The notes beneath the pieces are model-generated. The model made no database searches. It was not told the origin of the DNA and saw nothing but the letters and a program-made list of their open reading frames with translations. The position numbers and the translations under genes are program-made. Positions 1 through 64,000 of a DNA stretch of 64,000 nt are shown piece by piece. The stretch comes from Roseivirga sp. (lineage in GTDB: Bacteria; Bacteroidota; Bacteroidia; Cytophagales; Cyclobacteriaceae), in contig JAJCYM010000093.1 in assembly GCA_029262895.1 (NCBI GenBank), positions 1 through 64,000 of the forward strand, in the 5' to 3' direction. Positions within the stretch are counted from its first letter, which is position 1. Every line of letters begins with the position of its first letter.

Positions 1-2136
1 GTAGTTGAGTAGCTTTTTAATTTCGAATAAGTTTGCACCCAACACTTTCCTTATCCCCTTCTCTTTGATTCTCCGGCTTGCGGCTTATACGGAAATTCCA
101 AACAAGCGAATATATGCAACAATAGCCGCAAGCACAGTAAATGTGTTGATCATTGTAGACATCACTGTCTCTTGCTCATACTGCTTATCAAATCGATCGT
201 CCAGAAAAAAGTAGTCCGGATCAGATTTATCCGTAACAGCTTCAAAAGTCTTTTCAACCTCGGCAATTGTTCCCTTCAGGTTTTCAGATTTCAGCTTCAA
301 AATCAGGTTGCCATAGCCGTTCGGCTTTATTTTCCTAAACATCACCGCTTCTATCGGCTGCTTTTTGGAGATAAAATGGAAATCATTTACAAGACCTATC
401 ACCTTAAGTGACCTTCTCCCGTTTTTGATCTCATGCCCAATTGGATTATCAGAGATATCCAGTTTTTTGGCCGCTGTTTCATTAATTAGCACACTAAAAG
501 TTGTATCTGTGTCTGTCGATTGTAGGTTTCTCCCAGCCAATAAGTCCATCCCCATGGTTTCCAGATAGTTTTCGTCAACCGTAAAATTAAAGAAGGTGAA
601 GTCATGTCCATTAAAGGATTGTGAACTCCCCCAACTGGTTGGAATAGAGGATGCATGGGATATTTTTTCTACGTTGGAGAGCTTTTCGAGCTCGTTTTTC
701 AATACAGACGATTTTTCGATTAAGCCCCTCGCATTCAATTGCAATACCAGAACCCGTTCATTGTCGAACCCGAGGTTTTCATTTTGCATAAATTCCATTT
801 GCCTTCTGGCCACAAAAGCGCTGCATATCAAGGTCAGGAAAACTACTATTTGAAAAACCGTAATTGTATTTACCAGCCTATGCGATGAGAACATTCGCTT
901 GTTAGTTCCTCTTAACATGTCAGAGGCCTGCATTTTCATAGCTGCAAATGCCGGATATAATGAAGAAAGAAAGGCTAACAAAAGAGAGAAACCCAAGGCC
1001 TTGAGTATAAATTCAGGGTTTTCGCTCAGGCTGAATGCCATATCCCTGCCTAGCAATTCCTCCAACACGGGGAGCGTAAGTACTACTAGAAAGAGGGCAA
1101 TGAATGTACCGAGCATCACAAAAAAAGTAGATTCAAAAACAAATTGCCTCAGAAGTTGCCCGCGGTCAGCACCCACCACCTTTCTAACACCCATCTCCTT
1201 TGTTCTTTGGATAGACTGTGAAAGTGCTAGACTCACATAGTTGAAAATGGCGCAGATCAAGATAAACAATGCCACTCCGGAAAATATAAGGATGTACTGT
1301 CGATCTGATTTACCGCCCAAATTGTCCTTTACATCCAGAGAATAATGGATGTCATTCAAAGATTGGAGCGACATACTAGCATTGCTGAGATAGGTCAGAT
1401 TCTGCTTAAACAACGTGTCCAACTCTACGCCAACCTGCTCAGCGTCTGCCCCTTGATGAAGCAAAAAATAGGTGTGATCAAAATAACTCATATTCCAGCT
1501 TGTCAAGGCATTTCCACGAGATGCTTCAGCAGTGGCAAAGGGCAAAAGAATAGAATACTTGAGTGATGAATTTTCAGGAACGTCTTCAAATACACCGTCA
1601 ATCCGAAAGACGTCTGATTTGATTTTGAACTCTTGGTTCATTGCATTTTGAGCGGTTCCAAACATCTGTTCAGCCTTCGATCTGCTAATCAGTGCCGAGT
1701 TCTCTGTTTGAAAAGACGTCTCACGGCTCCCAAAGATATAGTCCAAGTCGAATATTTTGGTAAAGCCCAAATCCACAGATTTAGCAGATAAAGAGAAAAC
1801 AGAATCTGGATTAGAGGTCAAACTAGCTCTTTTTGTGAACCCCCCAAACCTGGAATAAGCCTCAATTCTTGAAATCTTGTCTCCGGCTTCGGGAGCCATG
1901 GCGGCTGTCATCCCTCCCAACTTTTCTACGCCATTGTCCTTCTCATTGGTCTGAATGACTCGGTAAACCCTGTCTTTATTGGAATGATACTGATCAAAGG
2001 ACAGTTCATTTTCGATAAACAGGTAAATGACGAAAAAACAAGACAGACCAATGCTCAATCCAAGAATATTGAGAAATGAATAAACCTTGTTCTTTTTTAT
2101 TTGACGTAACGCGAATCTGAAATAGTTTGTGAACAT
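1..2136 (-). pseudogene. P1: FtsX/MacB-type ABC permease, interrupted by an in-frame stop and cut by the window edge
   Basis: The reading frame starts at ATG 2136 and gives 683 residues: first helix about 20-42, periplasmic domain to about 280, coupling motif KEMGVRKVVGA near 314-324, three more helices, second periplasmic domain about 444-660 and the start of helix 6. It then meets TAA at 85-87. The same frame continues past the stop to the window edge with AASRRIKEKGIRKVLGAN, which is exactly the second coupling motif of the family, so the stop falls inside a gene that was once full length. Where other copies read AFIGLFG plus GY, this one reads AYIRLFG then V-stop, so a Gly is also lost. 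Closest to P2 (N-terminal 20 residues nearly identical), suggesting a recent duplicate that is decaying. A sequencing error, or a truncated but functional protein, is possible. Confidence 0.8.
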
Positions 2137-2237
2137 AGTTCTGAGTTATATGACTTTAAACAATTAGAAGGAGCTAAATCCCTGACCGTAAACAACTAGT
2201 CATCAATATAAATAATCTCAAGGACAACTCCAGAATG

Positions 2238-4586
2238 CTATTCGTCCTTTAGAATAAGAACCGGATTAATAAAATAAGCCCTAATACTGTGTACTGATAC
2301 TGCAATAAGCACCACAACAATGGCCGGGACAATCGCTACGAAGATGAGCCAAAACGGTATCTCAATTCTATAGGCGAATGAGTCTAGCCAATTGCCCATC
2401 AAATAGATTGTCAGTGGTACTGCCACAAGGATTGCAATTAGCAGTTTGTAGAAATTTGGCTGATTTAGCTTTCTTTGAATATCCAGGAAACCAGCACCTA
2501 GTACTTTGCGAATCCCCATTTCCTTCATCCTTTGGCTCACATTATATCCAGCAGTACCAAACAGGCCAATAAATGCCACTAGGGCCGCTAAAAAAGTAAA
2601 ACTGTCGATCATGGAGGTCATGAGCGTCTCATGCTTATACTGCTCATTGAACTTATCATCCATAAAAAAATAGTCCATATTAGCCTGATCAGTAATCGAT
2701 TCAAAGACAGACTGAACACTTGCCATGGTAGCTTTCAAGTCCTCAGATTTAAGTTTTAGAATTAAATTCCCACGAGTTCCGGACTTGATTCTTCGAAACA
2801 TAACTGCCTCAATCGGCTGTTTCTTTGAAATGAAATGAAAGTCGCTGACAACACCAATAATCGTACTTCCATTAACTTTCTTTCCCAGTGGATCATCCGC
2901 TATCTTCAATTTAGTTGCAGATGTCTCGTTGATCATAATATTTGAAATTGAATCAGGATCTGAGGGAAGAAAATTTCGACCGGCAACCAGCTTCATTCCT
3001 ATTGTTTCTATATACTGCTCATCAACATCGAAATTGTGAAAACCAAAGTCATATTCTGTAAAAAAGACGGTGCTTATCCAACTTGTTGGAATGGCATTCG
3101 CAAAGGAGATTCGTTCCACACTTGGCAGACCAGACAATTCATTCTTAAGGACGTCTGTTCTTTCAATTAAATGCTCGGCCACCAAGGGCAAAACTAAGAT
3201 GCTCTCATTGTCAAAACCCAAATTCTCTTTTTGCATAAATGCCATCTGTTTACGAGCAACAAAGGCGGAACAAATCAAAGTGAGAAAGACTACAATTTGA
3301 AAAACCGAAATGGCGCTGATCAATTTCTGAGAGCTGAAGAGGGAATAGCCCTTGCCTTTGAGCATTGAGACAGCGTGAAGTCGTAAACAGACGTAGGCAG
3401 GATAGAGGGAAGAAACTATGGCAATAATAAGCGCGAAAACAAACCCTCTCAAAATCAACTCAGGATTTTCAATAAAACCAGATTGAGTACTTCTGTCTAA
3501 AAATGCTTCCAACACCGGAATGGTAAACTCCACCAGAATAATGGAAACCACAGTTGCAATCATAACATAGAGAGCCGACTCAAAGATATATTGACCAAGC
3601 AATTGCCTGGCATTGGCACCCATTACCTTCCTCACTCCCATTTCTTTAACACGTGGTATGAGCTGTGAAAGGGTAAGGCTTATATAATTGAACACAGCAC
3701 AAGCCAAAATGAAGATGGCCACCAACCAGAATATCATGATGTACTGCCTATCGGACTTCCCTATAACGTCATCCTGAACATCAAGTGAAAAATGCACATC
3801 TTCCAAAGGTTGAAGCCAGAAAATGGGGGCCTGATTACCATAATCAGTTCGGTTGTTGAATAGCTTGTTGACTTCTTGCTCTATCTCCAAAGAGCTTGCT
3901 CCTTCTCTCAACAAGAAATATGACTCATCGTTGAGATTTACATACCAGTTTTTTATCCGACTTCCCCGTACCTTTTCAGCTGTCTTAAATGGCAGTAACA
4001 GTGCATACTTAAGAGAAGAAGTAATAGGTGGGTCCCTTACCACACCATCAATTCGAAATGCACTTTTACCAATTTTAAACTCTTGATTAATAGCTTGCTC
4101 AACACTTCCGAAAATTCTTCTAGCACTACTCTCAATAATAACAGCTGAATTTCCCGATTGAAAAGAACTCTCTCGACTCCCAATGATATAGTCCAAATCA
4201 AACATTTGATTGAAACCCAAATCCACAGAAGTTGCCCAGACCGTGAATGTGGAATCGGGTTTTTCCATCAGACTCACTTCCCTATTGCGGGAACCCACTC
4301 TAGAATATGTTTGAATTTGGGGAATCAGGTTTGTAGCTTCCGGAGCAAGAGCGGCAGTTAATCCACTCCTTTTTTCAGCACCTTCAGTACTTTGACTCGT
4401 TCGAACAACCCTGTAAATTCTGTCTCCATTTTCATGGTGTTTATCGTACCCAAGCTCATTATTGATAAATAGATAAATGACGAAGAAACTAGCCAAACCA
4501 ATACTCAGGCCAAGAATATTAAGTAATGAATAGACCTTGTTCTTTTTTATTTGGCGCAATGCAAACCTGAAATAATTGGACAACAT
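2238..4586 (-). CDS. P2: eight-helix ABC transporter permease (two FtsX/MacB_PCD halves)
   Basis: Inner-membrane permease of the MacB/LolCE type, 782 residues. Known members of this fold do not pump through a pore; ATP hydrolysis by a separate LolD/MacB-like ATPase moves the periplasmic domains. Visible order: helix 1 about 20-42, periplasmic domain about 45-280, helix 2, coupling motif KEMGVRKVMGA 314-324, helices 3-5, second periplasmic domain about 447-660 containing the family motif GVVSDFHF, helix 6, second coupling motif KEMGIRKVLGA 688-698, helices 7-8, tail NPVLILKDE. From the end of the second motif to the C-terminus is 84 residues. ATG 4586 is used; the stop of the dead copy upstream is 11 bp away, while 101 bp separate it from P1. 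Substrate unknown. Same subfamily as P1, P4 and, more distantly, P8. Confidence 0.93.
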   Translation of the reverse strand: MLSNYFRFALRQIKKNKVYSLLNILGLSIGLASFFVIYLFINNELGYDKHHENGDRIYRVVRTSQSTEGAEKRSGLTAALAPEATNLIPQIQTYSRVGSRNREVSLMEKPDSTFTVWATSVDLGFNQMFDLDYIIGSRESSFQSGNSAVIIESSARRIFGSVEQAINQEFKIGKSAFRIDGVVRDPPITSSLKYALLLPFKTAEKVRGSRIKNWYVNLNDESYFLLREGASSLEIEQEVNKLFNNRTDYGNQAPIFWLQPLEDVHFSLDVQDDVIGKSDRQYIMIFWLVAIFILACAVFNYISLTLSQLIPRVKEMGVRKVMGANARQLLGQYIFESALYVMIATVVSIILVEFTIPVLEAFLDRSTQSGFIENPELILRGFVFALIIAIVSSLYPAYVCLRLHAVSMLKGKGYSLFSSQKLISAISVFQIVVFLTLICSAFVARKQMAFMQKENLGFDNESILVLPLVAEHLIERTDVLKNELSGLPSVERISFANAIPTSWISTVFFTEYDFGFHNFDVDEQYIETIGMKLVAGRNFLPSDPDSISNIMINETSATKLKIADDPLGKKVNGSTIIGVVSDFHFISKKQPIEAVMFRRIKSGTRGNLILKLKSEDLKATMASVQSVFESITDQANMDYFFMDDKFNEQYKHETLMTSMIDSFTFLAALVAFIGLFGTAGYNVSQRMKEMGIRKVLGAGFLDIQRKLNQPNFYKLLIAILVAVPLTIYLMGNWLDSFAYRIEIPFWLIFVAIVPAIVVVLIAVSVHSIRAYFINPVLILKDE

Positions 4587-4597
4587 GAGTTTTGACT

Positions 4598-4917
4598 TTA
4601 TTCGTTTCTCAACACCTCAGCCGGATTGTAGTCATTCGCTAACAATGCTCTTCTCCTCTTCAACCCGGATAATGTAATAGACTTTCTATTACGGACGTAA
4701 CTCACTTCGAATCAGCCGCTTTGCTTCGCTTGCCTTTTCACCATAGCGGTGCTATGCTTTCAAAGTCAAACCGCGAGTCGCCTGAGCTTTAGCGGTGGCA
4801 CACTTCCTGATTCATTGCGATTTACGCCCTCATTACGACCGCTATTGCATTATTCGGGTTCAACAATGTAAATAAAATACTAAGGCAAATGACGGTGGCT
4901 ATTGCTAAAGTCCTGCC
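4598..4917 (-). pseudogene. Remnant of an additional permease C-terminus, split by the inverted-repeat element
   Basis: Read on the minus strand, 4598-4660 encodes KRRRALLANDYNPAEVLRNE followed by TAA. NPxxxLRNE is the permease tail seen in P3, P6 and P12, and the stop lies 11 bp before the P2 start, the usual spacing in this array. Beyond the 199-bp element, 4861-4917 can be read as a hydrophobic stretch (TLAIATVICLSILFTLL) resembling the last helix, preceded by a stop. So this looks like the 3' end of an eighteenth permease whose body was deleted and which carries an insertion. The tail match is strong; the upstream helix is only suggestive. Confidence 0.6.
4662..4860. repeat. 199-bp inverted-repeat (MITE-like) element
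   Basis: The ends AACCCGGATAATGTAATAG (4662-4680) and CTATTGCATTATTCGGGTT (4842-4860) are inverted copies matching at 17 of 19 positions. The inside is rich in smaller dyads: CATAGC/GCTATG around 4754, GAATCAG/CTGATTC, and GTAATAG/CTATTAC at the left end. No reading frame of note. The same termini recur as a 49-bp palindrome at 56261-56309. It sits inside a dead permease gene, as expected for an inserted non-coding element. No clear target-site duplication is visible and no transposase is present. Confidence 0.7.
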
Positions 4918-5015
4918 TCATAAATGCTTTTGTGCTGTTTCTACATACCATCTGAAAACAGGGGCATCACAGAACCCGCATTCAAATTTCAACTAGAAAG
5001 TTGACTATCTTTTTC

Positions 5016-7376
5016 CTACTCATTCCTGAGCACATCCACCGGGTTTGCCCGACTAGCCATCAAGGTTCTACTGATAATTATTAGCCCGGAAAAGACCAGA
5101 ACCAACACCACCGTCATAATACCGAATGAACTATCCAAATCAATCCTATTCGGATATTTATTCAACACCTGATTCATGAAAAAGTAGGAAAGTGGAATGG
5201 CGGCAAGGGTTGAAAAACTAATGACCCAAACATAAGGCTTGCCCAAGGTCATTAAGATTTGAGCAACCGAAGCTCCAAGCACCTTCCGTATTCCAATTTC
5301 TTTAATCTTTTGAGTGACTTGAAAAAGGACTAAAGAGAATAATCCGAATAAGGAGATAGTTACTATGGCTACGGTAACTCCGTTTATGACCAAAGTGATT
5401 CGTTCTAATTGGCTAAACCTCTTGGCGTATGCCTCATCAAGAAATTGGTATTTAAAGTAGTTTCTCGGATCATAATTGGACCAGAAGCTATTTATGCCTT
5501 TCAAAGTCTCACTCATGTTCTCGGGATTGACCTTAATCATAAATCTTGAGAACCTGTTTTTCGAAGGAAAAAGGATCAAGGGTCCGGTTCTTGAAACAGC
5601 ACCCTGAGCATAGAAATCATTCACAACACCAATCACTTCTTTCTTCAAACCAGACATTTCTATTGTTGAACCCACCGGGTTTTCTAACTGTAATCTCTTG
5701 GCGAGTTCGCGGTTGATGATGATGGCATTCTTAAAATCCGTTGCATGCGCCAGGTCAAAATTCCGACCTGATTCCAGATTTATCTCCATCATTGGCAAAA
5801 AGCCCTCATCCGTGTGCAGCCTTGATACATTCTTGACTACGATATCGTTATATTTGACCTTGCTTGACCCATCTATTCCGTTAGGCAAAGGACCTATAGC
5901 CACTGCCTCCACTCCACTCATCTTCTTCAATTGCTGAATTATATATTCAGAAGATCTTCGCATGGTGTCCGGAGTACCAATGGAAATGACCTGAGCCTTT
6001 TCAAAGCCAAGATCAAAGGTGGAGTAATGCCTGATTTGTGCATTGGCCATCAGCAAAACTGCAATCAGGACTGACGAAATGGTAAACTGTAGGAACAATA
6101 GAACGCTTCTATGTGAAAACCTTGACTTGCTGTAGCTCTGATCCCCTTTCAAAGCTTTAACCGGATTAAAACGAGCCAATAAAAAGGCTGGATAGAGTCC
6201 TGCAAGAAGTCCACACACCAACGTATATACCAATAATGTTAAGATGAGAGATAAATCACCATAATCAACTTGCAGCGTGACACCCAAAATTTCTGAGATG
6301 CTGGGAAGCATTATTTCAACCAGTATAACCGCTGAAATGAGACATAGGAAAGAGAAAAAAATGGTCTCTGCTAAAAACTGCAGTCTCAACTGGTTTTGTG
6401 AAGCACCATTGACTTTCCTCACCCCTACTTCTTTCGCCCTCGAAATAGACTTGGCAATAGCCATGTTCACATAATTGGCTAGTGCTATAAACAAGAGAAG
6501 GAATGCCAGCCCTGAAAATACATAAATGACATTTTTATCAGAACCTAGTCCTCGACTTCTATTATTCAAAATTGAGGAATTTCGATCCCAATAAGTCTCA
6601 GAAAAAGATCCCAAACCAACAGCTTCAAACGAACTTCCTTCTAAACTCTTTGATTCATATAGGCTCGATAGGTCATTTTCCAAACGTTGAATATCTGTGT
6701 CTGGAGCAACTTTCAGATAGACAAAAAATGAGTTTAGCTGCCAGGAGTTCAATCTTTCCGGGCTGGTTCCATGATCCAATGGCAATATAAAGTTTGGCTG
6801 AAATTGAGAATTAGCCGGGAACGGTTTCAAAACACCGGTTACTTTAAAGAGGCCTTTCTTGTCGATCGTCATAAAATTACCAACAACGTCTACCGTATTG
6901 AAATACCTCAAAGCCATTTCAGATGAGATGACAATGGCATTGGGCTCATCCAAGGCACTACTCTCCGATCCATGTAAAAAAGGAAAACTGAAGACGCTAA
7001 AAAATGAACTTCTGGCTTGGTAGTACTTTTCCTGAGTATATTCACTATCTCCATTCTTTACATAGATAGTCCCTGCCCCTGTTGACATAGCCGTGACAGC
7101 TTCCACACCTGGTATAGCCTCTTCAATTGCCTTTGACATAATCGCTGGTACAAAAGGATTTAAAAAGCCTCCCATCTCCTTTTTGTATTTCAGCTTTACA
7201 ATATGGATATCCTCCACCCGATCATGGAACTTGTCATAAGACAATTCATACTTCACATAGAGTCCAACCAGAATAAAACAAGCCATTGCGATTGATAGAC
7301 CCAGCAGGTTAATGATGGTGAAGACTTTATTTCTTCCTATTCCGCGAAGTATGGTTACGATATAGTTTTTAAGCAT
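5016..7376 (-). CDS. P3: ABC transporter permease, subfamily with P6
   Basis: 786 residues from ATG 7376. The start MLKNYIVTILRGI, first helix with MACFILVGLYV, then ELSYDKFHDRVEDIHIVKL are shared almost word for word with P6, the nearest paralogue. Coupling motifs are KEVGVRKVNGA (315-325; Asn in place of the usual Leu) and KEIGIRKVLGA (692-702); the tail is NPVDVLRNE. The periplasmic domains lack Cys and carry the FSFPFL and KVTGVLKPFP segments typical of MacB_PCD domains. It is flanked by larger gaps (94 bp to P4, 429 bp of debris and repeat to P2), so its transcription may be partly uncoupled. Substrate unknown. Confidence 0.92.
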   Translation of the reverse strand: MLKNYIVTILRGIGRNKVFTIINLLGLSIAMACFILVGLYVKYELSYDKFHDRVEDIHIVKLKYKKEMGGFLNPFVPAIMSKAIEEAIPGVEAVTAMSTGAGTIYVKNGDSEYTQEKYYQARSSFFSVFSFPFLHGSESSALDEPNAIVISSEMALRYFNTVDVVGNFMTIDKKGLFKVTGVLKPFPANSQFQPNFILPLDHGTSPERLNSWQLNSFFVYLKVAPDTDIQRLENDLSSLYESKSLEGSSFEAVGLGSFSETYWDRNSSILNNRSRGLGSDKNVIYVFSGLAFLLLFIALANYVNMAIAKSISRAKEVGVRKVNGASQNQLRLQFLAETIFFSFLCLISAVILVEIMLPSISEILGVTLQVDYGDLSLILTLLVYTLVCGLLAGLYPAFLLARFNPVKALKGDQSYSKSRFSHRSVLLFLQFTISSVLIAVLLMANAQIRHYSTFDLGFEKAQVISIGTPDTMRRSSEYIIQQLKKMSGVEAVAIGPLPNGIDGSSKVKYNDIVVKNVSRLHTDEGFLPMMEINLESGRNFDLAHATDFKNAIIINRELAKRLQLENPVGSTIEMSGLKKEVIGVVNDFYAQGAVSRTGPLILFPSKNRFSRFMIKVNPENMSETLKGINSFWSNYDPRNYFKYQFLDEAYAKRFSQLERITLVINGVTVAIVTISLFGLFSLVLFQVTQKIKEIGIRKVLGASVAQILMTLGKPYVWVISFSTLAAIPLSYFFMNQVLNKYPNRIDLDSSFGIMTVVLVLVFSGLIIISRTLMASRANPVDVLRNE

Positions 7377-7470
7377 AGCCTGGTTATTTGCATCTCAATG
7401 GAATGCGATGGATGAAATTATTTATTGCAGATTTAAAGCAATGTCTAGAATGCATTATCTATCCACGAGT

Positions 7471-9813
7471 TTATTCGTCTTTCAAAATTTCAACTGGGTT
7501 TATCAAAAACACTTTAACACTATGAAATGAAGCTACCATCAACATTACAAATGAAGCCAACAGGATTGCACCCATAATCAACAAATAGGGAACCTCAATT
7601 CTATAAGCAAATGTGTTCAACCAATTCTCCATCCAGTACACTACTACAGGAGTCGCTATAAACACTGCCAACACAACTCTTCCCAAATTGGATCGATTTA
7701 GACTTGTCTGTATGGCCATAAAGCCTGCACCAAAAACCTTCCGAATGCCTACCTCTTTTATTCTTCTTTTTGCGGCATAACCCGCTATACCAAAAAGGCC
7801 TATAAAGGCAACCACTGCAGCAATGACCATAAAAGTGTTGATCATCTGAATCATCACATTTTCCTGCTTGTACTGGGCGTCAACTTCATCATCCAAAAAG
7901 TAATAACTCACCTCACGCCCATTATTATGTTTGCTATAAACAGCGCTTATTTGATCCACCGTCTTGGGAACATCTTTAGTGGACAGTTTAACTACCAACA
8001 AACTATAGTATTTAAGTGGGTGAAATAAAACCGGCTCAACTATCTCTTTCTTTGACACATAATGAAAGTCACTCACTACACCAATAATTCGCTTATCTCC
8101 TTTGGAATAAAGGCCATTACTTTTAAAAGGAAGTGTTTTTCCTATAGCACTCCCTTCAGGTGATATCTTTCTTGCGCCTGCTGCATTGACCATAATTACA
8201 TTTGCCGAATCCATTTCTTCCGGCCTGAAGTTGCGTCCTTCCAATAGGCTCATTCCCATGGTTTCGAGATAATCCTCGTCAATATCAAATAAATGAAACC
8301 GACCACTGACGCCTTTAAATTCTGTCCAACCCTCCCACTTTGTAGGAACTGTTCTTGCATGACTGGCTGAAACCACTCCACTGACGGCAAGCACATCATT
8401 CTTTAAAATCTCTGCCGTATTATTTCCCACCCATTCAAGAACAAGTTGTTGTTCCTGGTCAAACCCTAAGTTCTCATTACGCATAAAATGCATCTGCCGG
8501 TTTGTGGTAACACTTACGCAGATAAGCACAATGAAAACAACAATTTGAAAAACGGTAACCGCATTAATGACATGCTTTGAGGAATGAGACTTGCTCTGCC
8601 TTTTGAAAATGCTGACCACTTTCATTTGTGTACTCAGAAAAGCCGGATAAACAGCAGCAACTACTCCAATAAGAAGGCTAAGCATAGCTCCCTTTATTAC
8701 CAACACCGGTTGATCAAAGATGCTAATAGCCAAATCCCTTTCTACCAATAGCTCAAGTTGAGGTATTAGTATCTCTACCAAAACCAAGGCCAAAATAAAG
8801 CTCACAAACACCTGAAGAATGGACTCGGTAATGAACTGTGCATACAACGAAGACCTCTTGGCACCGATAACCTTCCTCACGCCTATCTCTTTGGCTCTTT
8901 CTAATGATTGGGACAAGGCTAAGCCGATGTAGTTAAATACAGCACAGACCAGGATAAAAGCAGCTACAAGGGTAAAAATGAATATATATTGTTTGTCAGT
9001 TTTTTCCGTTACAGGCCCATCAACATCTAAGGAATAGTGAATGTTAGACAGTACCTGCAGGTTCAAACTGTCCGCTGATGTCTTTAGGTTGTCGAAGTAA
9101 ATCTCATTCAATTTATGCCCTACTTCAACCGGTCTGGCATCCGCTCTGAGTAGAAAATAAGATTGCCCATACATGGCTCTCCAATTTGAATTACCTCGAA
9201 ATGTGCTCGCCTCCCTGTTCAATAACACAACATCACCTTTGATCGAAGAGGTATTGGGCAAATCATTGAACACACCTACGATCGAAAGGTCATCTTTTCC
9301 CACCTTAATTGTTTTGTTCAGTACATCGGTTGTTCCGTAGTAGCGTTCTGCTTTGGACTTACTGATGAGTAAGGAAACTGGTGCATCAATTGTAATAAAA
9401 TTCGTGTTCCCAACTGGCTCTATATTGAAAATCTCAAGAAAATCCTTATCTGCTATAATAGCTCCTACCCGATCGATAGAATCCTTTACATCATAAACAA
9501 AAACATCCCTTTCTCTCATCTCGAGCCTACTGAAAGCCTCAATCTCTGGAATCTGCTCTGTAGCCAGAGGGGCCAGTGCATGGGTGATGACAGCATCTTT
9601 CACAAAACCATCCCCCGTTTGAATATTCTCTACGACTCGATAAATTCTCTCCTTCTTTTCATGGAATTGATCGTAAGCCAATTCATTCTGTATGAATAGA
9701 TAGATGATGAAGAAAGAAGATAAACCAACAGACAGGCCAAGAATGTTAAGCCCTGAATAGAGCTTATTGTTATTGATATTTCGGAAAGCAACTTTTAGGT
9801 AATTCCTTAACAT
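7471..9813 (-). CDS. P4: ABC transporter permease, P1/P2 subfamily
   Basis: 780 residues from ATG 9813. It shares with P1 and P2 the FFIIYLFIQNELAYDQFH start and the second-domain signature QMHFMRNENLGFDQE. Coupling motifs KEIGVRKVIGA (308-318) and KEVGIRKVFGA (686-696, Phe in place of Leu), tail NPVEILKDE. The first periplasmic domain is shorter than in P5 or P7, which explains the lower residue number of the first motif. Spacing is 58 bp to P5 upstream and 94 bp to P3 downstream. Neither gap shows a clear promoter or terminator by eye. Confidence 0.92.
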   Translation of the reverse strand: MLRNYLKVAFRNINNNKLYSGLNILGLSVGLSSFFIIYLFIQNELAYDQFHEKKERIYRVVENIQTGDGFVKDAVITHALAPLATEQIPEIEAFSRLEMRERDVFVYDVKDSIDRVGAIIADKDFLEIFNIEPVGNTNFITIDAPVSLLISKSKAERYYGTTDVLNKTIKVGKDDLSIVGVFNDLPNTSSIKGDVVLLNREASTFRGNSNWRAMYGQSYFLLRADARPVEVGHKLNEIYFDNLKTSADSLNLQVLSNIHYSLDVDGPVTEKTDKQYIFIFTLVAAFILVCAVFNYIGLALSQSLERAKEIGVRKVIGAKRSSLYAQFITESILQVFVSFILALVLVEILIPQLELLVERDLAISIFDQPVLVIKGAMLSLLIGVVAAVYPAFLSTQMKVVSIFKRQSKSHSSKHVINAVTVFQIVVFIVLICVSVTTNRQMHFMRNENLGFDQEQQLVLEWVGNNTAEILKNDVLAVSGVVSASHARTVPTKWEGWTEFKGVSGRFHLFDIDEDYLETMGMSLLEGRNFRPEEMDSANVIMVNAAGARKISPEGSAIGKTLPFKSNGLYSKGDKRIIGVVSDFHYVSKKEIVEPVLFHPLKYYSLLVVKLSTKDVPKTVDQISAVYSKHNNGREVSYYFLDDEVDAQYKQENVMIQMINTFMVIAAVVAFIGLFGIAGYAAKRRIKEVGIRKVFGAGFMAIQTSLNRSNLGRVVLAVFIATPVVVYWMENWLNTFAYRIEVPYLLIMGAILLASFVMLMVASFHSVKVFLINPVEILKDE

Positions 9814-9871
9814 AGTTTTGTGCCTATTCTCATTTCAATCAGTCATTGTTCTCAAAATTCAAGCTTATAAA

Positions 9872-12313
9872 TCACTCGTATCTCAGCGAATCAACCGGAT
9901 TCGACCTGGCACCTTTGATAACTTTGAGCCCTACAGTGATCAAGGCCACAGCCATAACTAATATTCCAGCAAATGCGAAGAAGCTCCAGCTTAACGGAAT
10001 GCTATAATTGAAATTATTAAGCCAATCTTTCAAATAAAAGAAAGCGGCTGGCCAGGCAATGAGATTTGCCACCAGCAACAATTTCATAAAATCACTAGAT
10101 ATAAGCACCACAATCTGTTGAATAGAGGCTCCCAATACTTTGCGAACACCTACCTCCTTTGTTCTTCTTTCCACTACAAAAGACGCCAATCCGAACAAGC
10201 CCAGACAGGCTATAAATACTGCGAACCCTGTCAAATAAGGTAGTATTTTCAACAAATTGGTTTGTGCCTGATATTGCTGCTGAATGGTGTCATCCAAAAA
10301 TGAAATGTTAAACGGTCGTTCAGGATAATACTCATTCCAGATGGCCTCTACCTCGTCAATCATTGCTGTGTATTCTTTGGTATTAGCCCTAATAAATAGG
10401 TTCCACCTACCAGAACTTAGATGATTAGGCCATACACCGATCATCATTGGTTTAATAGAATTGTAAAGTGATTCAAAATTGAAATCCTGAACAGTGCCTT
10501 GTACCAAACCCTGACGAACAGCCCCCCTGCTTGAGCCAATGGCAATCTGTTTTCCGATTGGGTCATCCCAATTGAATACATTCCGGGCACTCTCATTCAG
10601 GTAATATTTTATTGGTGCCCCATTCTCAAACTTCCCTAATTCACCTTGAGTCAATTTAATGTCAAAAGTTTCAAAGAAGTATTCATCGACCCACATGAAT
10701 GGTATCACAATTTTTTCATCATCCCCTTTGCCATCAGGAATCACAAATTCATTTCCCACAGACACACCTGGCTGATCTTCGTTTGAGGTCACGCCACTAA
10801 TCCGGGATAAGTTTCTCAAACGGTCCTGCATTGCCTCATACTTAACAGTTTGTGCCGAATTTCGGGTAGTAAGGCCTGAGGGTACCTCAATATAGAGCAG
10901 CTCATTCTGATCAAAGCCTAAATCTTTATCTGAAATGAAAACCAGCTGGCGATAGATTACCATAGAACCCAATACAAGCACTATGGAGACGGTAAACTGA
11001 AAAACAACCAGAATCTTTCTTACAGAAATCTTTCCTTCAGACTGAACACGTTCCCCTCTCAAGGCAGTAAGCGGTTTAAAGCCAGAAAGTACAATGCTTG
11101 GATAGAAACCAGATAACACGCCAATGACTAATCCAACTCCAAAGAGCCTGGTTAGTGTTGATAGTGAAAAGATGTCTATTTCGATAACCTTACCAACTGC
11201 GTTCTGAAAAAACGGCAAGAAAATTTCAACCGCCACTACAGCCAAAACAATAGCAAAAAATGTCAGAAGCACTGATTCTAAGATCAGCTGAAAAAACAAT
11301 TGGCTCCTACGCGCACCCAATACCTTCTTTACACCAATTTCTCTGGCATAGAGAGAAGATCGAGCTGTGGTGAGGTTTACAAAATTGATACAAGCTATAA
11401 TCAGGATAAACAGAGCCACGCCTGAAAGCACTTTGATAGTCTTGGGGTTACCTACAATACCCTGCCCGTTATTGATGTCAGATCTAAGGTAAACATCCTC
11501 TATTGGTGTCAAGGACAGTTTTGCGTATTCCCTACTCCTTTCAGGGTAGTATTTATTGATGAATCCGTCAAATGAAGCTTCCAACTCCTCTTTATCAGCC
11601 TCAGGGTTTAATTCTACATAGGCACTAAAGGTATTCCAGCCCCAATACCACATGGGGTTTTGTTGACTGGTTTTAAGCTGTGTAAGGTGTTCGAAAGCAT
11701 CAAACGAGGTTAGAAAGTCGAATTGAATATGGGAATTTAAAGGAGGGGCCTTTAGAATGCCCACTACTTTAAAATCGTTGGTAGCGTTCCAGTATTGCTC
11801 TGTAACCGTGATCACCTCCCCCAGTGCATCGATTTTTCCGAAATACCTCAAAGCCGTTTCTTCGGTAATCATAATGTTGTGCACCTCAGAAAAAGCATCT
11901 TCAGCGGAGCCTAGGATTACCTCAAAGTCGAATACCTCAAAAACATTCTTATCAACAAAAAAGAAATTGTTTTCAATGAATACCTTATCCCCACTTTTGC
12001 TCAATGAGTTGTCCGATTTGTAGAACCGCACCACCTGATTAACCTGTGGAAAGTCTTCAGCAATCAATGGGCCTTCGGGATAGTTGACTGACCCTCTCAA
12101 CGAATAGCTGGTAGGTGTCTTGATTTCCTTGGTTAGTAAATAGATATCCTTGCTCTTTTCGTGAAAACTGTCATAACTGGTCTCGAATTGGATATAGAGC
12201 CCAATCATCATGAAAAGAGCCAAGCTTACTGAAAGGCCCGTCAAGTTGATAATGGAGACAAACTTTCGTTTGGTCAAATTTCTTATTGCTGTTTTAAAGT
12301 AGTTCCAGACCAT
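9872..12313 (-). CDS. P5: ABC transporter permease, longest copy
   Basis: 813 residues from ATG 12313, the longest in the array. The extra length lies in the two periplasmic domains, so the motifs are displaced: REIGVKKVLGA at 324-334 and KEVGVRKVLGA at 719-729. The final 84-residue segment ending NPVDSLRYE keeps its length. The first domain is rich in aromatic residues (MWYWGWNTF near 221). The N-terminal FETSYDSFHEKSKDIYLLTK and the second-domain FISDKDLGFDQNELLY are recognisable family signatures. Only 11 bp separate it from P6, so it belongs to the tight run; after it the spacing loosens. No close partner in the array by eye. Confidence 0.92.
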   Translation of the reverse strand: MVWNYFKTAIRNLTKRKFVSIINLTGLSVSLALFMMIGLYIQFETSYDSFHEKSKDIYLLTKEIKTPTSYSLRGSVNYPEGPLIAEDFPQVNQVVRFYKSDNSLSKSGDKVFIENNFFFVDKNVFEVFDFEVILGSAEDAFSEVHNIMITEETALRYFGKIDALGEVITVTEQYWNATNDFKVVGILKAPPLNSHIQFDFLTSFDAFEHLTQLKTSQQNPMWYWGWNTFSAYVELNPEADKEELEASFDGFINKYYPERSREYAKLSLTPIEDVYLRSDINNGQGIVGNPKTIKVLSGVALFILIIACINFVNLTTARSSLYAREIGVKKVLGARRSQLFFQLILESVLLTFFAIVLAVVAVEIFLPFFQNAVGKVIEIDIFSLSTLTRLFGVGLVIGVLSGFYPSIVLSGFKPLTALRGERVQSEGKISVRKILVVFQFTVSIVLVLGSMVIYRQLVFISDKDLGFDQNELLYIEVPSGLTTRNSAQTVKYEAMQDRLRNLSRISGVTSNEDQPGVSVGNEFVIPDGKGDDEKIVIPFMWVDEYFFETFDIKLTQGELGKFENGAPIKYYLNESARNVFNWDDPIGKQIAIGSSRGAVRQGLVQGTVQDFNFESLYNSIKPMMIGVWPNHLSSGRWNLFIRANTKEYTAMIDEVEAIWNEYYPERPFNISFLDDTIQQQYQAQTNLLKILPYLTGFAVFIACLGLFGLASFVVERRTKEVGVRKVLGASIQQIVVLISSDFMKLLLVANLIAWPAAFFYLKDWLNNFNYSIPLSWSFFAFAGILVMAVALITVGLKVIKGARSNPVDSLRYE

Positions 12314-12324
12314 AATCAGTGGGT

Positions 12325-14685
12325 TTATTCGTTTCTTAATATTTCAACAGGATTTCTACGGCTTGCCGCAAGGCCTCTACTCAAGACCACAAGGCCAGAA
12401 AAGAGTAATACAAAAGCAATCGTGGCTATAGCAAAAGAGCTATCAATATTTATTCGGTTGGGAAATTTGTTTAAGGCATCATCCATAAAGGAATAGGCCA
12501 ATGGGATGGCTATCGAAGTTGAAAGCAGTACAACCAAAGCATAAGGCTTACTTAAGATCAATAAAATGTGACTCACAGAAGCACCCAATACTTTTCGAAT
12601 CCCTATTTCTTTGACCTTCTGAGACGTTTGAAAAACTACCAAAGAAAACAAGCCAAATAAGGAAATGGCAACGATAGCTACCGTTACGCCATTAATAATC
12701 AGTGTGATTCGTTTTACCGAACTAAGCTGTGTTGCATAGGCGTCATCTAAAAATTGGTATTGGTAAACATTTTTCTCATCAAATCGGCTCCATATTTCAT
12801 TGATTTGATTAAGCGTACCAGCTATATTTTTTGGACTTACCTTAATTAGGAGATCATTGAGTTCATTTTTTACTGGACTCAGAACAAGCGATTGTGGAGT
12901 GGACATAACTCCATCTATATGAAAATCAGCCATTACCCCGATTATCTTTTTCTGTGTTTTTGAATACGAAATAGTAGCCCCTACAGGGTTTTTCAAGCCT
13001 AATTCTTCAACCAACGTTTCATTTATTATAATCCCATTCTCAAAATCAGAAGGTCGGCTCAAGTCAAAGTTTCTTCCTTCCAACAATGGTATTTCTAACA
13101 TTGGAAGAAAGTTTTCATCACTTTGGATTGTTTTAACATATTTAAGTTCTGTGGCTTCATATTCCAGATTAACATAGGCAGTGCTGGATCTACTTGGCGT
13201 TGGGCCCGTAGTAACTTTCTCAACTCCACTTATGCTTTCAATTTCATGAAGAATCAATGGGACATCTTTTTCCATTTCCTTAGCCATGCGTATGCTCACT
13301 ACCCTCTCTTTCTCAAAGCCCAAATCGAAATTGACGTAATGTTTGATCTGAGTATTTGCGATGAGCAATACAACAACCATGGTTGATGAAATTGTGAATT
13401 GAAGAAAAAGCAATACACTACGGTGCGAAAAACGAGAAGAAGTCTGCTGGTTTTGACCTTTGAGTACTTTGACCGGATTAAATCGTGAAAGTAATATTGC
13501 CGGATAAATCCCAGCTAATAATCCACAAAGCGCGGCATACGCCAATAAGACAATTAGAATGTAAGAATTGGCATACTCCATTTCCAATGTGATGCCTATG
13601 ACCTGTGAAACTGCAGGTAATAGTATTTCGACTAGAATTACAGCCATGATCAGACAGAGCATGGAAAAGAAGAGTGTTTCCCCTAAAAATTGTTTAATCA
13701 GTTGGTTCCGGGTTGCTCCGTTTACTTTTCTAATGCCAACTTCTTTTGCTCTTGACATGGCTTTAGCCGTGGCCATATTTACATAATTAGCCAAAGCAAT
13801 AAATAGCAGAAGTATGGCCATTCCGGAGCAGATATAGATAACATCCTTATTGGCTCCCAAGCCCCTATCTCGATTGTTCATACTGGCTCCACTACCACTT
13901 AATTGCCAGTAAGAATCTGCAAAGCTCCCTAATTCAGCTCCTGCAAAAAATCTATTCTTCGTTACATTCCTTTCATAAACCGACCAAATTCTTGTTTCTA
14001 ATAAATCAAGGTCTGTATTGGGTAATGTTTTTATGTAAATAAAGAATGTTATGAAATCCCATGAATTATAAATTTTCGGGTTATATCTCGGCTCGATTGG
14101 AAGCACAAAATTTGGTTGGAATTGGGAGTTTTTTGGAAAGGATTTTAGGACTCCTGACACTTTAAATTCAGCTTCCCCATCTATTTTAATAAACTCTCCA
14201 ACCGGATTTTCCTTATTGAAATACTTTAGAGCCATTTCCTTTGAAATCACTATGGACTTGGGATCCACAAGAGAGTTTTCTCCGTCACCATATAAAAAAG
14301 GAAAACTAAAAATATTGAAGAAGGACTGTTCGGCTTGATAATACTTTTCCTGGATGAATTCTCCTTCAGACGTAACTACATACATTTTACCTACTCCCGT
14401 TGAAGTTATAGCTACTTCTTTAAGCTCAGGAATTTCATCTTTTAGGTGTTTGCCCAATACTGCCGGAACAACAGCACTGGCGGAACCTCTGGTGTTCCTC
14501 AATTTTACAATATGAATGTCCTCCACATTGTCATGAAACTGATCATACGACAACTCATACCTGACATACAGTCCAACCAGAATAAAACAGGCCATGGCTA
14601 CCGAGAGCCCTGTCAAGTTTATAATAGTGAAAAGCTTGTTCCGCTTTATTCCTCTAAAAATGGTGACGATGTAGTTTTTTAGCAT
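12325..14685 (-). CDS. P6: ABC transporter permease, subfamily with P3
   Basis: 786 residues, the same length as P3 and the nearest relative in the array: MLKNYIVTIFRGIKRNKLF start, MACFILVGLYVRYELSYDQF, and the shared unusual motif KEVGIRKVNGA (314-324) with Asn. Second motif KEIGIRKVLGA at 692-702, tail NPVEILRNE. P3 and P6 are separated by P4 and P5, so the pair did not arise, or did not stay, as neighbours. The C-terminal helix region (AIATIAFVLLFSGLVVLSRG) is the best template for the dead fragment at 4598-4917. 12 bp to P7. Confidence 0.92.
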   Translation of the reverse strand: MLKNYIVTIFRGIKRNKLFTIINLTGLSVAMACFILVGLYVRYELSYDQFHDNVEDIHIVKLRNTRGSASAVVPAVLGKHLKDEIPELKEVAITSTGVGKMYVVTSEGEFIQEKYYQAEQSFFNIFSFPFLYGDGENSLVDPKSIVISKEMALKYFNKENPVGEFIKIDGEAEFKVSGVLKSFPKNSQFQPNFVLPIEPRYNPKIYNSWDFITFFIYIKTLPNTDLDLLETRIWSVYERNVTKNRFFAGAELGSFADSYWQLSGSGASMNNRDRGLGANKDVIYICSGMAILLLFIALANYVNMATAKAMSRAKEVGIRKVNGATRNQLIKQFLGETLFFSMLCLIMAVILVEILLPAVSQVIGITLEMEYANSYILIVLLAYAALCGLLAGIYPAILLSRFNPVKVLKGQNQQTSSRFSHRSVLLFLQFTISSTMVVVLLIANTQIKHYVNFDLGFEKERVVSIRMAKEMEKDVPLILHEIESISGVEKVTTGPTPSRSSTAYVNLEYEATELKYVKTIQSDENFLPMLEIPLLEGRNFDLSRPSDFENGIIINETLVEELGLKNPVGATISYSKTQKKIIGVMADFHIDGVMSTPQSLVLSPVKNELNDLLIKVSPKNIAGTLNQINEIWSRFDEKNVYQYQFLDDAYATQLSSVKRITLIINGVTVAIVAISLFGLFSLVVFQTSQKVKEIGIRKVLGASVSHILLILSKPYALVVLLSTSIAIPLAYSFMDDALNKFPNRINIDSSFAIATIAFVLLFSGLVVLSRGLAASRRNPVEILRNE

Positions 14686-14697
14686 AGGTGAATCAGT

Positions 14698-17076
14698 TTA
14701 TTCATACCTCAGTGAATCAATTGGGTTTGAAACAGCAGATTTAATGGACTGAAGGCTTACCGTAATAAATGCCACTCCAAAAGTGATTAAGCCTGGGATC
14801 AAGAACAGCAAAGGAGAAATATTGATCTTATTGGCAAAATTATCCAGCCAATTCTCCACTAAATAATAAGCCAACGGAGAGGCCAAAACAATGGAAATCA
14901 GTACCAATCTGGCAAAATTAGAATTCAGCAATAAGACGATTTGAGTAATTGTGGCTCCTAAGACTTTTCGAATACCAATTTCTTTGATTCGCTGCTGAGT
15001 AGATAAGTGTGCCAAACCGAACAATCCTAAAATCGAAATTGAAATGGCCAACCCTGAAGCATAAGTGATGATCATTCTCCATCGCGATTCATCCTCATAA
15101 CTCGCAGCATTAGCTTCCTTAACAAAATCACTTTCATAGGGTTTATAAGGAACAAATTTGCGCCATGTGTCTTCTAAAAGGGTTTGAATCTGTGGTAAAA
15201 AGGTTGAATTAAACTTCACGTATATGCTCTCAAGCTCATTTGAGCCTGCACCATTTGATGGCGATAGCATCAATTTCCCTACCTTACCTTTAGCTGAGGC
15301 ATAATTATAATCCTTCACCACTCCAACAATTCTATTGCTTCCAATAACTGTATTTATAGGATTCTCCAACCCAAGGTCATTTACAAGTGTCTCGTTCACT
15401 AGAATATTGTAAAGCGTATCATCAGCAGTCATATAAACGTCCTCTCCCTTTTTGAGCGCTCTTCCTGAAATTATCTCAATATTTTTCATCTCGAGATATC
15501 TATCATCTATATCATTTACAACTGCAAAAAAGTCTTCATTATTAAATTGATATGAACCTATTGAACCATAAGTATCTGCAGTGGAGACTATCTCAATATT
15601 TGGGTTTTGAGCCAATTCATCTTTGAACAGTTGTGCTAAGTTTGGGGTGCCAGATTGAGCCGCATTAATACTTATCAAGTTTTCATCATCATAGCCCAAA
15701 TCCATATTGACCATATGGTCAATTTGTCTATTCATGGCTATAGTACCTACGATTAAGACTGTTGCCAATGTAAACTGAACAACCACAAGACTTTTTGAAA
15801 CTATAGAGTTACCTTTTAACTTGACTTTCCCTTTTAAAGAGATTACCGTATTGAATTTGGAAATAATAAAAGAAGGATAAAACCCAGATAAAAAAGCGGT
15901 AAACAAAACCAGCAACAAGCAAGAAAGAATCAGTCCCACATCACTTGTAATTCCAGATGTAAAAGTCTTTTCGAGTAATGTACCAAATACAGGCAGTGCC
16001 AGCTCAGCCAGTAGTAAACCAAATACGAAGGCAATTAAACACATGAGCAAGGCCTCATTCAAAAACTGAAAAGCCAATTGTTTACGATGAGCTCCGAGTA
16101 CCTTTCTCACTCCAATTTCCTTAGCTCTTGGTAATGATCTTGCCACTGACAGATTAGTGAAGTTGATGCATGCCAGAATCAAAATAACTAAAGCAATACC
16201 TGACAATATGTAGGAATACACCGGATCACCAGAGTCACCCAAAGCATCTCCTCCTCTAAATTCTTTGTTTAGATGAATATCCGTTAATGGTTGTAAACTA
16301 CCTTTCACTCCTCTCGCAAACTCTCCATCCTCTCCTGGGTTATGAGTAGTTCTAACAGCGGTCATCTTTGCTATTACAACTTCTGGAGTATCAGATATCA
16401 ATAAAAATGTATTGAGACTTATATTTCCCCAATTCGATAATCTATTATCACTAAGCTGACTCTCTCTTTTTTGCCATGACAGTAATATTTCAAAACTGAA
16501 TGAAGAATTACTCGGATGATCTTCAAGAACTGCAGAAATATAAAAGGTCTCTAAATCCGTTTCAATGTTCATTTGAAGTGACTCGCCTATGATATCTGTT
16601 TTCCCAAAATACTTTAAGGCAATACGTTCTGTTACAACAATATTATTCAACTCAGTTAAGGCTCCTTCAGTAGTTCCTTCTATAAGCTTCAAATCAAAGA
16701 CATCAAAGACGGCCTGATCGGTATAAGCCAAACGCGTCTGGGATATAAAGGAATCTCCACTTTTGATAATGGCCGCGTCACTATCAAATCGAACCATTGC
16801 TTCTACTTCGGGAATAGACGCCAAATAAGCTGCTCCTTCTGGATAGCTCGTAGCTCCAAGACTCATCGTTTGGCCACCAAAATCGATTTCATTGGTGATC
16901 CTATAAATATTGTCGCTTTTGCTATGAAACCGATCATAGGTCATTTCATCTTTTACAAAAAGAAAGATCAACAGACAGCATGCAATACCAATTGCTAAAC
17001 CTGTGATATTGATAATTGAATAACCTTTGTGTTTTTGAAGGTTTCTAAAAGCGATTTTGAGATAGTTCTTGAACAT
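14698..17076 (-). CDS. P7: ABC transporter permease, subfamily with P9
   Basis: 792 residues from ATG 17076. Start MFKNYLKIAFRNLQKHKGYS; helix 1 contains IACCLLIFLF, a double Cys. Motifs KEIGVRKVLGA (319-329) and KEIGIRKVLGA (698-708); tail NPIDSLRYE. P7 and P9 share segments such as AVLEDHPSNSSFSFEILLSW and AVIENHPSNSSFNFDMVLSW, placing them as a pair separated by the unrelated P8. The 12-bp spacer to the upstream P8 reads AACTCAAAGACT on the coding strand, one of several near-identical spacers in the array. Confidence 0.92.
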   Translation of the reverse strand: MFKNYLKIAFRNLQKHKGYSIINITGLAIGIACCLLIFLFVKDEMTYDRFHSKSDNIYRITNEIDFGGQTMSLGATSYPEGAAYLASIPEVEAMVRFDSDAAIIKSGDSFISQTRLAYTDQAVFDVFDLKLIEGTTEGALTELNNIVVTERIALKYFGKTDIIGESLQMNIETDLETFYISAVLEDHPSNSSFSFEILLSWQKRESQLSDNRLSNWGNISLNTFLLISDTPEVVIAKMTAVRTTHNPGEDGEFARGVKGSLQPLTDIHLNKEFRGGDALGDSGDPVYSYILSGIALVILILACINFTNLSVARSLPRAKEIGVRKVLGAHRKQLAFQFLNEALLMCLIAFVFGLLLAELALPVFGTLLEKTFTSGITSDVGLILSCLLLVLFTAFLSGFYPSFIISKFNTVISLKGKVKLKGNSIVSKSLVVVQFTLATVLIVGTIAMNRQIDHMVNMDLGYDDENLISINAAQSGTPNLAQLFKDELAQNPNIEIVSTADTYGSIGSYQFNNEDFFAVVNDIDDRYLEMKNIEIISGRALKKGEDVYMTADDTLYNILVNETLVNDLGLENPINTVIGSNRIVGVVKDYNYASAKGKVGKLMLSPSNGAGSNELESIYVKFNSTFLPQIQTLLEDTWRKFVPYKPYESDFVKEANAASYEDESRWRMIITYASGLAISISILGLFGLAHLSTQQRIKEIGIRKVLGATITQIVLLLNSNFARLVLISIVLASPLAYYLVENWLDNFANKINISPLLFLIPGLITFGVAFITVSLQSIKSAVSNPIDSLRYE

Positions 17077-17088
17077 AGTCTTTGAGTT

Positions 17089-19440
17089 TTATTCTTCTTT
17101 CAAATAATCAACTGTCTTGGAATTATAAACCTTTAAGGTTTGTAATGTCATTGCTGGAATAATCAGTATTACAGAAAGCAAAAGGATTAGTATATAACCG
17201 CTTATTGAGGTTTCTATATGATAGGCAAAATCATTTAGCCAATCAGATATCCATAAATATGATAGTGGCAGGGCTACACAGGCACCAATTAAGGTTATAA
17301 AGAGGGTTTTCGAATTAACTGCCCTGTTTAGCTCCAAAAGATTTGCTCCCAAAATCTTTCTAATACTAATTTCTTTAATCCGTCTTTTAACCGAATAAGA
17401 CGTAGTACCCAATAATCCCAATATGGTTATAAACAGAGCCATAGATGTAAAAACACCCATAACCTTCAAAACAATCATCTCACTACCGTAAATACGCCCA
17501 TATTGTTCATCAAGAAAGGCATAATTGAATTTGGGGCTTCCAGTCACGTCCTCATATATTGCATATAGATCATCCAAAGCAGCCTTACTATCACTTCCAT
17601 TTAGTTTAATGGCTAGCCTTCCGAATCCATCATTATCAAATGGCCTTAATGCAAGTGGGCGGATTGGTTCTCTTTTAGATTGGGTATGAAAATCCTTAAC
17701 AACTCCTATTATCTCACGATTACCCAATTTTTTTCCAAGAACTGTGCCCTCCTCAATTCTTTTGGCCATGGTTTCATTAACAACCACATAGTCTTCGCTA
17801 TGTTCAAAATTATCAAATAGCCTCCCTTCTAATAATTTCAACCCAAATACATCAAAATATTCTGGCTCAATTTGGTAGTCGAGGTAACTAACATTGTATT
17901 TTTCACTCAAATGGGTCATACCATTGAATGAAGGGTATCCCATTGCAAAACTCAACGATTGGATGTAGGAGCTTTTTTCAAACTCGTCTTTTAAAACATC
18001 CTTTTTTAGGATTGATTCTCTGGTGTTAACATCAACTATTAATACGTTTTCTTTATTGAAACCTAGATTTTCATTTTGAATAAAGCTGAACTGTTTGTTC
18101 ACATAAAGTGTAGACGCTATTAGGAAAAGAAATACTGCGACTTGAAAACCATTAACCAAGTCAATAAAAACAGCTTTGTTAAATAAACTGGCAGGGCTGA
18201 AATTCCTTAAATCAGCCAATGATTTTTTTGAAACAACCAGTGCTGGGTAAATTACAGAAATCAGTGCTATGCCAATTACTACCAAATAAGCCAACACCAG
18301 TATCCTCGGCTCAGAGAAAAGGTGTATCCCCAATTCCCTGTTTAATAAATCCTCCAATTGGGGTATTAGAAGCTCAGAAATAATTAGCCCAAGTATAAAG
18401 GCAAAAGATGTCAACAAGATTGACTCAGAAAAGAAATTAGTAAGCAGCTGAAAGCGCTTTGCACCAACCGTTCTTCTTACCCCAATTTCTTTAACCCTTT
18501 CAACAGATTGCGCAAGAGTTAAAGCACAATAATTGACTACTGAAGCAATTAAAATTATGATAGCAATAGCACTGAAAATTGCCAAATGTACAGGGGCAAT
18601 TTTGTTGCTGATTCCATCGTCCACCGCAATATCAAAATGTAGTTGTTTCAGGGCTTGTAATTCAAATGAAACATTTTCCGAATTTGGAACTTGTAGATGA
18701 TATTCTTTGCCAATTGAAGCGACCAGTTTTTCTTGTTGTTCTTTGGTAGTCCCCTTTTCAAACCTTACAGCACTATTGCTCCCCATAATATTCCACCGTG
18801 TCAACATTTGAGGAAAAGCACTATTGGCTTCAATCAATGAGTAAACAATGTCAAACTTGATTGAGGATTCTAGAGGAATATCCTTCAACACACCCACAAT
18901 TTCAAATTTGTTTCTACCTCTGATAATTGATTCACCAATTGCTGATGTATAATCTCCAAAAATTGCTTCAGCTTTAGTTTTGGTAATTACTGCCGATTTT
19001 GGGTTTGCTTCAAAATCAGGATATTCACCATACAATAATTCGAAAGTGAAAACCTTAAAAAAATCATTATCAGTTATTAGAGAAGTAATTTTGACTTCTT
19101 GATTATTAAAGGTTAGTGAGTCGGCATAAGTACTCGAACCATTAGTCCTATAGCGTGTGGCATATTTTATTGACGGTATTACATCAGATATAAAGGGCAC
19201 TATAGCATTACTTATTCTTGAGGACCTCTCATTCCCATTTTTATTTTCTGATGCCTTTAAAAGCCTGAAGATATACTCACCATTATCATGAAAGCTGTCG
19301 AATGATTGTTCCTTTCTTACAAATAGAAAGATTATCAGAACAGAGGCGAAGCCCAGTGACAATCCAAAAAGGTTTACAAAGGAGTAATATTTATTTTTAA
19401 ACAGTCGTCTTAATGATATTTTGAAAAGGCTTTTTAGCAT
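17089..19440 (-). CDS. P8: ABC transporter permease, divergent member
   Basis: 783 residues from ATG 19440. Distantly related to P1, P2 and P4 (QNENLGF second-domain signature; FNNQEVKITSL in the first domain). Its cytoplasmic elements are the most altered in the left half: first motif KEIGVRRTVGA (317-327), second KEISIRKILGA (689-699, Ser for Gly), and the tail is KTVDYLKEE, lacking the NP pair conserved in nearly all other copies. The 84-residue C-terminal segment is still of standard length, which argues for a functional gene. The spacers on both sides carry the ACTCAAAG core. Confidence 0.9.
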   Translation of the reverse strand: MLKSLFKISLRRLFKNKYYSFVNLFGLSLGFASVLIIFLFVRKEQSFDSFHDNGEYIFRLLKASENKNGNERSSRISNAIVPFISDVIPSIKYATRYRTNGSSTYADSLTFNNQEVKITSLITDNDFFKVFTFELLYGEYPDFEANPKSAVITKTKAEAIFGDYTSAIGESIIRGRNKFEIVGVLKDIPLESSIKFDIVYSLIEANSAFPQMLTRWNIMGSNSAVRFEKGTTKEQQEKLVASIGKEYHLQVPNSENVSFELQALKQLHFDIAVDDGISNKIAPVHLAIFSAIAIIILIASVVNYCALTLAQSVERVKEIGVRRTVGAKRFQLLTNFFSESILLTSFAFILGLIISELLIPQLEDLLNRELGIHLFSEPRILVLAYLVVIGIALISVIYPALVVSKKSLADLRNFSPASLFNKAVFIDLVNGFQVAVFLFLIASTLYVNKQFSFIQNENLGFNKENVLIVDVNTRESILKKDVLKDEFEKSSYIQSLSFAMGYPSFNGMTHLSEKYNVSYLDYQIEPEYFDVFGLKLLEGRLFDNFEHSEDYVVVNETMAKRIEEGTVLGKKLGNREIIGVVKDFHTQSKREPIRPLALRPFDNDGFGRLAIKLNGSDSKAALDDLYAIYEDVTGSPKFNYAFLDEQYGRIYGSEMIVLKVMGVFTSMALFITILGLLGTTSYSVKRRIKEISIRKILGANLLELNRAVNSKTLFITLIGACVALPLSYLWISDWLNDFAYHIETSISGYILILLLSVILIIPAMTLQTLKVYNSKTVDYLKEE

Positions 19441-19452
19441 TGTCTTTGAGTC

Positions 19453-21828
19453 TTATTCGTACCTAAGGTCATCCACAGGGTTCCTTCTTGCCGACCTAAC
19501 TGTGATAGAGGAAACCGTGAACCAAACAATACAAAATGCCAGCAAGGTGGGCACAACAAAGAGCCATAGCGAAATTTGAATTCTATTAATGTAGTCTTGT
19601 AAAAATAGATCTATGATGAAATAGGCTATCGGGATCGACAGGATTATTGCCAGCAATAGTAGTTTAGTAAAACCCTGATTGAGAAGGAAAACCAACTTAC
19701 TGATAGAGGCGCCAAGTACCTTTCGAATACTTACTTCCTTCCTTTTTTGGACGGCCGTTAAACCAACCAAACCCAGCAAACCCATTATTGAAACAGCTAT
19801 GGCCAGACCAGAAGAGTAATTCAAAGTTTTGCCCCACAGTGCTTCTTTCTCATACAGATCCTCATTGTAAACATCCATGAAAGTATACTGAAAGGGTACT
19901 TCAGGCAGTATAGTTCTCCAGGAGCTTTCAAGCTGGGCAAGAATGCCCGGCAAGACATTTGGCTTGTACTTGACATAGAGATTATTGATAAAAAAGTTAT
20001 TGCCGGCTCTCGGGTTGGCCCTTAGTATAACCGATTTCCTATCTGTATAAGCCGAAAAGAGCTGGTAATCATCAATTATGCCTACAATTCTGAATTTTCC
20101 ATCCATGATGGATGAACCAACGCCATACTCTGAACCTAGCTGCCGCAAGGCGGTTTTATTAATTAGAATGTTAGTTATGGCTGGTTCTTCAATCAATCGA
20201 TCGGCCTCATTCAGGCCCCTTCCTTCAATAAGTTTAACTCCTAGTGTTTTTAGATAATCAGGGGTCGCAAAACCCGAGATTAAAAAGAAGTTATTACCAT
20301 CCTTGTCTTTTATGGTAATGGCCTCATTCAGATTACTTGCCGCACCCATTGAAACAATATTCGGATTCACCGATAATTCTGACATGAACCTCTTTGATAT
20401 CTTTTCGGAATCAGTGTTAGGGATTTTTAAACGAATCAGGTTGTTGTCTTCATACCCTATATCCTTATTGACCAAATGGCCATGTTGCCGATTCATTGCG
20501 GCTGTTACGGTAATGAAAATCATGGCAATCAAGAATTGGAAAGTAATCATGATTTTGGTCAGTGATTGTTTGCCACCAAGGCTCACGCTCCCCTTAAAAA
20601 CCTTGGTTACCTGAAATCGAGAAAGAACAAATGCGGGATAAATTACCGACAATAGTGAGGCTAATAGAACACCGGCAAAACTTATAAGGATAAGCCCCTT
20701 ATCACTAATCAGGTTTCGTGAAAAGTCTTTTTGGGTAAGAGATTCAAAAATCGGCAATGCCAATTCGGCAAGTATAACTCCCATCAAAAATGAGATACAG
20801 CAAAGCAGGATCGCTTCGCTTAAAAACTGAAAAACGAGTTGTTTTTTTCTGGCACCAATAGTCTTCCTTACCCCTACTTCCTTTGCTCTGCTCACAGAAT
20901 TAACAATGGTAAGATTGGCAAAATTAAAGCAGGCAATAATTAGAATGAGGACGGCTATTCCAGACAGAATATAAGATTGACTAATATCTCCACCAGTCTT
21001 TCCACTATTCCAATGTACCTCCTTGAGTGGTAAGAGTCCATTAGTACTTTTTCTAGCATAGGCTTGTTCGTTGTCAGGGTCTGAATTCAGGGCCCACCGA
21101 ACATCTTTCATCTTTTTCACTACCGCATTTATATCTGCATCGGCCGCTAATTCAATAAATGAAGTGGCCGGAGTAATAAACCATACGCCCATTGACCATG
21201 GGTCCAATATCGTGGAGAATTTTTCCCATGAGAGGACCATATCAAAATTGAATGAAGAATTTGATGGATGATTTTCTATGACTGCGGTGACCAGGAATTC
21301 CTCAAAACCCTTACCCACATCCAAAGTCAATGATTCTCCGGTCGAAGAAGTGGTGCCAAAGTATTTGATCGAAGCTCTTTCAGTTAATACAATCGACTCC
21401 AGCGTGCTCAGGTTTTGATCTAAGGCGCCATCAACAAGTGCAAAATCAAACACTTCAAAAAGGCCTTTATCAGCAAAAAACATCCTTTTCTCATCAAAAA
21501 GATCATCTCCCACCTTCACGGTAGCCCCTTGCCTTCTTAATCTTGTGAAATTCTTTATTTCTGGAATTTGGCGTTCGTAAGCCTCGGCAGCCGGATAGGA
21601 TGAGGCGTGCAAGACAGCCTCCTTGTCTTGACGTTTGGTTACTGTGGTAAGGCGATAAATGTTCTCTCCATTTTCGTGTTGGCTGTCATAAGTGAGTTCC
21701 TCTTTGACAAACATGCTGATCAAAAGACAGCTGGCTATACCAATGGCAAGCCCTGAAATGTTGATTAAGGCATAGGCCTTATTCCTGAAGAGGTTACGAA
21801 AGCCGGTTTTGAGATAGTTTTTGATCAT
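19453..21828 (-). CDS. P9: ABC transporter permease, subfamily with P7
   Basis: 791 residues from ATG 21828. Motifs KEVGVRKTIGA (316-326) and KEVSIRKVLGA (697-707, Ser for Gly as in P8), tail NPVDDLRYE. The first periplasmic domain shares the ENHPSNSSFNF segment with P7 and a matching number of residues before the first motif. Its distance to P8 is 12 bp with spacer GACTCAAAGACA; to P10 it is 11 bp with an unrelated spacer. Substrate unknown. Confidence 0.92.
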   Translation of the reverse strand: MIKNYLKTGFRNLFRNKAYALINISGLAIGIASCLLISMFVKEELTYDSQHENGENIYRLTTVTKRQDKEAVLHASSYPAAEAYERQIPEIKNFTRLRRQGATVKVGDDLFDEKRMFFADKGLFEVFDFALVDGALDQNLSTLESIVLTERASIKYFGTTSSTGESLTLDVGKGFEEFLVTAVIENHPSNSSFNFDMVLSWEKFSTILDPWSMGVWFITPATSFIELAADADINAVVKKMKDVRWALNSDPDNEQAYARKSTNGLLPLKEVHWNSGKTGGDISQSYILSGIAVLILIIACFNFANLTIVNSVSRAKEVGVRKTIGARKKQLVFQFLSEAILLCCISFLMGVILAELALPIFESLTQKDFSRNLISDKGLILISFAGVLLASLLSVIYPAFVLSRFQVTKVFKGSVSLGGKQSLTKIMITFQFLIAMIFITVTAAMNRQHGHLVNKDIGYEDNNLIRLKIPNTDSEKISKRFMSELSVNPNIVSMGAASNLNEAITIKDKDGNNFFLISGFATPDYLKTLGVKLIEGRGLNEADRLIEEPAITNILINKTALRQLGSEYGVGSSIMDGKFRIVGIIDDYQLFSAYTDRKSVILRANPRAGNNFFINNLYVKYKPNVLPGILAQLESSWRTILPEVPFQYTFMDVYNEDLYEKEALWGKTLNYSSGLAIAVSIMGLLGLVGLTAVQKRKEVSIRKVLGASISKLVFLLNQGFTKLLLLAIILSIPIAYFIIDLFLQDYINRIQISLWLFVVPTLLAFCIVWFTVSSITVRSARRNPVDDLRYE

Positions 21829-21839
21829 TAGTTCAGGGT

Positions 21840-24185
21840 TTATTCGTAGCGTATGGCATCAACTGGTTTTGTGAGACCGCTCTTAATTCCATGGTAACTG
21901 ATGGTAAGCAGGCTCACAATAGTGAGCGTAGCAAAGCCAATAAGGCCTTCAGCAACCCCAAATTCAACGCGATAAGGGAAAGAACTCAACCATTGCTCTG
22001 TGACAAAGTAGGCAATGGGCAAAGCAACAGCGATAGCAATGAAAATCTGTAGTAAGAACCTGTTCGCCAGGAGTGCAAAAATACTGTGAAGACCAGCACC
22101 GAGAATTTTGCGAATACCAATCTCCTTCTTTCTTTGCTCTGAAATAAATGCAGTCAGACTGAATAGTCCAGCACAAGAAATAACCAGAATTAAGACTGAA
22201 AAGCGATCAAACAGTTGAGCTACCTTCCGCTCTTTCTCGTAAGAAGCGGCAAAGGCTTGATTCATAAAAAGATAATCAAATGGTCTTGCTTCTATTAGAT
22301 TGCCCCAAATAGATTCCAAATCAGTCAGTAGTTCTGTGGTATTTTCAGGCCGGAAACGGAGGTGAACCGCCTGAACAGCGTCAGGATTCACCGTCATCAT
22401 TAGCGGCTTAATTTCTTCTTTAGCTGACATAAAGTGAAAGTTTTTCATTACTCCCACCACTTTCCAATTATCTATCTTCTTTCCTACTGCAGTCGTCCAA
22501 CCAACCTCTTTCACAAAGGCTTCATTGACCAGAATGGCTTGATTCTCCTCACTCTTCAAAAGTTCATTAAACCCCTCTCCTTCTACCAACTCCATTTCAA
22601 AAAAATGAGGTAGGTTGGCATCCACGGACATAAAAAATGGAATCATATTGACCTTCTCATCGATGCCCTCCACATCATTCAAGCTCACAATACCACTTAC
22701 TCCTGGCAAAGGAGACCCTGATACCTCAGTAACGTAGCTCAGCCGCTCTATTTCAGTTTTAAAGTCCAGGTATTTTACATCTCCTGTATTCAATGGGTCA
22801 ATATTCAGGTTCAAGACTTGCTCTCCATTAAAACCCAAGTCCTTATCCTGAAGGAAATTGAGTTGTTTCTTGATGACCAGAGTGGCCATCAACAGTCCTG
22901 CACAGCCCGTGAATTGAAGTACGATCAGACCTTTCCTTAGCCACCCCCCCTTTGTGGTAGGCCCCTTTACCAAGGAAGTCACCTTGTGTGATGACAAAAC
23001 TAAGGCCGGGTAGAAACCTGAGGAAAACCCGACCACCGCAATAGTTCCTGTTAAAAACACGGGGATCTGCCAACTACCGAAATAATCAATGACCAATTGC
23101 TTTCCTATCAACGCATTCACCGCGGGCAACGCCCCTTCTACAATAACAATAGCCAGTACAACGCTTATCAAAGTAATGACCAGAGATTCGCTCAAGAATT
23201 GAGCTATAAGCTGTTTTTTGTATGCGCCAATAGTTTTCCTGATACCGACCTCCTTCACTCGTGCCAAGCCCCAGGCAGTAGACATATTCACATAATTGAA
23301 GCAGGCCACCAATAAAATGATCAGCCCTACAGAGCCAAAAATGTAGACGTATTTGATATCTCCACCAAAGGAATAGCGACTGGAACCGCGCACGGTTCCA
23401 TTAGTCAAATAAAGGTCTGTGAAAGGGTGAAAAGTATAGCTGTCAAGTTTTTCTTTGTTCGTGTTCTTCTCTAGAACAGATTTGGTATCTGCTTCTAATT
23501 GACTCAGGGTATACCCTTCGTCCAAAAGCAAATAAGTTACACCCTGCCCAAATCTCCAGGTTGTTTTTAACCTGCTAAACACGGGATCGTTAGAGTCGTA
23601 GCCCATCAGAAAGTTGAATTGTAGATGAGAATTACCAGGAATAGGCTCAAGCACCCCGGCCACCTTATACAGCCCCTTCTCCATAATCTCCAAAGTTTCA
23701 CCTAACGGATTTTCTTTGCCAAAGTACTTTTTCGCCATTTCAGGTGAAAGCACAATTGACTTAGGGTCTGACAATGCTGTAGCCGCATCCCCATATTTCA
23801 ACTCAAAATCAAACAAGTCAAAAATGGATGATTGCGTGTAGTAAAGGCCTTTTTCCTGAATTAGATGGTTGTCTTTTTTAATAATCAATTCTTGAGTTTG
23901 ACCAATATTCACAGCCCCCACAACTCCAGCCGTTTCTTCCATTATAGCTTCCATGTATGGAAAGGGTGGGAAGGTCGAGAAGCCAAACATATTGTTCATA
24001 ACTTCCACTTTGAAAATCCTGTCGCCCTTCTCGTGCCATTTGTCGAAAGAGAGCTCGTCACGAACAAAAAGACCTGTTAGAATAAAGCAAGCAATCCCAA
24101 TGGCTAAACCAAAAATACTGATGGCAGCATATAGCTTATTTTTGAAAATATTCCTGAGCGCTGTTTTTAGATAGTTTTTGAGCAT
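21840..24185 (-). CDS. P10: ABC transporter permease, subfamily with P12 and P15
   Basis: 781 residues from ATG 24185. The group marker is a Trp after the first helix (VRDELSFDKWHEKGDRI) where most copies have Phe-His, together with GVLEPIPGNSHLQFNF in the first domain, also seen in P12 and P15. Unlike those two, its first coupling motif is intact: KEVGIRKTIGA (311-321). Second motif KEIGIRKILGA (687-697). The tail is KPVDAIRYE, with Lys for Asn before the Pro. Spacer to the upstream P11 is AACTCAAAGCA. Confidence 0.92.
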   Translation of the reverse strand: MLKNYLKTALRNIFKNKLYAAISIFGLAIGIACFILTGLFVRDELSFDKWHEKGDRIFKVEVMNNMFGFSTFPPFPYMEAIMEETAGVVGAVNIGQTQELIIKKDNHLIQEKGLYYTQSSIFDLFDFELKYGDAATALSDPKSIVLSPEMAKKYFGKENPLGETLEIMEKGLYKVAGVLEPIPGNSHLQFNFLMGYDSNDPVFSRLKTTWRFGQGVTYLLLDEGYTLSQLEADTKSVLEKNTNKEKLDSYTFHPFTDLYLTNGTVRGSSRYSFGGDIKYVYIFGSVGLIILLVACFNYVNMSTAWGLARVKEVGIRKTIGAYKKQLIAQFLSESLVITLISVVLAIVIVEGALPAVNALIGKQLVIDYFGSWQIPVFLTGTIAVVGFSSGFYPALVLSSHKVTSLVKGPTTKGGWLRKGLIVLQFTGCAGLLMATLVIKKQLNFLQDKDLGFNGEQVLNLNIDPLNTGDVKYLDFKTEIERLSYVTEVSGSPLPGVSGIVSLNDVEGIDEKVNMIPFFMSVDANLPHFFEMELVEGEGFNELLKSEENQAILVNEAFVKEVGWTTAVGKKIDNWKVVGVMKNFHFMSAKEEIKPLMMTVNPDAVQAVHLRFRPENTTELLTDLESIWGNLIEARPFDYLFMNQAFAASYEKERKVAQLFDRFSVLILVISCAGLFSLTAFISEQRKKEIGIRKILGAGLHSIFALLANRFLLQIFIAIAVALPIAYFVTEQWLSSFPYRVEFGVAEGLIGFATLTIVSLLTISYHGIKSGLTKPVDAIRYE

Positions 24186-24196
24186 TGCTTTGAGTT

Positions 24197-26590
24197 TTAT
24201 TCGTATCTGATTGAATTCACCGGATTCGTACTCGCTGTTTTTATAGAGTGGTAGGCCACCGAAATAAAGGCGATTAATAAGGCCCCAATGCCCGTGAAGG
24301 CAAAAATCTGCCAGGAGATAACAATTTTATAAGCAAAGTTTTGAAGCCAATTGTCCATCATGTAATAAGCAAGTGGCCAACCCAGAATATTGGCGATAAG
24401 CACAAGCTTTAAAAAGTCTTTTGAAAGCACCCCTACCAAACCCGGCAGGCTAGCTCCCAACACTTTCCTAATACCAATTTCTTTGGTTCTCCGCTTCATC
24501 ATAAAGGCGGTTAGCCCGAAAAGACCCAAGCAGCCAATCACTATGGATAAGATTGAAAAACTGGTAAAGACCTTCAAAAACTGATCCTCAGCTTGGTAGT
24601 GCTCGTTAATATCCTCATCAAGAAATGTGAAACCGAAGGGCTCTGCCCCTGCAAAATTGCCCCAGACCGATTCAATGGCCTCAAGAGTTTCATCCATTTG
24701 CTCAGGAGCTATCCTGATATTCATAAAGTTCATTCCCCATGTAGCATCGGAGGCCAGTGAAAAGACTGTCGGCCGGATTTCAGAGTGCAGAGAGGCAAAG
24801 TGGAAATCCTTTACCACTCCAATAATTTTGGCCCTTTTGGTAGACCATTGTTGTCCAGTGTAAGCCCTTCCCTCCAAGCTTGTACCAATGGGATTATCCA
24901 TTTTGAAGAATTTAACTGCAGATTCATTGATGACGTATGATTCCATATAATCTGTTTGATAGTCACGATTGAATGATCGCCCTTCCAGAATTTTCGCGTC
25001 AAAGGTTTCGAAGAAGTCATGCGAAATAATCACAGTGGGTGCAGAAACACTTTCCTCAGCACCGGCTGGCAAATAAGGTCTCCAGTGCCCTACCCGGTTG
25101 GCTGGATGATTATTGCTGGCGGTAACATTGACAATGGACGAATTTCTCATCAATTCCTGTCTGATCAAATCGTAATTATCTCTGACGTTACCAATAGGCA
25201 CTACTACCACCTGTTCGGTATCAATGCCCAAATCCGTATTTCTTAAATAATTGATCTGATTCAAAATAATAAAGGTGGAAGCGATCAAAACCACCGCGAT
25301 AAAAAACTGAAATACAACCAACACATTTCTCAGGGAGAACTTGCCTTTACCAGAGTTCAATACGCTCGTCCTAAGTGCATCCGAAGTAGGCATTTTCAAC
25401 AGGAAGAGTGCGGGGAAACTTCCGGAAATGACTCCTATGAGCAAAGCCACACCGAACAAGGACAAGCCCAGCAGTAAGTCTTCCTGAATTTGGAAGTCAT
25501 AGTTACCTCCGGTCAATAAGTTAAACTGTGGCAAAGTCATTTCCACCAGAATCACGGATGCCGTACATGCAATTAATGCCACAATCACCGACTCTGCCTG
25601 GAACTGAAGTAATTGCGCAATTGGTCGAGCACCAAATACCTTCTTAAGTCCAACTTCTCTACCCCGCTGAAAGGCCCCGGCAATAGAAAGGTTAATGTAG
25701 TTGATACAAGCCAAAAGCAATATCACTATAGCTGTAGCAATAAAGATTGTGACGGTAGTCTTGTTTCCATTGGCATCCAACTCACCAACCAAATCCGAGT
25801 TGAGATGAATACTCTCCATGGCCTGTACCGAGTATTCCGCAGGGCTCTCTAATTCATAATTGGAATTAATGAAATCATTGATTCGACCTTGCAAGTCAGT
25901 CGGGCTCACACCTTCAGCAATTCTGAAATAGCTGTAATGGCTGGTTCCGTTGAAAATACGATGTACCCAGTCTCCATACCAAAGTATGCCATTGCTCATT
26001 GGTATAATAACCTCGGCTTGGAAATGTGTATTGTCAGGTAAATCCCTCACCACAGCCGTTACCTTAAAGTCCGTTTCATTCATCCGGATCACCTGACCCA
26101 TGGGGTCTTCATCACCAAAATGTCTCGCTACGGCAGTTTCAGACATCACTACCGAATTGGGTTGATGTAATGCCGTGGTCAAATCACCAGAAATGGCTTC
26201 AAAGCTGAATAGATCAAAAAAGGTAGAATCTCCCGTCACAACATTGTCCTGATTGATGTGCTGATCTCCCCGACTGATCATGGCTCCCAAATTGGCAAAA
26301 CGAGTAGGTGCTTCTAATTCAGGAAAGTTTGCTGCCAAAACCGGGAGCAATGGATAGGTGGTAGAAACTGAATATGTCTTAGCATCTCCACCTTGATTAT
26401 AGGCACCGGTGAGGCGGTAAATTCTATCAGAATCTTCAAAATGCCGGTCAAAGCTCAGTTCGTGTTTCACAAAAAGCACAATCAGAACGCAAGCAGAAAG
26501 CCCCGTGGCTAACCCTCCGATATTAATCATTGAATACAGCTTGTTTTTCAACAAGTTTCGGATGGCAATTTTAAAATAGTTTTTGAGCAT
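24197..26590 (-). CDS. P11: ABC transporter permease
   Basis: 797 residues from ATG 26590. First coupling motif is REVGLKKVFGA (311-321), with Arg for Lys and an extra Lys, similar in kind to that of P5; second is KEIGIRKVLGA (703-713); tail NPVNSIRYE. The second periplasmic domain is enlarged relative to P10, shown by the 16-residue shift of the second motif. Sequences such as LRNTDLGIDTEQVVVVPIG mark the domain start. 10 bp to P12, 11 bp to P10, so co-transcription is very likely. Substrate unknown. Confidence 0.92.
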   Translation of the reverse strand: MLKNYFKIAIRNLLKNKLYSMINIGGLATGLSACVLIVLFVKHELSFDRHFEDSDRIYRLTGAYNQGGDAKTYSVSTTYPLLPVLAANFPELEAPTRFANLGAMISRGDQHINQDNVVTGDSTFFDLFSFEAISGDLTTALHQPNSVVMSETAVARHFGDEDPMGQVIRMNETDFKVTAVVRDLPDNTHFQAEVIIPMSNGILWYGDWVHRIFNGTSHYSYFRIAEGVSPTDLQGRINDFINSNYELESPAEYSVQAMESIHLNSDLVGELDANGNKTTVTIFIATAIVILLLACINYINLSIAGAFQRGREVGLKKVFGARPIAQLLQFQAESVIVALIACTASVILVEMTLPQFNLLTGGNYDFQIQEDLLLGLSLFGVALLIGVISGSFPALFLLKMPTSDALRTSVLNSGKGKFSLRNVLVVFQFFIAVVLIASTFIILNQINYLRNTDLGIDTEQVVVVPIGNVRDNYDLIRQELMRNSSIVNVTASNNHPANRVGHWRPYLPAGAEESVSAPTVIISHDFFETFDAKILEGRSFNRDYQTDYMESYVINESAVKFFKMDNPIGTSLEGRAYTGQQWSTKRAKIIGVVKDFHFASLHSEIRPTVFSLASDATWGMNFMNIRIAPEQMDETLEAIESVWGNFAGAEPFGFTFLDEDINEHYQAEDQFLKVFTSFSILSIVIGCLGLFGLTAFMMKRRTKEIGIRKVLGASLPGLVGVLSKDFLKLVLIANILGWPLAYYMMDNWLQNFAYKIVISWQIFAFTGIGALLIAFISVAYHSIKTASTNPVNSIRYE

Positions 26591-26600
26591 GATCTGAAAA

Positions 26601-28958
26601 TTATTCGTTTCTGAGAATTTTGACAGGGTTCTTTAAAGCATTGGAGTAACCATGAAAGCCTAATATGGAGATGGTTAAGACTATTGTACCCAGCGTTGTT
26701 ACTGCGAAATACTTCACTCCTATATCAAGGTGGTAAGGGAATGACTGTAGCCAGTTTGATAACAAATAGTTGCTAATTGGAATAGCCAAAAGCAGTGCTA
26801 TTATAACCAACCAAATAAACTTTTGGCCCAAGGTCTTAATGAGATGTACATAATTGGCACCGAGTACCTTTCTAATGCCTATTTCTTTCTCTCTTTGCCT
26901 GGCCTCAAAATTGGCAAGGGCAAACAACCCCAGGAATGCCACTATCATCAAGAGTGCGGTAAGAATATCAAAGACCTTGACCAGGCCGGCTTCCTTTCTG
27001 TAGCTGTCATCAAAATATCCTTCCATTAAGCTAAACGTAAAAGCTCTGCCGGTCCCAAAGGAGGAACAGACCGATTCAATTTGCGCCAGAACTGCATCCT
27101 TGTTTTCAGGCCTGAAGCGGATGTGAATATTGGTGACCTTCTCCGGGCTATACTGCATTAGCAATGGCCCTACTTTGGACTTTGCAGAAGAGAAGTGAAA
27201 ATCTTTTACTACTCCCACAATCTTATATTTGGGTGCTAATTCAAACCCAATGGGATCAATAAGGCCCAGCTCCTTAACAACTGTCTCATTTACTAAAACT
27301 GAGTTCCTCAGTTCGTCATCAGTCAAATCTTCAAGTCCCTGTCCTGCAATAAGTTCCACCCCAAAATATGACCTGAACCCCTTATCTACCTGAAGATAAG
27401 TAGGAGTAATCATCTGCTTCTCCCCATCCTTTTCGACTTCCATGTTGACTACAGAATTCGAAGTTGGAAGTGGTGAACCACTAATATCTTCTATGATGGG
27501 GATTCTCTCCAGTTCAGATTTAAGTTCAAGGTATTTTCCACGGAATCCATTCATGCTAAGATTCAAATTGACCACGTTCTCGCTGTTATAACCCAGGTCG
27601 AAATCAATCAAATACTTTGCCTGCCCCCGAATCACAAGAGTGGCAATAACCAGGCCTCCACATATCATAAATTGCAATACAATAAGCGCCTTTCTTAAAC
27701 CATACGACTTTGTAATTGGTGAGTCTCCTTTCAATGAATTAGCCAGATTCAATTTACTGGCTACAATGGCCGGGTATATTCCCGACAAAAGTCCTACTAA
27801 GAGTGTCAGCAGGAATGGTATCCATAATACAGAGAGGTCGGTGAAATAATCAATACCGAGCTCCTTTCCAATGGTTGTGTTGATATAGGGCAGGGTAATT
27901 TCCATCGTGATCAATGCCAGTACCAGGGCCAATATTGAATAAGTCAATGATTCGGTAACAAACCTGATTATGAGGTGCAGCCTGGAGGCGCCCACTATTT
28001 TTCTAATCATGACTGCCTTGGTCTTTGTAAACAGTCTGGCACTTGTAAGGTTTACATAGTTGAAAGTGGCCACAAAAAGTATCAGAATTCCTACGATTGA
28101 AAAGATGTAGAGGTATTTGGTATCTCCCCCAAACAAGTTGTCATCATTGAAGCGCATGGTAGTACCTGTCAGGTACAATTCACCAAAATTGCCAAATACA
28201 AACTCCTTCATGTCACTGACCTGGCCATTTCTTGCCAATAGTTCTTTGGTATCACTTTTCAATTGCTCCAGGTCATATTCAGGAGCCAACAGCAGATATG
28301 CTAGTCCCCCACTCCCAAAGCTCCAGTTATTCTTTAGGGAAGAGAATCTCGGATCATTGAAATCCATGGGACTTATTAGGTCGAATTGCAGATGAGAATT
28401 TCTGGGTATCGGATTCAAAACACCAGTAACTTTGGAGAAGCCACTTCCTTTGATCTCCAGCATTTGTCCAACTGGGTCTTCACCACCAAAGTACTTTCTT
28501 GATATTTCTTCCGATATAACTATACTTTTGGGTTCGTCAAGTGCAGTGTCGGAATCTCCATACTTCAAACTGAAATCAAAAACATTAAACAGAGAAGAAG
28601 TTGAATAATACACCTCTTCCTTGATCCACTCCTCACCCAATTTCACGTCTATTGGCAACTCAAAACTTAAGTTCACCGCATCTACCACTACTGAAGAGCT
28701 TTCTTTGATTCCTTCAGCATATGGTATTGGAGGGTATAGAAAAAAAGACATATCACTACTACCACCCCATTTGATTTTAGCCGCATAAATATTGTCTACC
28801 TTATCGTGCCACTTATCATGAGTCATCTCGTCCCGAACAAATAATGCGACTACCAGAAAACAGAACATTCCCAGGGACAAACTGCCTATGTTTAGTAAAG
28901 CATAAAAGCGCTCCTTCCGGAAACTTCTTATTATGGATTTGAAGAGATGGTGTAGCAT
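26601..28958 (-). CDS. P12: ABC transporter permease with a degenerate first coupling motif
   Basis: 785 residues from ATG 28958. Same subfamily as P10 and P15 (RDEMTHDKWHDKVDNIYAAK; GVLNPIPRNSHLQFDL). The first cytoplasmic motif reads KAVMIRKIVGA (314-324): the Glu and Gly found at this place in almost all other copies are gone. The second, KEIGIRKVLGA (691-701), is normal, so the two halves should interact unequally with an ATPase. Tail NPVKILRNE. The gene begins MLHHLFKSIIRSFRKERFY, differing from the MLKNY or MFKNY start of most copies. 7 bp to P13. Confidence 0.92.
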   Translation of the reverse strand: MLHHLFKSIIRSFRKERFYALLNIGSLSLGMFCFLVVALFVRDEMTHDKWHDKVDNIYAAKIKWGGSSDMSFFLYPPIPYAEGIKESSSVVVDAVNLSFELPIDVKLGEEWIKEEVYYSTSSLFNVFDFSLKYGDSDTALDEPKSIVISEEISRKYFGGEDPVGQMLEIKGSGFSKVTGVLNPIPRNSHLQFDLISPMDFNDPRFSSLKNNWSFGSGGLAYLLLAPEYDLEQLKSDTKELLARNGQVSDMKEFVFGNFGELYLTGTTMRFNDDNLFGGDTKYLYIFSIVGILILFVATFNYVNLTSARLFTKTKAVMIRKIVGASRLHLIIRFVTESLTYSILALVLALITMEITLPYINTTIGKELGIDYFTDLSVLWIPFLLTLLVGLLSGIYPAIVASKLNLANSLKGDSPITKSYGLRKALIVLQFMICGGLVIATLVIRGQAKYLIDFDLGYNSENVVNLNLSMNGFRGKYLELKSELERIPIIEDISGSPLPTSNSVVNMEVEKDGEKQMITPTYLQVDKGFRSYFGVELIAGQGLEDLTDDELRNSVLVNETVVKELGLIDPIGFELAPKYKIVGVVKDFHFSSAKSKVGPLLMQYSPEKVTNIHIRFRPENKDAVLAQIESVCSSFGTGRAFTFSLMEGYFDDSYRKEAGLVKVFDILTALLMIVAFLGLFALANFEARQREKEIGIRKVLGANYVHLIKTLGQKFIWLVIIALLLAIPISNYLLSNWLQSFPYHLDIGVKYFAVTTLGTIVLTISILGFHGYSNALKNPVKILRNE

Positions 28959-28965
28959 AAGTTCT

Positions 28966-31371
28966 TTATTCGTATTTCAAGGCCTTAATGGGATTGGAAA
29001 GTGCCGCTTTGACTGACTGGGAGGATACCGTTAAAAGTGCCACAATCGCAGTAGCCAAACCGGCAACCACAAAATACTGCCAGCCAACATCTATCCTAAA
29101 GACAAAGCTCTCGAGCCATTTATTCATGGCGAAATATGCTATAGGCCAGGCTATAAAATTCGAGATAATAATGATTCGAATGTATTCTTTCGATAACATG
29201 AAGATGATTTTAGAAACATCTGCTCCAAGCACCTTTCTTATACCAATTTCTTTAGTCTTCTTTTCAGCCAGATAAGAAGCAAGACCAAACAAGCCAAGAC
29301 AACCAATACCAATGGCCAAAGAGGTGAAAATCAGAATGATGTTTCCAAGTCTTTGCTCGCTCTCATACATCTCGCGGATTGATTCTTTCACAAACAATGG
29401 TTCAAAACCTCGATCAGGATTAAATTCTGTCCAGATCTCCTCAATTTCTGCCAGTACGGGTTTAACTCTATTCATATCAATCCTGGCAAACATCAAGTTT
29501 TTAAAGCTTTGAGGTCCTGTAAAAACAGCCATAGGCTCAATTCCTGATCTTAAACTTGCTGTGTGATAGTCTCTAACTACTCCAGTTATTGTGCCCATCA
29601 TATCCTCATTCAATCCAAACTTCTTTCCTATTGCTTCTTCTGGCGTAAGGCCGACAGCTTTAACTGTGGCTTCGTTGACCAGATAGTGATAGCTTGTTTT
29701 CCAATCTGATTTGTTCTTAAATCCTTCACCTGCCAAGAGATCAAAACCAAATGTCTCTAAGGCATCCAAATCCCCGTTCATTCCTTTGATAGAGACGGTC
29801 ACGTCCGGTTGTAAATCCTCTTCACCCATGACAATGGACCAACCTGACTGTACGTTGCTTATAAGATTGTTAGAATAAGTAGTGGCTTCAATGCCTGGAA
29901 CAGCAGACATGCGTGCTTTCATGCCATCATAGCTTTTGCGCGCCTTGGTATCAGGCAGTCTCATATAAACAATCTGATCTGTGCTATAGCCCATGTCTTT
30001 GCTTCTCACAAAATCCAACTGATAGTAGATTATGAGGGTGCCAACAATCAAGAATACGCTTACAGTAAATTGAATGATCACTAAGACTCTTCTGAAAAGG
30101 TTTCCTCCCTTTACTTGGTGGGACCCTTTTAAAACTTTCACCGGTTGGAATGATGATAAGTAGGATGCTGGGTAGCTTCCCGAAATGATGCTGACTACCA
30201 CAATAAAGCCAAGAAGAATGGGGATGAAATTACTGTCTCCGAAATATTGGATGTCCAGACTTGTATTCGCAACCTGATTGAAACTGGGCAGAAAAAGCTC
30301 TGCCAAAACTACGCCCATGATTACTGCCATTAATGTGAGCACAAAGGTTTCCCCGTAAAATTGTATTATCAATTGCCTTTTCACGGCACCCAATACTTTC
30401 CGCATGCCGACTTCCTTGGCGCGCTTCTCAGATTTAGCAGTGCTCAGATTGATGTAATTGATGCAGGCAATCAACAAGATAAATGCTGCGATTGCCACCA
30501 GAGAATAGATCAGATTCATGCTGATTTTTTGGGGATAATCTGCTTGAACAGCGGTGTTAAAATGCATATCTGTGATGGCCTGAGTTTCGTAGTACATGAT
30601 CGTCCCAGAGGCTTCCAGTTGTTCACCGAAGTTCTCAGTCAAATTGGCATTGAGCTTACTCTCATAGGCATCAGTAGTTGCGTTTTCGTTTAATACGATG
30701 TAGGTAAAGTAATTCATTGGAAACCATCCATTGTTATTGCTGGTGACCTGCGCTTGAATTGTTCCCAGAGAAAAAACAAAACTGAAATTCAAAGCCGTAT
30801 TGCCCTTGATGTCTTCAATTACTCCAGTGATTTGATAATCCCTGTTGTTTGCATTGAGCACTTGCCCCACCACATTGTCCGTCCGGTTAAAGTATTTCAT
30901 AGCTGTGCTTTCTGTCACAACTAGCACATTGGGTTGATCTAGTGCAGTTTCCGGATTGCCATCAATAAAATTATGCTGAAAGACCTTAAAGAAACTCGAG
31001 TCAGCAAAGAAGACATCTGTTTCAACAAATGTCTTGTCTTCATGTTTCGTGAGGATTTCTCGACCCACTCTCCAATCAAAGACTATGGTAGCCAACTTTG
31101 TTTCAGGTACCTCATTGAGTGAAACTTGAGTCACTCTGCTCGGAGTCACGGCAAGTGTCTCTGCACCATTGGCCGTTTCATAATGGGTTACAACTCGGTA
31201 AATGTTCTCCGAATTGGGATAGAATTTCTCGTAGGAGGACTCATTTTGCACATATAAGACAATGATAATGCAGGCCATAATCCCGACCGATAGACCAACA
31301 ATGTTGATCAAGGAATATGCCTTTTGCCTTTTAAGATTTCGTAGTGCTACGTTAAGATAATTTTTAAACAT
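28966..31371 (-). CDS. P13: ABC transporter permease
   Basis: 801 residues from ATG 31371. Start MFKNYLNVALRNLKRQKAYS, almost the same as the start of its upstream neighbour P14, although the periplasmic domains differ. Motifs KEVGMRKVLGA (319-329) and KEIGIRKVLGA (707-717), tail NPIKALKYE. The first domain has a Tyr-Pro in place of the usual His after the first helix (YEKFYPNSENIYRV). 12 bp to P14 with spacer ACTCAAAGTATC; 7 bp to P12. Substrate unknown. Confidence 0.92.
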   Translation of the reverse strand: MFKNYLNVALRNLKRQKAYSLINIVGLSVGIMACIIIVLYVQNESSYEKFYPNSENIYRVVTHYETANGAETLAVTPSRVTQVSLNEVPETKLATIVFDWRVGREILTKHEDKTFVETDVFFADSSFFKVFQHNFIDGNPETALDQPNVLVVTESTAMKYFNRTDNVVGQVLNANNRDYQITGVIEDIKGNTALNFSFVFSLGTIQAQVTSNNNGWFPMNYFTYIVLNENATTDAYESKLNANLTENFGEQLEASGTIMYYETQAITDMHFNTAVQADYPQKISMNLIYSLVAIAAFILLIACINYINLSTAKSEKRAKEVGMRKVLGAVKRQLIIQFYGETFVLTLMAVIMGVVLAELFLPSFNQVANTSLDIQYFGDSNFIPILLGFIVVVSIISGSYPASYLSSFQPVKVLKGSHQVKGGNLFRRVLVIIQFTVSVFLIVGTLIIYYQLDFVRSKDMGYSTDQIVYMRLPDTKARKSYDGMKARMSAVPGIEATTYSNNLISNVQSGWSIVMGEEDLQPDVTVSIKGMNGDLDALETFGFDLLAGEGFKNKSDWKTSYHYLVNEATVKAVGLTPEEAIGKKFGLNEDMMGTITGVVRDYHTASLRSGIEPMAVFTGPQSFKNLMFARIDMNRVKPVLAEIEEIWTEFNPDRGFEPLFVKESIREMYESEQRLGNIILIFTSLAIGIGCLGLFGLASYLAEKKTKEIGIRKVLGADVSKIIFMLSKEYIRIIIISNFIAWPIAYFAMNKWLESFVFRIDVGWQYFVVAGLATAIVALLTVSSQSVKAALSNPIKALKYE

Positions 31372-31383
31372 GATACTTTGAGT

Positions 31384-33780
31384 TTATTCAGTTCTTAGTG
31401 CTTGTACAGGATTTGTTCGGGCCGATTTTAAAGATTGATAAGCCATGGTAACCAGACTTATTAAGAGCATTGTGGCCAGTGGAATAAGAAAATACCAAAA
31501 ATGGAGCTCTATATGATAGGGAAATTCCTCCAGCCATTTATTCATTGAGTTGTAAGCGATTGGCAAAGCGATTAAGCCTGATAAAAAAATCAACCTTGTT
31601 ACTGAATGATTTAGTAACCAAACGATATCTGTAATCGAAGCACCTAATACTTTCCTTATTCCTATTTCCTTGATTTTCTGTTCTGCCATGAATAGCGACA
31701 ATCCAAACAGACCTAATGCAGCAATGAATACGGCCAAAACACTAAAGGCTGTAAAAATTCTGGACAACCTTTTTTCCCGATCCATTTTTGCCGAGAAGTC
31801 AGCATCCACAAAGCTATATTCAAACGGGTATTCATTGGAGAACTGGTCAAAAACCTCTTCCATTTGCCTGAGTGTTTCTTTTATATTGGTCTCTTCCACT
31901 TTGACTACGGCATGGCTAAAACCTTTGTCAGTTGCATAGATTGTGACTGGCATCAGCTCCTTTTTGGGAGAATCAAAGATGAAATCTTTCAAAACACCCA
32001 ATACTTTATGAGCCTTGGGATCATCATCGCTCTCCCCCTGCAATCTCCTTCCAACCGGATCATCCCATTTAAACATCTTTGCGGCTGTCTCATTGATCAG
32101 TACTCGCTGATTTCCAATGATATTTTCCGGTCGATCAAAGTTCTTACCTTCTAAAATTTCCAATCCAAGATTATCCACAAAATCTTTCTCCACATTCATC
32201 AATCCCACACTCATCTCCTCTTCCAGGCCGTCAATTTTTCGAAATAATGAAAGTGGACTCTCTGACATACTGAATGATGTGCCTGTGACTGAGTTGATTT
32301 TTGGGTTTCTCAAAAGCTCTGACTTAAAGCTCTGATAACTACTCACCATGTTTTTATCCTTCAATGGAACGGTTATCAATTGTTGGGCATCATAGCCCAA
32401 ATTAAAATCAGAGAGGAACCTGAATTGTAAGGAAACGATCAATGTTACAGCAAAAAGTCCTATGCAAACAATAAATTGAAAACTGACCAAAACCTGCCTG
32501 AACCTTAAGCCCCCTTTTCCCCTTGTTAGTTTACCATTGAGTATGTCAATTGCCTTAAATTTTGAAAGGACAAATGCAGGGTAAATTCCTGCAAGCGTTC
32601 CAATAGTCAGAATAAACCCTGTAATAGTGAGCAGGGTCAATGGGTTGAGATAATTGATTGATATGTTTCGGTCGGTCATCGCACTAAAGGAGGGCAACAT
32701 TATTTCAAGTAGGCAAATGGCCAATAACGTGGCGGTTGCCGTCATAAAAATTGATTCGATGAAGAATTGACCCAGCAGCCCCTTTTTGCTCCCTCCAACC
32801 GTCTTTCTAATACCTACCTCTTTTGCTCTTTTCGTATGCCTGGCAGTAGACATATTCATATAGTTGATAATGGCAATGAGTAGTATAACCACTGCAATTA
32901 GCATGAACAGATTCAAATATTTTCTATCTCCAGACTTGGTAGCTTGGTATGACTTTACTTCACTGAAGTAGACTTCAGGAAGCGGTTCGATCTTAGAAAT
33001 GTCATTAGTCCAGTGAGCGCTAAGTGCCAGATTAATTTTTGACTCTAAAGCATGACTATCTTCTATTAATTCCGGAGTAACCAGATACGTACTAAAAGCA
33101 ACAAGTCCCCAATCCAGCATTCTCTCTCTGTTTTCCTTGGGAAAATATTTTAAGAGATTTCCGTAAGCCTTGCCAACGTTATAAAATGAAATCAGGTAGT
33201 TGAATTGAAAAATCGTATTCTCCGGTAGTTCATAGACACCTTTTACTACAAACTCATGGAAGTCAGAAATGGATAGGGTTTGACCGACATAATCCTCGTG
33301 AAATCCGTAAAGTCGTTCAGCCTCCTTTCTTGACAATAATATATCATTTGGGCCAAGCCTTACGCTCCTAAAATCTCCATTGATCAAGGAAAAATCGATC
33401 GATTCGAAAAAGCCCGAATCTGTCAAATAAATGGCTTCACCAAGAAACCTTTTTTCTCCAACCGTGACCACTTTTCCAGTAGCAGTACCGACACGAAATA
33501 CCTGTTCTAAATCCGGAACTTGATCAAGCAAAACCTCCGCCACTCCCCCGGCCATGCTTTGTTGATAAGTGATCTCGGCCTTAGAAGTATCTGCAGAGAG
33601 TAATCTAAAAGTCTTATCGCTTTTTGCATGAAACTTGTCAAAGCTGGATTCTTCTTTGACAAATAGCGTCAGCATAGCAAAACAACAAATACCAATCGCA
33701 AGGCCCGTAATGTTAATTATAGAATAGGCCTTTTGTCTTTTAAAATTTCGTAATGCTATGTTGAGATAACTTCTAAACAT
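31384..33780 (-). CDS. P14: ABC transporter permease, subfamily with P16
   Basis: 798 residues from ATG 33780. P14 and P16 share a coupling motif ending in Gly-Gly in the first half (KEVGIRKTVGG, 320-330), which is found nowhere else in the array, and both have a long insertion before helix 2 with the phrase (V/D)YFSE. Second motif KEIGIRKVLGA (704-714), tail NPVQALRTE; the ALRTE or VLRTE ending is confined to P14, P15 and P16. Spacer to P15 is ACTCAAAATATC. Confidence 0.92.
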   Translation of the reverse strand: MFRSYLNIALRNFKRQKAYSIINITGLAIGICCFAMLTLFVKEESSFDKFHAKSDKTFRLLSADTSKAEITYQQSMAGGVAEVLLDQVPDLEQVFRVGTATGKVVTVGEKRFLGEAIYLTDSGFFESIDFSLINGDFRSVRLGPNDILLSRKEAERLYGFHEDYVGQTLSISDFHEFVVKGVYELPENTIFQFNYLISFYNVGKAYGNLLKYFPKENRERMLDWGLVAFSTYLVTPELIEDSHALESKINLALSAHWTNDISKIEPLPEVYFSEVKSYQATKSGDRKYLNLFMLIAVVILLIAIINYMNMSTARHTKRAKEVGIRKTVGGSKKGLLGQFFIESIFMTATATLLAICLLEIMLPSFSAMTDRNISINYLNPLTLLTITGFILTIGTLAGIYPAFVLSKFKAIDILNGKLTRGKGGLRFRQVLVSFQFIVCIGLFAVTLIVSLQFRFLSDFNLGYDAQQLITVPLKDKNMVSSYQSFKSELLRNPKINSVTGTSFSMSESPLSLFRKIDGLEEEMSVGLMNVEKDFVDNLGLEILEGKNFDRPENIIGNQRVLINETAAKMFKWDDPVGRRLQGESDDDPKAHKVLGVLKDFIFDSPKKELMPVTIYATDKGFSHAVVKVEETNIKETLRQMEEVFDQFSNEYPFEYSFVDADFSAKMDREKRLSRIFTAFSVLAVFIAALGLFGLSLFMAEQKIKEIGIRKVLGASITDIVWLLNHSVTRLIFLSGLIALPIAYNSMNKWLEEFPYHIELHFWYFLIPLATMLLISLVTMAYQSLKSARTNPVQALRTE

Positions 33781-33792
33781 GATATTTTGAGT

Positions 33793-36147
33793 TTATTCTG
33801 TTCTTAATACTTCTATTGGATTTCTTTTCGACCCCAAATAGCCATGAATGCCCAGAATGGTCAGAGATAAAATCATAACACTCCCGGCAGCTATCGAGAA
33901 TTGTGGTAAAAGGTTGGTCATTCGGTAAGGAAATCCATTCAACCAGTTATTAATCAAATAGTGACAAATGGGTATAGCAATCAGCATTGCCGTTATGATT
34001 AACAGCAGGAATTTCTGACCTAGTATTCTGATTAATTGCAAGGAAGTTGCACCCAATACTTTGCGAATCCCCAATTCCTTCTCGCGCAGTTGACTTTCAA
34101 AAGAAGTGAGTGAAAAAAGACCGAGAAGTGCTATAACGATGATCATGGAAGTAAGCCAATTGAAGATTCGCACTAAGGTTTCTTCACGAGTATAGGCATC
34201 ATTGTAAAACGTGGCCACTTCCGTAGTCTTAAAAGGTTGGAGAGTTCCAAAACTACTCCATACTTTCTGCACTGCCGCCATTGCCTCCTCTCTTTGACCC
34301 TCCTTAAATTTAAAATGAAGATTGGTAATTTGACTTTGGTCAGCGGTCACGAGGATTGGGCCGATCTCACTTTTTGCTGAAGCATAATGAAAATCATTCA
34401 TTACCCCAACAATAGTATACCGATCGGAAATTCTCTTTCCAATCGGATCTTCAAGACCCAGTTCATCTACGCCAGTTTTATTGATTAATACGGCCTCATT
34501 AAGTTCTGATTGATCAACCTGATTGAGCCCCCTTCCCTGAAGAATTTCTATTTCCAGTAACTCAGTAAAGTCCAAATCTGCCGATCCCTTCCTAAAATGA
34601 ACTTGTTTCTTTTCTCCGTTTATATCCATCGGCACAATAAAGCCTAACCCACTTTTAGGCAAGGGCGAACCACTAACTCCAGAGAGTTGAGGTATTCTTT
34701 CGAGTTCTGTTTTTAACTCTTGATATTTTCCGCCAAATCCCCCTTCAAACACCTTTATGTTATGGACATTTTCGACATTATATCCTAAGTCCAGGTTAAT
34801 CATATATTTCGCCTGACTTCTGATAATCAGTGCTCCTGATAAAAGGCCTACACAAATCAAAAATTGAAATACCAGAAGTGATTTCCTCATTATTGACGCC
34901 TTTGAATGAGGCATCATCCCTTTTAATAAGCTAACGGTATTGAATGACGAGGCTACAATGGCAGGATAGATTCCCGAAATAGCGACTGTTAAAATCAAGG
35001 CACCAATCGGAATTAAGAGCAATTGAGGGTTTTCCAGAAAAGCAAAGTCAAGCCTTTTTCTTAGAATTAAATTGATGGTGTCTAAACTCAACTCTAAAGC
35101 AATAACCGCCACCATTAGCGCTATGGAAGCAATGGCGGCTGTTTCACTAAGCAAAATTGAAAGTAACCGGAATTTACTTGCTCCAACCACTTTGCGAATT
35201 GCCAAACTCTTCGTTCTGGAAAAAGCCTGTGCAGTATTAAGGTTGATGTAATTGAAACAAGCCACCAGCAATAGCAGGCTACCTACCAACGAAAAGATGA
35301 TGAGGTAGTCTCTTTGACCTCCAAACATTTCTGTTTCAGGGCCATAGGTTTCACCATTAAGATACAAGTCGCCAAAAGGTGAGAAGTTTATATTGTTGGC
35401 ATCACCAACCCTTTTTCTATTCTTCAGAATCATCTGAGCATCTGCTTTTAACTGCTCAAGTGAGTAATTTTCAGTGATTAAAACATAATTAGATCCATAA
35501 GCCCTACCCCAACTATCCTTATACCATTTATAAGGGGCTGCGTTGAAATTCATGGCAAGCAACATATCGAACTGCAGATGTGAATTGCCAGGAATAGGTT
35601 CCAAAACACCGCTCACTTTGAATGTTCCACTATTTTCGAATTCCACAAACTCACCAATAGGGTTTGACCCTCCGAAATGTTTGTCGGCCAATTCTGAAGA
35701 AAGAATTAGAGTATTCGGTTCAGAAAGTGCGCTGGATACATCTCCCCATTTCAGTGAAAAATCAAATACTTTAAAAAGTGATGGTTCTGAGTAGTACAGC
35801 CGCTCGACTTCAAACCACTCCTCCCCTTGCCGGTACTTATCTTTAATTGGAAAACTGAGGTTTACTACTGCTTCAACTCCCGGACTTTCAGAACTAAGTG
35901 CCTCTCGTAATGCAAATGGCGGTACATGTGTCAAGGTTTCTCCAGTACTCGTCTTCAATTTGAGATGTGAGATATAGATTCTATCAACCTTGCTATGCCA
36001 TTTGTCATGAGTCAATTCATCTTGAACATAGAGTGTAGTGACCATAAAACAGAACATTCCCATGGCCAGCCCAAGAATGTTCACCAGGGAGAAAAATCTT
36101 TCCCGTTTAAGCCTTCTTACAAGTTGTTTTAACAATCTAATTGACAT
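33793..36147 (-). CDS. P15: ABC transporter permease with a degenerate first coupling motif
   Basis: 784 residues from ATG 36147. Subfamily of P10 and P12 (VQDELTHDKWHSKVDRIYIS; GVLEPIPGNSHLQFDM). Its first cytoplasmic motif is KSLAIRKVVGA (313-323), lacking both Glu and Gly as in P12; the second is KELGIRKVLGA (690-700). Tail NPIEVLRTE matches the ending of its neighbours P14 and P16 rather than that of P12, which would fit local gene conversion of the 3' end. 7 bp to P16, 12 bp to P14. Confidence 0.92.
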   Translation of the reverse strand: MSIRLLKQLVRRLKRERFFSLVNILGLAMGMFCFMVTTLYVQDELTHDKWHSKVDRIYISHLKLKTSTGETLTHVPPFALREALSSESPGVEAVVNLSFPIKDKYRQGEEWFEVERLYYSEPSLFKVFDFSLKWGDVSSALSEPNTLILSSELADKHFGGSNPIGEFVEFENSGTFKVSGVLEPIPGNSHLQFDMLLAMNFNAAPYKWYKDSWGRAYGSNYVLITENYSLEQLKADAQMILKNRKRVGDANNINFSPFGDLYLNGETYGPETEMFGGQRDYLIIFSLVGSLLLLVACFNYINLNTAQAFSRTKSLAIRKVVGASKFRLLSILLSETAAIASIALMVAVIALELSLDTINLILRKRLDFAFLENPQLLLIPIGALILTVAISGIYPAIVASSFNTVSLLKGMMPHSKASIMRKSLLVFQFLICVGLLSGALIIRSQAKYMINLDLGYNVENVHNIKVFEGGFGGKYQELKTELERIPQLSGVSGSPLPKSGLGFIVPMDINGEKKQVHFRKGSADLDFTELLEIEILQGRGLNQVDQSELNEAVLINKTGVDELGLEDPIGKRISDRYTIVGVMNDFHYASAKSEIGPILVTADQSQITNLHFKFKEGQREEAMAAVQKVWSSFGTLQPFKTTEVATFYNDAYTREETLVRIFNWLTSMIIVIALLGLFSLTSFESQLREKELGIRKVLGATSLQLIRILGQKFLLLIITAMLIAIPICHYLINNWLNGFPYRMTNLLPQFSIAAGSVMILSLTILGIHGYLGSKRNPIEVLRTE

Positions 36148-36154
36148 TGATCAT

Positions 36155-38518
36155 TTATTCTGTTCTTAATGCATTGACCGGATTAGTTCTTGCCGACTTA
36201 ATGGACTGGTTTAAAAGAATCAACCAAATCATGGCTAATAGCGCCACCAAGGGCAACAGATATAACGACAACCCTAAATCGATTCTATTATTAAAGTCTT
36301 TCAACCAGGATTCCATTGCCATGTGAACTAGCGGAAGAACAATTATGGCCACCACAGCCACAAGCACGGTAGTTCCACGGTTGAGTAACCATACAATATT
36401 GCCTACTTTGGCACCCAAAATTCTTCTGATTCCAATCTCCTTTATTCTCTGCTCTGCGATGTAAATCGAAAGCCCTAGAATGCCCAAGCCAGCAACAAAA
36501 ATTGCCAATAAGCTAAAGACTGAAAACACCTGGGAAAGCTTCTGTTCTTTCTCATACTTCTTGGCAAAGTCATCATCCAGAAAAGTGTATTCAAATGGAT
36601 AGGCCTGAGCGAATTTTTCGAAAGTGTTTTTAATATAATCCAGAGATTCAGACATGTTATTTGACGACAGGCGTATATAGGCTTGCTCAAAATCCTTGTC
36701 GCTTGAAACCATCATTAACGGGGCAATCGCCTCTTTGGCAGAACCAAACAGAAAATCATTTGTGACTCCAATAATATCGTATTTCAATTCTCGGATTTTC
36801 TTGCTCAAAGGGTCATCCCAGCCAAAATTTTCCTGCGCACTTTTATTGATGAGGACCTTGCGTTCATTAAGTTCCTGATTAGCCACATTGAAGCCTTCTC
36901 CATTTGCCAAGGTAATTTGCATGTCCTGAAGAAATGTCTTTTCGACCTGCATAACTGCAATAGGCACCCTTTCTTCCATTCCTTCCGGCTGTATATAGAA
37001 GCTACTCGATTGTGTGAACACAGAAAACGCAGCTCCCGAAACCCCTTTGATCAAAGGGCTTTGCATTAGTTCTGCCTTGAAACTCTCATAGCTCTCTTGA
37101 ATCGCTTTGTCTTTCGTAGACACAGATACGACAAGCTCATCATTGAAGCCCTTATCAAGCTGTTCCATATGCTTGAATTGACTAAAAACAATCCCGGTAA
37201 CGGTCATCAGGCCAAGACAAATAAAGAATTGGAAGGCCACGAGTACCTGTCTGAATGAAAATCTACCTCTACCCTTTGCCATGTTGCCAGCTAGAATTTG
37301 GATTGGATTAAACTTGGAAAGATACAGTGCCGGATAGGCCCCTGATACAAACCCGACAAGCACTGTGCTACCCAAAAGGAAGGTAATAGTTAATGGATCT
37401 GAGTAGTTAATATCGATGGGCTTTCCTACAAACTCATTTAAGGTTGGAATAGCCATTTCTGCAAGGCAAATGCCCAAAACCATGGATACGAAGGCGATCA
37501 CAAGCGACTCTGTAAGAAACTGTTTAAAAATCTGTTGACGACTTCCGCCAACGGTTTTTCTTATGCCTACTTCTTTTGAACGCTTCGCCTGTCTGGCAGT
37601 GGCCATATTCATGTAATTGACAGCAGCAACAAGGAGGATAATAATGGCAATCGCCAAATACAGTTGTGCGTATTGTTTATTCCCACGTTTTCCGAAGGGG
37701 AATGGACTCAACTCTGAGAAATAAACATCTGTTAAGGGTAGCAATTTTACGAATCTGCCGCGATGTGGAAGAAGTGCTTCTGCCATCTTCTTTTGTGCCT
37801 CTTCGACAGATGAATTTTCATCGCTTAGTTCAACATATAATGGGAATGCATTCAAAAAGCCCCAATCGAATACACTGCGATCTCCTCCCCAACCTTCGAA
37901 AGGTTTTTGGGCTCCCTTAAAAGAGAGTACATATTCAAGGTCAAAGTGGGTTTCCTCTGGTAAATCAGCAAAAACGTCCTTCACAATGAATGTTCCCAAG
38001 TCAACAACCTCGAGTTCCTGTCCAATGGCAGCATCTACTCCTCCGTAAAGCTTGGTCGCTTCCTTTTCAGAAATGAGAATATCACTAACCGACATATCAA
38101 GTTCATCAGCCGCCCCGCTCAGTAATGGGAAGTCAAACATTTCAAAGGCTTCCTCATCGGCAAAATGCACCTTATCGATCAAGTAGCGCTTATTGTCAAC
38201 CTTAACTACTTGGTTGGTCTGCGTGAGAAATCTCGAAGCCCTTACCACTTCGGGGACTGATTCTAAAAAAAGAGGTCCTGTTGGAGCCTGAGTTTGTATT
38301 TGATATTCTGTACTGGTTTGAGCAGTATCGCGTAGAAAAACCTGGTAGATACGATCTTTTTTAGAATGAAATTCATCATAACTAAACTCTTGCTTGACGA
38401 AAATTGTGAGCAAAAGAAAACATGCCATTCCAACGGCAAGCCCCAAAACATTGATTGCCGTATAAGCCTTATTTTTGGATAAATACCTTAGGGAGGTTCT
38501 TAGATAATTCTTAAACAT
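36155..38518 (-). CDS. P16: ABC transporter permease, subfamily with P14
   Basis: 787 residues from ATG 38518. An in-frame ATG exists ten codons earlier (38548), but the family start MFKNYL is at 38518 and the ten extra residues are unlike any other copy. First motif KEVGIRKTVGG (315-325) with the Gly-Gly shared only with P14; second KEIGIRRILGA (693-703) with Arg for Lys; tail NPVNALRTE. It is the first gene of the tightly packed run. The 141 bp before it contain a short repeat (38621-38640) but no sigma-54 match, so it is either read through from P17 or has an ordinary promoter not recognised here. Confidence 0.91.
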   Translation of the reverse strand: MFKNYLRTSLRYLSKNKAYTAINVLGLAVGMACFLLLTIFVKQEFSYDEFHSKKDRIYQVFLRDTAQTSTEYQIQTQAPTGPLFLESVPEVVRASRFLTQTNQVVKVDNKRYLIDKVHFADEEAFEMFDFPLLSGAADELDMSVSDILISEKEATKLYGGVDAAIGQELEVVDLGTFIVKDVFADLPEETHFDLEYVLSFKGAQKPFEGWGGDRSVFDWGFLNAFPLYVELSDENSSVEEAQKKMAEALLPHRGRFVKLLPLTDVYFSELSPFPFGKRGNKQYAQLYLAIAIIILLVAAVNYMNMATARQAKRSKEVGIRKTVGGSRQQIFKQFLTESLVIAFVSMVLGICLAEMAIPTLNEFVGKPIDINYSDPLTITFLLGSTVLVGFVSGAYPALYLSKFNPIQILAGNMAKGRGRFSFRQVLVAFQFFICLGLMTVTGIVFSQFKHMEQLDKGFNDELVVSVSTKDKAIQESYESFKAELMQSPLIKGVSGAAFSVFTQSSSFYIQPEGMEERVPIAVMQVEKTFLQDMQITLANGEGFNVANQELNERKVLINKSAQENFGWDDPLSKKIRELKYDIIGVTNDFLFGSAKEAIAPLMMVSSDKDFEQAYIRLSSNNMSESLDYIKNTFEKFAQAYPFEYTFLDDDFAKKYEKEQKLSQVFSVFSLLAIFVAGLGILGLSIYIAEQRIKEIGIRRILGAKVGNIVWLLNRGTTVLVAVVAIIVLPLVHMAMESWLKDFNNRIDLGLSLYLLPLVALLAMIWLILLNQSIKSARTNPVNALRTE

Positions 38519-38620
38519 AACCTTGAGCTTTGAACGGTTACTTTTCAAGGACTATACCAAACTTATTTAACTGTATATCAGTTAGTTACATAACAACAGA
38601 AATCATCATTTGGTCGCCAC

Positions 38621-38640
38621 CGAACTTTAACGTCCGTCAG
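38621..38640 (+). repeat. Short repeat shared with the region beyond P17
   Basis: CGAACTTTAACGTCCGTCAG here resembles CGAACTTTACCGTCCGCTGG at 41165-41184 (3 to 4 mismatches in 20), in the same orientation, so P17 is flanked by direct copies. The right-hand copy forms a full hairpin; this one does not. Function unknown. Confidence 0.5.
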
Positions 38641-38659
38641 TGAACACTTGCTCATATGA

Positions 38660-41062
38660 TCACGAATCGCGAAGAATATCGGCTGGATTGGTCTTGGACA
38701 CTTTCAGAGAATACCATCCCGCAGACAGGATAGTAGCACCCAGCATGATCACGCCTGCAACTGCAAAGAGCCATACCGGTTGGTTGGTTCTATAGGCAAA
38801 CTGTGATATCCATGAGTCTACAACCCTGAATACAACGGGCAAAGCAATCAGTATTGATATACTCATTATGATTATAAACAACCGGTTTTGAAGTCCAAAG
38901 AGATGACCCGTTCCAGCCCCAAGGACCTTACGTATACTTATCTCCTTAAGCCTTTCTCGCCCATAAAATACAGACATCGCAAAAACTCCGGCAAAAGCTA
39001 TCAGGCAAACTCCAGCGCCCAAAATGCCAGTCATTTGCATCATCTTGATTTCGGAAGAATAGAGTCGGCTGTGCTCCTCCTCAAGATCTCTCAGGACAAA
39101 AGACTCGGAAGGTTCGCGTTCCCACCACATTTCCTGAAGCCTTTGAATTAGCTCGCCCACATTGGTATTCTCTGAATATCGAATAGAATAATGCGCTCTT
39201 CCATTGCTCAAACTCATTGGTATGAATAGCATTGGTGGAATGGCTTCGCTTACAGAGCTAAAATGAAAATCCGTTACCGTACCTTCTTGTATAATATACC
39301 CTGGTTTTGCCTTACCATAGAAAGTAGGTAATCGTTTGCCAATAGGCTCATTGTCAAAGGAATTCAGTGCTGTTTCATTGAGCAACCCTACTTTGCTTTC
39401 CGTGCAGAACAATGAAATCACATCATCATCAAAATTGGTTGAGATGTTATAGAAATCGAAGAAATGGCAGTCAATGCCTATATTCATCAAACTCACTTTC
39501 TCCCATCCATCTCTGAATCCGGCACGCCTCAAATCATTTACTTCCAAAGCACGCACGGGATGTGCGTCAGAGAGTGCAATATCAAGGATTTCAGGCATTG
39601 CCATAAGCTGGTCTTTAAACGTCTGTATGGTTGCTTCATCACCTCCTTGAAACCAACTTGACTGGAGTACTAAAGTGTTTTTAAAGGCATAGCCAGGATC
39701 TTTGGACAACATAAACTCAAGCTGCCGATTCATGAAAAGCATCGTGGATATAATCCCAAAAGCAATAAAAAACTGAAATGTTAATAATGCCTTTCTAATG
39801 AATGATTTAGACTTTCCATTTCCACTAAAGGAATTGAAAAGGCCGGATATTTTAAAATTGGAAACGATCACAGAAGGATAAATTCCTGCTACAAGTCCTA
39901 CAATAGAAGTAAATACCAGAAGAATACCATACGTCCAAATACCAAACACGCCAATCGTTAATTTTCTTTCTACAAATCCACTATACAGAGAGACCAACGA
40001 TTCTATCAAAATCAACGCTATGACAAAGGAAATTAAACTCAACAAAAGTGATTGGCTCAAGGATTTCTTCACGAGTTGACCCTTCCTGGCTCCGATAATT
40101 TTATGGATGGCAATTTCCTTGCTGCGCTGCAGAGCCACGGCCAGGGAAATATTGCCAAAATTAGCTATAGCAACAGCTAACAAGCATATGGAAATCACAA
40201 CCAGCCAGACCACCAGTCGCTTATCGGCCTTGGGATGGTAAGGTTTAGCAATATCTAAATTGCTAAAGTGATAATCTTCAAAGGGTTCTAATATGAGATT
40301 TGCCTTTTTATTAAAGAATCCCTGGTCTTTCGCCAACTGAGTCAACTCGCTCTCCAGATTCTCAACATCGGAATTAGAGTTTAGGGACATAAAAACCTGG
40401 AACATTATATAGCCCTTGCTTTCAAAATAAGGTTTAAAATGGGGGATAGATTTCATGGTTTCCATTGAAATCATAAAGCGAGGATCCAGGGAAGAATTAG
40501 AGGGGAAGTCCTTGTACACCCCAATAATCTCGAACTCCTCATCCCCAACCAGCAACTTCTTTCCAACAGCATGTTCTGCATCAAATAGTTTCTTATAGAC
40601 TGATTCGCTAATCAAAACTGTGCCTGGAACGTCAAACATCTCAAACCCTCCACTGATCGGTTTCACGCCAAACATGTCCAGAAAACCCCGCTCCACGTAC
40701 CAAAAACCTTTTTCATTAATGGCCTTTTCTCTTTCCCCCTTTGTTCTGACCAAATCGGAGACATAAGAATTATTATAGGCTCTCACCATCGACTCTATAG
40801 AAGAGTAGTTTTCCAAATAATCAGCAGACAGGATAAAAGGATGACTGCTGCTGGTAGAAGATAAATCTGATGCTGAACCAGTGAGTACTAGCCTATGTAT
40901 TTTTTCACTTTCAGGATAGCTCTGGTCAAATGTATATTCATGAATCAGATAGATTGCCGTAAGAAAAACAAAGCAAAAGGCAATAGCCAGACCTAGAACG
41001 TTGGTCCATGTGTAAATCAAGTTTTTCCTGAGGCCTCTTAAGATTACGCGAATGTTTTTCAT
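38660..41062 (-). CDS. P17: promoter-proximal, divergent ABC transporter permease
   Basis: 800 residues from ATG 41062. The most divergent copy: it begins MKNIRVILRGLRKNLIYTW, its first motif is KEIAIHKIIGA (315-325; Ala for Gly, His for Arg), the second KEISIRKVLGA (706-716), and the tail is NPADILRDS, ending in Ser rather than Glu. The C-terminal 84-residue spacing is preserved. It is separated from P16 by 141 bp, unlike the tight spacing elsewhere, and is flanked by a short direct repeat. It lies directly downstream of a strong sigma-54 promoter match, with a predicted untranslated leader of about 15 bases. Substrate unknown. Confidence 0.92.
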   Translation of the reverse strand: MKNIRVILRGLRKNLIYTWTNVLGLAIAFCFVFLTAIYLIHEYTFDQSYPESEKIHRLVLTGSASDLSSTSSSHPFILSADYLENYSSIESMVRAYNNSYVSDLVRTKGEREKAINEKGFWYVERGFLDMFGVKPISGGFEMFDVPGTVLISESVYKKLFDAEHAVGKKLLVGDEEFEIIGVYKDFPSNSSLDPRFMISMETMKSIPHFKPYFESKGYIMFQVFMSLNSNSDVENLESELTQLAKDQGFFNKKANLILEPFEDYHFSNLDIAKPYHPKADKRLVVWLVVISICLLAVAIANFGNISLAVALQRSKEIAIHKIIGARKGQLVKKSLSQSLLLSLISFVIALILIESLVSLYSGFVERKLTIGVFGIWTYGILLVFTSIVGLVAGIYPSVIVSNFKISGLFNSFSGNGKSKSFIRKALLTFQFFIAFGIISTMLFMNRQLEFMLSKDPGYAFKNTLVLQSSWFQGGDEATIQTFKDQLMAMPEILDIALSDAHPVRALEVNDLRRAGFRDGWEKVSLMNIGIDCHFFDFYNISTNFDDDVISLFCTESKVGLLNETALNSFDNEPIGKRLPTFYGKAKPGYIIQEGTVTDFHFSSVSEAIPPMLFIPMSLSNGRAHYSIRYSENTNVGELIQRLQEMWWEREPSESFVLRDLEEEHSRLYSSEIKMMQMTGILGAGVCLIAFAGVFAMSVFYGRERLKEISIRKVLGAGTGHLFGLQNRLFIIIMSISILIALPVVFRVVDSWISQFAYRTNQPVWLFAVAGVIMLGATILSAGWYSLKVSKTNPADILRDS

Positions 41063-41087
41063 TTTAGGTCAATTTGAATTTAGTATA

Positions 41088-41103
41088 GGCAATCTCAATG
41101 CCA
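41088..41103 (-). promoter_or_regulatory. Putative sigma-54 (-24/-12) promoter for the permease array
   Basis: On the minus strand the sequence reads TGGCATTGAGATTGCC. The GG and GC doublets are exactly ten bases apart, and TGGCA and TTGC match the RpoN consensus TGGCACG-N4-TTGCW. Transcription would start near 41077, about 15 bases before the P17 ATG. A sigma-54 activator gene begins 155 bp away on the other strand. The same search by eye in the gaps before P1, P3, P4 and P16 found nothing comparable. Confidence 0.7.
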
Positions 41104-41164
41104 GCAATAATAACCTGAATATCAATCATTTAAGCAATCCAAACAACTGACAAGAGTTCAGCAG

Positions 41165-41191
41165 CGAACTTTACCGTCCGCTGGCGGACGG
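41165..41191. repeat. Hairpin repeat between the divergent operons
   Basis: CCGTCCGC (41174-41181) and GCGGACGG (41184-41191) form a perfect 8-bp stem, joined to the CGAACTTTA sequence shared with 38621. It lies about 65 bp upstream of the regulator start and about 70 bp upstream of the sigma-54 promoter on the other strand, where activator sites usually lie, so it could be a binding site. It could equally be a dispersed palindromic repeat. No T-run follows on either strand, so a terminator is unlikely. Confidence 0.5.
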
Positions 41192-41257
41192 CAGCATTTG
41201 TTTGTATATTAAACACCAGTTTGATTTGCATAGCTATACCACCAAGCTAATCATTTT

Positions 41258-42631
41258 ATGAAGACAGGACGAATACTTATTGTTGATGACAACGAAGATT
41301 TACTCAAAGCCGCACGCCTTTTTCTTAAAAGGCATTTTGCGCAAATAGATTTAGAAAAGGATCCTACTCTCCTTCCTGACCTGCTTAAGAATGAACGATA
41401 CGATGTAATTCTTTTGGACATGAACTTCACGCAAGATGTGAATAGTGGTCAGGAGGGTTTTCATTGGCTTGATAAAATATTGGAGATTGACCCTTCGGCT
41501 GTGGTGGTTTTAATTACAGCCTTTGGCTCAGTCGATATGGCCGTGAAAGCAATTAAAGCAGGTGCTTCTGACTTTGTAATGAAGCCTTGGGAGAATGAAA
41601 AGCTTTTAGCGACCATGCTCTCTTCCATGAAATTAAAATCGACCCAAGAAGAGGTACAGCTACTAAAAGACACACAGGAGCAACTGACAGAAGCCTTGGA
41701 CGAAAAATTCAAAGACATCATTGGCCAAAGCCCAAATATGATCCAGGTTTTTGATACCATCGATCGGGTGGCGAAGACTGATGCCAACATGCTGATACTC
41801 GGAGAAAATGGAACTGGCAAAGAGTTGATTGCACGATCAATTCACAGAAACTCCAACCGTGTGAACAAGCCTTTCATTAGTGTAGATTTAGGTGCTATTT
41901 CTGAAAACCTATTTGAAAGTGAGCTTTTCGGACATGTTCGAGGCTCATTTACGGATGCCAAAAGCGATCGTGCCGGACGTTTTGAGATTGCCAATGGTGG
42001 TACGCTATTCCTTGATGAAATCGGCAACCTTTCCCTCCCACTTCAGGCCAAGCTATTGACCGCCATTCAAAACAAGCGAATAAGCAGAGTGGGCTCTAAC
42101 AAGCCCGTAGATGTCGACATCAGACTTATTTGTGCTACAAATATGCCGTTGTATGAGATGGTGCAAAATGGTGAATTCAGGCAAGATTTAGTTTATCGAA
42201 TCAACACGATTGAATTACCATTACCTGCATTAAGAGATCGTACAGAGGACATCCCTCTTTTAGCTGAGCATTACCTGAGTGATTATGCCAACAAGTACAA
42301 CAAAGACATTTATAAGTTTAGCGAGGCCACGATTACAAGATTGCAGAAGTATAACTGGCCGGGCAATGTAAGGGAATTACAACATGCTGTAGAACGTGCT
42401 GTAATTATGAGCCGTGACAACATTCTTCAACCTGAAGACTTTTTCTTTAACAACCAGCCCGTCAAAGAAAAAGGAGATATTAATCTGGAGCAATTTAATC
42501 TGGAAGATGTTGAACGAATACTCATCAGGAAAGTATTGGCTAAACATAACGGCAACATCACTTATGCCGCTCAGGAATTAGGGCTTACGCGCTCTTCACT
42601 ATACAGAAGACTTGAAAAATATGGGCTTTAA
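41258..42631 (+). CDS. NtrC-family sigma-54-dependent response regulator
   Basis: 457 residues from ATG 41258. Receiver domain about 5-125 with acidic pair D10-D11, phosphoacceptor D54, T87 and K109. AAA+ domain about 152-385 with Walker A GENGTGKE (182-189), Walker B LFLDEIG (D253, E254), and the sigma-54 contact loop as GSFTDA (229-234) where the textbook form is GAFTGA. C-terminal Fis-type helix-turn-helix about 431-457 ([21 protein letters not shown] region). Family members, once phosphorylated, form rings that remodel sigma-54 polymerase at -24/-12 promoters. The kinase gene overlaps its 3' end, and a sigma-54 promoter match faces the permease array on the opposite strand, so the array is the obvious target; that link is inference. 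Confidence 0.95.
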
Positions 42632-43976
42632 TCGTTTTCGATTATATGTACTCCTGAGGGTTGTTGTACTGTTTTTGACAGTGGCCGCATTTGTATACCT
42701 GATATTCTTTGATCAAAAATACGTCACAACAGTAGTTACTGGTTTCATTATCATGTTTGAGGTATTTGAGCTTTTTCAATATATAGAAAGCACCAATAAG
42801 AAGCTGCGTAGGTTCTTTGATGCCATTAAGTACAATGACTTCAATATGGGTTTTACCCATGACAATAAGTTGGGTAAAACATTCAAGGAATTGAATATGG
42901 CTTTCAAAGATGTGATAGATGCCATTTTGAGTGAACGCCAGAAACGGGAAGAATTCTTTCAACAGCTGAATGTGGTCGTTGAGAATATAGGTACGGGTAT
43001 AATTTCTATTGATGAAGACGGCAAGGTAGGATTAATCAATCGTGCAGCACTTCGCATGCTAGGCCTTGAACATCTTCGAAATGTGGCAGATCTGAATATC
43101 AAGTCACCTGCCTTGGCAGAGATTCTTGAAAATATGCAGGAAAAGCATCGCGCCATTTTCAAAATTAAGAATGGTCAGGAGTTGGCAATACTTGAAACAC
43201 TTTACAAGCTGGGTAACAAGTCTTACAGGCTCTTTGCTTTCCAAGACATCAAGGCTGAATTACAGGCCAAGGAATTAGAAGCCTGGCAAAACCTCACTAA
43301 GGTACTACGCCATGAAATCATGAATTCTATAGCCCCTATTTCCTCTTTGACCTCTACCCTAACCCAGGTGCTTGAAGAAGATTTGGAAAAAAGCAATGGC
43401 CATAATATTCTTTCAGATGAAAGCCTGGAAGACCTAAGTGAGGGGCTCAGTACAATTTCAGGTAGAAGCCAGGGATTAATCGACTTTGTGAATGCCTACC
43501 GCGTTTACACCAATTTGCCAACACCTGCCAAGCAAGAGATCGATCTCAATCAACTAGTGAACTCTACCACAAACCTGGTCAAACCAGAATTTCAAAATTC
43601 AAATGTCCAACTCCAATTCAAAGAAGCCAAAACTCCGCTTGTTCATCTAGTGGACCCACAACTTATTGAGATGGTGCTTATCAATCTGATCAAGAATGCG
43701 CGAGAAGCTGTGGAGAATAAGGACAACGCGCTGGTGAGCATAGTCATTAACAAACAAGACCAAATGATTATGATTAGAGTGAAGGACAATGGACCAGGGA
43801 TCACACCAGAAGCAAAAGAAAAAATCTTTATGCCATTTTTCTCCACAAAAAAACGAGGTTCAGGAATTGGATTGAGCCTTTCTTCCCAAATCATGCAAAT
43901 GCATGGAGGAGAAATTGCACTAAACACTGAACTCGGAAAAGGAGCCTCTTTTTCACTGCTCTTCCCAACAAGCTAG
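42621..43976 (+). CDS. Membrane sensor histidine kinase, partner of the NtrC-type regulator
   Basis: 451 residues from ATG 42621, which overlaps the regulator stop by 11 bp; a TTG three codons earlier is less likely. Two hydrophobic helices (about 8-30 and 35-55) with almost nothing between them, so there is no real periplasmic sensor domain; the signal is probably sensed in the membrane or cytoplasm. Then a linker, a PAS-like domain about 115-215, the H-box RHEIMNS with H231, N-box NLIKNAREA (from residue 355), G1 DNGPGI (389-394) and G2 GSGIGLSLS (413-421). This matches the NtrB/NtrY-like HisKA plus HATPase layout. Translational coupling to the regulator is likely. Confidence 0.93.
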   Translation: MGFNRFRLYVLLRVVVLFLTVAAFVYLIFFDQKYVTTVVTGFIIMFEVFELFQYIESTNKKLRRFFDAIKYNDFNMGFTHDNKLGKTFKELNMAFKDVIDAILSERQKREEFFQQLNVVVENIGTGIISIDEDGKVGLINRAALRMLGLEHLRNVADLNIKSPALAEILENMQEKHRAIFKIKNGQELAILETLYKLGNKSYRLFAFQDIKAELQAKELEAWQNLTKVLRHEIMNSIAPISSLTSTLTQVLEEDLEKSNGHNILSDESLEDLSEGLSTISGRSQGLIDFVNAYRVYTNLPTPAKQEIDLNQLVNSTTNLVKPEFQNSNVQLQFKEAKTPLVHLVDPQLIEMVLINLIKNAREAVENKDNALVSIVINKQDQMIMIRVKDNGPGITPEAKEKIFMPFFSTKKRGSGIGLSLSSQIMQMHGGEIALNTELGKGASFSLLFPTS

Positions 43977-44005
43977 TACTTGCTTCATTTCAGAAGTTTA
44001 ATTAC

Positions 44006-45358
44006 CTAAAGACCCAATATATCCCTAAAGGCCTGTTCTGAAATCCACTCACCCCGAAGCACAACACCTGCTCTGTCCCGTGTGGCCCCTATGTTTATTA
44101 GCGGGTTACTTTCAAGCAAGACAAGGTCCGCATTCTTACCCACTTCAACTGTCCCAACTTCGCCCAGAATTTTTAAGAAAGTAGCCGGATTAACAGTAGC
44201 CGTTTTTAATGCTTCATAATTGCTAAGTCCAGTTTCAACATAAAAATTCAGCTCTTCATGAATACTGTATCCAGGAATTACAAAGCCGAAACCTGCATCA
44301 GTACCCAGCATTATTCTTCCGCCTTTGTCGAACACGGCCTTCAGCGCTTGTTTATGATTAGTTATTGACTCCTCTTTCGTAGTTGTACCTTGTGCGAAAC
44401 CTGACTCAAAATTATCCCTGAGTGTCTGGGAGATTATTTGATACTCCGGACTTGCTTTTATCCTACTTACATCTACCGGGGACAAGCCATCAACAATGAT
44501 GGTGGGCACATGCCATAAATCGGGGTTGTTAACTGACAAATCTGCTAATTCATTCACTTTGGTAGCATCAAGCGTACCTCTTGAGATTGAATTTTGAGAA
44601 CCCGCGCCAAGCCCAAAACCAATAAAGTGCTCTGTGCTCACCTGACCAGATTGAAACACTCTATCGGGGCCCACAGCACGGGGCACGTGCCCAATCACTG
44701 GAATACCCACAGAAGAGGCTTCATCAATTATGGCCTCATAAACTTCTGGTGTGAGCCTATTGTACACTTTAATAAAATCGAAATTCTCCTCCTTGTACTG
44801 CCTGACAAGTTCTCGTGCATTTTCCACGGTTGTAACCGGAGGAGTAAACTGTTCAAAAGCACCTCCAGCTCCATTCATACCCGGGCTGGCCACGAATATT
44901 CGAGGACCCAAAAGATTTTCCGGTTCAATTCGATCTCTGAGAGCAACTAAGCCAGTGGAGCCCCACATTTCTCGTACGGTTAGCACACCATTGGCTACGA
45001 AAATCGCAAGTTCTAATCCAGCACTGCGATGATAGTGCATATCCATCAGGCCTGGTATCACATAACCTCTACCCAGAGCATCAATTGTTTGAACCCCGGT
45101 TGGAACAGTGATGGTAGCAGAAGGTCCAATCGCACTGATTTTTCCATTTTCAATTAAAATTGTCTGATCCGTCAGAACCTGATTGGTGGTCATCGGCACT
45201 ATGTTGGTATTTATGATGGCAAAGGTGCCTCCCGTGATCTCTTCTGGAGAATCAATTGAGATCGTCTCTGCATCCGGTTCAGGATCTGGCCCAGGCTTTG
45301 GATCATTTTTGCATGCCCAAAACAGTAGAAGGAGTAATAAGGGGGAGTATCGTTTCAT
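44006..45358 (-). CDS. Lipoprotein amidohydrolase (imidazolonepropionase/prolidase-like)
   Basis: 450 residues. Signal peptide with lipobox LFWAC (Cys16), then a Pro-Asp-rich linker (PKPGPDPEPDAE), so probably tethered to a membrane. The catalytic residues of the two-metal amidohydrolase barrel are all visible: H108 and H110 in MDMHYH, K197 in DFIKVYNR (the bridging, normally carbamylated Lys), H224 in IGHVPRA, H244 in STEHF and D354 in LGTDAGFGF. The C-terminal TVNPATFLKILGEVGTVEVGKNADLVLL segment is the usual beta-sandwich closing. Members act on peptide or cyclic amide bonds; the substrate cannot be told. Convergent with the kinase gene (29 bp apart). Confidence 0.92.
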   Translation of the reverse strand: MKRYSPLLLLLLFWACKNDPKPGPDPEPDAETISIDSPEEITGGTFAIINTNIVPMTTNQVLTDQTILIENGKISAIGPSATITVPTGVQTIDALGRGYVIPGLMDMHYHRSAGLELAIFVANGVLTVREMWGSTGLVALRDRIEPENLLGPRIFVASPGMNGAGGAFEQFTPPVTTVENARELVRQYKEENFDFIKVYNRLTPEVYEAIIDEASSVGIPVIGHVPRAVGPDRVFQSGQVSTEHFIGFGLGAGSQNSISRGTLDATKVNELADLSVNNPDLWHVPTIIVDGLSPVDVSRIKASPEYQIISQTLRDNFESGFAQGTTTKEESITNHKQALKAVFDKGGRIMLGTDAGFGFVIPGYSIHEELNFYVETGLSNYEALKTATVNPATFLKILGEVGTVEVGKNADLVLLESNPLINIGATRDRAGVVLRGEWISEQAFRDILGL

Positions 45359-45554
45359 TAACGGTTGACTTTGTAAGCACTCACAAAACCATTGCTACAA
45401 TGAAATCACTTAGTTGATTAGGCGAAAGTTTTCGATTTCACATGGATGTGTGGTCTGGTCCACGATCATCAACTCAGCTCATTCATCTCATAAGGTTCCA
45501 AAATCTCCTGCTTTGTATTCGGTCAAGACCGCATTATCCACTAATTTGCTGCCA

Positions 45555-48464
45555 ATGGATTTGGTGAAACTCAAAAAGTCGCTCAGCGGTGAATTTTATA
45601 CCGATAATACCACTCGCAGACTTTACGCAACTGATGCTTCAGCCTATAGAGAAATGCCTTTGGCCGTAGCCATTCCGAGAAACGATGAGGATCTAGTCAA
45701 ACTAGTCAACTTCGCTCGTGAGAATCAAACCTCCATAATTCCCAGAACTGCAGGAACCTCCCTGGCCGGTCAAGTAGTTGGAAATGGCATTATAGCCGAT
45801 GTTTCGAAGCACTTCAATGAGGTAATAGAAATCAATGCCGAAGAGCGTTATGCCTGGGTACAACCGGGCATTGTAAGAGACGACCTGAACAAGCACCTTC
45901 AACCCTATGGTTTGTTCTTTGCTCCCGAGACTTCCACAGCCAATAGAGCAATGATTGGAGGCATGATTGGAAACAATTCATGTGGCTCTAATTCAGTAGT
46001 TTATGGAAGCACAAGAGAACATTTACTTGAAGTAAATACAATCTTGGCTGATGGTTCGGAAGCTTGGTTTGGATCAGTAGATAGAGGGGCATTTTTAGAC
46101 AGATGCAACGGCCATTCAACCTCTGGAGAGCTTCACAGCAATGTCTATTTTGAAACTCGTGAAATGCTCGCTGATAAGGAACGCCAGGAGGAGATTAAAA
46201 GAGAGTTTCCCAAAGCCAATATCCCTCGAAGAAACACGGGCTATGCGTTGGATATGCTAATCAGGCATCAGCCATTTGACCCCGAGGGCACCGACTTTAA
46301 TTTCTGTAGCCTCATTGCAGGCTCGGAAGGTACCCTGGCCTTTGTCACCAAAGCCAAGATTCAGCTCACTCCCCTTCCGCAACCACATCGCAGATTGGTT
46401 TGTGTACATGCCCATAGCATTGACGAATCTCTTAAAGCCAATCTGGTGGCCTTGCCTTACAATCCATCGGCATGTGAGCTGATGGATCACTATATACTAG
46501 AAGCCACCAAAACCAATATTGAACAAAGCAAAAATCGTTTTTTTGTTGAGGGTGAGCCTCAAGCCCTGCTGGTAGTGGAGCTAATCAGAGATTCCGAAGA
46601 GGAAGTACAACTAGCTGCTGAAAACCTTATAAACTCGTTAATACAAGCCAATCTGGGATATGCCTTTCCCATAATCCAGGGGGAGGATATGAAAAAGGTC
46701 TGGAGCTTAAGAAAAGCGGGTTTAGGCCTGCTCTCCAATATTCCAGGCGATGCCAAGGCCGTGGCAGTAATAGAGGACACCGCAGTGGACGTACAAGACC
46801 TTCCAGCCTACATAGCGGAATTCAATGAGATTCTTGAAAGCCATGGACTTTATAGTGTTCACTATGCCCATGCCAGCACAGGTGAGCTCCATCTCAGACC
46901 TATTATCGACCTCAAGACATCAAAGGGTGTCAGGCAATTCAGAGTTATTGCTGAAGAAATTGCAAGTCTTGTTAAGAAGTACAAAGGTTCCTTGTCTGGC
47001 GAGCATGGTGACGGTCGACTTCGCGGTGAGTTTATTCCACAAATGATTGGTGAAAAGAACTATGAACTGGTTAAGAAAGTAAAGGAGGTCTGGGACCCGA
47101 ATAACATTTTCAATCCCGGTAAAATAGTGAATACTGTTCCTATGGACACTTTTTTGCGCTATGAGGAAGGACAGGCTACGCCCCAATTTGATACAGTTCT
47201 GGATTTTTCAAATTATGATGGAATCCTCAGGTCTGCTGAGCTTTGCAATGGTGCCGGTGAGTGCAGAAAAACGGAATTGACAGGCGGCACCATGTGCCCA
47301 AGTTACATGGCTACCCGCAATGAAATGGACAGCACCCGGGCTCGTGCCAATATCCTCAGAGAAGTCCTCACCAACTCTGAAGATGCTAACCCATTTGCCA
47401 ATGAGGAGATCAAGGAAGTGATGGACCTCTGCCTCTCCTGTAAAGGCTGCACGGCAGAGTGCTCATCTAATGTGGATGTAGCCAAGCTGAAAGCTGAATG
47501 GCAATACCAGTATTATCAAAGCAAGGGGGTTCCATTTCGTACGAAGGTCATTGCGAACTTTACCAAAGGCATGAAGTTAGCTAGCATTGCTCCCTGGGCT
47601 TATGACCTGACAAAAAATCTGGTCAAGCCAATTGCAGGCTTTGCCAAAAAACGAAGCATGCCAGAATTGGCTCGAGTCCCTTTAGAAAAGTGGTTAAACA
47701 AGCAATTCAAACCAACCACACAAAAAGGTAGAAAAGTCTACTTCTTCTGTGATGAATTCACCAATTACAATGACGCTGAAATTGGCAAGATTGCTGTTCA
47801 ACTTTTAGATAAACTCGGCTATGAGGTCATTTACATTCCTCATCAGGAAAGCGGCAGAACCTATTTGTCCAAAGGATTATTAAATGAGGCCAAAAAGCTC
47901 GCTAAGGCTAATGTGAGCCTATTTAACGAGTATATCACGACTGATACGCCACTCATTGGAATTGAGCCTTCTTCCCTACTCACTTTCAGAGATGAGTATC
48001 CTGATTTGTTAAGAAACGACCTTCAGGATAAAGCCAAGGCCTTAAGTGAAAATGTCCTTACCATTGAAGAGTTTCTCGCTCGAGAGATTGATGCCGGCCA
48101 TATCACCCCAGACCTTTTCTCCAATGAGGAAAGGTTGATCAAGGTCCATGGTCATTGCCACCAAAAGGCATTGTCCTCAATGGTGCCTAGCAAGAAAATG
48201 CTCTCACTTCCAAAGAACTATACGGTACATATGATCCCATCAGGCTGCTGCGGTATGGCCGGTTCCTTTGGCTATGAGAAAGAACATTATGACGTCTCCA
48301 TGAAGATCGGGGAATTGGTGCTCTTTCCGACTGTGCGTGAACAGGCGGATGATGTTATCATCGCAACCTCAGGCACCAGCTGCAGGCATCAGATCAAAGA
48401 TGGCACTTCTAAAGTTGCCAAACATCCTGTAGAGGTGCTTTGGGAGGCACTTTTTGAAAATTAA
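45555..48464 (+). CDS. ydiJ: FAD-binding and Fe-S-binding oxidoreductase, YdiJ type (D-2-hydroxyacid dehydrogenase family)
   Basis: 969 residues from ATG 45555; an upstream TTG in frame (45414) would add 47 residues that do not resemble the family. Order: FAD_binding_4 domain about 35-175 (PRTAGTSLAGQVVG; GGMIGNNSCGSNS), FAD-oxidase C-terminal domain to about 530 with GEHGDGR at 482-488, then an Fe-S part with C564, C570, C581 and the cluster C626-x2-C629-x2-C632-x3-C636, and a C-terminal CCG domain with GCCG at 897-900. E. coli YdiJ, of similar length and layout, oxidises D-2-hydroxyglutarate; glycolate and D-lactate oxidases are relatives, so the exact substrate is uncertain. Probably peripheral to the inner membrane, passing electrons to quinone. 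Divergent from the amidohydrolase. Confidence 0.9.
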   Translation: MDLVKLKKSLSGEFYTDNTTRRLYATDASAYREMPLAVAIPRNDEDLVKLVNFARENQTSIIPRTAGTSLAGQVVGNGIIADVSKHFNEVIEINAEERYAWVQPGIVRDDLNKHLQPYGLFFAPETSTANRAMIGGMIGNNSCGSNSVVYGSTREHLLEVNTILADGSEAWFGSVDRGAFLDRCNGHSTSGELHSNVYFETREMLADKERQEEIKREFPKANIPRRNTGYALDMLIRHQPFDPEGTDFNFCSLIAGSEGTLAFVTKAKIQLTPLPQPHRRLVCVHAHSIDESLKANLVALPYNPSACELMDHYILEATKTNIEQSKNRFFVEGEPQALLVVELIRDSEEEVQLAAENLINSLIQANLGYAFPIIQGEDMKKVWSLRKAGLGLLSNIPGDAKAVAVIEDTAVDVQDLPAYIAEFNEILESHGLYSVHYAHASTGELHLRPIIDLKTSKGVRQFRVIAEEIASLVKKYKGSLSGEHGDGRLRGEFIPQMIGEKNYELVKKVKEVWDPNNIFNPGKIVNTVPMDTFLRYEEGQATPQFDTVLDFSNYDGILRSAELCNGAGECRKTELTGGTMCPSYMATRNEMDSTRARANILREVLTNSEDANPFANEEIKEVMDLCLSCKGCTAECSSNVDVAKLKAEWQYQYYQSKGVPFRTKVIANFTKGMKLASIAPWAYDLTKNLVKPIAGFAKKRSMPELARVPLEKWLNKQFKPTTQKGRKVYFFCDEFTNYNDAEIGKIAVQLLDKLGYEVIYIPHQESGRTYLSKGLLNEAKKLAKANVSLFNEYITTDTPLIGIEPSSLLTFRDEYPDLLRNDLQDKAKALSENVLTIEEFLAREIDAGHITPDLFSNEERLIKVHGHCHQKALSSMVPSKKMLSLPKNYTVHMIPSGCCGMAGSFGYEKEHYDVSMKIGELVLFPTVREQADDVIIATSGTSCRHQIKDGTSKVAKHPVEVLWEALFEN

Positions 48465-48482
48465 AAAAATATTCTCGAGATA

Positions 48483-49325
48483 TTATTCAATAACAAAGGT
48501 TTTCGATCTGCATTTTTCAATCATTACTTCACCTTGGGCAAATTTAATTTCCCGCCCGTCTACTTTATGAGACAATGTGTAATCGGAGCCAGTGGCTATT
48601 GACTCATTTCCATAATAGCATTGTGTCTGTCCCGGGATTAAGGTGATATCACGGTTTCTTAAGCTGACAATAACTTCTTTATCCGTAGAATTCATAAAGC
48701 AAATATCTCCAAACCCTTTTCCCACATTACATTTCGGATCTACAGTCCCAGGATCATTGTAGTGTTCATTTGAATTCAGAGGCCTGTTAAACCCTCTACT
48801 CTTATTCACAGCATTAAAATCTGGTGGCTTAATCCCCATAAGAGAATAAAGGTCGTCATTCAATTTAAAATATGCTTCTGTAGAACAGGTATAAGTTGCA
48901 GTTTCTGTATCCAACATGAACAGATTTAGCTCCACTTTGTCTTCAAAAATCCATATGGTACCAGAAATTATCAGGTCCAAGGCAGCCACCTTACCCAAGG
49001 CCTTTGCCGTATTTTTATCTATTAACCCTTCAGCATTCAAATCATTCTCCTTTAAGAGAAGATTCAAATTTTTCCTATCAATCACTTCCAAATCCCCTGT
49101 CTGAGACATATAAATTGGGAATTTCGATGTCATATACCGACCAAGTGAGTTCTCGAGCCCCGCATCATTGAAAAAGCCCCAAACACCAACCTTTTTATTA
49201 CCGGAACCCTCAATACACTTCGCTGACTCATTTACAAGTTCTCGTAGTTTCACGTTAAAATCGCTTTGAGCATGAGCACTTATTACGGCAGTTAAGATGA
49301 TTGAGGCAGTCAAAATTCTCTTCAT
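48483..49325 (-). CDS. Secreted CsgG/FlgO-like envelope protein
   Basis: 280 residues with a signal peptide (MKRILTASIILTAVISAHA, cleavage before Gln). Residues about 40-165 have the layout of CsgG/FlgO-like domains: a strand VGVWGF, an amphipathic helix ENSLGRYMTSKF, then LEVIDRKNLNLLLKEN, AKALGKVAALDLIISGTI and a paired strand. The remainder (from about 175) is not recognised. No lipobox. The start overlaps the stop of the next gene upstream by one base (TAATG on the coding strand), so the two are translationally coupled. Convergent with ydiJ, 18 bp between stops. The family assignment is moderate; the role is unknown. Confidence 0.75.
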   Translation of the reverse strand: MKRILTASIILTAVISAHAQSDFNVKLRELVNESAKCIEGSGNKKVGVWGFFNDAGLENSLGRYMTSKFPIYMSQTGDLEVIDRKNLNLLLKENDLNAEGLIDKNTAKALGKVAALDLIISGTIWIFEDKVELNLFMLDTETATYTCSTEAYFKLNDDLYSLMGIKPPDFNAVNKSRGFNRPLNSNEHYNDPGTVDPKCNVGKGFGDICFMNSTDKEVIVSLRNRDITLIPGQTQCYYGNESIATGSDYTLSHKVDGREIKFAQGEVMIEKCRSKTFVIE

Positions 49326-50152
49326 TATTTCTGTTTTATGAAAATGAAATTTTCAATTTGGTTAAGGGCATTTTGGTAAGCTTGGTCATTGTCAACTCCG
49401 ATTCCGTTGAAATCTTCATTGGACCTATAGATGGAGCGTTTTGTTTGCAAATCAACAATTTGAAGGTTAAGATTGATTGTACAGGTCATTCTACCAGAGC
49501 TCACAGAATTAGAATTCTTATACCCTATTCCATAAGTGGCAAAGGCGATATAGTCAAGATAATCCACAAGATTTTCTATAGTAGTATTTCTACTGGCTAC
49601 CCAACCATCTATCATTCTTGAGGTAAGACTCTCATTAAATGGGTTTTTGGGCTCATAATTTTCCGCAAGAAGAGAGCTTTCAATGGCTGCCTGAATATCA
49701 TCTTTTAATGAAGATGCGCTTGCTACTTTGGATGAGACTAAGAGTGAAAATTCTTTATATTCCGGATTGTTCTTTGGAAATCCATTTATGATATGGGTTA
49801 ATTTCTCATTCTTTTTCTCCTTTGTAACTGCGGCTGATTTGACCGGAGTCGATTCTGTTGTCTCTGAACTATTTTGCTTGTTAGAAGAGTCTATCTGGGG
49901 TTTGGCTTCGTTTGAGAGATTCGATGGATTGGAAGGGTACTTTGGGTTCTGTGTAGTTTCAATTTTGTCAATTACTTTGTCACCGTCCCTAAATAAGTCA
50001 ATGAAAGGCTCAGAAGTAGTCAAAAAAGCACCTATGGCAGTTAGTCCGGACAAGAATACTGTCATTTTTCCCCAAAATCCCATAAAGGCCTTCTTTCGGC
50101 TTTTGGCATTATTATTTTGAGAACCATTATCACTTTTGGTCATTGATGACAA
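49325..50152 (-). CDS. Membrane-anchored envelope protein of unknown function
   Basis: 275 residues. A basic N-terminus (KSRKKAF), a single hydrophobic helix about 28-46, then a linker of about 70 residues rich in Ser, Asn, Thr and Pro, and a compact C-terminal domain from about 115 (GFPKNNPEYKEFSLLVSSKV ... MIDGWVASRNTTIENLVDYL). The arrangement, with a strand pair ending in an amphipathic helix, recalls LPP20- or LpoB-like envelope domains, but no motif settles it. It is coupled to the CsgG-like gene by a one-base overlap, so the two probably work together in the periplasm. ATG 50152 chosen; Met4 is an alternative start. Confidence 0.75.
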   Translation of the reverse strand: MSSMTKSDNGSQNNNAKSRKKAFMGFWGKMTVFLSGLTAIGAFLTTSEPFIDLFRDGDKVIDKIETTQNPKYPSNPSNLSNEAKPQIDSSNKQNSSETTESTPVKSAAVTKEKKNEKLTHIINGFPKNNPEYKEFSLLVSSKVASASSLKDDIQAAIESSLLAENYEPKNPFNESLTSRMIDGWVASRNTTIENLVDYLDYIAFATYGIGYKNSNSVSSGRMTCTINLNLQIVDLQTKRSIYRSNEDFNGIGVDNDQAYQNALNQIENFIFIKQK

Positions 50153-50381
50153 TTAAAAGATTAATTATGCAACAATAAAATTCTCAGGTCAAAATCTTAT
50201 AAATAGTTTATTGATGGCACTTAACGACACCTAACGTTGCTATCAATCTCCTAAGTTGGTTCGGAATCTGCGATTGCAATGCAATTTTATCTCAACGACA
50301 GCGGCCCCGTAACTAGTTACCAACTTTCTCTCAACATTGATAGTCTCAATATCTCTATGGACCAAAAAAGGAACTCCTCAA

Positions 50382-50603
50382 ATGGACATTTCTTTTGTGA
50401 TTGAGCTGGATGGCTCAATGACGAGTTTTCAAGTTTATGACCACTATTTCTATACTGAATCAAACGAAAATTATTTTTCTCAATTAAGAGATTACGCGTT
50501 CAGAGTTGTAAAAGAGACTGAACACTGGAACCCTGGGCAGATTCAAGATAATTTTGTCAGAACGCGACAGGGAGTCAGAGTTTATTTCATCTCGAAGAAC
50601 TGA
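50382..50603 (+). pseudogene. Orphan TonB-C-terminal-like domain, probable gene remnant
   Basis: From ATG 50382 this reads 73 residues. Phrases such as DISFVIELDGSMTSFQVY and FRVVKETEHWNPGQIQDNFV follow the pattern of TonB C-terminal domains (Val-Phe-x-Val-x-x-Asp-Gly ... Val-x-x-x-x-x-Trp-x-Pro-Gly). No transmembrane anchor or proline-rich linker precedes it; the frame is open upstream only to a TAA near 50310. It is thus either a fragment of a lost energy-transducer gene or a tiny free protein. The rest of the 563-bp interval between 50153 and 50715 shows only a small hairpin. Confidence 0.45.
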
Positions 50604-50613
50604 CGGTTCGATA

Positions 50614-50632
50614 CAGCCGTTACTGACGGCTG
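50614..50632. repeat. Small perfect hairpin
   Basis: CAGCCGT and ACGGCTG form a 7-bp stem with a 5-base loop, 11 bp after the TonB-like remnant. No T-tract follows on either strand, so a terminator is doubtful. Confidence 0.35.
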
Positions 50633-50715
50633 CAACACCTGTACTAGAGAAAGAAAAAAAACTTCGAAGCTCTCAGAATTGGAAAATACTCTTTTCTAAG
50701 ACTAAGCCGCTAAGC

Positions 50716-51105
50716 CTAGAGTGAATTACAATTTCCATCCATAATCTCTATTTCGTTCCGAACCTCGGGCATTGATGGAAGAATCGCAGCGCATCTACCA
50801 CACGTTTCATCAATTGGTTGATCTACAATTCGAATTTGAAAGACAGCCCCTTTTTCAAAGTGCTCCTGATTTGCGTTGCATGGCAAGTTTGCAGAAAACA
50901 CACGTTCAAATGTTGTTCCATCACCATCCGTCCAATTAGTTTTGTCTACACCAGTAAAACTCGCGTCAACAATCTGTAGTATTGCATTTCCACACATCTG
51001 ATCAATAAGTTTCACTTCAAAGCAATCAGTGGAATCTACGATCAATTCGTCATCACAGGAAATCAACAGAATAGATGTGAAAAGGAGAAAGAATATTTTT
51101 TTCAT
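50716..51105 (-). CDS. Small Cys-rich lipoprotein of unknown function
   Basis: 129 residues from ATG 51105. Signal peptide with lipobox LLISC (Cys17). The mature part contains seven more Cys (in STDCFEV, QMCGN, NLPCNA, ETCGRC and DGNCNS), enough for disulphide bonding outside the cytoplasm. No recognised domain. The start is 9 bp after an inverted repeat and 77 bp downstream of the neighbouring TPR lipoprotein gene in the same orientation, so the two may share a transcript. Confidence 0.8.
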   Translation of the reverse strand: MKKIFFLLFTSILLISCDDELIVDSTDCFEVKLIDQMCGNAILQIVDASFTGVDKTNWTDGDGTTFERVFSANLPCNANQEHFEKGAVFQIRIVDQPIDETCGRCAAILPSMPEVRNEIEIMDGNCNSL

Positions 51106-51113
51106 AATCGATG

Positions 51114-51141
51114 TTTAGTGTCTAATCTACTAGACACTAAA
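51114..51141. promoter_or_regulatory. Perfect 11-bp inverted repeat ahead of the small lipoprotein gene
   Basis: TTTAGTGTCTA (51114-51124) and TAGACACTAAA (51131-51141) are exact inverted copies with a 6-base spacer, ending 9 bp before the start codon at 51105. It could be an operator, a leader hairpin that masks the start, or a weak terminator of the gene upstream. Absence of a T-run makes a classical terminator unlikely. Confidence 0.5.
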
Positions 51142-51182
51142 ACTTAGAATATGGTTGGCCCCTACTTCAGAATAGAAAAATA

Positions 51183-53084
51183 TCAGTTCGCCATAGGGTC
51201 TAATGATCTTACAGCTGCCCTTACCTGCTGATCAGTGAGTAGATCTAATTGAGGAAGTGTGGGTCTGGAGAGATCAAATCCGGTAATCTCACTTTTATTC
51301 TTGTTCATCCACTCCACAAGTCCTTTGACTAGCATTAAATTGGCATCTCCGTGCGCAGTCCCATTACCGAAATTCCCTGACATAATCGTGCCGAGAAAAA
51401 ACAATGGTTTATAGGAAAAATAGATTTCAGACAGTTTCGCGGTGTATTCCAGTTGCTTTGACGTTTTAGAAAACCCGTACTTCATATCAATTGAATGCCG
51501 CCCTTCGTGCGCGTAGATTTTTGAATCTTGCGCAATTCTCTCCATGAGGTTGATAAATTCAAACCTCAGTTCGTCTTTTCCAATACCGGTGCTTCGAAGA
51601 GAATCTAAGAACTCACTTGTCTCACCAACCAGAATCCGCATTTTCAATCCAGGCAAAAAGGCATGTGGGTTTTGAGTTGCCATATCGTCTTCGAGCTTAG
51701 AAAGGCGTTCAATATTGTTCAAGACCCCTTGATTTTGAGCTGGATCAGTCAGCATTGACCATAGCTCTGTTACCATCCCGTTGAGCCCAGCTCTTATCAT
51801 CAAAAAAGATCCATCATTGGTGGCCCACCCCCCTACCTGACTTTCTCCGTCAGTCGCCCAACCCTGGTAGCCATTAGAGATAACATGATCAACCGAACTA
51901 AACCTGAACTCAGCACTCTGACCATGTTGATTGATTGTTCTTCTGTCTTGTAGTATAAAATGACCCATGTACAGGCCATAGTGCCCATTGATAGTATCAA
52001 ATCTGGTGAGATTTTTAAATCTCTCCCGAATTGTCTCATCAAATAGTTGCTGCGAAAACTCAGGTTTCGGTCCTTGCCATTTTAAGCTTTCCCAAAGGGC
52101 TTGACAGGCTTTTTGGTATTGAGCAGTATAGGCATATATCGCGACCTTTCCGATCGTTGTTTCCTGGTAAAAGTCCTTGGTTGCTTTGTCAACCTGCTTC
52201 AAAAAACTGTGATAATCTACAATTTCATTAATTCGCGCATCGGAATGAGCGGCCTTTCCAAACTCCTTTATTTTCAGCATTGAGGCGTATTCAAAGAACC
52301 CTGATTCTGCAAGACCCTTGATAATTATTTCAACTGCCCTTCGCTGATTTGTTCTGGTCTCATAATCCCTCAAAGCTTTTTGGAATTCTCCTACAGACTT
52401 CATCAAACTTGGGTGAACCTCATCTATATTCCTTAATTTGAAAAACAACATCCAGGCTTTGAAGGCCTCCTGCCCTTTCTGAAACAGCAACGAATAACCC
52501 AGGTATAGTTTTGCTAACTCAAGGTCAGCGGGATTTCGATTGTGTAGTGCCCGCAATTGTTCATGCGCACCGTTCATTTCCGCAATCTGGCTGGCCGACT
52601 CTTTTGCACCATCAACGATTCCCGCTTTCGACCTTGCAAATACATGCGAGCCATAGGCCATCAACGCCTTGTAACTTTCCGTTTCAGACGTATTTAGTTG
52701 CATGGCCTTGCCTGACCAAGTGATGGCCTCCTCAAATTTTCTTTCGCTGGCTAGGACTCGAGCCTTTAAGATGTAGGTGGAGCTCTTCTCAAAATCGATT
52801 TCTTCAAGTTGAGCAAGCGTTTTATAGGCTTTCTCCAGCCTCCCATAAAGCATCCAATCCATTTTTGCGATAAACCTACCAGCTAAAGCTCGGTCCGCTA
52901 ACGTTTGGTTTTCATCTGCCCAGACAGTATTGAAAATTGCATATGCCTCTTTATGTTCCATGCTGCTATAGAAACCTTGTGCCTTTGCCAATGAGCCATC
53001 AGAGACAGCTTCTTCGGTTTGTCCAAAGGAGGAACAGGAGATAATAATAACCGAAATTAGAAGAAAGGAAATTGTGCGTATCAT
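51183..53084 (-). CDS. TPR lipoprotein with HEGRH (HExxH) motif, copy 1
   Basis: 633 residues. Lipobox IIISC (Cys17). The N-terminal half (about 30-250) is helical and TPR-like: pairs such as EAYAIFNTVWADENQ, KAYKTLAQLEEIDFEKS and KFEEAITWSGKAMQLN. The C-terminal part holds HEGRH at 526-530 in YAHEGRHSID, with Glu546 and Glu553 downstream (LEYTAKLSEI) as candidate third zinc ligands, and ends RSLDPMAN. This spacing would suit a gluzincin-type metallopeptidase, but I do not recognise the family and activity is not shown. Paralogue of the next gene upstream, 229 bp away, which contains no credible gene. Confidence 0.8.
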   Translation of the reverse strand: MIRTISFLLISVIIISCSSFGQTEEAVSDGSLAKAQGFYSSMEHKEAYAIFNTVWADENQTLADRALAGRFIAKMDWMLYGRLEKAYKTLAQLEEIDFEKSSTYILKARVLASERKFEEAITWSGKAMQLNTSETESYKALMAYGSHVFARSKAGIVDGAKESASQIAEMNGAHEQLRALHNRNPADLELAKLYLGYSLLFQKGQEAFKAWMLFFKLRNIDEVHPSLMKSVGEFQKALRDYETRTNQRRAVEIIIKGLAESGFFEYASMLKIKEFGKAAHSDARINEIVDYHSFLKQVDKATKDFYQETTIGKVAIYAYTAQYQKACQALWESLKWQGPKPEFSQQLFDETIRERFKNLTRFDTINGHYGLYMGHFILQDRRTINQHGQSAEFRFSSVDHVISNGYQGWATDGESQVGGWATNDGSFLMIRAGLNGMVTELWSMLTDPAQNQGVLNNIERLSKLEDDMATQNPHAFLPGLKMRILVGETSEFLDSLRSTGIGKDELRFEFINLMERIAQDSKIYAHEGRHSIDMKYGFSKTSKQLEYTAKLSEIYFSYKPLFFLGTIMSGNFGNGTAHGDANLMLVKGLVEWMNKNKSEITGFDLSRPTLPQLDLLTDQQVRAAVRSLDPMAN

Positions 53085-53313
53085 ATCGAGATTTTAATTA
53101 ATTAAGCTTTAAGCTGTTTTTCAAAAGACGATTCTCTCAAAAACATGACGCACACCAAGCCCTGAAAAAATTGTTTAGATTTTATGAAGAAAAAGGCGAT
53201 TTGACTGAGCTGAGAAGGTTCATCCCTAAATAAAACTGATCTATCCCTTTTGCTGGATTCTCGGAACCTTATGAGGCTATGTGCACAGCCATCCAAACTG
53301 TGGCACTCATTCG

Positions 53314-55212
53314 TCAATTTGCCATTGGATCCAATGACCTTACAGCTCTCTTTAATTGTTGAGCAGTCAGCTTATCCAATTGAGGAAGTGTAGGCCTCGA
53401 GGATTCGAAACCCACAATCTCTTTCTTATGCTTGTCCATCCAACTGACCAACCCTTTGACGACTCTCAAATTGGCAATACCGTGAGAGGTGCCATCACCC
53501 ATATTGGGTGCCAATATGGCTCTCAGAGACATTCTCGGTTTCATTGAAAAGTATATCTCAGATAGTTTTGCGGTATACTCAAGCTCAGCAGACACCCTTG
53601 AGTATCCGTTCTTTTTATCTATTGAATGTCTTCCTTCGTGCGCATAAATACTAGAGCCTTGAATTATTTTCTCAAGCGTATTTATAAAGGACAATCGCAG
53701 ATCTTTCTTTTCCAGACCCGTGCTCTTGAGTGAATCTAAAAGCTCTATTGTTCCCTTGTACACTACTCGTCTGGCCAGGCCTGGTAAAAACGCATGGGGA
53801 TCTTCCTTAGCCAAATCATCATCCTTTTTAGATAGTTCTTTCATCTCGTCCCGAAACTTCTTGGCTGCAATAGGGTCATTTATTCCTCGCCACATTTCAA
53901 CAGGGCCATTGGTATAGGCACTACGCACCTGCAAGAAAGCCTCATCGTTTCTGGCCCAGCCACCTGTCTGAGACAGTCCATCCCAAAACCACCCGGAATA
54001 TCCGTTAGAAACCATATGGTCTATAGAGATATATCTGAATTCGGCACTTTTATCATATTGGCTGATGACTCTCCTATCGTCCAACACCTTGTGTCCCATA
54101 TGTAAACCATAATATCCGTTGGCATTGATAAAAGTGATGATTGCCTTAAACCTCTCTTCCATCTTTTGTATAAACACTTTTTGCGAAAATGAAGGGGTTC
54201 CATCTTCCCAATCCAGCTTATCCCAAAGATCCTCGGCATCAGCCAAAAAGCCTTTGTTGAAATCATAGATACCGGTAACTCCGTCTACAGTCTGCCAATA
54301 AAAATCAATTGCCGTTTGTTCAACGCGTTTCAAAAAGCCCTGATACTTAATAATATCATTGATTCGATTATCACTATGGGAAGCACTGCCAAATTCTTTT
54401 AGCTTTAGCAAGACTGCATACTCGTGAAATCCAGATTCTGCCAGTCCTTTAATGATTGTACTCACACTGCGACTGTTCTCAACACCCGGTCGATACCCAG
54501 CTAATGCACTTTGAAATGTTCCTACAGATTTCATCAGGCTTGGGTGTACCTCAGAAATGTCCGTTAAACGGAAGAAAGTTAACCAAGCATTAAAAGCCTC
54601 GGACCCCTGTCTTAGCAACAGTGAGTATCCAAGGTATATATTGGCCAGCTTTACATCACCAGACTGCTCATCAATCAATTTCCCTAGTGTGGCATATGCT
54701 TCTTTGACTTCTGAAATGTCATCGCTAGAACTCTTTTCACCTTTCAAGAGCTGGTGCTTGTATCGGCCCAAAACATGTTGACAATACACCATCAATGCCC
54801 TGTAAGACTCCGATTCAGAGCTGCTTACATCAATTGCTTTTTGCGCTGCAGCAATAGCTTTATCAAATTTCTCCTCGTCCTCCAGAACCCTGGCTTTGAG
54901 TATTTGCAACTGACTTTGCTCAAAATCGATCTTCTCAAGTTCTTTAAGCATTCCATGTGCCTTGGCGTTTTTTCTGTAAAGCAACCAATCCATAGTTGCC
55001 AAAAATCGCCCGGCTTGAACACGATCTTTTTCTGTCTGGCCTTTGTCATTCCAAACGTTACTAAAAATGGTGTAGGCCTTGGTATGATTCATTTGAAAAT
55101 AGGCGTTCATTCCCTCTTGAAAAGAAACGCTCTTCGATTGTCCTGAAATTTGCCCACAGGAAAAGGAAACAAGGACTAGAAAGGCCAATGAAAAAGAAAA
55201 TGCGTGCCTCAT
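53314..55212 (-). CDS. TPR lipoprotein with HEGRH (HExxH) motif, copy 2
   Basis: 632 residues from ATG 55212; an in-frame start 14 codons earlier would put charged residues before the signal peptide. Lipobox VSFSC (Cys19). Same plan as its neighbour: TPR-like helices about 30-250, HEGRH at 525-529, LEYTAKLSEI 15 residues on, and identical last eight residues RSLDPMAN. Conservation is highest around NPHAFLPGL or DPHAFLPGL, the HEGRH block and RPTLPQLD, which should be the functional core, and lowest in the TPR part. A tandem duplicate with possibly different partners. Confidence 0.8.
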   Translation of the reverse strand: MRHAFSFSLAFLVLVSFSCGQISGQSKSVSFQEGMNAYFQMNHTKAYTIFSNVWNDKGQTEKDRVQAGRFLATMDWLLYRKNAKAHGMLKELEKIDFEQSQLQILKARVLEDEEKFDKAIAAAQKAIDVSSSESESYRALMVYCQHVLGRYKHQLLKGEKSSSDDISEVKEAYATLGKLIDEQSGDVKLANIYLGYSLLLRQGSEAFNAWLTFFRLTDISEVHPSLMKSVGTFQSALAGYRPGVENSRSVSTIIKGLAESGFHEYAVLLKLKEFGSASHSDNRINDIIKYQGFLKRVEQTAIDFYWQTVDGVTGIYDFNKGFLADAEDLWDKLDWEDGTPSFSQKVFIQKMEERFKAIITFINANGYYGLHMGHKVLDDRRVISQYDKSAEFRYISIDHMVSNGYSGWFWDGLSQTGGWARNDEAFLQVRSAYTNGPVEMWRGINDPIAAKKFRDEMKELSKKDDDLAKEDPHAFLPGLARRVVYKGTIELLDSLKSTGLEKKDLRLSFINTLEKIIQGSSIYAHEGRHSIDKKNGYSRVSAELEYTAKLSEIYFSMKPRMSLRAILAPNMGDGTSHGIANLRVVKGLVSWMDKHKKEIVGFESSRPTLPQLDKLTAQQLKRAVRSLDPMAN

Positions 55213-55482
55213 AATTGATCTATTTTGAGTTTTTGTTTCTGCTGTTACTCTCAACTTACGGCATGCCCACCCAAGCAGGCGTGATCCTTAGCAAAAGATA
55301 TTGTGAAAGTTTTGTGACGAAAATGCGGGAGAGTCTCATGGACTAAATTTAGAACTAAAAATATATAGGTTATTCGCCCTGATTTTTCCTTTTTTGTTGC
55401 TAAGGGCCTCTGATCGAAAGATTTTGGCTTTTTAAAAAAAGATGGTTGATATTGTCCCAAAAGTCAGGGCGGACGCGTCAAC

Positions 55483-55512
55483 TTTCGAAAACATGCAATA
55501 ACTTTATCTTTG
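55483..55512 (+). promoter_or_regulatory. Bacteroidota-type promoter for the DinB-like gene
   Basis: TATCTTTG at 55505-55512 fits the -7 box TAnnTTTG; TTTC at 55483-55486 is a plausible -33 box, 18 bp earlier. The start codon follows at 55555. The rest of the 342-bp gap (55213-55554) between the divergent genes shows nothing else recognisable. Confidence 0.5.
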
Positions 55513-55554
55513 GATGTTTAAACATGAAAATTGAAAACACTTAATAACAAACCC

Positions 55555-56169
55555 ATGAGAACTAAATTTTTTACCCTAATCCTGATGTCGGTATTCCTAT
55601 ATGGAACGGCACAGGCACAAACTCCGATGACCAAGGAGGAAAGAAGCAGTGTCGTGAAATATCTTAACGAGACTTCAGATTATATGATGAAGACGTTGAA
55701 AGGACTGTCTGCAGAACAATTGAATTTCAAACCAAATGCTGAAAGCTGGTCAATTGATGAGTGTCTAAGGCATCTCGCTATTTCTGAAGCAAGCATCTGG
55801 GGTGCTTTTGTAGAGGCTGCTTTGGCCACTGATCCCGATCCGTCAAAGCGTTCTGAAGTGAAAGCCACTGATGAACAAGTTATGGCAGGAATAGAAAGCC
55901 GTGAACAAAGAGTAAAGACTTTTGCTCCATTTGAGCCTCAGAACAAAGTTGAAGACTTTAAAACAGTGTTGAAGGAGTTTAAGACACTTAGGGGACAGCA
56001 CATTAAATGGGCTAAGAAAACCGATGAAGATCTTAGAAACAGATATGCTACTACACCTATTGGTGTGATGGACGCTTATCAGGCGATTCTATTTATGTCA
56101 GGACATGTCAAAAGACATACTGATCAAATGAAAGAAGTGATGGCAAGTCCTAACTTCCCAAGTAAATAA
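55555..56169 (+). CDS. Secreted DinB-like (DinB_2) metal-binding protein
   Basis: 204 residues from ATG 55555; an upstream TTG is rejected because the signal peptide (MRTKFFTLILMSVFLYGTAQA) starts here. The mature part is a four-helix DinB-type bundle with the three expected metal His residues: H73 (LRHLAI, after ESWSIDEC), H184 and H188 (SGHVKRHTDQM). The W-S-x-x-E-C-x-x-H phrase on helix 2 is characteristic. In this superfamily some members are thiol-dependent transferases; many are of unknown function. A periplasmic location is unusual among DinB proteins generally but seen in Bacteroidota. Followed by a clear terminator; stands alone. Confidence 0.88.
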   Translation: MRTKFFTLILMSVFLYGTAQAQTPMTKEERSSVVKYLNETSDYMMKTLKGLSAEQLNFKPNAESWSIDECLRHLAISEASIWGAFVEAALATDPDPSKRSEVKATDEQVMAGIESREQRVKTFAPFEPQNKVEDFKTVLKEFKTLRGQHIKWAKKTDEDLRNRYATTPIGVMDAYQAILFMSGHVKRHTDQMKEVMASPNFPSK

Positions 56170-56203
56170 AAAGCACTACTAACTAACTTTGTTTATAATG
56201 AAG

Positions 56204-56230
56204 AAGCCACTGGTCTTGGACTAGTGGCTT
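56204..56230 (+). terminator. Rho-independent terminator after the DinB-like gene
   Basis: AAGCCACTGGTC pairs with GACTAGTGGCTT across a TTG loop (12-bp stem with one G-T pair), followed by TCTTTAT. It lies 35 bp after the stop. Confidence 0.75.
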
Positions 56231-56260
56231 TCTTTATGAATTTCTGGTTGAGCACAGTAT

Positions 56261-56309
56261 TTTAACCCGGATAATGCAATAGAATTTCTATTACATTATC
56301 CGGGTTAAA
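56261..56309. repeat. 49-bp palindrome sharing the ends of the 199-bp element
   Basis: AACCCGGATAATGCAATAG (56264-56282) and CTATTACATTATCCGGGTT (56288-56306) are inverted with one mismatch and a 5-base spacer; TTT/AAA extends the pairing outward. The left 31 bases match the left end of the element at 4662 with two differences. It looks like a deletion derivative of that element, or the basic unit from which the longer one was built. Confidence 0.7.
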
Positions 56310-56364
56310 CGTGAGTTCAGAATACTAATTAATCAACTGGTCTTCTGCCTAGCAACAATTATCG

Positions 56365-56510
56365 GTCATCCCGTAGGGATCTTTTTCAGCAGTGAAAGTC
56401 AGATTTACTCATTAAACGTGAAAAGATTTCTCCGTCCCTAAAACTGGGGACTACGAAATGACCACAGGATGAAGATTCTTAGAGTAAGGGAGATTTCTTA
56501 TCCCTTACTC
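56365..56510. repeat. Non-coding dyad-rich stretch
   Basis: GTCATCCCGTAGGGATCTTTT (from 56365, written here without its last base in the pairing) is loosely inverted relative to AAAAGATTTCTCC and TACGAAATGAC, which ends at 56462. After it GAGTAAGGGA (56482-56491) and TCCCTTACTC (56501-56510) form a perfect 10-bp stem followed by ACGTTATTTTT. The 440-bp gap 56170-56609 contains these, the palindrome and the terminator, and no gene. The final hairpin could serve as a terminator insulating the toxin-antitoxin pair. Confidence 0.45.
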
Positions 56511-56584
56511 ACGTTATTTTTAAAGGATGCAAATTCGGTAGAGAAAGCTAAAACAATATTGTTAGAATAGCGTATATTTACATA

Positions 56585-56605
56585 TATTTTTGTGTAAATT
56601 TACAC
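56585..56605 (+). promoter_or_regulatory. Promoter -7 box and palindromic operator of the toxin-antitoxin pair
   Basis: TATTTTTG (56585-56592) fits the -7 consensus TAnnTTTG. It runs directly into GTGTAAATTTACAC (56592-56605), a perfect 14-bp palindrome that ends 4 bp before the antitoxin ATG. An antitoxin dimer bound here would cover the transcription start, as expected for autorepression. A related half-site (TTTACA) lies about 20 bp upstream. Confidence 0.65.
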
Positions 56606-56609
56606 TATT

Positions 56610-57017
56610 ATGAATGAGCCAAATCAACCTACTGCAGTCCTCAATGAGCCTGCCATGGTTTATGGGCAAGCCAATTACTATGCGCTGGCACAGCAGAGTA
56701 TATCCAAAAATTATATTAAGCACATATTAGGTATTTCACAGCTTACCTTGAATGAGCTTATCAGCATCATCCCCATTTCCATAGATACCTATAAGCGCAA
56801 AAAAGAATTTAACCCATCAGTTACAGAAAAGGTGCTTGAAATAGAGCAGGTTTACCGAACAGGCCTTAAGGTATTTGGTGCTGGCTTTCACCAATGGATG
56901 AACACCGAAAACGTCTCGATGGGCGGCATTATCCCAAAATCTCTTCTCTCTAATAGCTTTGGCGTGCGTAGGCTCATAGATGAAATAGGTCGTATGGAGC
57001 ACGGTGTTCTGGCCTGA
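56610..57017 (+). CDS. Xre/MbcA/ParS-type antitoxin
   Basis: 135 residues from ATG 56610. The N-terminal part (about 30-75) is an Xre-like helix-turn-helix (LGISQLTLNELISIIPISIDTYKRKK; one helix pair then a recognition helix), and the C-terminal part (about 80-135) matches the DUF2384-type toxin-binding domain (GLKVFG ... FHQWMNTEN ... PKSLLSNSFGVRRLIDEIGRMEHG). Its stop overlaps the toxin start by one base (TGATG), the common arrangement. It should neutralise the toxin and repress the operon at the palindrome just upstream. Confidence 0.9.
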   Translation: MNEPNQPTAVLNEPAMVYGQANYYALAQQSISKNYIKHILGISQLTLNELISIIPISIDTYKRKKEFNPSVTEKVLEIEQVYRTGLKVFGAGFHQWMNTENVSMGGIIPKSLLSNSFGVRRLIDEIGRMEHGVLA

Positions 57018-57484
57018 TGCTCGTTTACCGCATTTGTAAGGTCGAGTATGCCCAGGACTTTTCAGGTACAGGTGCTGGCCTGTATGGCGGCAGATGGAAT
57101 CCGAGAGGAGTCAATCTTCTTTATACAGCTGGCAGTATTTCTCTGGCTTGTTTAGAATATCTGGCTCACAATTATCATGTTTTGCAGAACAAAGAGATTT
57201 GTCTTAGCAAGATTGAAATCAAAGAAGCTAATTCAATAAAAGAAGTTCCCATCAAACACCTGCCTAAGGATTGGAAAGAAACGTCTTACGAACCCTTTTC
57301 AACGCAACAAATTGGGCTGGACTTTTCTGAGCGCAAAGAAGCACATATGCTGAAGGTTCCTTCAGCCCTGGTGCCAGACGAATTCAACTATTTACTAAAT
57401 CCACATCACCCAAATCATTCGCAAGTAAAAATCAAAGAGCAAATAATCCCGTTTGAACTTGATTCAAGGTTGTTTGGAAGGTGA
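57017..57484 (+). CDS. RES-domain toxin (NAD+-depleting type)
   Basis: 155 residues, a full-length RES domain. The name-giving residues are present: Arg26 in YGGRWNPRG, Glu47 in ACLEYLAH and Ser116 in VPSALVPDEFNYLLNP. MbcT-like members degrade NAD+ by hydrolysis or phosphorolysis, stopping growth. The gene is coupled to the antitoxin by a one-base overlap. The active residues look intact, so it is likely functional. Confidence 0.9.
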   Translation: MLVYRICKVEYAQDFSGTGAGLYGGRWNPRGVNLLYTAGSISLACLEYLAHNYHVLQNKEICLSKIEIKEANSIKEVPIKHLPKDWKETSYEPFSTQQIGLDFSERKEAHMLKVPSALVPDEFNYLLNPHHPNHSQVKIKEQIIPFELDSRLFGR

Positions 57485-57685
57485 ATCAGATCATTCGTTT
57501 AAAGAATGTCGGAATCTCTCATTATGACGATTCCAGCATGAATACTAAACAAATCTTTTAACTTTCAGGGAAGTATCATTTGGTGTGCAGTTTGTAAGGT
57601 TTGATGACTTGAGTGTTAAGAAAAATATGAATTCAGCGATCATTGAGTTAATTCACAGAATCAGCGCAATAAAACCCATCCCTAG

Positions 57686-57701
57686 CCCCTCCAAGGAGGG
57701 G
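57686..57701. repeat. Perfect GC-rich hairpin in front of the DUF6090-like array
   Basis: CCCCTCC and GGAGGGG pair perfectly across an AA loop, 13 bp before the first gene of the array. The sequence CCTAGCCCCTCCAAGGAGGG resembles a palindromic repeat that I recall as common in Bacteroidota intergenic DNA. It contains GGAGGGG close to the start and could influence translation. Confidence 0.5.
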
Positions 57702-57714
57702 AATAAATAACTAT

Positions 57715-58449
57715 ATGCTCAATTTCCTCCGAAAACTTAGACGAAAAGACATGAATCAAAATACTGGCAGATACCTGAAATACGCTATCGGAGAAATTCT
57801 ATTGGTTGTTATTGGAATTCTAATAGCGCTGGGCATTAACAACTTCAATGAGCAGAGAAAGAACCGTGATAAGGAACATCAGCTATTGAAAACACTCCAA
57901 CAAGAGTTTAGCGCCAATGACTCGATCATCAATGCGGGACTTGAAAGGCATCAATCGCACCTTGACGAAAGCATGACTTTCTTGTCTAAAATAGGCCCGA
58001 ATTCAAGATTAAAGGCTGAAGACATCTTTGCTGCCAACCCCGCCAGCTATGCCATAGTTGACATTATACAAGCTTCATTGACTTCCACCCTCTCTACTAA
58101 CCAGCTTGAATTGATTCAAAGCGAAACCTTAAAATTACTGCTGTCCTCATATCCGAGTGTTTTATTAGACTATAAAGAGCAGGAACTATTGCATAGAGAT
58201 TTGGTGGTGAATGACATACGGCCCAGGTCTGCACGATACGTTTCTATGGCAGAATTAGATCCCAGCCTAAAAGAGATCACCACACCCCACTCCTCAGATT
58301 ACATTGGCCATGGTCGCGATCCCCAGACTCAAAACGATGTAGTCTCCAAGATTTGGTTGCTACGGAATTGGATTATACCTAAGCTCAAGTTGCTCCATAG
58401 AAAGAATGATGAAGTGCTTAATGCACTTCAGCTAGAGATCAAAGACTAG
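57715..58449 (+). CDS. DUF6090-like membrane protein 1
   Basis: 244 residues from ATG 57715. Basic N-terminus MLNFLRKLRRKDM, then RYLKYAIGEILLVVIGILIA, a single helix about 26-43, then NNFNEQRKNRDKEH (Phe where the family usually has Trp) entering a helical, coiled-coil-prone body. The middle holds the family pattern Ser-x-x-Leu-x-Leu-Ile-x-x-Glu-x-Leu-x-x-x-Leu (NQLELIQSETLKLLL). Predicted inner-membrane protein with the C-terminal part outside the cytoplasm. Function unknown. First gene of the array; a 363-bp gap follows. Confidence 0.85.
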   Translation: MLNFLRKLRRKDMNQNTGRYLKYAIGEILLVVIGILIALGINNFNEQRKNRDKEHQLLKTLQQEFSANDSIINAGLERHQSHLDESMTFLSKIGPNSRLKAEDIFAANPASYAIVDIIQASLTSTLSTNQLELIQSETLKLLLSSYPSVLLDYKEQELLHRDLVVNDIRPRSARYVSMAELDPSLKEITTPHSSDYIGHGRDPQTQNDVVSKIWLLRNWIIPKLKLLHRKNDEVLNALQLEIKD

Positions 58450-58675
58450 ACTTCCCATAATCGGGCCTGTTGGATTTGCCGACAATAAGTGCTTAATTAT
58501 AAGCTAGTCAACCGAACCAATCGACCTTAGTACTTGAAACCATTCAAATTCGTCTCCGAATTAAAAAGACATAGTGTCTTTAAAAGGGGCACTCCTTATG
58601 CGATCCTTGAATCTCCCACTAAGGTCGACATATTCGTAAAACCAAGACAATGCTCAATATCGAACCTATCTGCGA

Positions 58676-58812
58676 GTGCCGTAGCCCTGCGGAGGACTGG
58701 GTACGAAACCTCTAGATACACTGTGTCTTATTGTATACCTACGGCACACCCAAATTCGATTTTGTGATATCTACTGAGATTAAGTCCCTAATGGTACTAC
58801 AACGTAATTAAC
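58676..58812 (+). repeat. Interspersed repeat, copy 1 (abuts a start codon)
   Basis: GTGCCGTAG (58676-58684) and CTACGGCAC (58739-58747) are inverted copies; AGTCCCTAATGGTACT lies near the end. The last 83 bp (58730-58812) match 60451-60533 at about 88 percent by eye and both end exactly at a DUF6090-like ATG. The left boundary is uncertain. The rest of the gap 58450-58675 shows no gene; a 77-codon frame there has no recognisable content. Confidence 0.65.
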
Positions 58813-59526
58813 ATGCTCAACTTTCTCCGAAAACTTAGAAAAAACGAAATGAATCAAAATAGGGGTACATACATCAAGTATGCTATAGGCGAAATTTTCT
58901 TAGTTGTTGTAGGTATCCTCATTGCCTTGAGAATCAGCAATTGGAATGAGCAAAATAAAGAAAGACGATTTGAGGCTGAAATTCTCAATGAGATTAATGA
59001 GAGCCTAACCGGTGATTCAAAGGTGCTTATCAATTTACTGGAGAACAACTTAATTGCCGACCAGCATGCCGATAAAATATTCACTTTAAGTGATCCAGAA
59101 TTAACGAGTGACAGTCTGGCCTTCTGGCTGGGCAGAGTCGTCAAATTCGAGCGCTTCCGGCCTTTGACAAGTGCCTATGAAGTATTGAAATCCAAAGGCC
59201 TTGGCGTGATTTCGAATGAAGAATTGCGGTTACTGCTCACCACCTATTATGATGACAATATAGGTGGGGTAATTGAGTCTTTAGAGGACATAGAGACAGC
59301 ATTTAAGCGTGATTGGGTACCAATCATTAAGCGAGATTTTGTTGATTTTAAATTCGGGGAGATCATGGTTCCGGCATCTCCTACCGATTTTATCAATGGC
59401 CGGGAAAACATAACAAACCTGAAGCTTTTCCGAGAGAACAGAATTGGCCTTAATCTACCATTAAATAAAGCCATCGACATCAATGCTGCAATCCAAAAAT
59501 TAATTGCTCAAGAAATCGACTTGTGA
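58813..59526 (+). CDS. DUF6090-like membrane protein 2
   Basis: 237 residues from ATG 58813. MLNFLRKLRKNEMNQNRG, helix with AIGEIFLVVVGILIAL, then RISNWNEQNKERRFEAEILNEI. Central motif LKSKGLGVISNEELRLLLTTYY is the clearest version of the family pattern. The start codon is immediately preceded by a repeat element, so its promoter or ribosome-binding region is made of repeat sequence. Its stop overlaps the next start by one base (TGATG). Shares MNQN after the leader with protein 1, so these two are probably closest relatives at the 5' end. Confidence 0.85.
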   Translation: MLNFLRKLRKNEMNQNRGTYIKYAIGEIFLVVVGILIALRISNWNEQNKERRFEAEILNEINESLTGDSKVLINLLENNLIADQHADKIFTLSDPELTSDSLAFWLGRVVKFERFRPLTSAYEVLKSKGLGVISNEELRLLLTTYYDDNIGGVIESLEDIETAFKRDWVPIIKRDFVDFKFGEIMVPASPTDFINGRENITNLKLFRENRIGLNLPLNKAIDINAAIQKLIAQEIDL

Positions 59527-60287
59527 TGCTCAACTTCCTTAGAAAACTTAGACGAAACGAAATGAAAAGTGGACGCTACTTGAAATACGCAATAGGCGAA
59601 ATTTTCCTGGTGATGATAGGAATTTTACTGGCACTACAGGTAAGTAATTGGAATCAAGCCATTAAAGACAGAAAACTTGAGGAAGATTATTATTGTCGCC
59701 TATTGGAAGACATTCAACAAGACGAAGTCAAAATGAACGAGCAACTTGCAAGAATTGCGGAGAGAGTTGCTGCTGCGAACAAGGTGATCTCGTTGCTACA
59801 AGGTCCGGATGTAGGCTTGAAAGAATTGGTAGTTGAAATCAGAAAGTCTGTATCACGAAATGATTTTCAACTTACGGCTACGACTTCAGCCTTTGAAGAC
59901 ATTAAATCCAGCGGAAATTTGAATCTCTTGAGAGACATTGAAGTAAAGAAGGAATTGGTAGCTTATTATGATAACCTCCATGGCCTCTTTAGCACAATCA
60001 ATCAGAACATGTCTGCCATCAACACGACACGATTTTTTATGCATGACGACTTATTGAGTGCCGGATGGGTAGAAATAGCTAACGATCAGGGTGCTTTCGA
60101 TACCAGTTTAGTAGATATTGAGAAGTTGAGGTCGTTGGCAATACTTTCGCCTGAAAAAAAACTTCAACTCCTCAATGATGCTGTTTTTAGTGCTGCAACG
60201 AATTCCAGAAACGCTTATCATTTCAGCATGGTGGAGGTGCAAATCAAACATATCCGTAGCATTATGAAATCTAAATGCAGTAACTAA
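59526..60287 (+). CDS. DUF6090-like membrane protein 3
   Basis: 253 residues from ATG 59526 (a GTG one codon earlier is ignored). MLNFLRKLRRNEMKSGRYL, helix AIGEIFLVMIGILLALQV, then SNWNQAIKDRKLEEDYYCRLLEDI, a strong coiled-coil candidate running to about residue 85. Central motif IKSSGNLNLLRDIEVKKELV. Translationally coupled to protein 2. The gene leader is followed by SGR as in protein 6, suggesting a shared 5' end between non-neighbours. Confidence 0.85.
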   Translation: MLNFLRKLRRNEMKSGRYLKYAIGEIFLVMIGILLALQVSNWNQAIKDRKLEEDYYCRLLEDIQQDEVKMNEQLARIAERVAAANKVISLLQGPDVGLKELVVEIRKSVSRNDFQLTATTSAFEDIKSSGNLNLLRDIEVKKELVAYYDNLHGLFSTINQNMSAINTTRFFMHDDLLSAGWVEIANDQGAFDTSLVDIEKLRSLAILSPEKKLQLLNDAVFSAATNSRNAYHFSMVEVQIKHIRSIMKSKCSN

Positions 60288-60289
60288 GC

Positions 60290-60334
60290 ATGCTCAACTT
60301 CCTTAGAAAATTTAGACGAAAAGAACTTGATCTG
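60290..60334 (+). pseudogene. Isolated DUF6090-like gene leader without a body
   Basis: Starting 2 bp after the stop of protein 3, ATGCTCAACTTCCTTAGAAA and the next 20 or so bases match the first 12-14 codons of the other array members (MLNFLRKFRRKE). The membrane helix and everything else are missing; the frame runs straight into the repeat element at 60362. This is the stump of a deleted gene or a recombination scar. Confidence 0.65.
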
Positions 60335-60361
60335 GAATTCCAGTCAGATATAGCCTCCTTC

Positions 60362-60533
60362 AGTCCCGTTAGGGACTATCTATGGATAAAACCCAAGCAC
60401 CTCTTAAAATCGTGCCTTTGGGTACGATATATGGCATTCAATTCAATCACATTGTGTACCTACGGCACACTCAAATTCGATTTTGCAATATCTACTAAGA
60501 TTAAGTCCCTAACAGGACTACAACCTAATTAGC
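60362..60533 (+). repeat. Interspersed repeat, copy 2 (abuts a start codon)
   Basis: AGTCCCGTTAGGGACT (60362-60377) and AGTCCCTAACAGGACT (60504-60519) are inverted with one mismatch, and each is itself nearly palindromic. Inside, CGTGCC near 60411 is inverted relative to the CTACGGCAC at 60460-60468. The right 83 bp match copy 1 and end at the ATG of protein 4. No transposase in the window. Confidence 0.7.
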
Positions 60534-61304
60534 ATGTTCAACTTCCTTAGAAAACTTAGACGAAACGAAATGAAAGGCACTACCTATTTGAAATATGCCG
60601 TTGGGGAAATTTTCCTGGTAATGGTCGGCATATTGCTTGCACTTGGCATCAACAGCTGGAATGAAAACAAAAAGGATCGAGTGAGTGAGGCCAGGTATCT
60701 AAAAAATATTGAGCGGGACCTAAATGATCAGATTCAGCATATTGATCATATCCTAGCCGGTGAGGGTGTGATTGAAATGACTCTCTCCAAAGCGCTTAAC
60801 GCATACGACCCAGACAAAGGCTTTATCATTAATCAACAAAGTTTAAAGTCACTGGTCGCAGTAACAGATCGCTTTACTTTCACTCCAATTGATAGAACTT
60901 ATCGGGAATTAACGACTTCGGGCAAATTAGACTTGATCGAGGATTTAGCTCTTAAAGAGCTGATTCTTGGCTACTATGAACAGGTGCATGTCACCGCAAA
61001 TATTTTGGCCAATAATACTCGATCTAAAGACTTAGGCCTTATGCCTGCCACATTAGGGCTATTAGAACTCGTTGGTCCTCAAGAGGTTGATCTTACCAAA
61101 AGCTCAACTCCTATGCTAGATTCTTTCGAGGGATACGAAGTTTCACCCAGAACAATCCGACTCATACAACAGGTATTGTCAACCCCCTCAAATGAGTTGA
61201 GCTTATTGAACGCATTACGTTACAGAAAGCTTATGGCAAGCTATCACATCACTAATCTCAATAAACTAAAGAGCCACTCTCGTAGAATACTCGAAACGCT
61301 TTAA
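60534..61304 (+). CDS. DUF6090-like membrane protein 4
   Basis: 256 residues from ATG 60534. Leader MFNFLRKLRRNEMKGTTYL (Phe at position 2 from a single base change in the otherwise conserved DNA), helix AVGEIFLVMVGILLALGI, NSWNENKKDRVSEARYL. Central motif LTTSGKLDLIEDLALKELIL with GYYEQV after it. Body sequence is not obviously closer to any one neighbour. Directly preceded by repeat copy 2; 1 bp to the next gene. Confidence 0.85.
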   Translation: MFNFLRKLRRNEMKGTTYLKYAVGEIFLVMVGILLALGINSWNENKKDRVSEARYLKNIERDLNDQIQHIDHILAGEGVIEMTLSKALNAYDPDKGFIINQQSLKSLVAVTDRFTFTPIDRTYRELTTSGKLDLIEDLALKELILGYYEQVHVTANILANNTRSKDLGLMPATLGLLELVGPQEVDLTKSSTPMLDSFEGYEVSPRTIRLIQQVLSTPSNELSLLNALRYRKLMASYHITNLNKLKSHSRRILETL

Positions 61305-61305
61305 A

Positions 61306-62016
61306 ATGCTCAACTTCCTCCGAAAACTTAGACATAATGAAATGAAATCAACAAAGTATCTTAAATATGCTTTTGGTGAAATAGCATTGGTAGTAATTGG
61401 TATTTTATTGGCTGTACAGATCAATCAATGGAGTACGAACAGAATTAACAATGACAGAGAAGCAGCCATCTTGAGCCAGATCAATGCCGAGTTCGTGGAG
61501 AACAAAGCCCAGTTAGAGATGGTGGTCGCTCAACACCAACGGTCATTCAATGCTGTAACTGAATTAGTTGCTCTCTTCCCTATCAATCTGGCAAAAATGG
61601 ATACGACAAGAATAGCCGAGTTGATGTGGGAGTCAGATATTACCTATACTTTTAATCCTTCAGAAGGTTCAATCAACGCGTTGATAAGCACTTCTTCATT
61701 TGATATTATCAAAAATGAAGCACTCCGAACCAAATTGATTCAGTGGAACGACATGGCCTTAGATTATCGTGAGGAAGAGATTCTGGCAAAAAGTTTCAGA
61801 ATGAATCAGATGGTACCTTTTTATCTCAAAAATTTCGATTACACCGCGACCTTTATAAATGAAAAAACCAATTATGAAGCACTTACTTACCTCGAATTCG
61901 AGGGGATTTTGAGGGTGCGATTGGAGACTTTAGAACAAATCTTATACAGCACTGAAAAGGAATTAGAAAACGTGAGAAATGCCATCGATGAAATCATACT
62001 CTTGACGACATTATAA
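61306..62016 (+). CDS. DUF6090-like membrane protein 5
   Basis: 236 residues from ATG 61306. Leader MLNFLRKLRHNEMKSTKYL, helix AFGEIALVVIGILLAVQI, then NQWSTNRINNDREAAILSQI, the most divergent post-helix stretch of the array (Ser for the usual Asn after Trp). Central motif LISTSSFDIIKNEALRTKLI, followed by QWNDMALDYREEE. This ending resembles proteins 1 and 7 (DYKEQE, EMLEEQ) more than its direct neighbours. One base separates it from protein 4. Confidence 0.85.
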   Translation: MLNFLRKLRHNEMKSTKYLKYAFGEIALVVIGILLAVQINQWSTNRINNDREAAILSQINAEFVENKAQLEMVVAQHQRSFNAVTELVALFPINLAKMDTTRIAELMWESDITYTFNPSEGSINALISTSSFDIIKNEALRTKLIQWNDMALDYREEEILAKSFRMNQMVPFYLKNFDYTATFINEKTNYEALTYLEFEGILRVRLETLEQILYSTEKELENVRNAIDEIILLTTL

Positions 62017-62026
62017 GATTAAAACC

Positions 62027-62746
62027 ATGCTCAACTTCCTTAGAAATCTTAGAAAAAACGAAATGAAAAGCGGACGCTATATTAAATATGCCATTGGTGA
62101 AATCTTCTTGGTGATGATTGGGATTTTGCTTGCCTTGGCCATTAACAACTGGAATGAGAAAAGAAAGGTAAAAGACATAGAATTAATACTTATCAAAAAT
62201 ATAATTGAAGACTTAAAAGCAGACTCCGTTCACTTCCGGGAATCATTAAACGAGCTAGGGCCTCAATTACAGCTCCTGGATAGTTTAATCACTGATGCCA
62301 TCGATGAGGGAAGAACTATTAATCATCACGCGATCGGATTGCTAAGATACGCCTCCGACTTTCAACCCATTGCTCAAAGAAATCATGTGGAATCGGTGAG
62401 TTCGATTGAAGATGTGACCATCCGTAAAAATCTGCAGAAATACTTTATCACAGAAAATGATACCAGAGACCGTTTTATGGAATATGAAGAAATAGTCTTT
62501 GCTAAAATCCGTCCTTATCTGAGCAAGGTAGGCATGCATAATCTCAAAGCTCTCTACCTTGACGATAATGAAATCGTGGAGCAACTTCTAAATTATTCAG
62601 TCCTAAAACAGCAATTGGACAATATCAATTTCCAGCAACTCCTATTTGAACACAGACTTAAAACAGAGGCATTCAAAATTGGACTAAAATCTTCAATGAA
62701 TGAAAATCAGGCCCTGAGGGCTTTTCTGTCCGAATCCATAGATTAA
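62027..62746 (+). CDS. DUF6090-like membrane protein 6
   Basis: 239 residues from ATG 62027. Leader MLNFLRNLRKNEMKSGRYI with Asn for Lys at position 7, helix AIGEIFLVMIGILLALAI, NNWNEKRKVKDIELILIKNI. The central family motif is weakened here (VSSIEDVTIRKNLQKYF lacks the Ser-Gly and Asn-Glu signature), so this copy may have a changed role. 10 bp after protein 5 and 6 bp before protein 7. Confidence 0.84.
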   Translation: MLNFLRNLRKNEMKSGRYIKYAIGEIFLVMIGILLALAINNWNEKRKVKDIELILIKNIIEDLKADSVHFRESLNELGPQLQLLDSLITDAIDEGRTINHHAIGLLRYASDFQPIAQRNHVESVSSIEDVTIRKNLQKYFITENDTRDRFMEYEEIVFAKIRPYLSKVGMHNLKALYLDDNEIVEQLLNYSVLKQQLDNINFQQLLFEHRLKTEAFKIGLKSSMNENQALRAFLSESID

Positions 62747-62752
62747 TAAACC

Positions 62753-63511
62753 ATGCTCAACTTTCTCAGGAAACTTAGACGAAATGAAATGAAAGAATCT
62801 CGCTATTTGAAATATGCAGCCGGTGAAATCATACTGGTGGTTATTGGTATTCTAATTGCCTTCAGCATCAATAATTGGAACCAGCGCCAAAAAGACCGTA
62901 CCGCTCAGCTTGAACTCTTTGAAAGTTTGAAAATTGATTTTGAGGCACGTCTGGATGAGCTGAGAGAGATCATTGAGGGAAGAAGAACAGGTATCGAGGC
63001 CATTCATTCACTTTACAACATAATAAATGAAGAAACTCCCCTACCCGAACCTAATGAGATAAATCGACTACTCGCACAGAATCTGATTGTCTACTCCTTC
63101 AATGATAACTTTCAAATGTTGAACATGCTATTCAATACTGGCCAAATCAATCAGATCAAGAATGAATCACTCAAAAGAAAACTCATTCAATGGCCCATGC
63201 TGGTCGAAGAAATGTTAGAGGAACAGCGGCAAATCATTCGTCTATCAACGATTAACTTCGAGGACATATATTATAAGCATATTTCAGTCAATCTAGTAAA
63301 TCAGCAATTCAATTTCCGCAACTATAATTTGAAATCCAATTTTTCCTCAAAAATGAAACCTGACTATAGAGGATTGCTTGACAATATGATCTTTGAAAAT
63401 CTATTGGCCAACAGGGAGTCATTTCTCTATATTAATATCATTGACGGTCAAAGTCTCATACAACTTGCGGAGGAGATTATCGAGGAATTTGAAAAAGAAC
63501 TCACTCAATAA
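62753..63511 (+). CDS. DUF6090-like membrane protein 7
   Basis: 252 residues from ATG 62753. Leader MLNFLRKLRRNEMKESRYL, helix AAGEIILVVIGILIAFSI, NNWNQRQKDRTAQLELFESL, then a strongly charged helix through residue 85 (ARLDELREIIEGRR). Central motif LFNTGQINQIKNESLKRKLI. Long C-terminal part rich in Asn and Phe. 2 bp before the next array member. Confidence 0.85.
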   Translation: MLNFLRKLRRNEMKESRYLKYAAGEIILVVIGILIAFSINNWNQRQKDRTAQLELFESLKIDFEARLDELREIIEGRRTGIEAIHSLYNIINEETPLPEPNEINRLLAQNLIVYSFNDNFQMLNMLFNTGQINQIKNESLKRKLIQWPMLVEEMLEEQRQIIRLSTINFEDIYYKHISVNLVNQQFNFRNYNLKSNFSSKMKPDYRGLLDNMIFENLLANRESFLYINIIDGQSLIQLAEEIIEEFEKELTQ

Positions 63512-63513
63512 CC

Positions 63514-64000
63514 ATGCTCAACTTCCTCCGAAAACTTAGACGAAAAGAAATGAAAGGTAAATACATCAAATACGCGGTGGGTGAAATAGTATTGGTAGTA
63601 GTCGGAATTCTGATCGCTTTTCAGGTAAATAGCTGGAATACACAAAGATTGGACGGAGTTGAACAGCGACAAATATTTGCCAATCTACATACCGAATTTC
63701 AAGAGAATAAAAACATGTTAGACCGTGCGCTAGTCACCTATACCAGCGCTTTGAATACCAATATTCTGATTATTGACTTGGTCGGAAGTTCACGTAGTGA
63801 ATTAGCAAAACACAACCTGGATAGCTTGTTCTTTTTAAGTCTACCTGCTTTAGAATTTTTTCCTTCCAGCCAATCCATCGACAATGTGGTGCAGAGCGGT
63901 AGATTAGGAGTTTTACAAAACGAAGAGATAGTCTCGCTCATGTATAAATGGAAAACAACGATGGAGCATTTAAGAGATAGAGAGAACACTACAGACGCCT
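63514..64000 (+). CDS. DUF6090-like membrane protein 8 (cut by the window end)
   Basis: ATG 63514 opens a frame that runs uninterrupted to the right edge (162 codons read). Leader MLNFLRKLRRKEMKGKYIK, helix AVGEIVLVVVGILIAFQV, NSWNTQRLDGVEQRQIFANL, and the central motif VQSGRLGVLQNEEIVSLMYKW. All the hallmarks of the array are present, so the array continues beyond the window. Confidence 0.85.
   Translation, partial: MLNFLRKLRRKEMKGKYIKYAVGEIVLVVVGILIAFQVNSWNTQRLDGVEQRQIFANLHTEFQENKNMLDRALVTYTSALNTNILIIDLVGSSRSELAKHNLDSLFFLSLPALEFFPSSQSIDNVVQSGRLGVLQNEEIVSLMYKWKTTMEHLRDRENTTDA

Follow-up and report, generated by a model that had tools for sequence, protein, structure and literature searches.

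Acidobacterial duplicated orphan permeases (ADOP proteins; TIGR03434) are by definition without an adjacent ABC ATPase and have been described as orphan permeases. The darobactin exporter DarBCD (NF038008 and NF038007), by comparison, has one permease per system, and in ECF group II importers a common EcfA-EcfA'-T module with two different ATPases serves many substrate subunits, the S-components. The type VII ABC transporters, including MacAB-TolC, have been reviewed (PMC5985334). ADOP families can be large, with 28 and 33 copies so labelled by RAST in two Dyadobacter genomes (PMC11573002) and 102 in an acidobacterial MAG, 80 of them transcribed (PMC10564751); the passages of these two papers that concern ADOP name no cognate ATPase/adaptor set.

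Gene content and divergence of the array

The window, a stretch of 64,000 nucleotides from a marine Roseivirga-type bacterium, has one end of contig C93 as its first position. Seventeen consecutive minus-strand ORFs fill positions 85-41062 (Table 1), and none of the 17 encodes an ATPase, adaptor or channel. The ORF list and profile scans thus confirmed the original prediction of 17 tandem FtsX/MacB-type permeases without these partners. A single family of roughly 780-813 residues had also been proposed, which holds for 16 of the ORFs. The exception, of 683 aa, is a normal-type permease with a frame break near the contig end; its match runs on to position 4 with one internal stop. The contig breaks off at position 1, so further genes may extend the array beyond the 17 visible on C93. 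Intergenic gaps are mostly short (11 of 16 are 7-12 bp), the rest measuring 58, 94, 101, 111 and 429 bp. Just before gene 16, the longest gap contains NPAEVLRNE followed by a stop, which by eye resembles a permease C-terminus and is possibly a remnant of one.

Table 1. Positions of the array genes and neighbouring features in the window
Feature	Position	Strand	Basis	Remarks
Permease 17	85..2136	-	ORF list, NCBIfam	Transcribed last; 683 aa; frame break close to contig end
Permease 16	2238..4586	-	ORF list, NCBIfam	782 aa; 57% identity to permease 17
Gap	4587..5015	-	Sequence and fold	429 bp; structured (fold z -2.74)
Permease 15	5016..7376	-	ORF list, NCBIfam	786 aa
Permease 14	7471..9813	-	ORF list, NCBIfam	780 aa
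Permease 13	9872..12313	-	ORF list, NCBIfam	813 aa
Permease 12	12325..14685	-	ORF list, NCBIfam	786 aa; 57% identity to permease 15
Permease 11	14698..17076	-	ORF list, NCBIfam	792 aa
Permease 10	17089..19440	-	ORF list, NCBIfam	783 aa
Permease 9	19453..21828	-	ORF list, NCBIfam	791 aa
Permease 8	21840..24185	-	ORF list, NCBIfam, alignment	781 aa; topology reference
Permease 7	24197..26590	-	ORF list, NCBIfam	797 aa
Permease 6	26601..28958	-	ORF list, NCBIfam	785 aa; atypical first coupling loop (visual inspection)
Permease 5	28966..31371	-	ORF list, NCBIfam	801 aa
Permease 4	31384..33780	-	ORF list, NCBIfam	798 aa
Permease 3	33793..36147	-	ORF list, NCBIfam	784 aa; atypical first coupling loop (visual inspection)
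Permease 2	36155..38548	-	ORF list, NCBIfam	797 aa from TTG start; in-frame ATG downstream
Permease 1	38660..41062	-	ORF list, NCBIfam	Array head; 800 aa; atypical first coupling loop (visual inspection)
Sigma-54-type promoter	41089..41103	-	Motif search	TGGCATTGAGATTGC; 26 bp upstream of array-head ATG
NtrC-type response regulator	41258..42631	+	Domain scan	Receiver, sigma-54 activation, Fis HTH; divergent from array
Histidine kinase	42612..43976	+	Domain scan	PAS, HATPase_c

Identity to one array member ranged from 24 to 42%, with a mean pairwise identity of 28% among the 16 full-length members, indicating no recent amplification; the best paralogue of permease 1 reached only 26%. Twelve of these 16 were closer to another Roseivirga array (up to 76% identity) than to array paralogues in the same genome, so that most members are old, kept lineages. 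This divergence, together with 16 of 17 intact frames, makes it highly improbable that the array arose by gene-dosage amplification or is a cluster of decaying paralogues, with members that lack distinct roles, even though the frame break in the last gene, the possible remnant, two pairs at 57% identity and array sizes that span 7 to at least 17 genes across the genus would fit such a history. The array had also been considered unusual in scale even for its phylum. Comparison with relatives did not bear this out, since uninterrupted runs of 18 permeases were found in two sister genomes (G008 and G010) and, in other genera, 13-20 permeases with a few interspersed genes. This genome contains at least 105 permeases, comprising 50 in five arrays (counted by hand, with a gene split between contigs C30 and C99 taken as one) and 55 others from the 67 that were scored. 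At least 33 were present in 17 of 19 genus genomes.

Permease family and architecture

For all 17 permeases the best NCBIfam match was ADOP, with scores of 202-286 bits (cut-off 622.3), followed by DarB (NF038008) at 74-168 bits against a cut-off of 700. None of the 67 scored permease candidates listed for the genome reached the ADOP cut-off. On these scores the window permeases are remote relatives of the ADOP orphan permeases, well below the cut-off of that family. FtsX matches were spread along the whole array, and the one array permease scanned against Pfam contained FtsX (two stretches) and MacB_PCD, which, with the coupling helices, are type VII (MacB-like) features. Permease 8 has eight hydrophobic peaks, two large periplasmic domains and coupling loops at approximately 303-333 and 682-706, with region boundaries drawn by us. 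The alignment likewise shows the eight hydrophobic peaks and a pair of coupling regions, as befits an internally duplicated FtsX permease.

Conservation of the permeases is highest where they would face the ATPase, and the periplasmic domains have diverged. The two coupling loops were 44-47% and 52-55% identical, compared with 23-24% for the periplasmic domains; the first loop looked atypical by eye in three permeases. Across the window set, the N-terminus, both coupling loops and the C-tail scored 0.44-0.52 against 0.23-0.24 for the periplasmic domains, and these regions resembled ATPase-linked permeases as closely as one another. MacB (5lil) could be aligned with the permeases over the TM2-TM3 coupling region. 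Such a pattern argues against an ATPase-free array, in which the permeases would no longer be ABC subunits and would act as receptors or scaffolds in signal transduction or membrane organisation. That reading has in its favour the orphan status of ADOP proteins and the lack of a labelled ATPase in the five genus arrays that are flanked on both sides by other genes (G001, G011, G013, G016 and G018), but we regard it as very unlikely.

Association with an HlyD-ATPase-TolC locus

The original prediction offered an ATPase encoded elsewhere as one explanation for the array, and gene neighbourhoods in other genera and co-occurrence make this the most likely one. A search of the genome for LolD/MacB-type ATPases, as had been proposed, returned nine at E<=1e-30, of which the likely partner is ATPase A. 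It is encoded with an HlyD adaptor and TolC, partners of the tripartite efflux type, at C62:85857-89468, apart from the array and with no permease in that stretch; its best NCBIfam match was DarD (NF038007; 283 bits, cut-off 375). Of the 18 relatives in the genus, 14 were compared at this locus (L029-L042), and all of them have a regulator/kinase pair opposite HlyD-ATPase A-TolC, and no permease was labelled at that stretch in any of the 14.

Outside the genus the layout differs. One to three window-type permeases follow ATPase A in G024, G028, G034 and G036, and 2-20 permeases, with other genes interspersed, follow it in another 10 genomes from the order. In many other Bacteroidota, HlyD and ATPase A, which is of the DarD/MacB type, are immediately followed by such permeases, and the cluster lies next to a divergently oriented sigma-54 response regulator. 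An adjacent ABC ATPase is absent in the window and in the five complete genus arrays and present in related clusters of many other genera, where the array starts with the ATPase. ATPase A followed HlyD in 79 of 80 HlyD loci of named genomes. Among the 74 loci with at least 3 kb past ATPase A, a permease lay within 1.5 kb in 56 and TolC without a permease in 11; neither followed the ATPase in six, and likewise in G023 and G033. Across 118 genomes, 54 had both ATPase A and permeases, none the ATPase only, six permeases only and 58 neither. Close relatives account for many of the compared loci, and these counts lack phylogenetic independence. The six were permease-only at the strict ATPase A cut-off, and five have a same-genus genome that passes.

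A second ATPase, B (C79:21981-22655), absent from the original prediction, has a fixed non-canonical D-loop and signature neighbour and matched DarD at 235 bits (cut-off 375). It was considered as a rival motor and recast as a second subunit after turning up in ATPase A clusters, inside which it was found at 15 of the 80 HlyD loci. All 28 genomes with ATPase B (of 118) were also positive for A. It was present in 24 of 26 genomes with at least eight scored permeases, compared with 4 of 34 other permease genomes.

A single ATPase A was found in this genome and in 16 relatives, where it is 90-97% identical, making 17 of the 19 genomes of the genus. Conservation over 12 common genomes (66 pairs) was 93.1% for ATPase A, 93.9% for B, 86% for a MacB-like ATPase and 79% for FtsE; the idea of ATPase A as a uniquely conserved hub was dropped, B being equally conserved. 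A tree of 103 permeases gave distances of 1.7-3.1 between array and ATPase-linked members, with only five label changes over the 103 tips, and was too deep to place window genes beside particular ATPase-linked permeases. The partnership with a MacB/LolD-type ATPase, predicted from genomic association, is thus drawn through the family and not orthologue by orthologue.

The nine ATPases raise another explanation, in which the permeases use other resident ATPases (LolD-like at C91:7.5 kb, MacB-like at C48:106.6 kb, FtsE and YbbA), each with its own preference, while the C62 trio serves only some other permease. In its favour, the MacB-like ATPase at C48 has no labelled FtsX permease directly adjoining. 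However, G009 (84% complete) keeps five other such ATPases, including MacB-, LolD- and FtsE-like groups by score order in our grouping, yet has no window-type permease (E<=1e-60), no A and no B. Moreover, ATPase ORFs shorter than 330 aa with the queried motifs at the 80 HlyD loci comprised 79 A-like, 15 B-like and one other. We consider this alternative unlikely.

Regulators and a sigma-54-type promoter

The regulator/kinase pair facing the array head was not part of the original prediction. Roseivirga permease arrays are headed by paralogous regulators, several arrays having their own. A genome search with the strict sigma-54 consensus at correct spacing gave 20 sites against four in the reversed control, replacing a search at wrong spacing (30 sites against three reversed). 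In intergenics, the strict pattern occurred at 2 of 11 array heads and at 0 of 17, 0 of 8 and 6 of 49 HlyD heads. A relaxed pattern, TGG[CT][AT]N6TTG, adopted only after this strict scan, was found in 55 of 76 regulator intergenics, compared with 1.8 in shuffled sequences, eight and six at wrong spacing and four reversed; the intergenics in this set were shorter than 800 bp and came from loci with a labelled regulator alongside, and L089-L100 were left out. In Bacteroidia, COG0577 permeases have been reported to be enriched for sigma-54 (PMC12316311).

The window array resembles a single long operon controlled by one sigma-54-type promoter, and its members are thus probably co-expressed. Any switching would then have to act between arrays, so that the "switchable" set of specificities that had been suggested is not supported as stated.

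Discussion

Drawing on gene content, neighbourhoods, co-occurrence, the promoter motif and the conservation pattern, all directly observed, we consider it likely that ATPase A, probably ATPase B, and HlyD/TolC form a shared energising module driving many array permeases; it is from these associations that we infer physical sharing. Each gene of the array would encode the permease half of a MacB/DarB-type (type VII) ABC machine, with an energising set encoded elsewhere and common to all, namely the C62 trio and very likely ATPase B. Each permease is a pseudo-dimer of two FtsX halves, with eight membrane helices and two periplasmic domains, whose two cytoplasmic coupling helices would bind an A/B (or A/A) ATPase dimer. 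ATP-driven motion would pass through the membrane to the periplasmic domains, which may hand a periplasmic or membrane-extracted substrate to HlyD/TolC, with direction and substrates as presumed here. Distinct periplasmic domains would confer distinct specificities, and coupling surfaces that stay alike would let a single motor fit every permease. Expression would be set per array by the sigma-54 promoter and the divergent response regulator/kinase pair, which has a paralogous counterpart beside the motor genes.

This system shares with ADOP the two FtsX halves per chain of about 800 aa and the large paralogous families, but differs in its far lower profile scores and in the cognate ATPase/adaptor set proposed here. 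Like DarBCD, it combines HlyD, an ATPase and a permease of about 780 aa in other genera; unlike DarBCD, its permeases and ATPases score below the equivalog cut-offs, it has tens to more than 100 permeases and a second ATPase, and the single-operon layout is split in this genus, adaptor, ATPase and permease being neighbours in other genera. FtsX with MacB_PCD, the coupling region and HlyD/TolC partners are common to MacAB-TolC and other type VII systems (MacB, LolCDE, FtsEX, YbbAP), whereas here the ATPase is unfused, the permease is a tandem pseudo-dimer and the motor genes are unlinked in this genus. The likeness to ECF group II is one of logic only, as those are importers with unrelated membrane parts, while the present system is MacB-type, its members are probably exporters and the whole permease would be exchanged. 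A more specific proposal, which we put forward tentatively, is a combinatorial type VII ABC system in which a heterodimer of two dedicated ATPases, canonical A and the altered B, would with one adaptor and channel power more than 100 exchangeable pseudo-dimeric permeases in regulator-controlled sets, by a logic like that of ECF group II. Among the matches listed in a literature search, whose scope lay outside bioRxiv and most subscription papers, no title or abstract opening described a shared ATPase for such permeases.

In Bacteroidota and Acidobacteriota, duplicated orphan permeases make up large and so far unexplained families of paralogues. With a dedicated motor set proposed, they become a testable model, in which loss of one ATPase gene should cause all permeases to fail together. 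If true, the two-ATPase module would be the MacB-type equivalent of importers that share a motor, and the arrays would act as sets of periplasmic specificities controlled by sigma-54 and two-component systems.

Permease arrays in the window and elsewhere in the genome

The genome from which the window derives comprises 5.79 Mb in 102 contigs, with the window at the start of contig C93. Sixteen of the 17 window permeases are full length and the last is frame-broken near the contig end. All 17 ranked highest against the NCBIfam duplicated orphan permease family (ADOP, TIGR03434) and second against the darobactin exporter permease DarB, each far under the cut-off. Eight hydrophobic peaks are seen in the family alignment, along with two periplasmic domains, ~230 and ~210 residues long, and a profile search of solved structures returned 14 relatives, including MacB (5lil, 5gko, 5nik), YtrF, LolF and LolE. 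Each window permease is predicted to be a fused pair of MacB-like permeases.

Features of the window and of related loci in the same genome
Feature	Location	Strand	Content
Window permease array	C93:85–41062	-	17 genes (ORF listing)
Gap within array	C93:4587–5015		429 bp
FAD-oxidase-type gene	C93:45414–48464		1016 aa, near the kinase
Antitoxin/toxin-like pair	C93:56610–57484		resembles Xre/MbcA/ParS-type antitoxin and RES-domain toxin; one-base overlap
Second tandem paralogue array	C93:57715–63999		seven complete ORFs, 236–256 aa, all DUF6090 (PF19578)
Permease array	C30		9 genes; runs off contig; regulator and kinase at head, same kind as window
Permease array	C99		11 genes; first gene cut (array starts inside a gene)
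Permease array	C41		10 genes; end within contig; regulator truncated by contig start
Permease array	C5		4 genes; runs off contig; regulator and kinase at head, same kind as window
Longer permease (example)	C30, L019:1287–3863		size class ~860–930 aa
HlyD adaptor, ATPase A (DarD-like), TolC-type channel	C62:85857–89468		no permease
TGGCATTCTTGTTG	L018:5859		trio of the window genome
ATPase B (DarD-like)	C79		beside one 804-aa permease

The gap within the window array is strongly structured and ends in an apparent C-terminus left from a lost permease; it is possibly a deletion scar or an inserted element. After the DUF6090 ORFs a further ORF runs off the window, the assignment covering the seven complete ORFs. 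Frames of 972–988 aa occur in four relatives (G001, G005, G013 and G018) at a place similar to that of the FAD-oxidase-type gene, as compared by position and size.

Recent amplification of the window array is disfavoured. When compared with the paralogues in this genome's five arrays, 12 of the 16 full-length genes had their closest match in another Roseivirga array instead (for example, 76 % versus 34 %); the exceptions were 21840, 12325, 5016 and 2238, and margins were small for 31384 and 33793. Most of the array is made up of lineages that separated long ago, with genes gained and lost.

The last piece of the C30 array covers model positions 1–268 and the first piece of the C99 array 275–786, so the two probably form a single array of 19 genes. 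The genome contains at least 105 ADOP-type permeases, including, also as a lower bound, 55 outside the arrays. The longer size class lies mostly outside arrays. Regulator-headed arrays in relatives have seven members (G001, G011, G016 and G018), eight (G013), at least nine (G005, reaching a contig end) or at least 16 (G002). G008 and G010 each have 20 permeases in the fetched stretch, 18 of them uninterrupted, with no labelled regulator in these stretches. None of these stretches contained a labelled ATPase, and five arrays are flanked on both sides by other genes.

A likely motor locus apart from the arrays

The trio on C62 lies opposite a response regulator/kinase pair in all 14 genus relatives fetched (of 18), and there too no permease is labelled; in the window's genome two genes lie between pair and trio. 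Two HlyD genes precede ATPase A in G010 and G008 (L030 and L031), whose genomes are the largest two in the genus.

Outside the genus, window-type permeases follow HlyD and ATPase A: a single one in each of G024 and G028, a pair in G036, and two plus a partial third in G034. Ten more genomes of the order have 2 to 20 permeases there with other genes interspersed, for example 20 across a 71-kb stretch of G080, 16 in G053, 15 in G138 and 13 in G093 (the ORF filter removed the ATPase ORF of G129 and of G090, and its position there was taken from the order-wide search). Neither a permease nor a labelled TolC followed HlyD-ATPase in G023 and G033. In 80 HlyD loci of named genomes (Chitinophaga, Dyadobacter, Spirosoma, Runella, Larkinella, Saprospiraceae and others), the best 80 of at least 584 relatives, ATPase A came next in 79. 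Where at least 3 kb followed ATPase A (n=74), a permease lay within 1.5 kb in 56 loci and further off in one, TolC without a permease in 11, and neither in six. A divergent upstream regulator was found in 55 of 74 HlyD loci with room. The window arrangement is thus the split form of a system clustered as one elsewhere.

Across 118 genomes of the order (cut-offs E≤1e-85 for ATPase A, E≤1e-100 for the permease profile), the permease was found in 60 and ATPase A in 54, all within those 60 (Fisher P=3e-27, a statistic that ignores shared ancestry). Six genomes had the permease without ATPase A (G049, G062, G084, G087, G099 and G114), and all except G087 have a same-genus genome passing. Genomes with neither nest in groups with both (G072 versus G058 and G110; G054 versus G036, G068, G118 and G130). 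Within the genus, G009 (84 % complete) lacked ATPases A and B as well as any permease passing E≤1e-60, with five other ATPases of the type kept. G017 (80 % complete) had five permeases, a B-like match, no ATPase A match and HlyD at a contig edge. ATPase A is single-copy in 17 of 19 genus genomes and is not one-to-one with permeases, which number at least 33 in 17 of the 19 and at least 54 in 12 of those.

A second, unlike ATPase

Of 15 genus genomes examined, 13 have a permease of the C79 kind in the same stretch. Fifteen of the 80 loci, scored with 10 kb per side, have a B-like ATPase clustered with HlyD and ATPase A, for example in the orders HlyD-A-B-permease (Saprospiraceae) and HlyD-A-permeases-B-TolC (Chitinophaga). 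ATPase B was detected in 28 of 118 genomes (E≤1e-80), every one A-positive. At least eight permeases were present in 24 of 28 B-positive genomes versus 2 of 32 B-negative permease genomes (P=1.6e-10, ignoring shared ancestry).

A and B differ at fixed positions: LSGGQQQ is followed by R in all 94 A sequences and by L in all 30 B sequences, and the D-loop position (ADEPTGNL?) is occupied by D throughout the 94 A and by H (25) or Q (5) among the 30 B, many sequences being close relatives in both comparisons. Walker A is intact in all A and B; the H-loop is kept by every B (30 of 30) and by all but one A (93 of 94). Identity across 12 genus genomes is about equal for ATPases A (93.1 %) and B (93.9 %) and lower for the trio response regulator (90.0 %), a MacB-like ATPase (86.1 %), the trio kinase (79.2 %), FtsE (79.1 %), HlyD (74.6 %), TolC (60.0 %) and, from partial sequences, the C79 permease (66.4 %). 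Two unlike ATPases would suit a permease with two unlike halves, and we infer that A and B may form a heterodimer.

Conserved coupling surfaces

Sixteen window permeases were aligned with 32 others from the same genome and 55 ATPase-linked permeases. Mean identity within the window set was 0.44 and 0.52 for the coupling loops, 0.44 for the N-terminus and 0.45 for the C-tail, against 0.23–0.24 for the periplasmic domains; the TM3–TM4 loop and TM8 were lower still (0.19 each). When window permeases were compared with ATPase-linked ones, identity in the coupling loops reached 0.47 and 0.55. By eye, the first coupling loop is atypical in three window genes. The parts expected to face an ATPase have thus stayed similar, and those on the periplasmic side have diverged.

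Putative expression control and a probable common motor set

The window array is headed by a divergent NtrC-type response regulator and histidine kinase, with a sigma-54-type promoter (TGGCATTGAGATTGC) between regulator and array, oriented toward the array; rpoN has one match in the genome. A relaxed promoter motif, TGG[CT][AT]N6TTG, picked after a stricter pattern failed, was found in 55 of 76 intergenic regions between a regulator and either an array or HlyD (shuffling expectation 1.8; spacing of 5 or 7, eight and six; reversed, four). By our own count from the list, nine of the 10 array heads and 11 of the 14 trio heads in the genus carry it. In the window's genome, TGGCATTCTTGTTG lies ahead of the conserved HlyD start. 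Sigma-54 enrichment of COG0577 permeases in Bacteroidia is described in the excerpted text of PMC12316311, where arrays and shared ATPases go unmentioned.

The original prediction had proposed that an ATPase encoded elsewhere might serve the array. The comparison of genomes gives a strong answer in its favour, pointing to a dedicated motor set, unlinked to the array, that would be common to many permeases.
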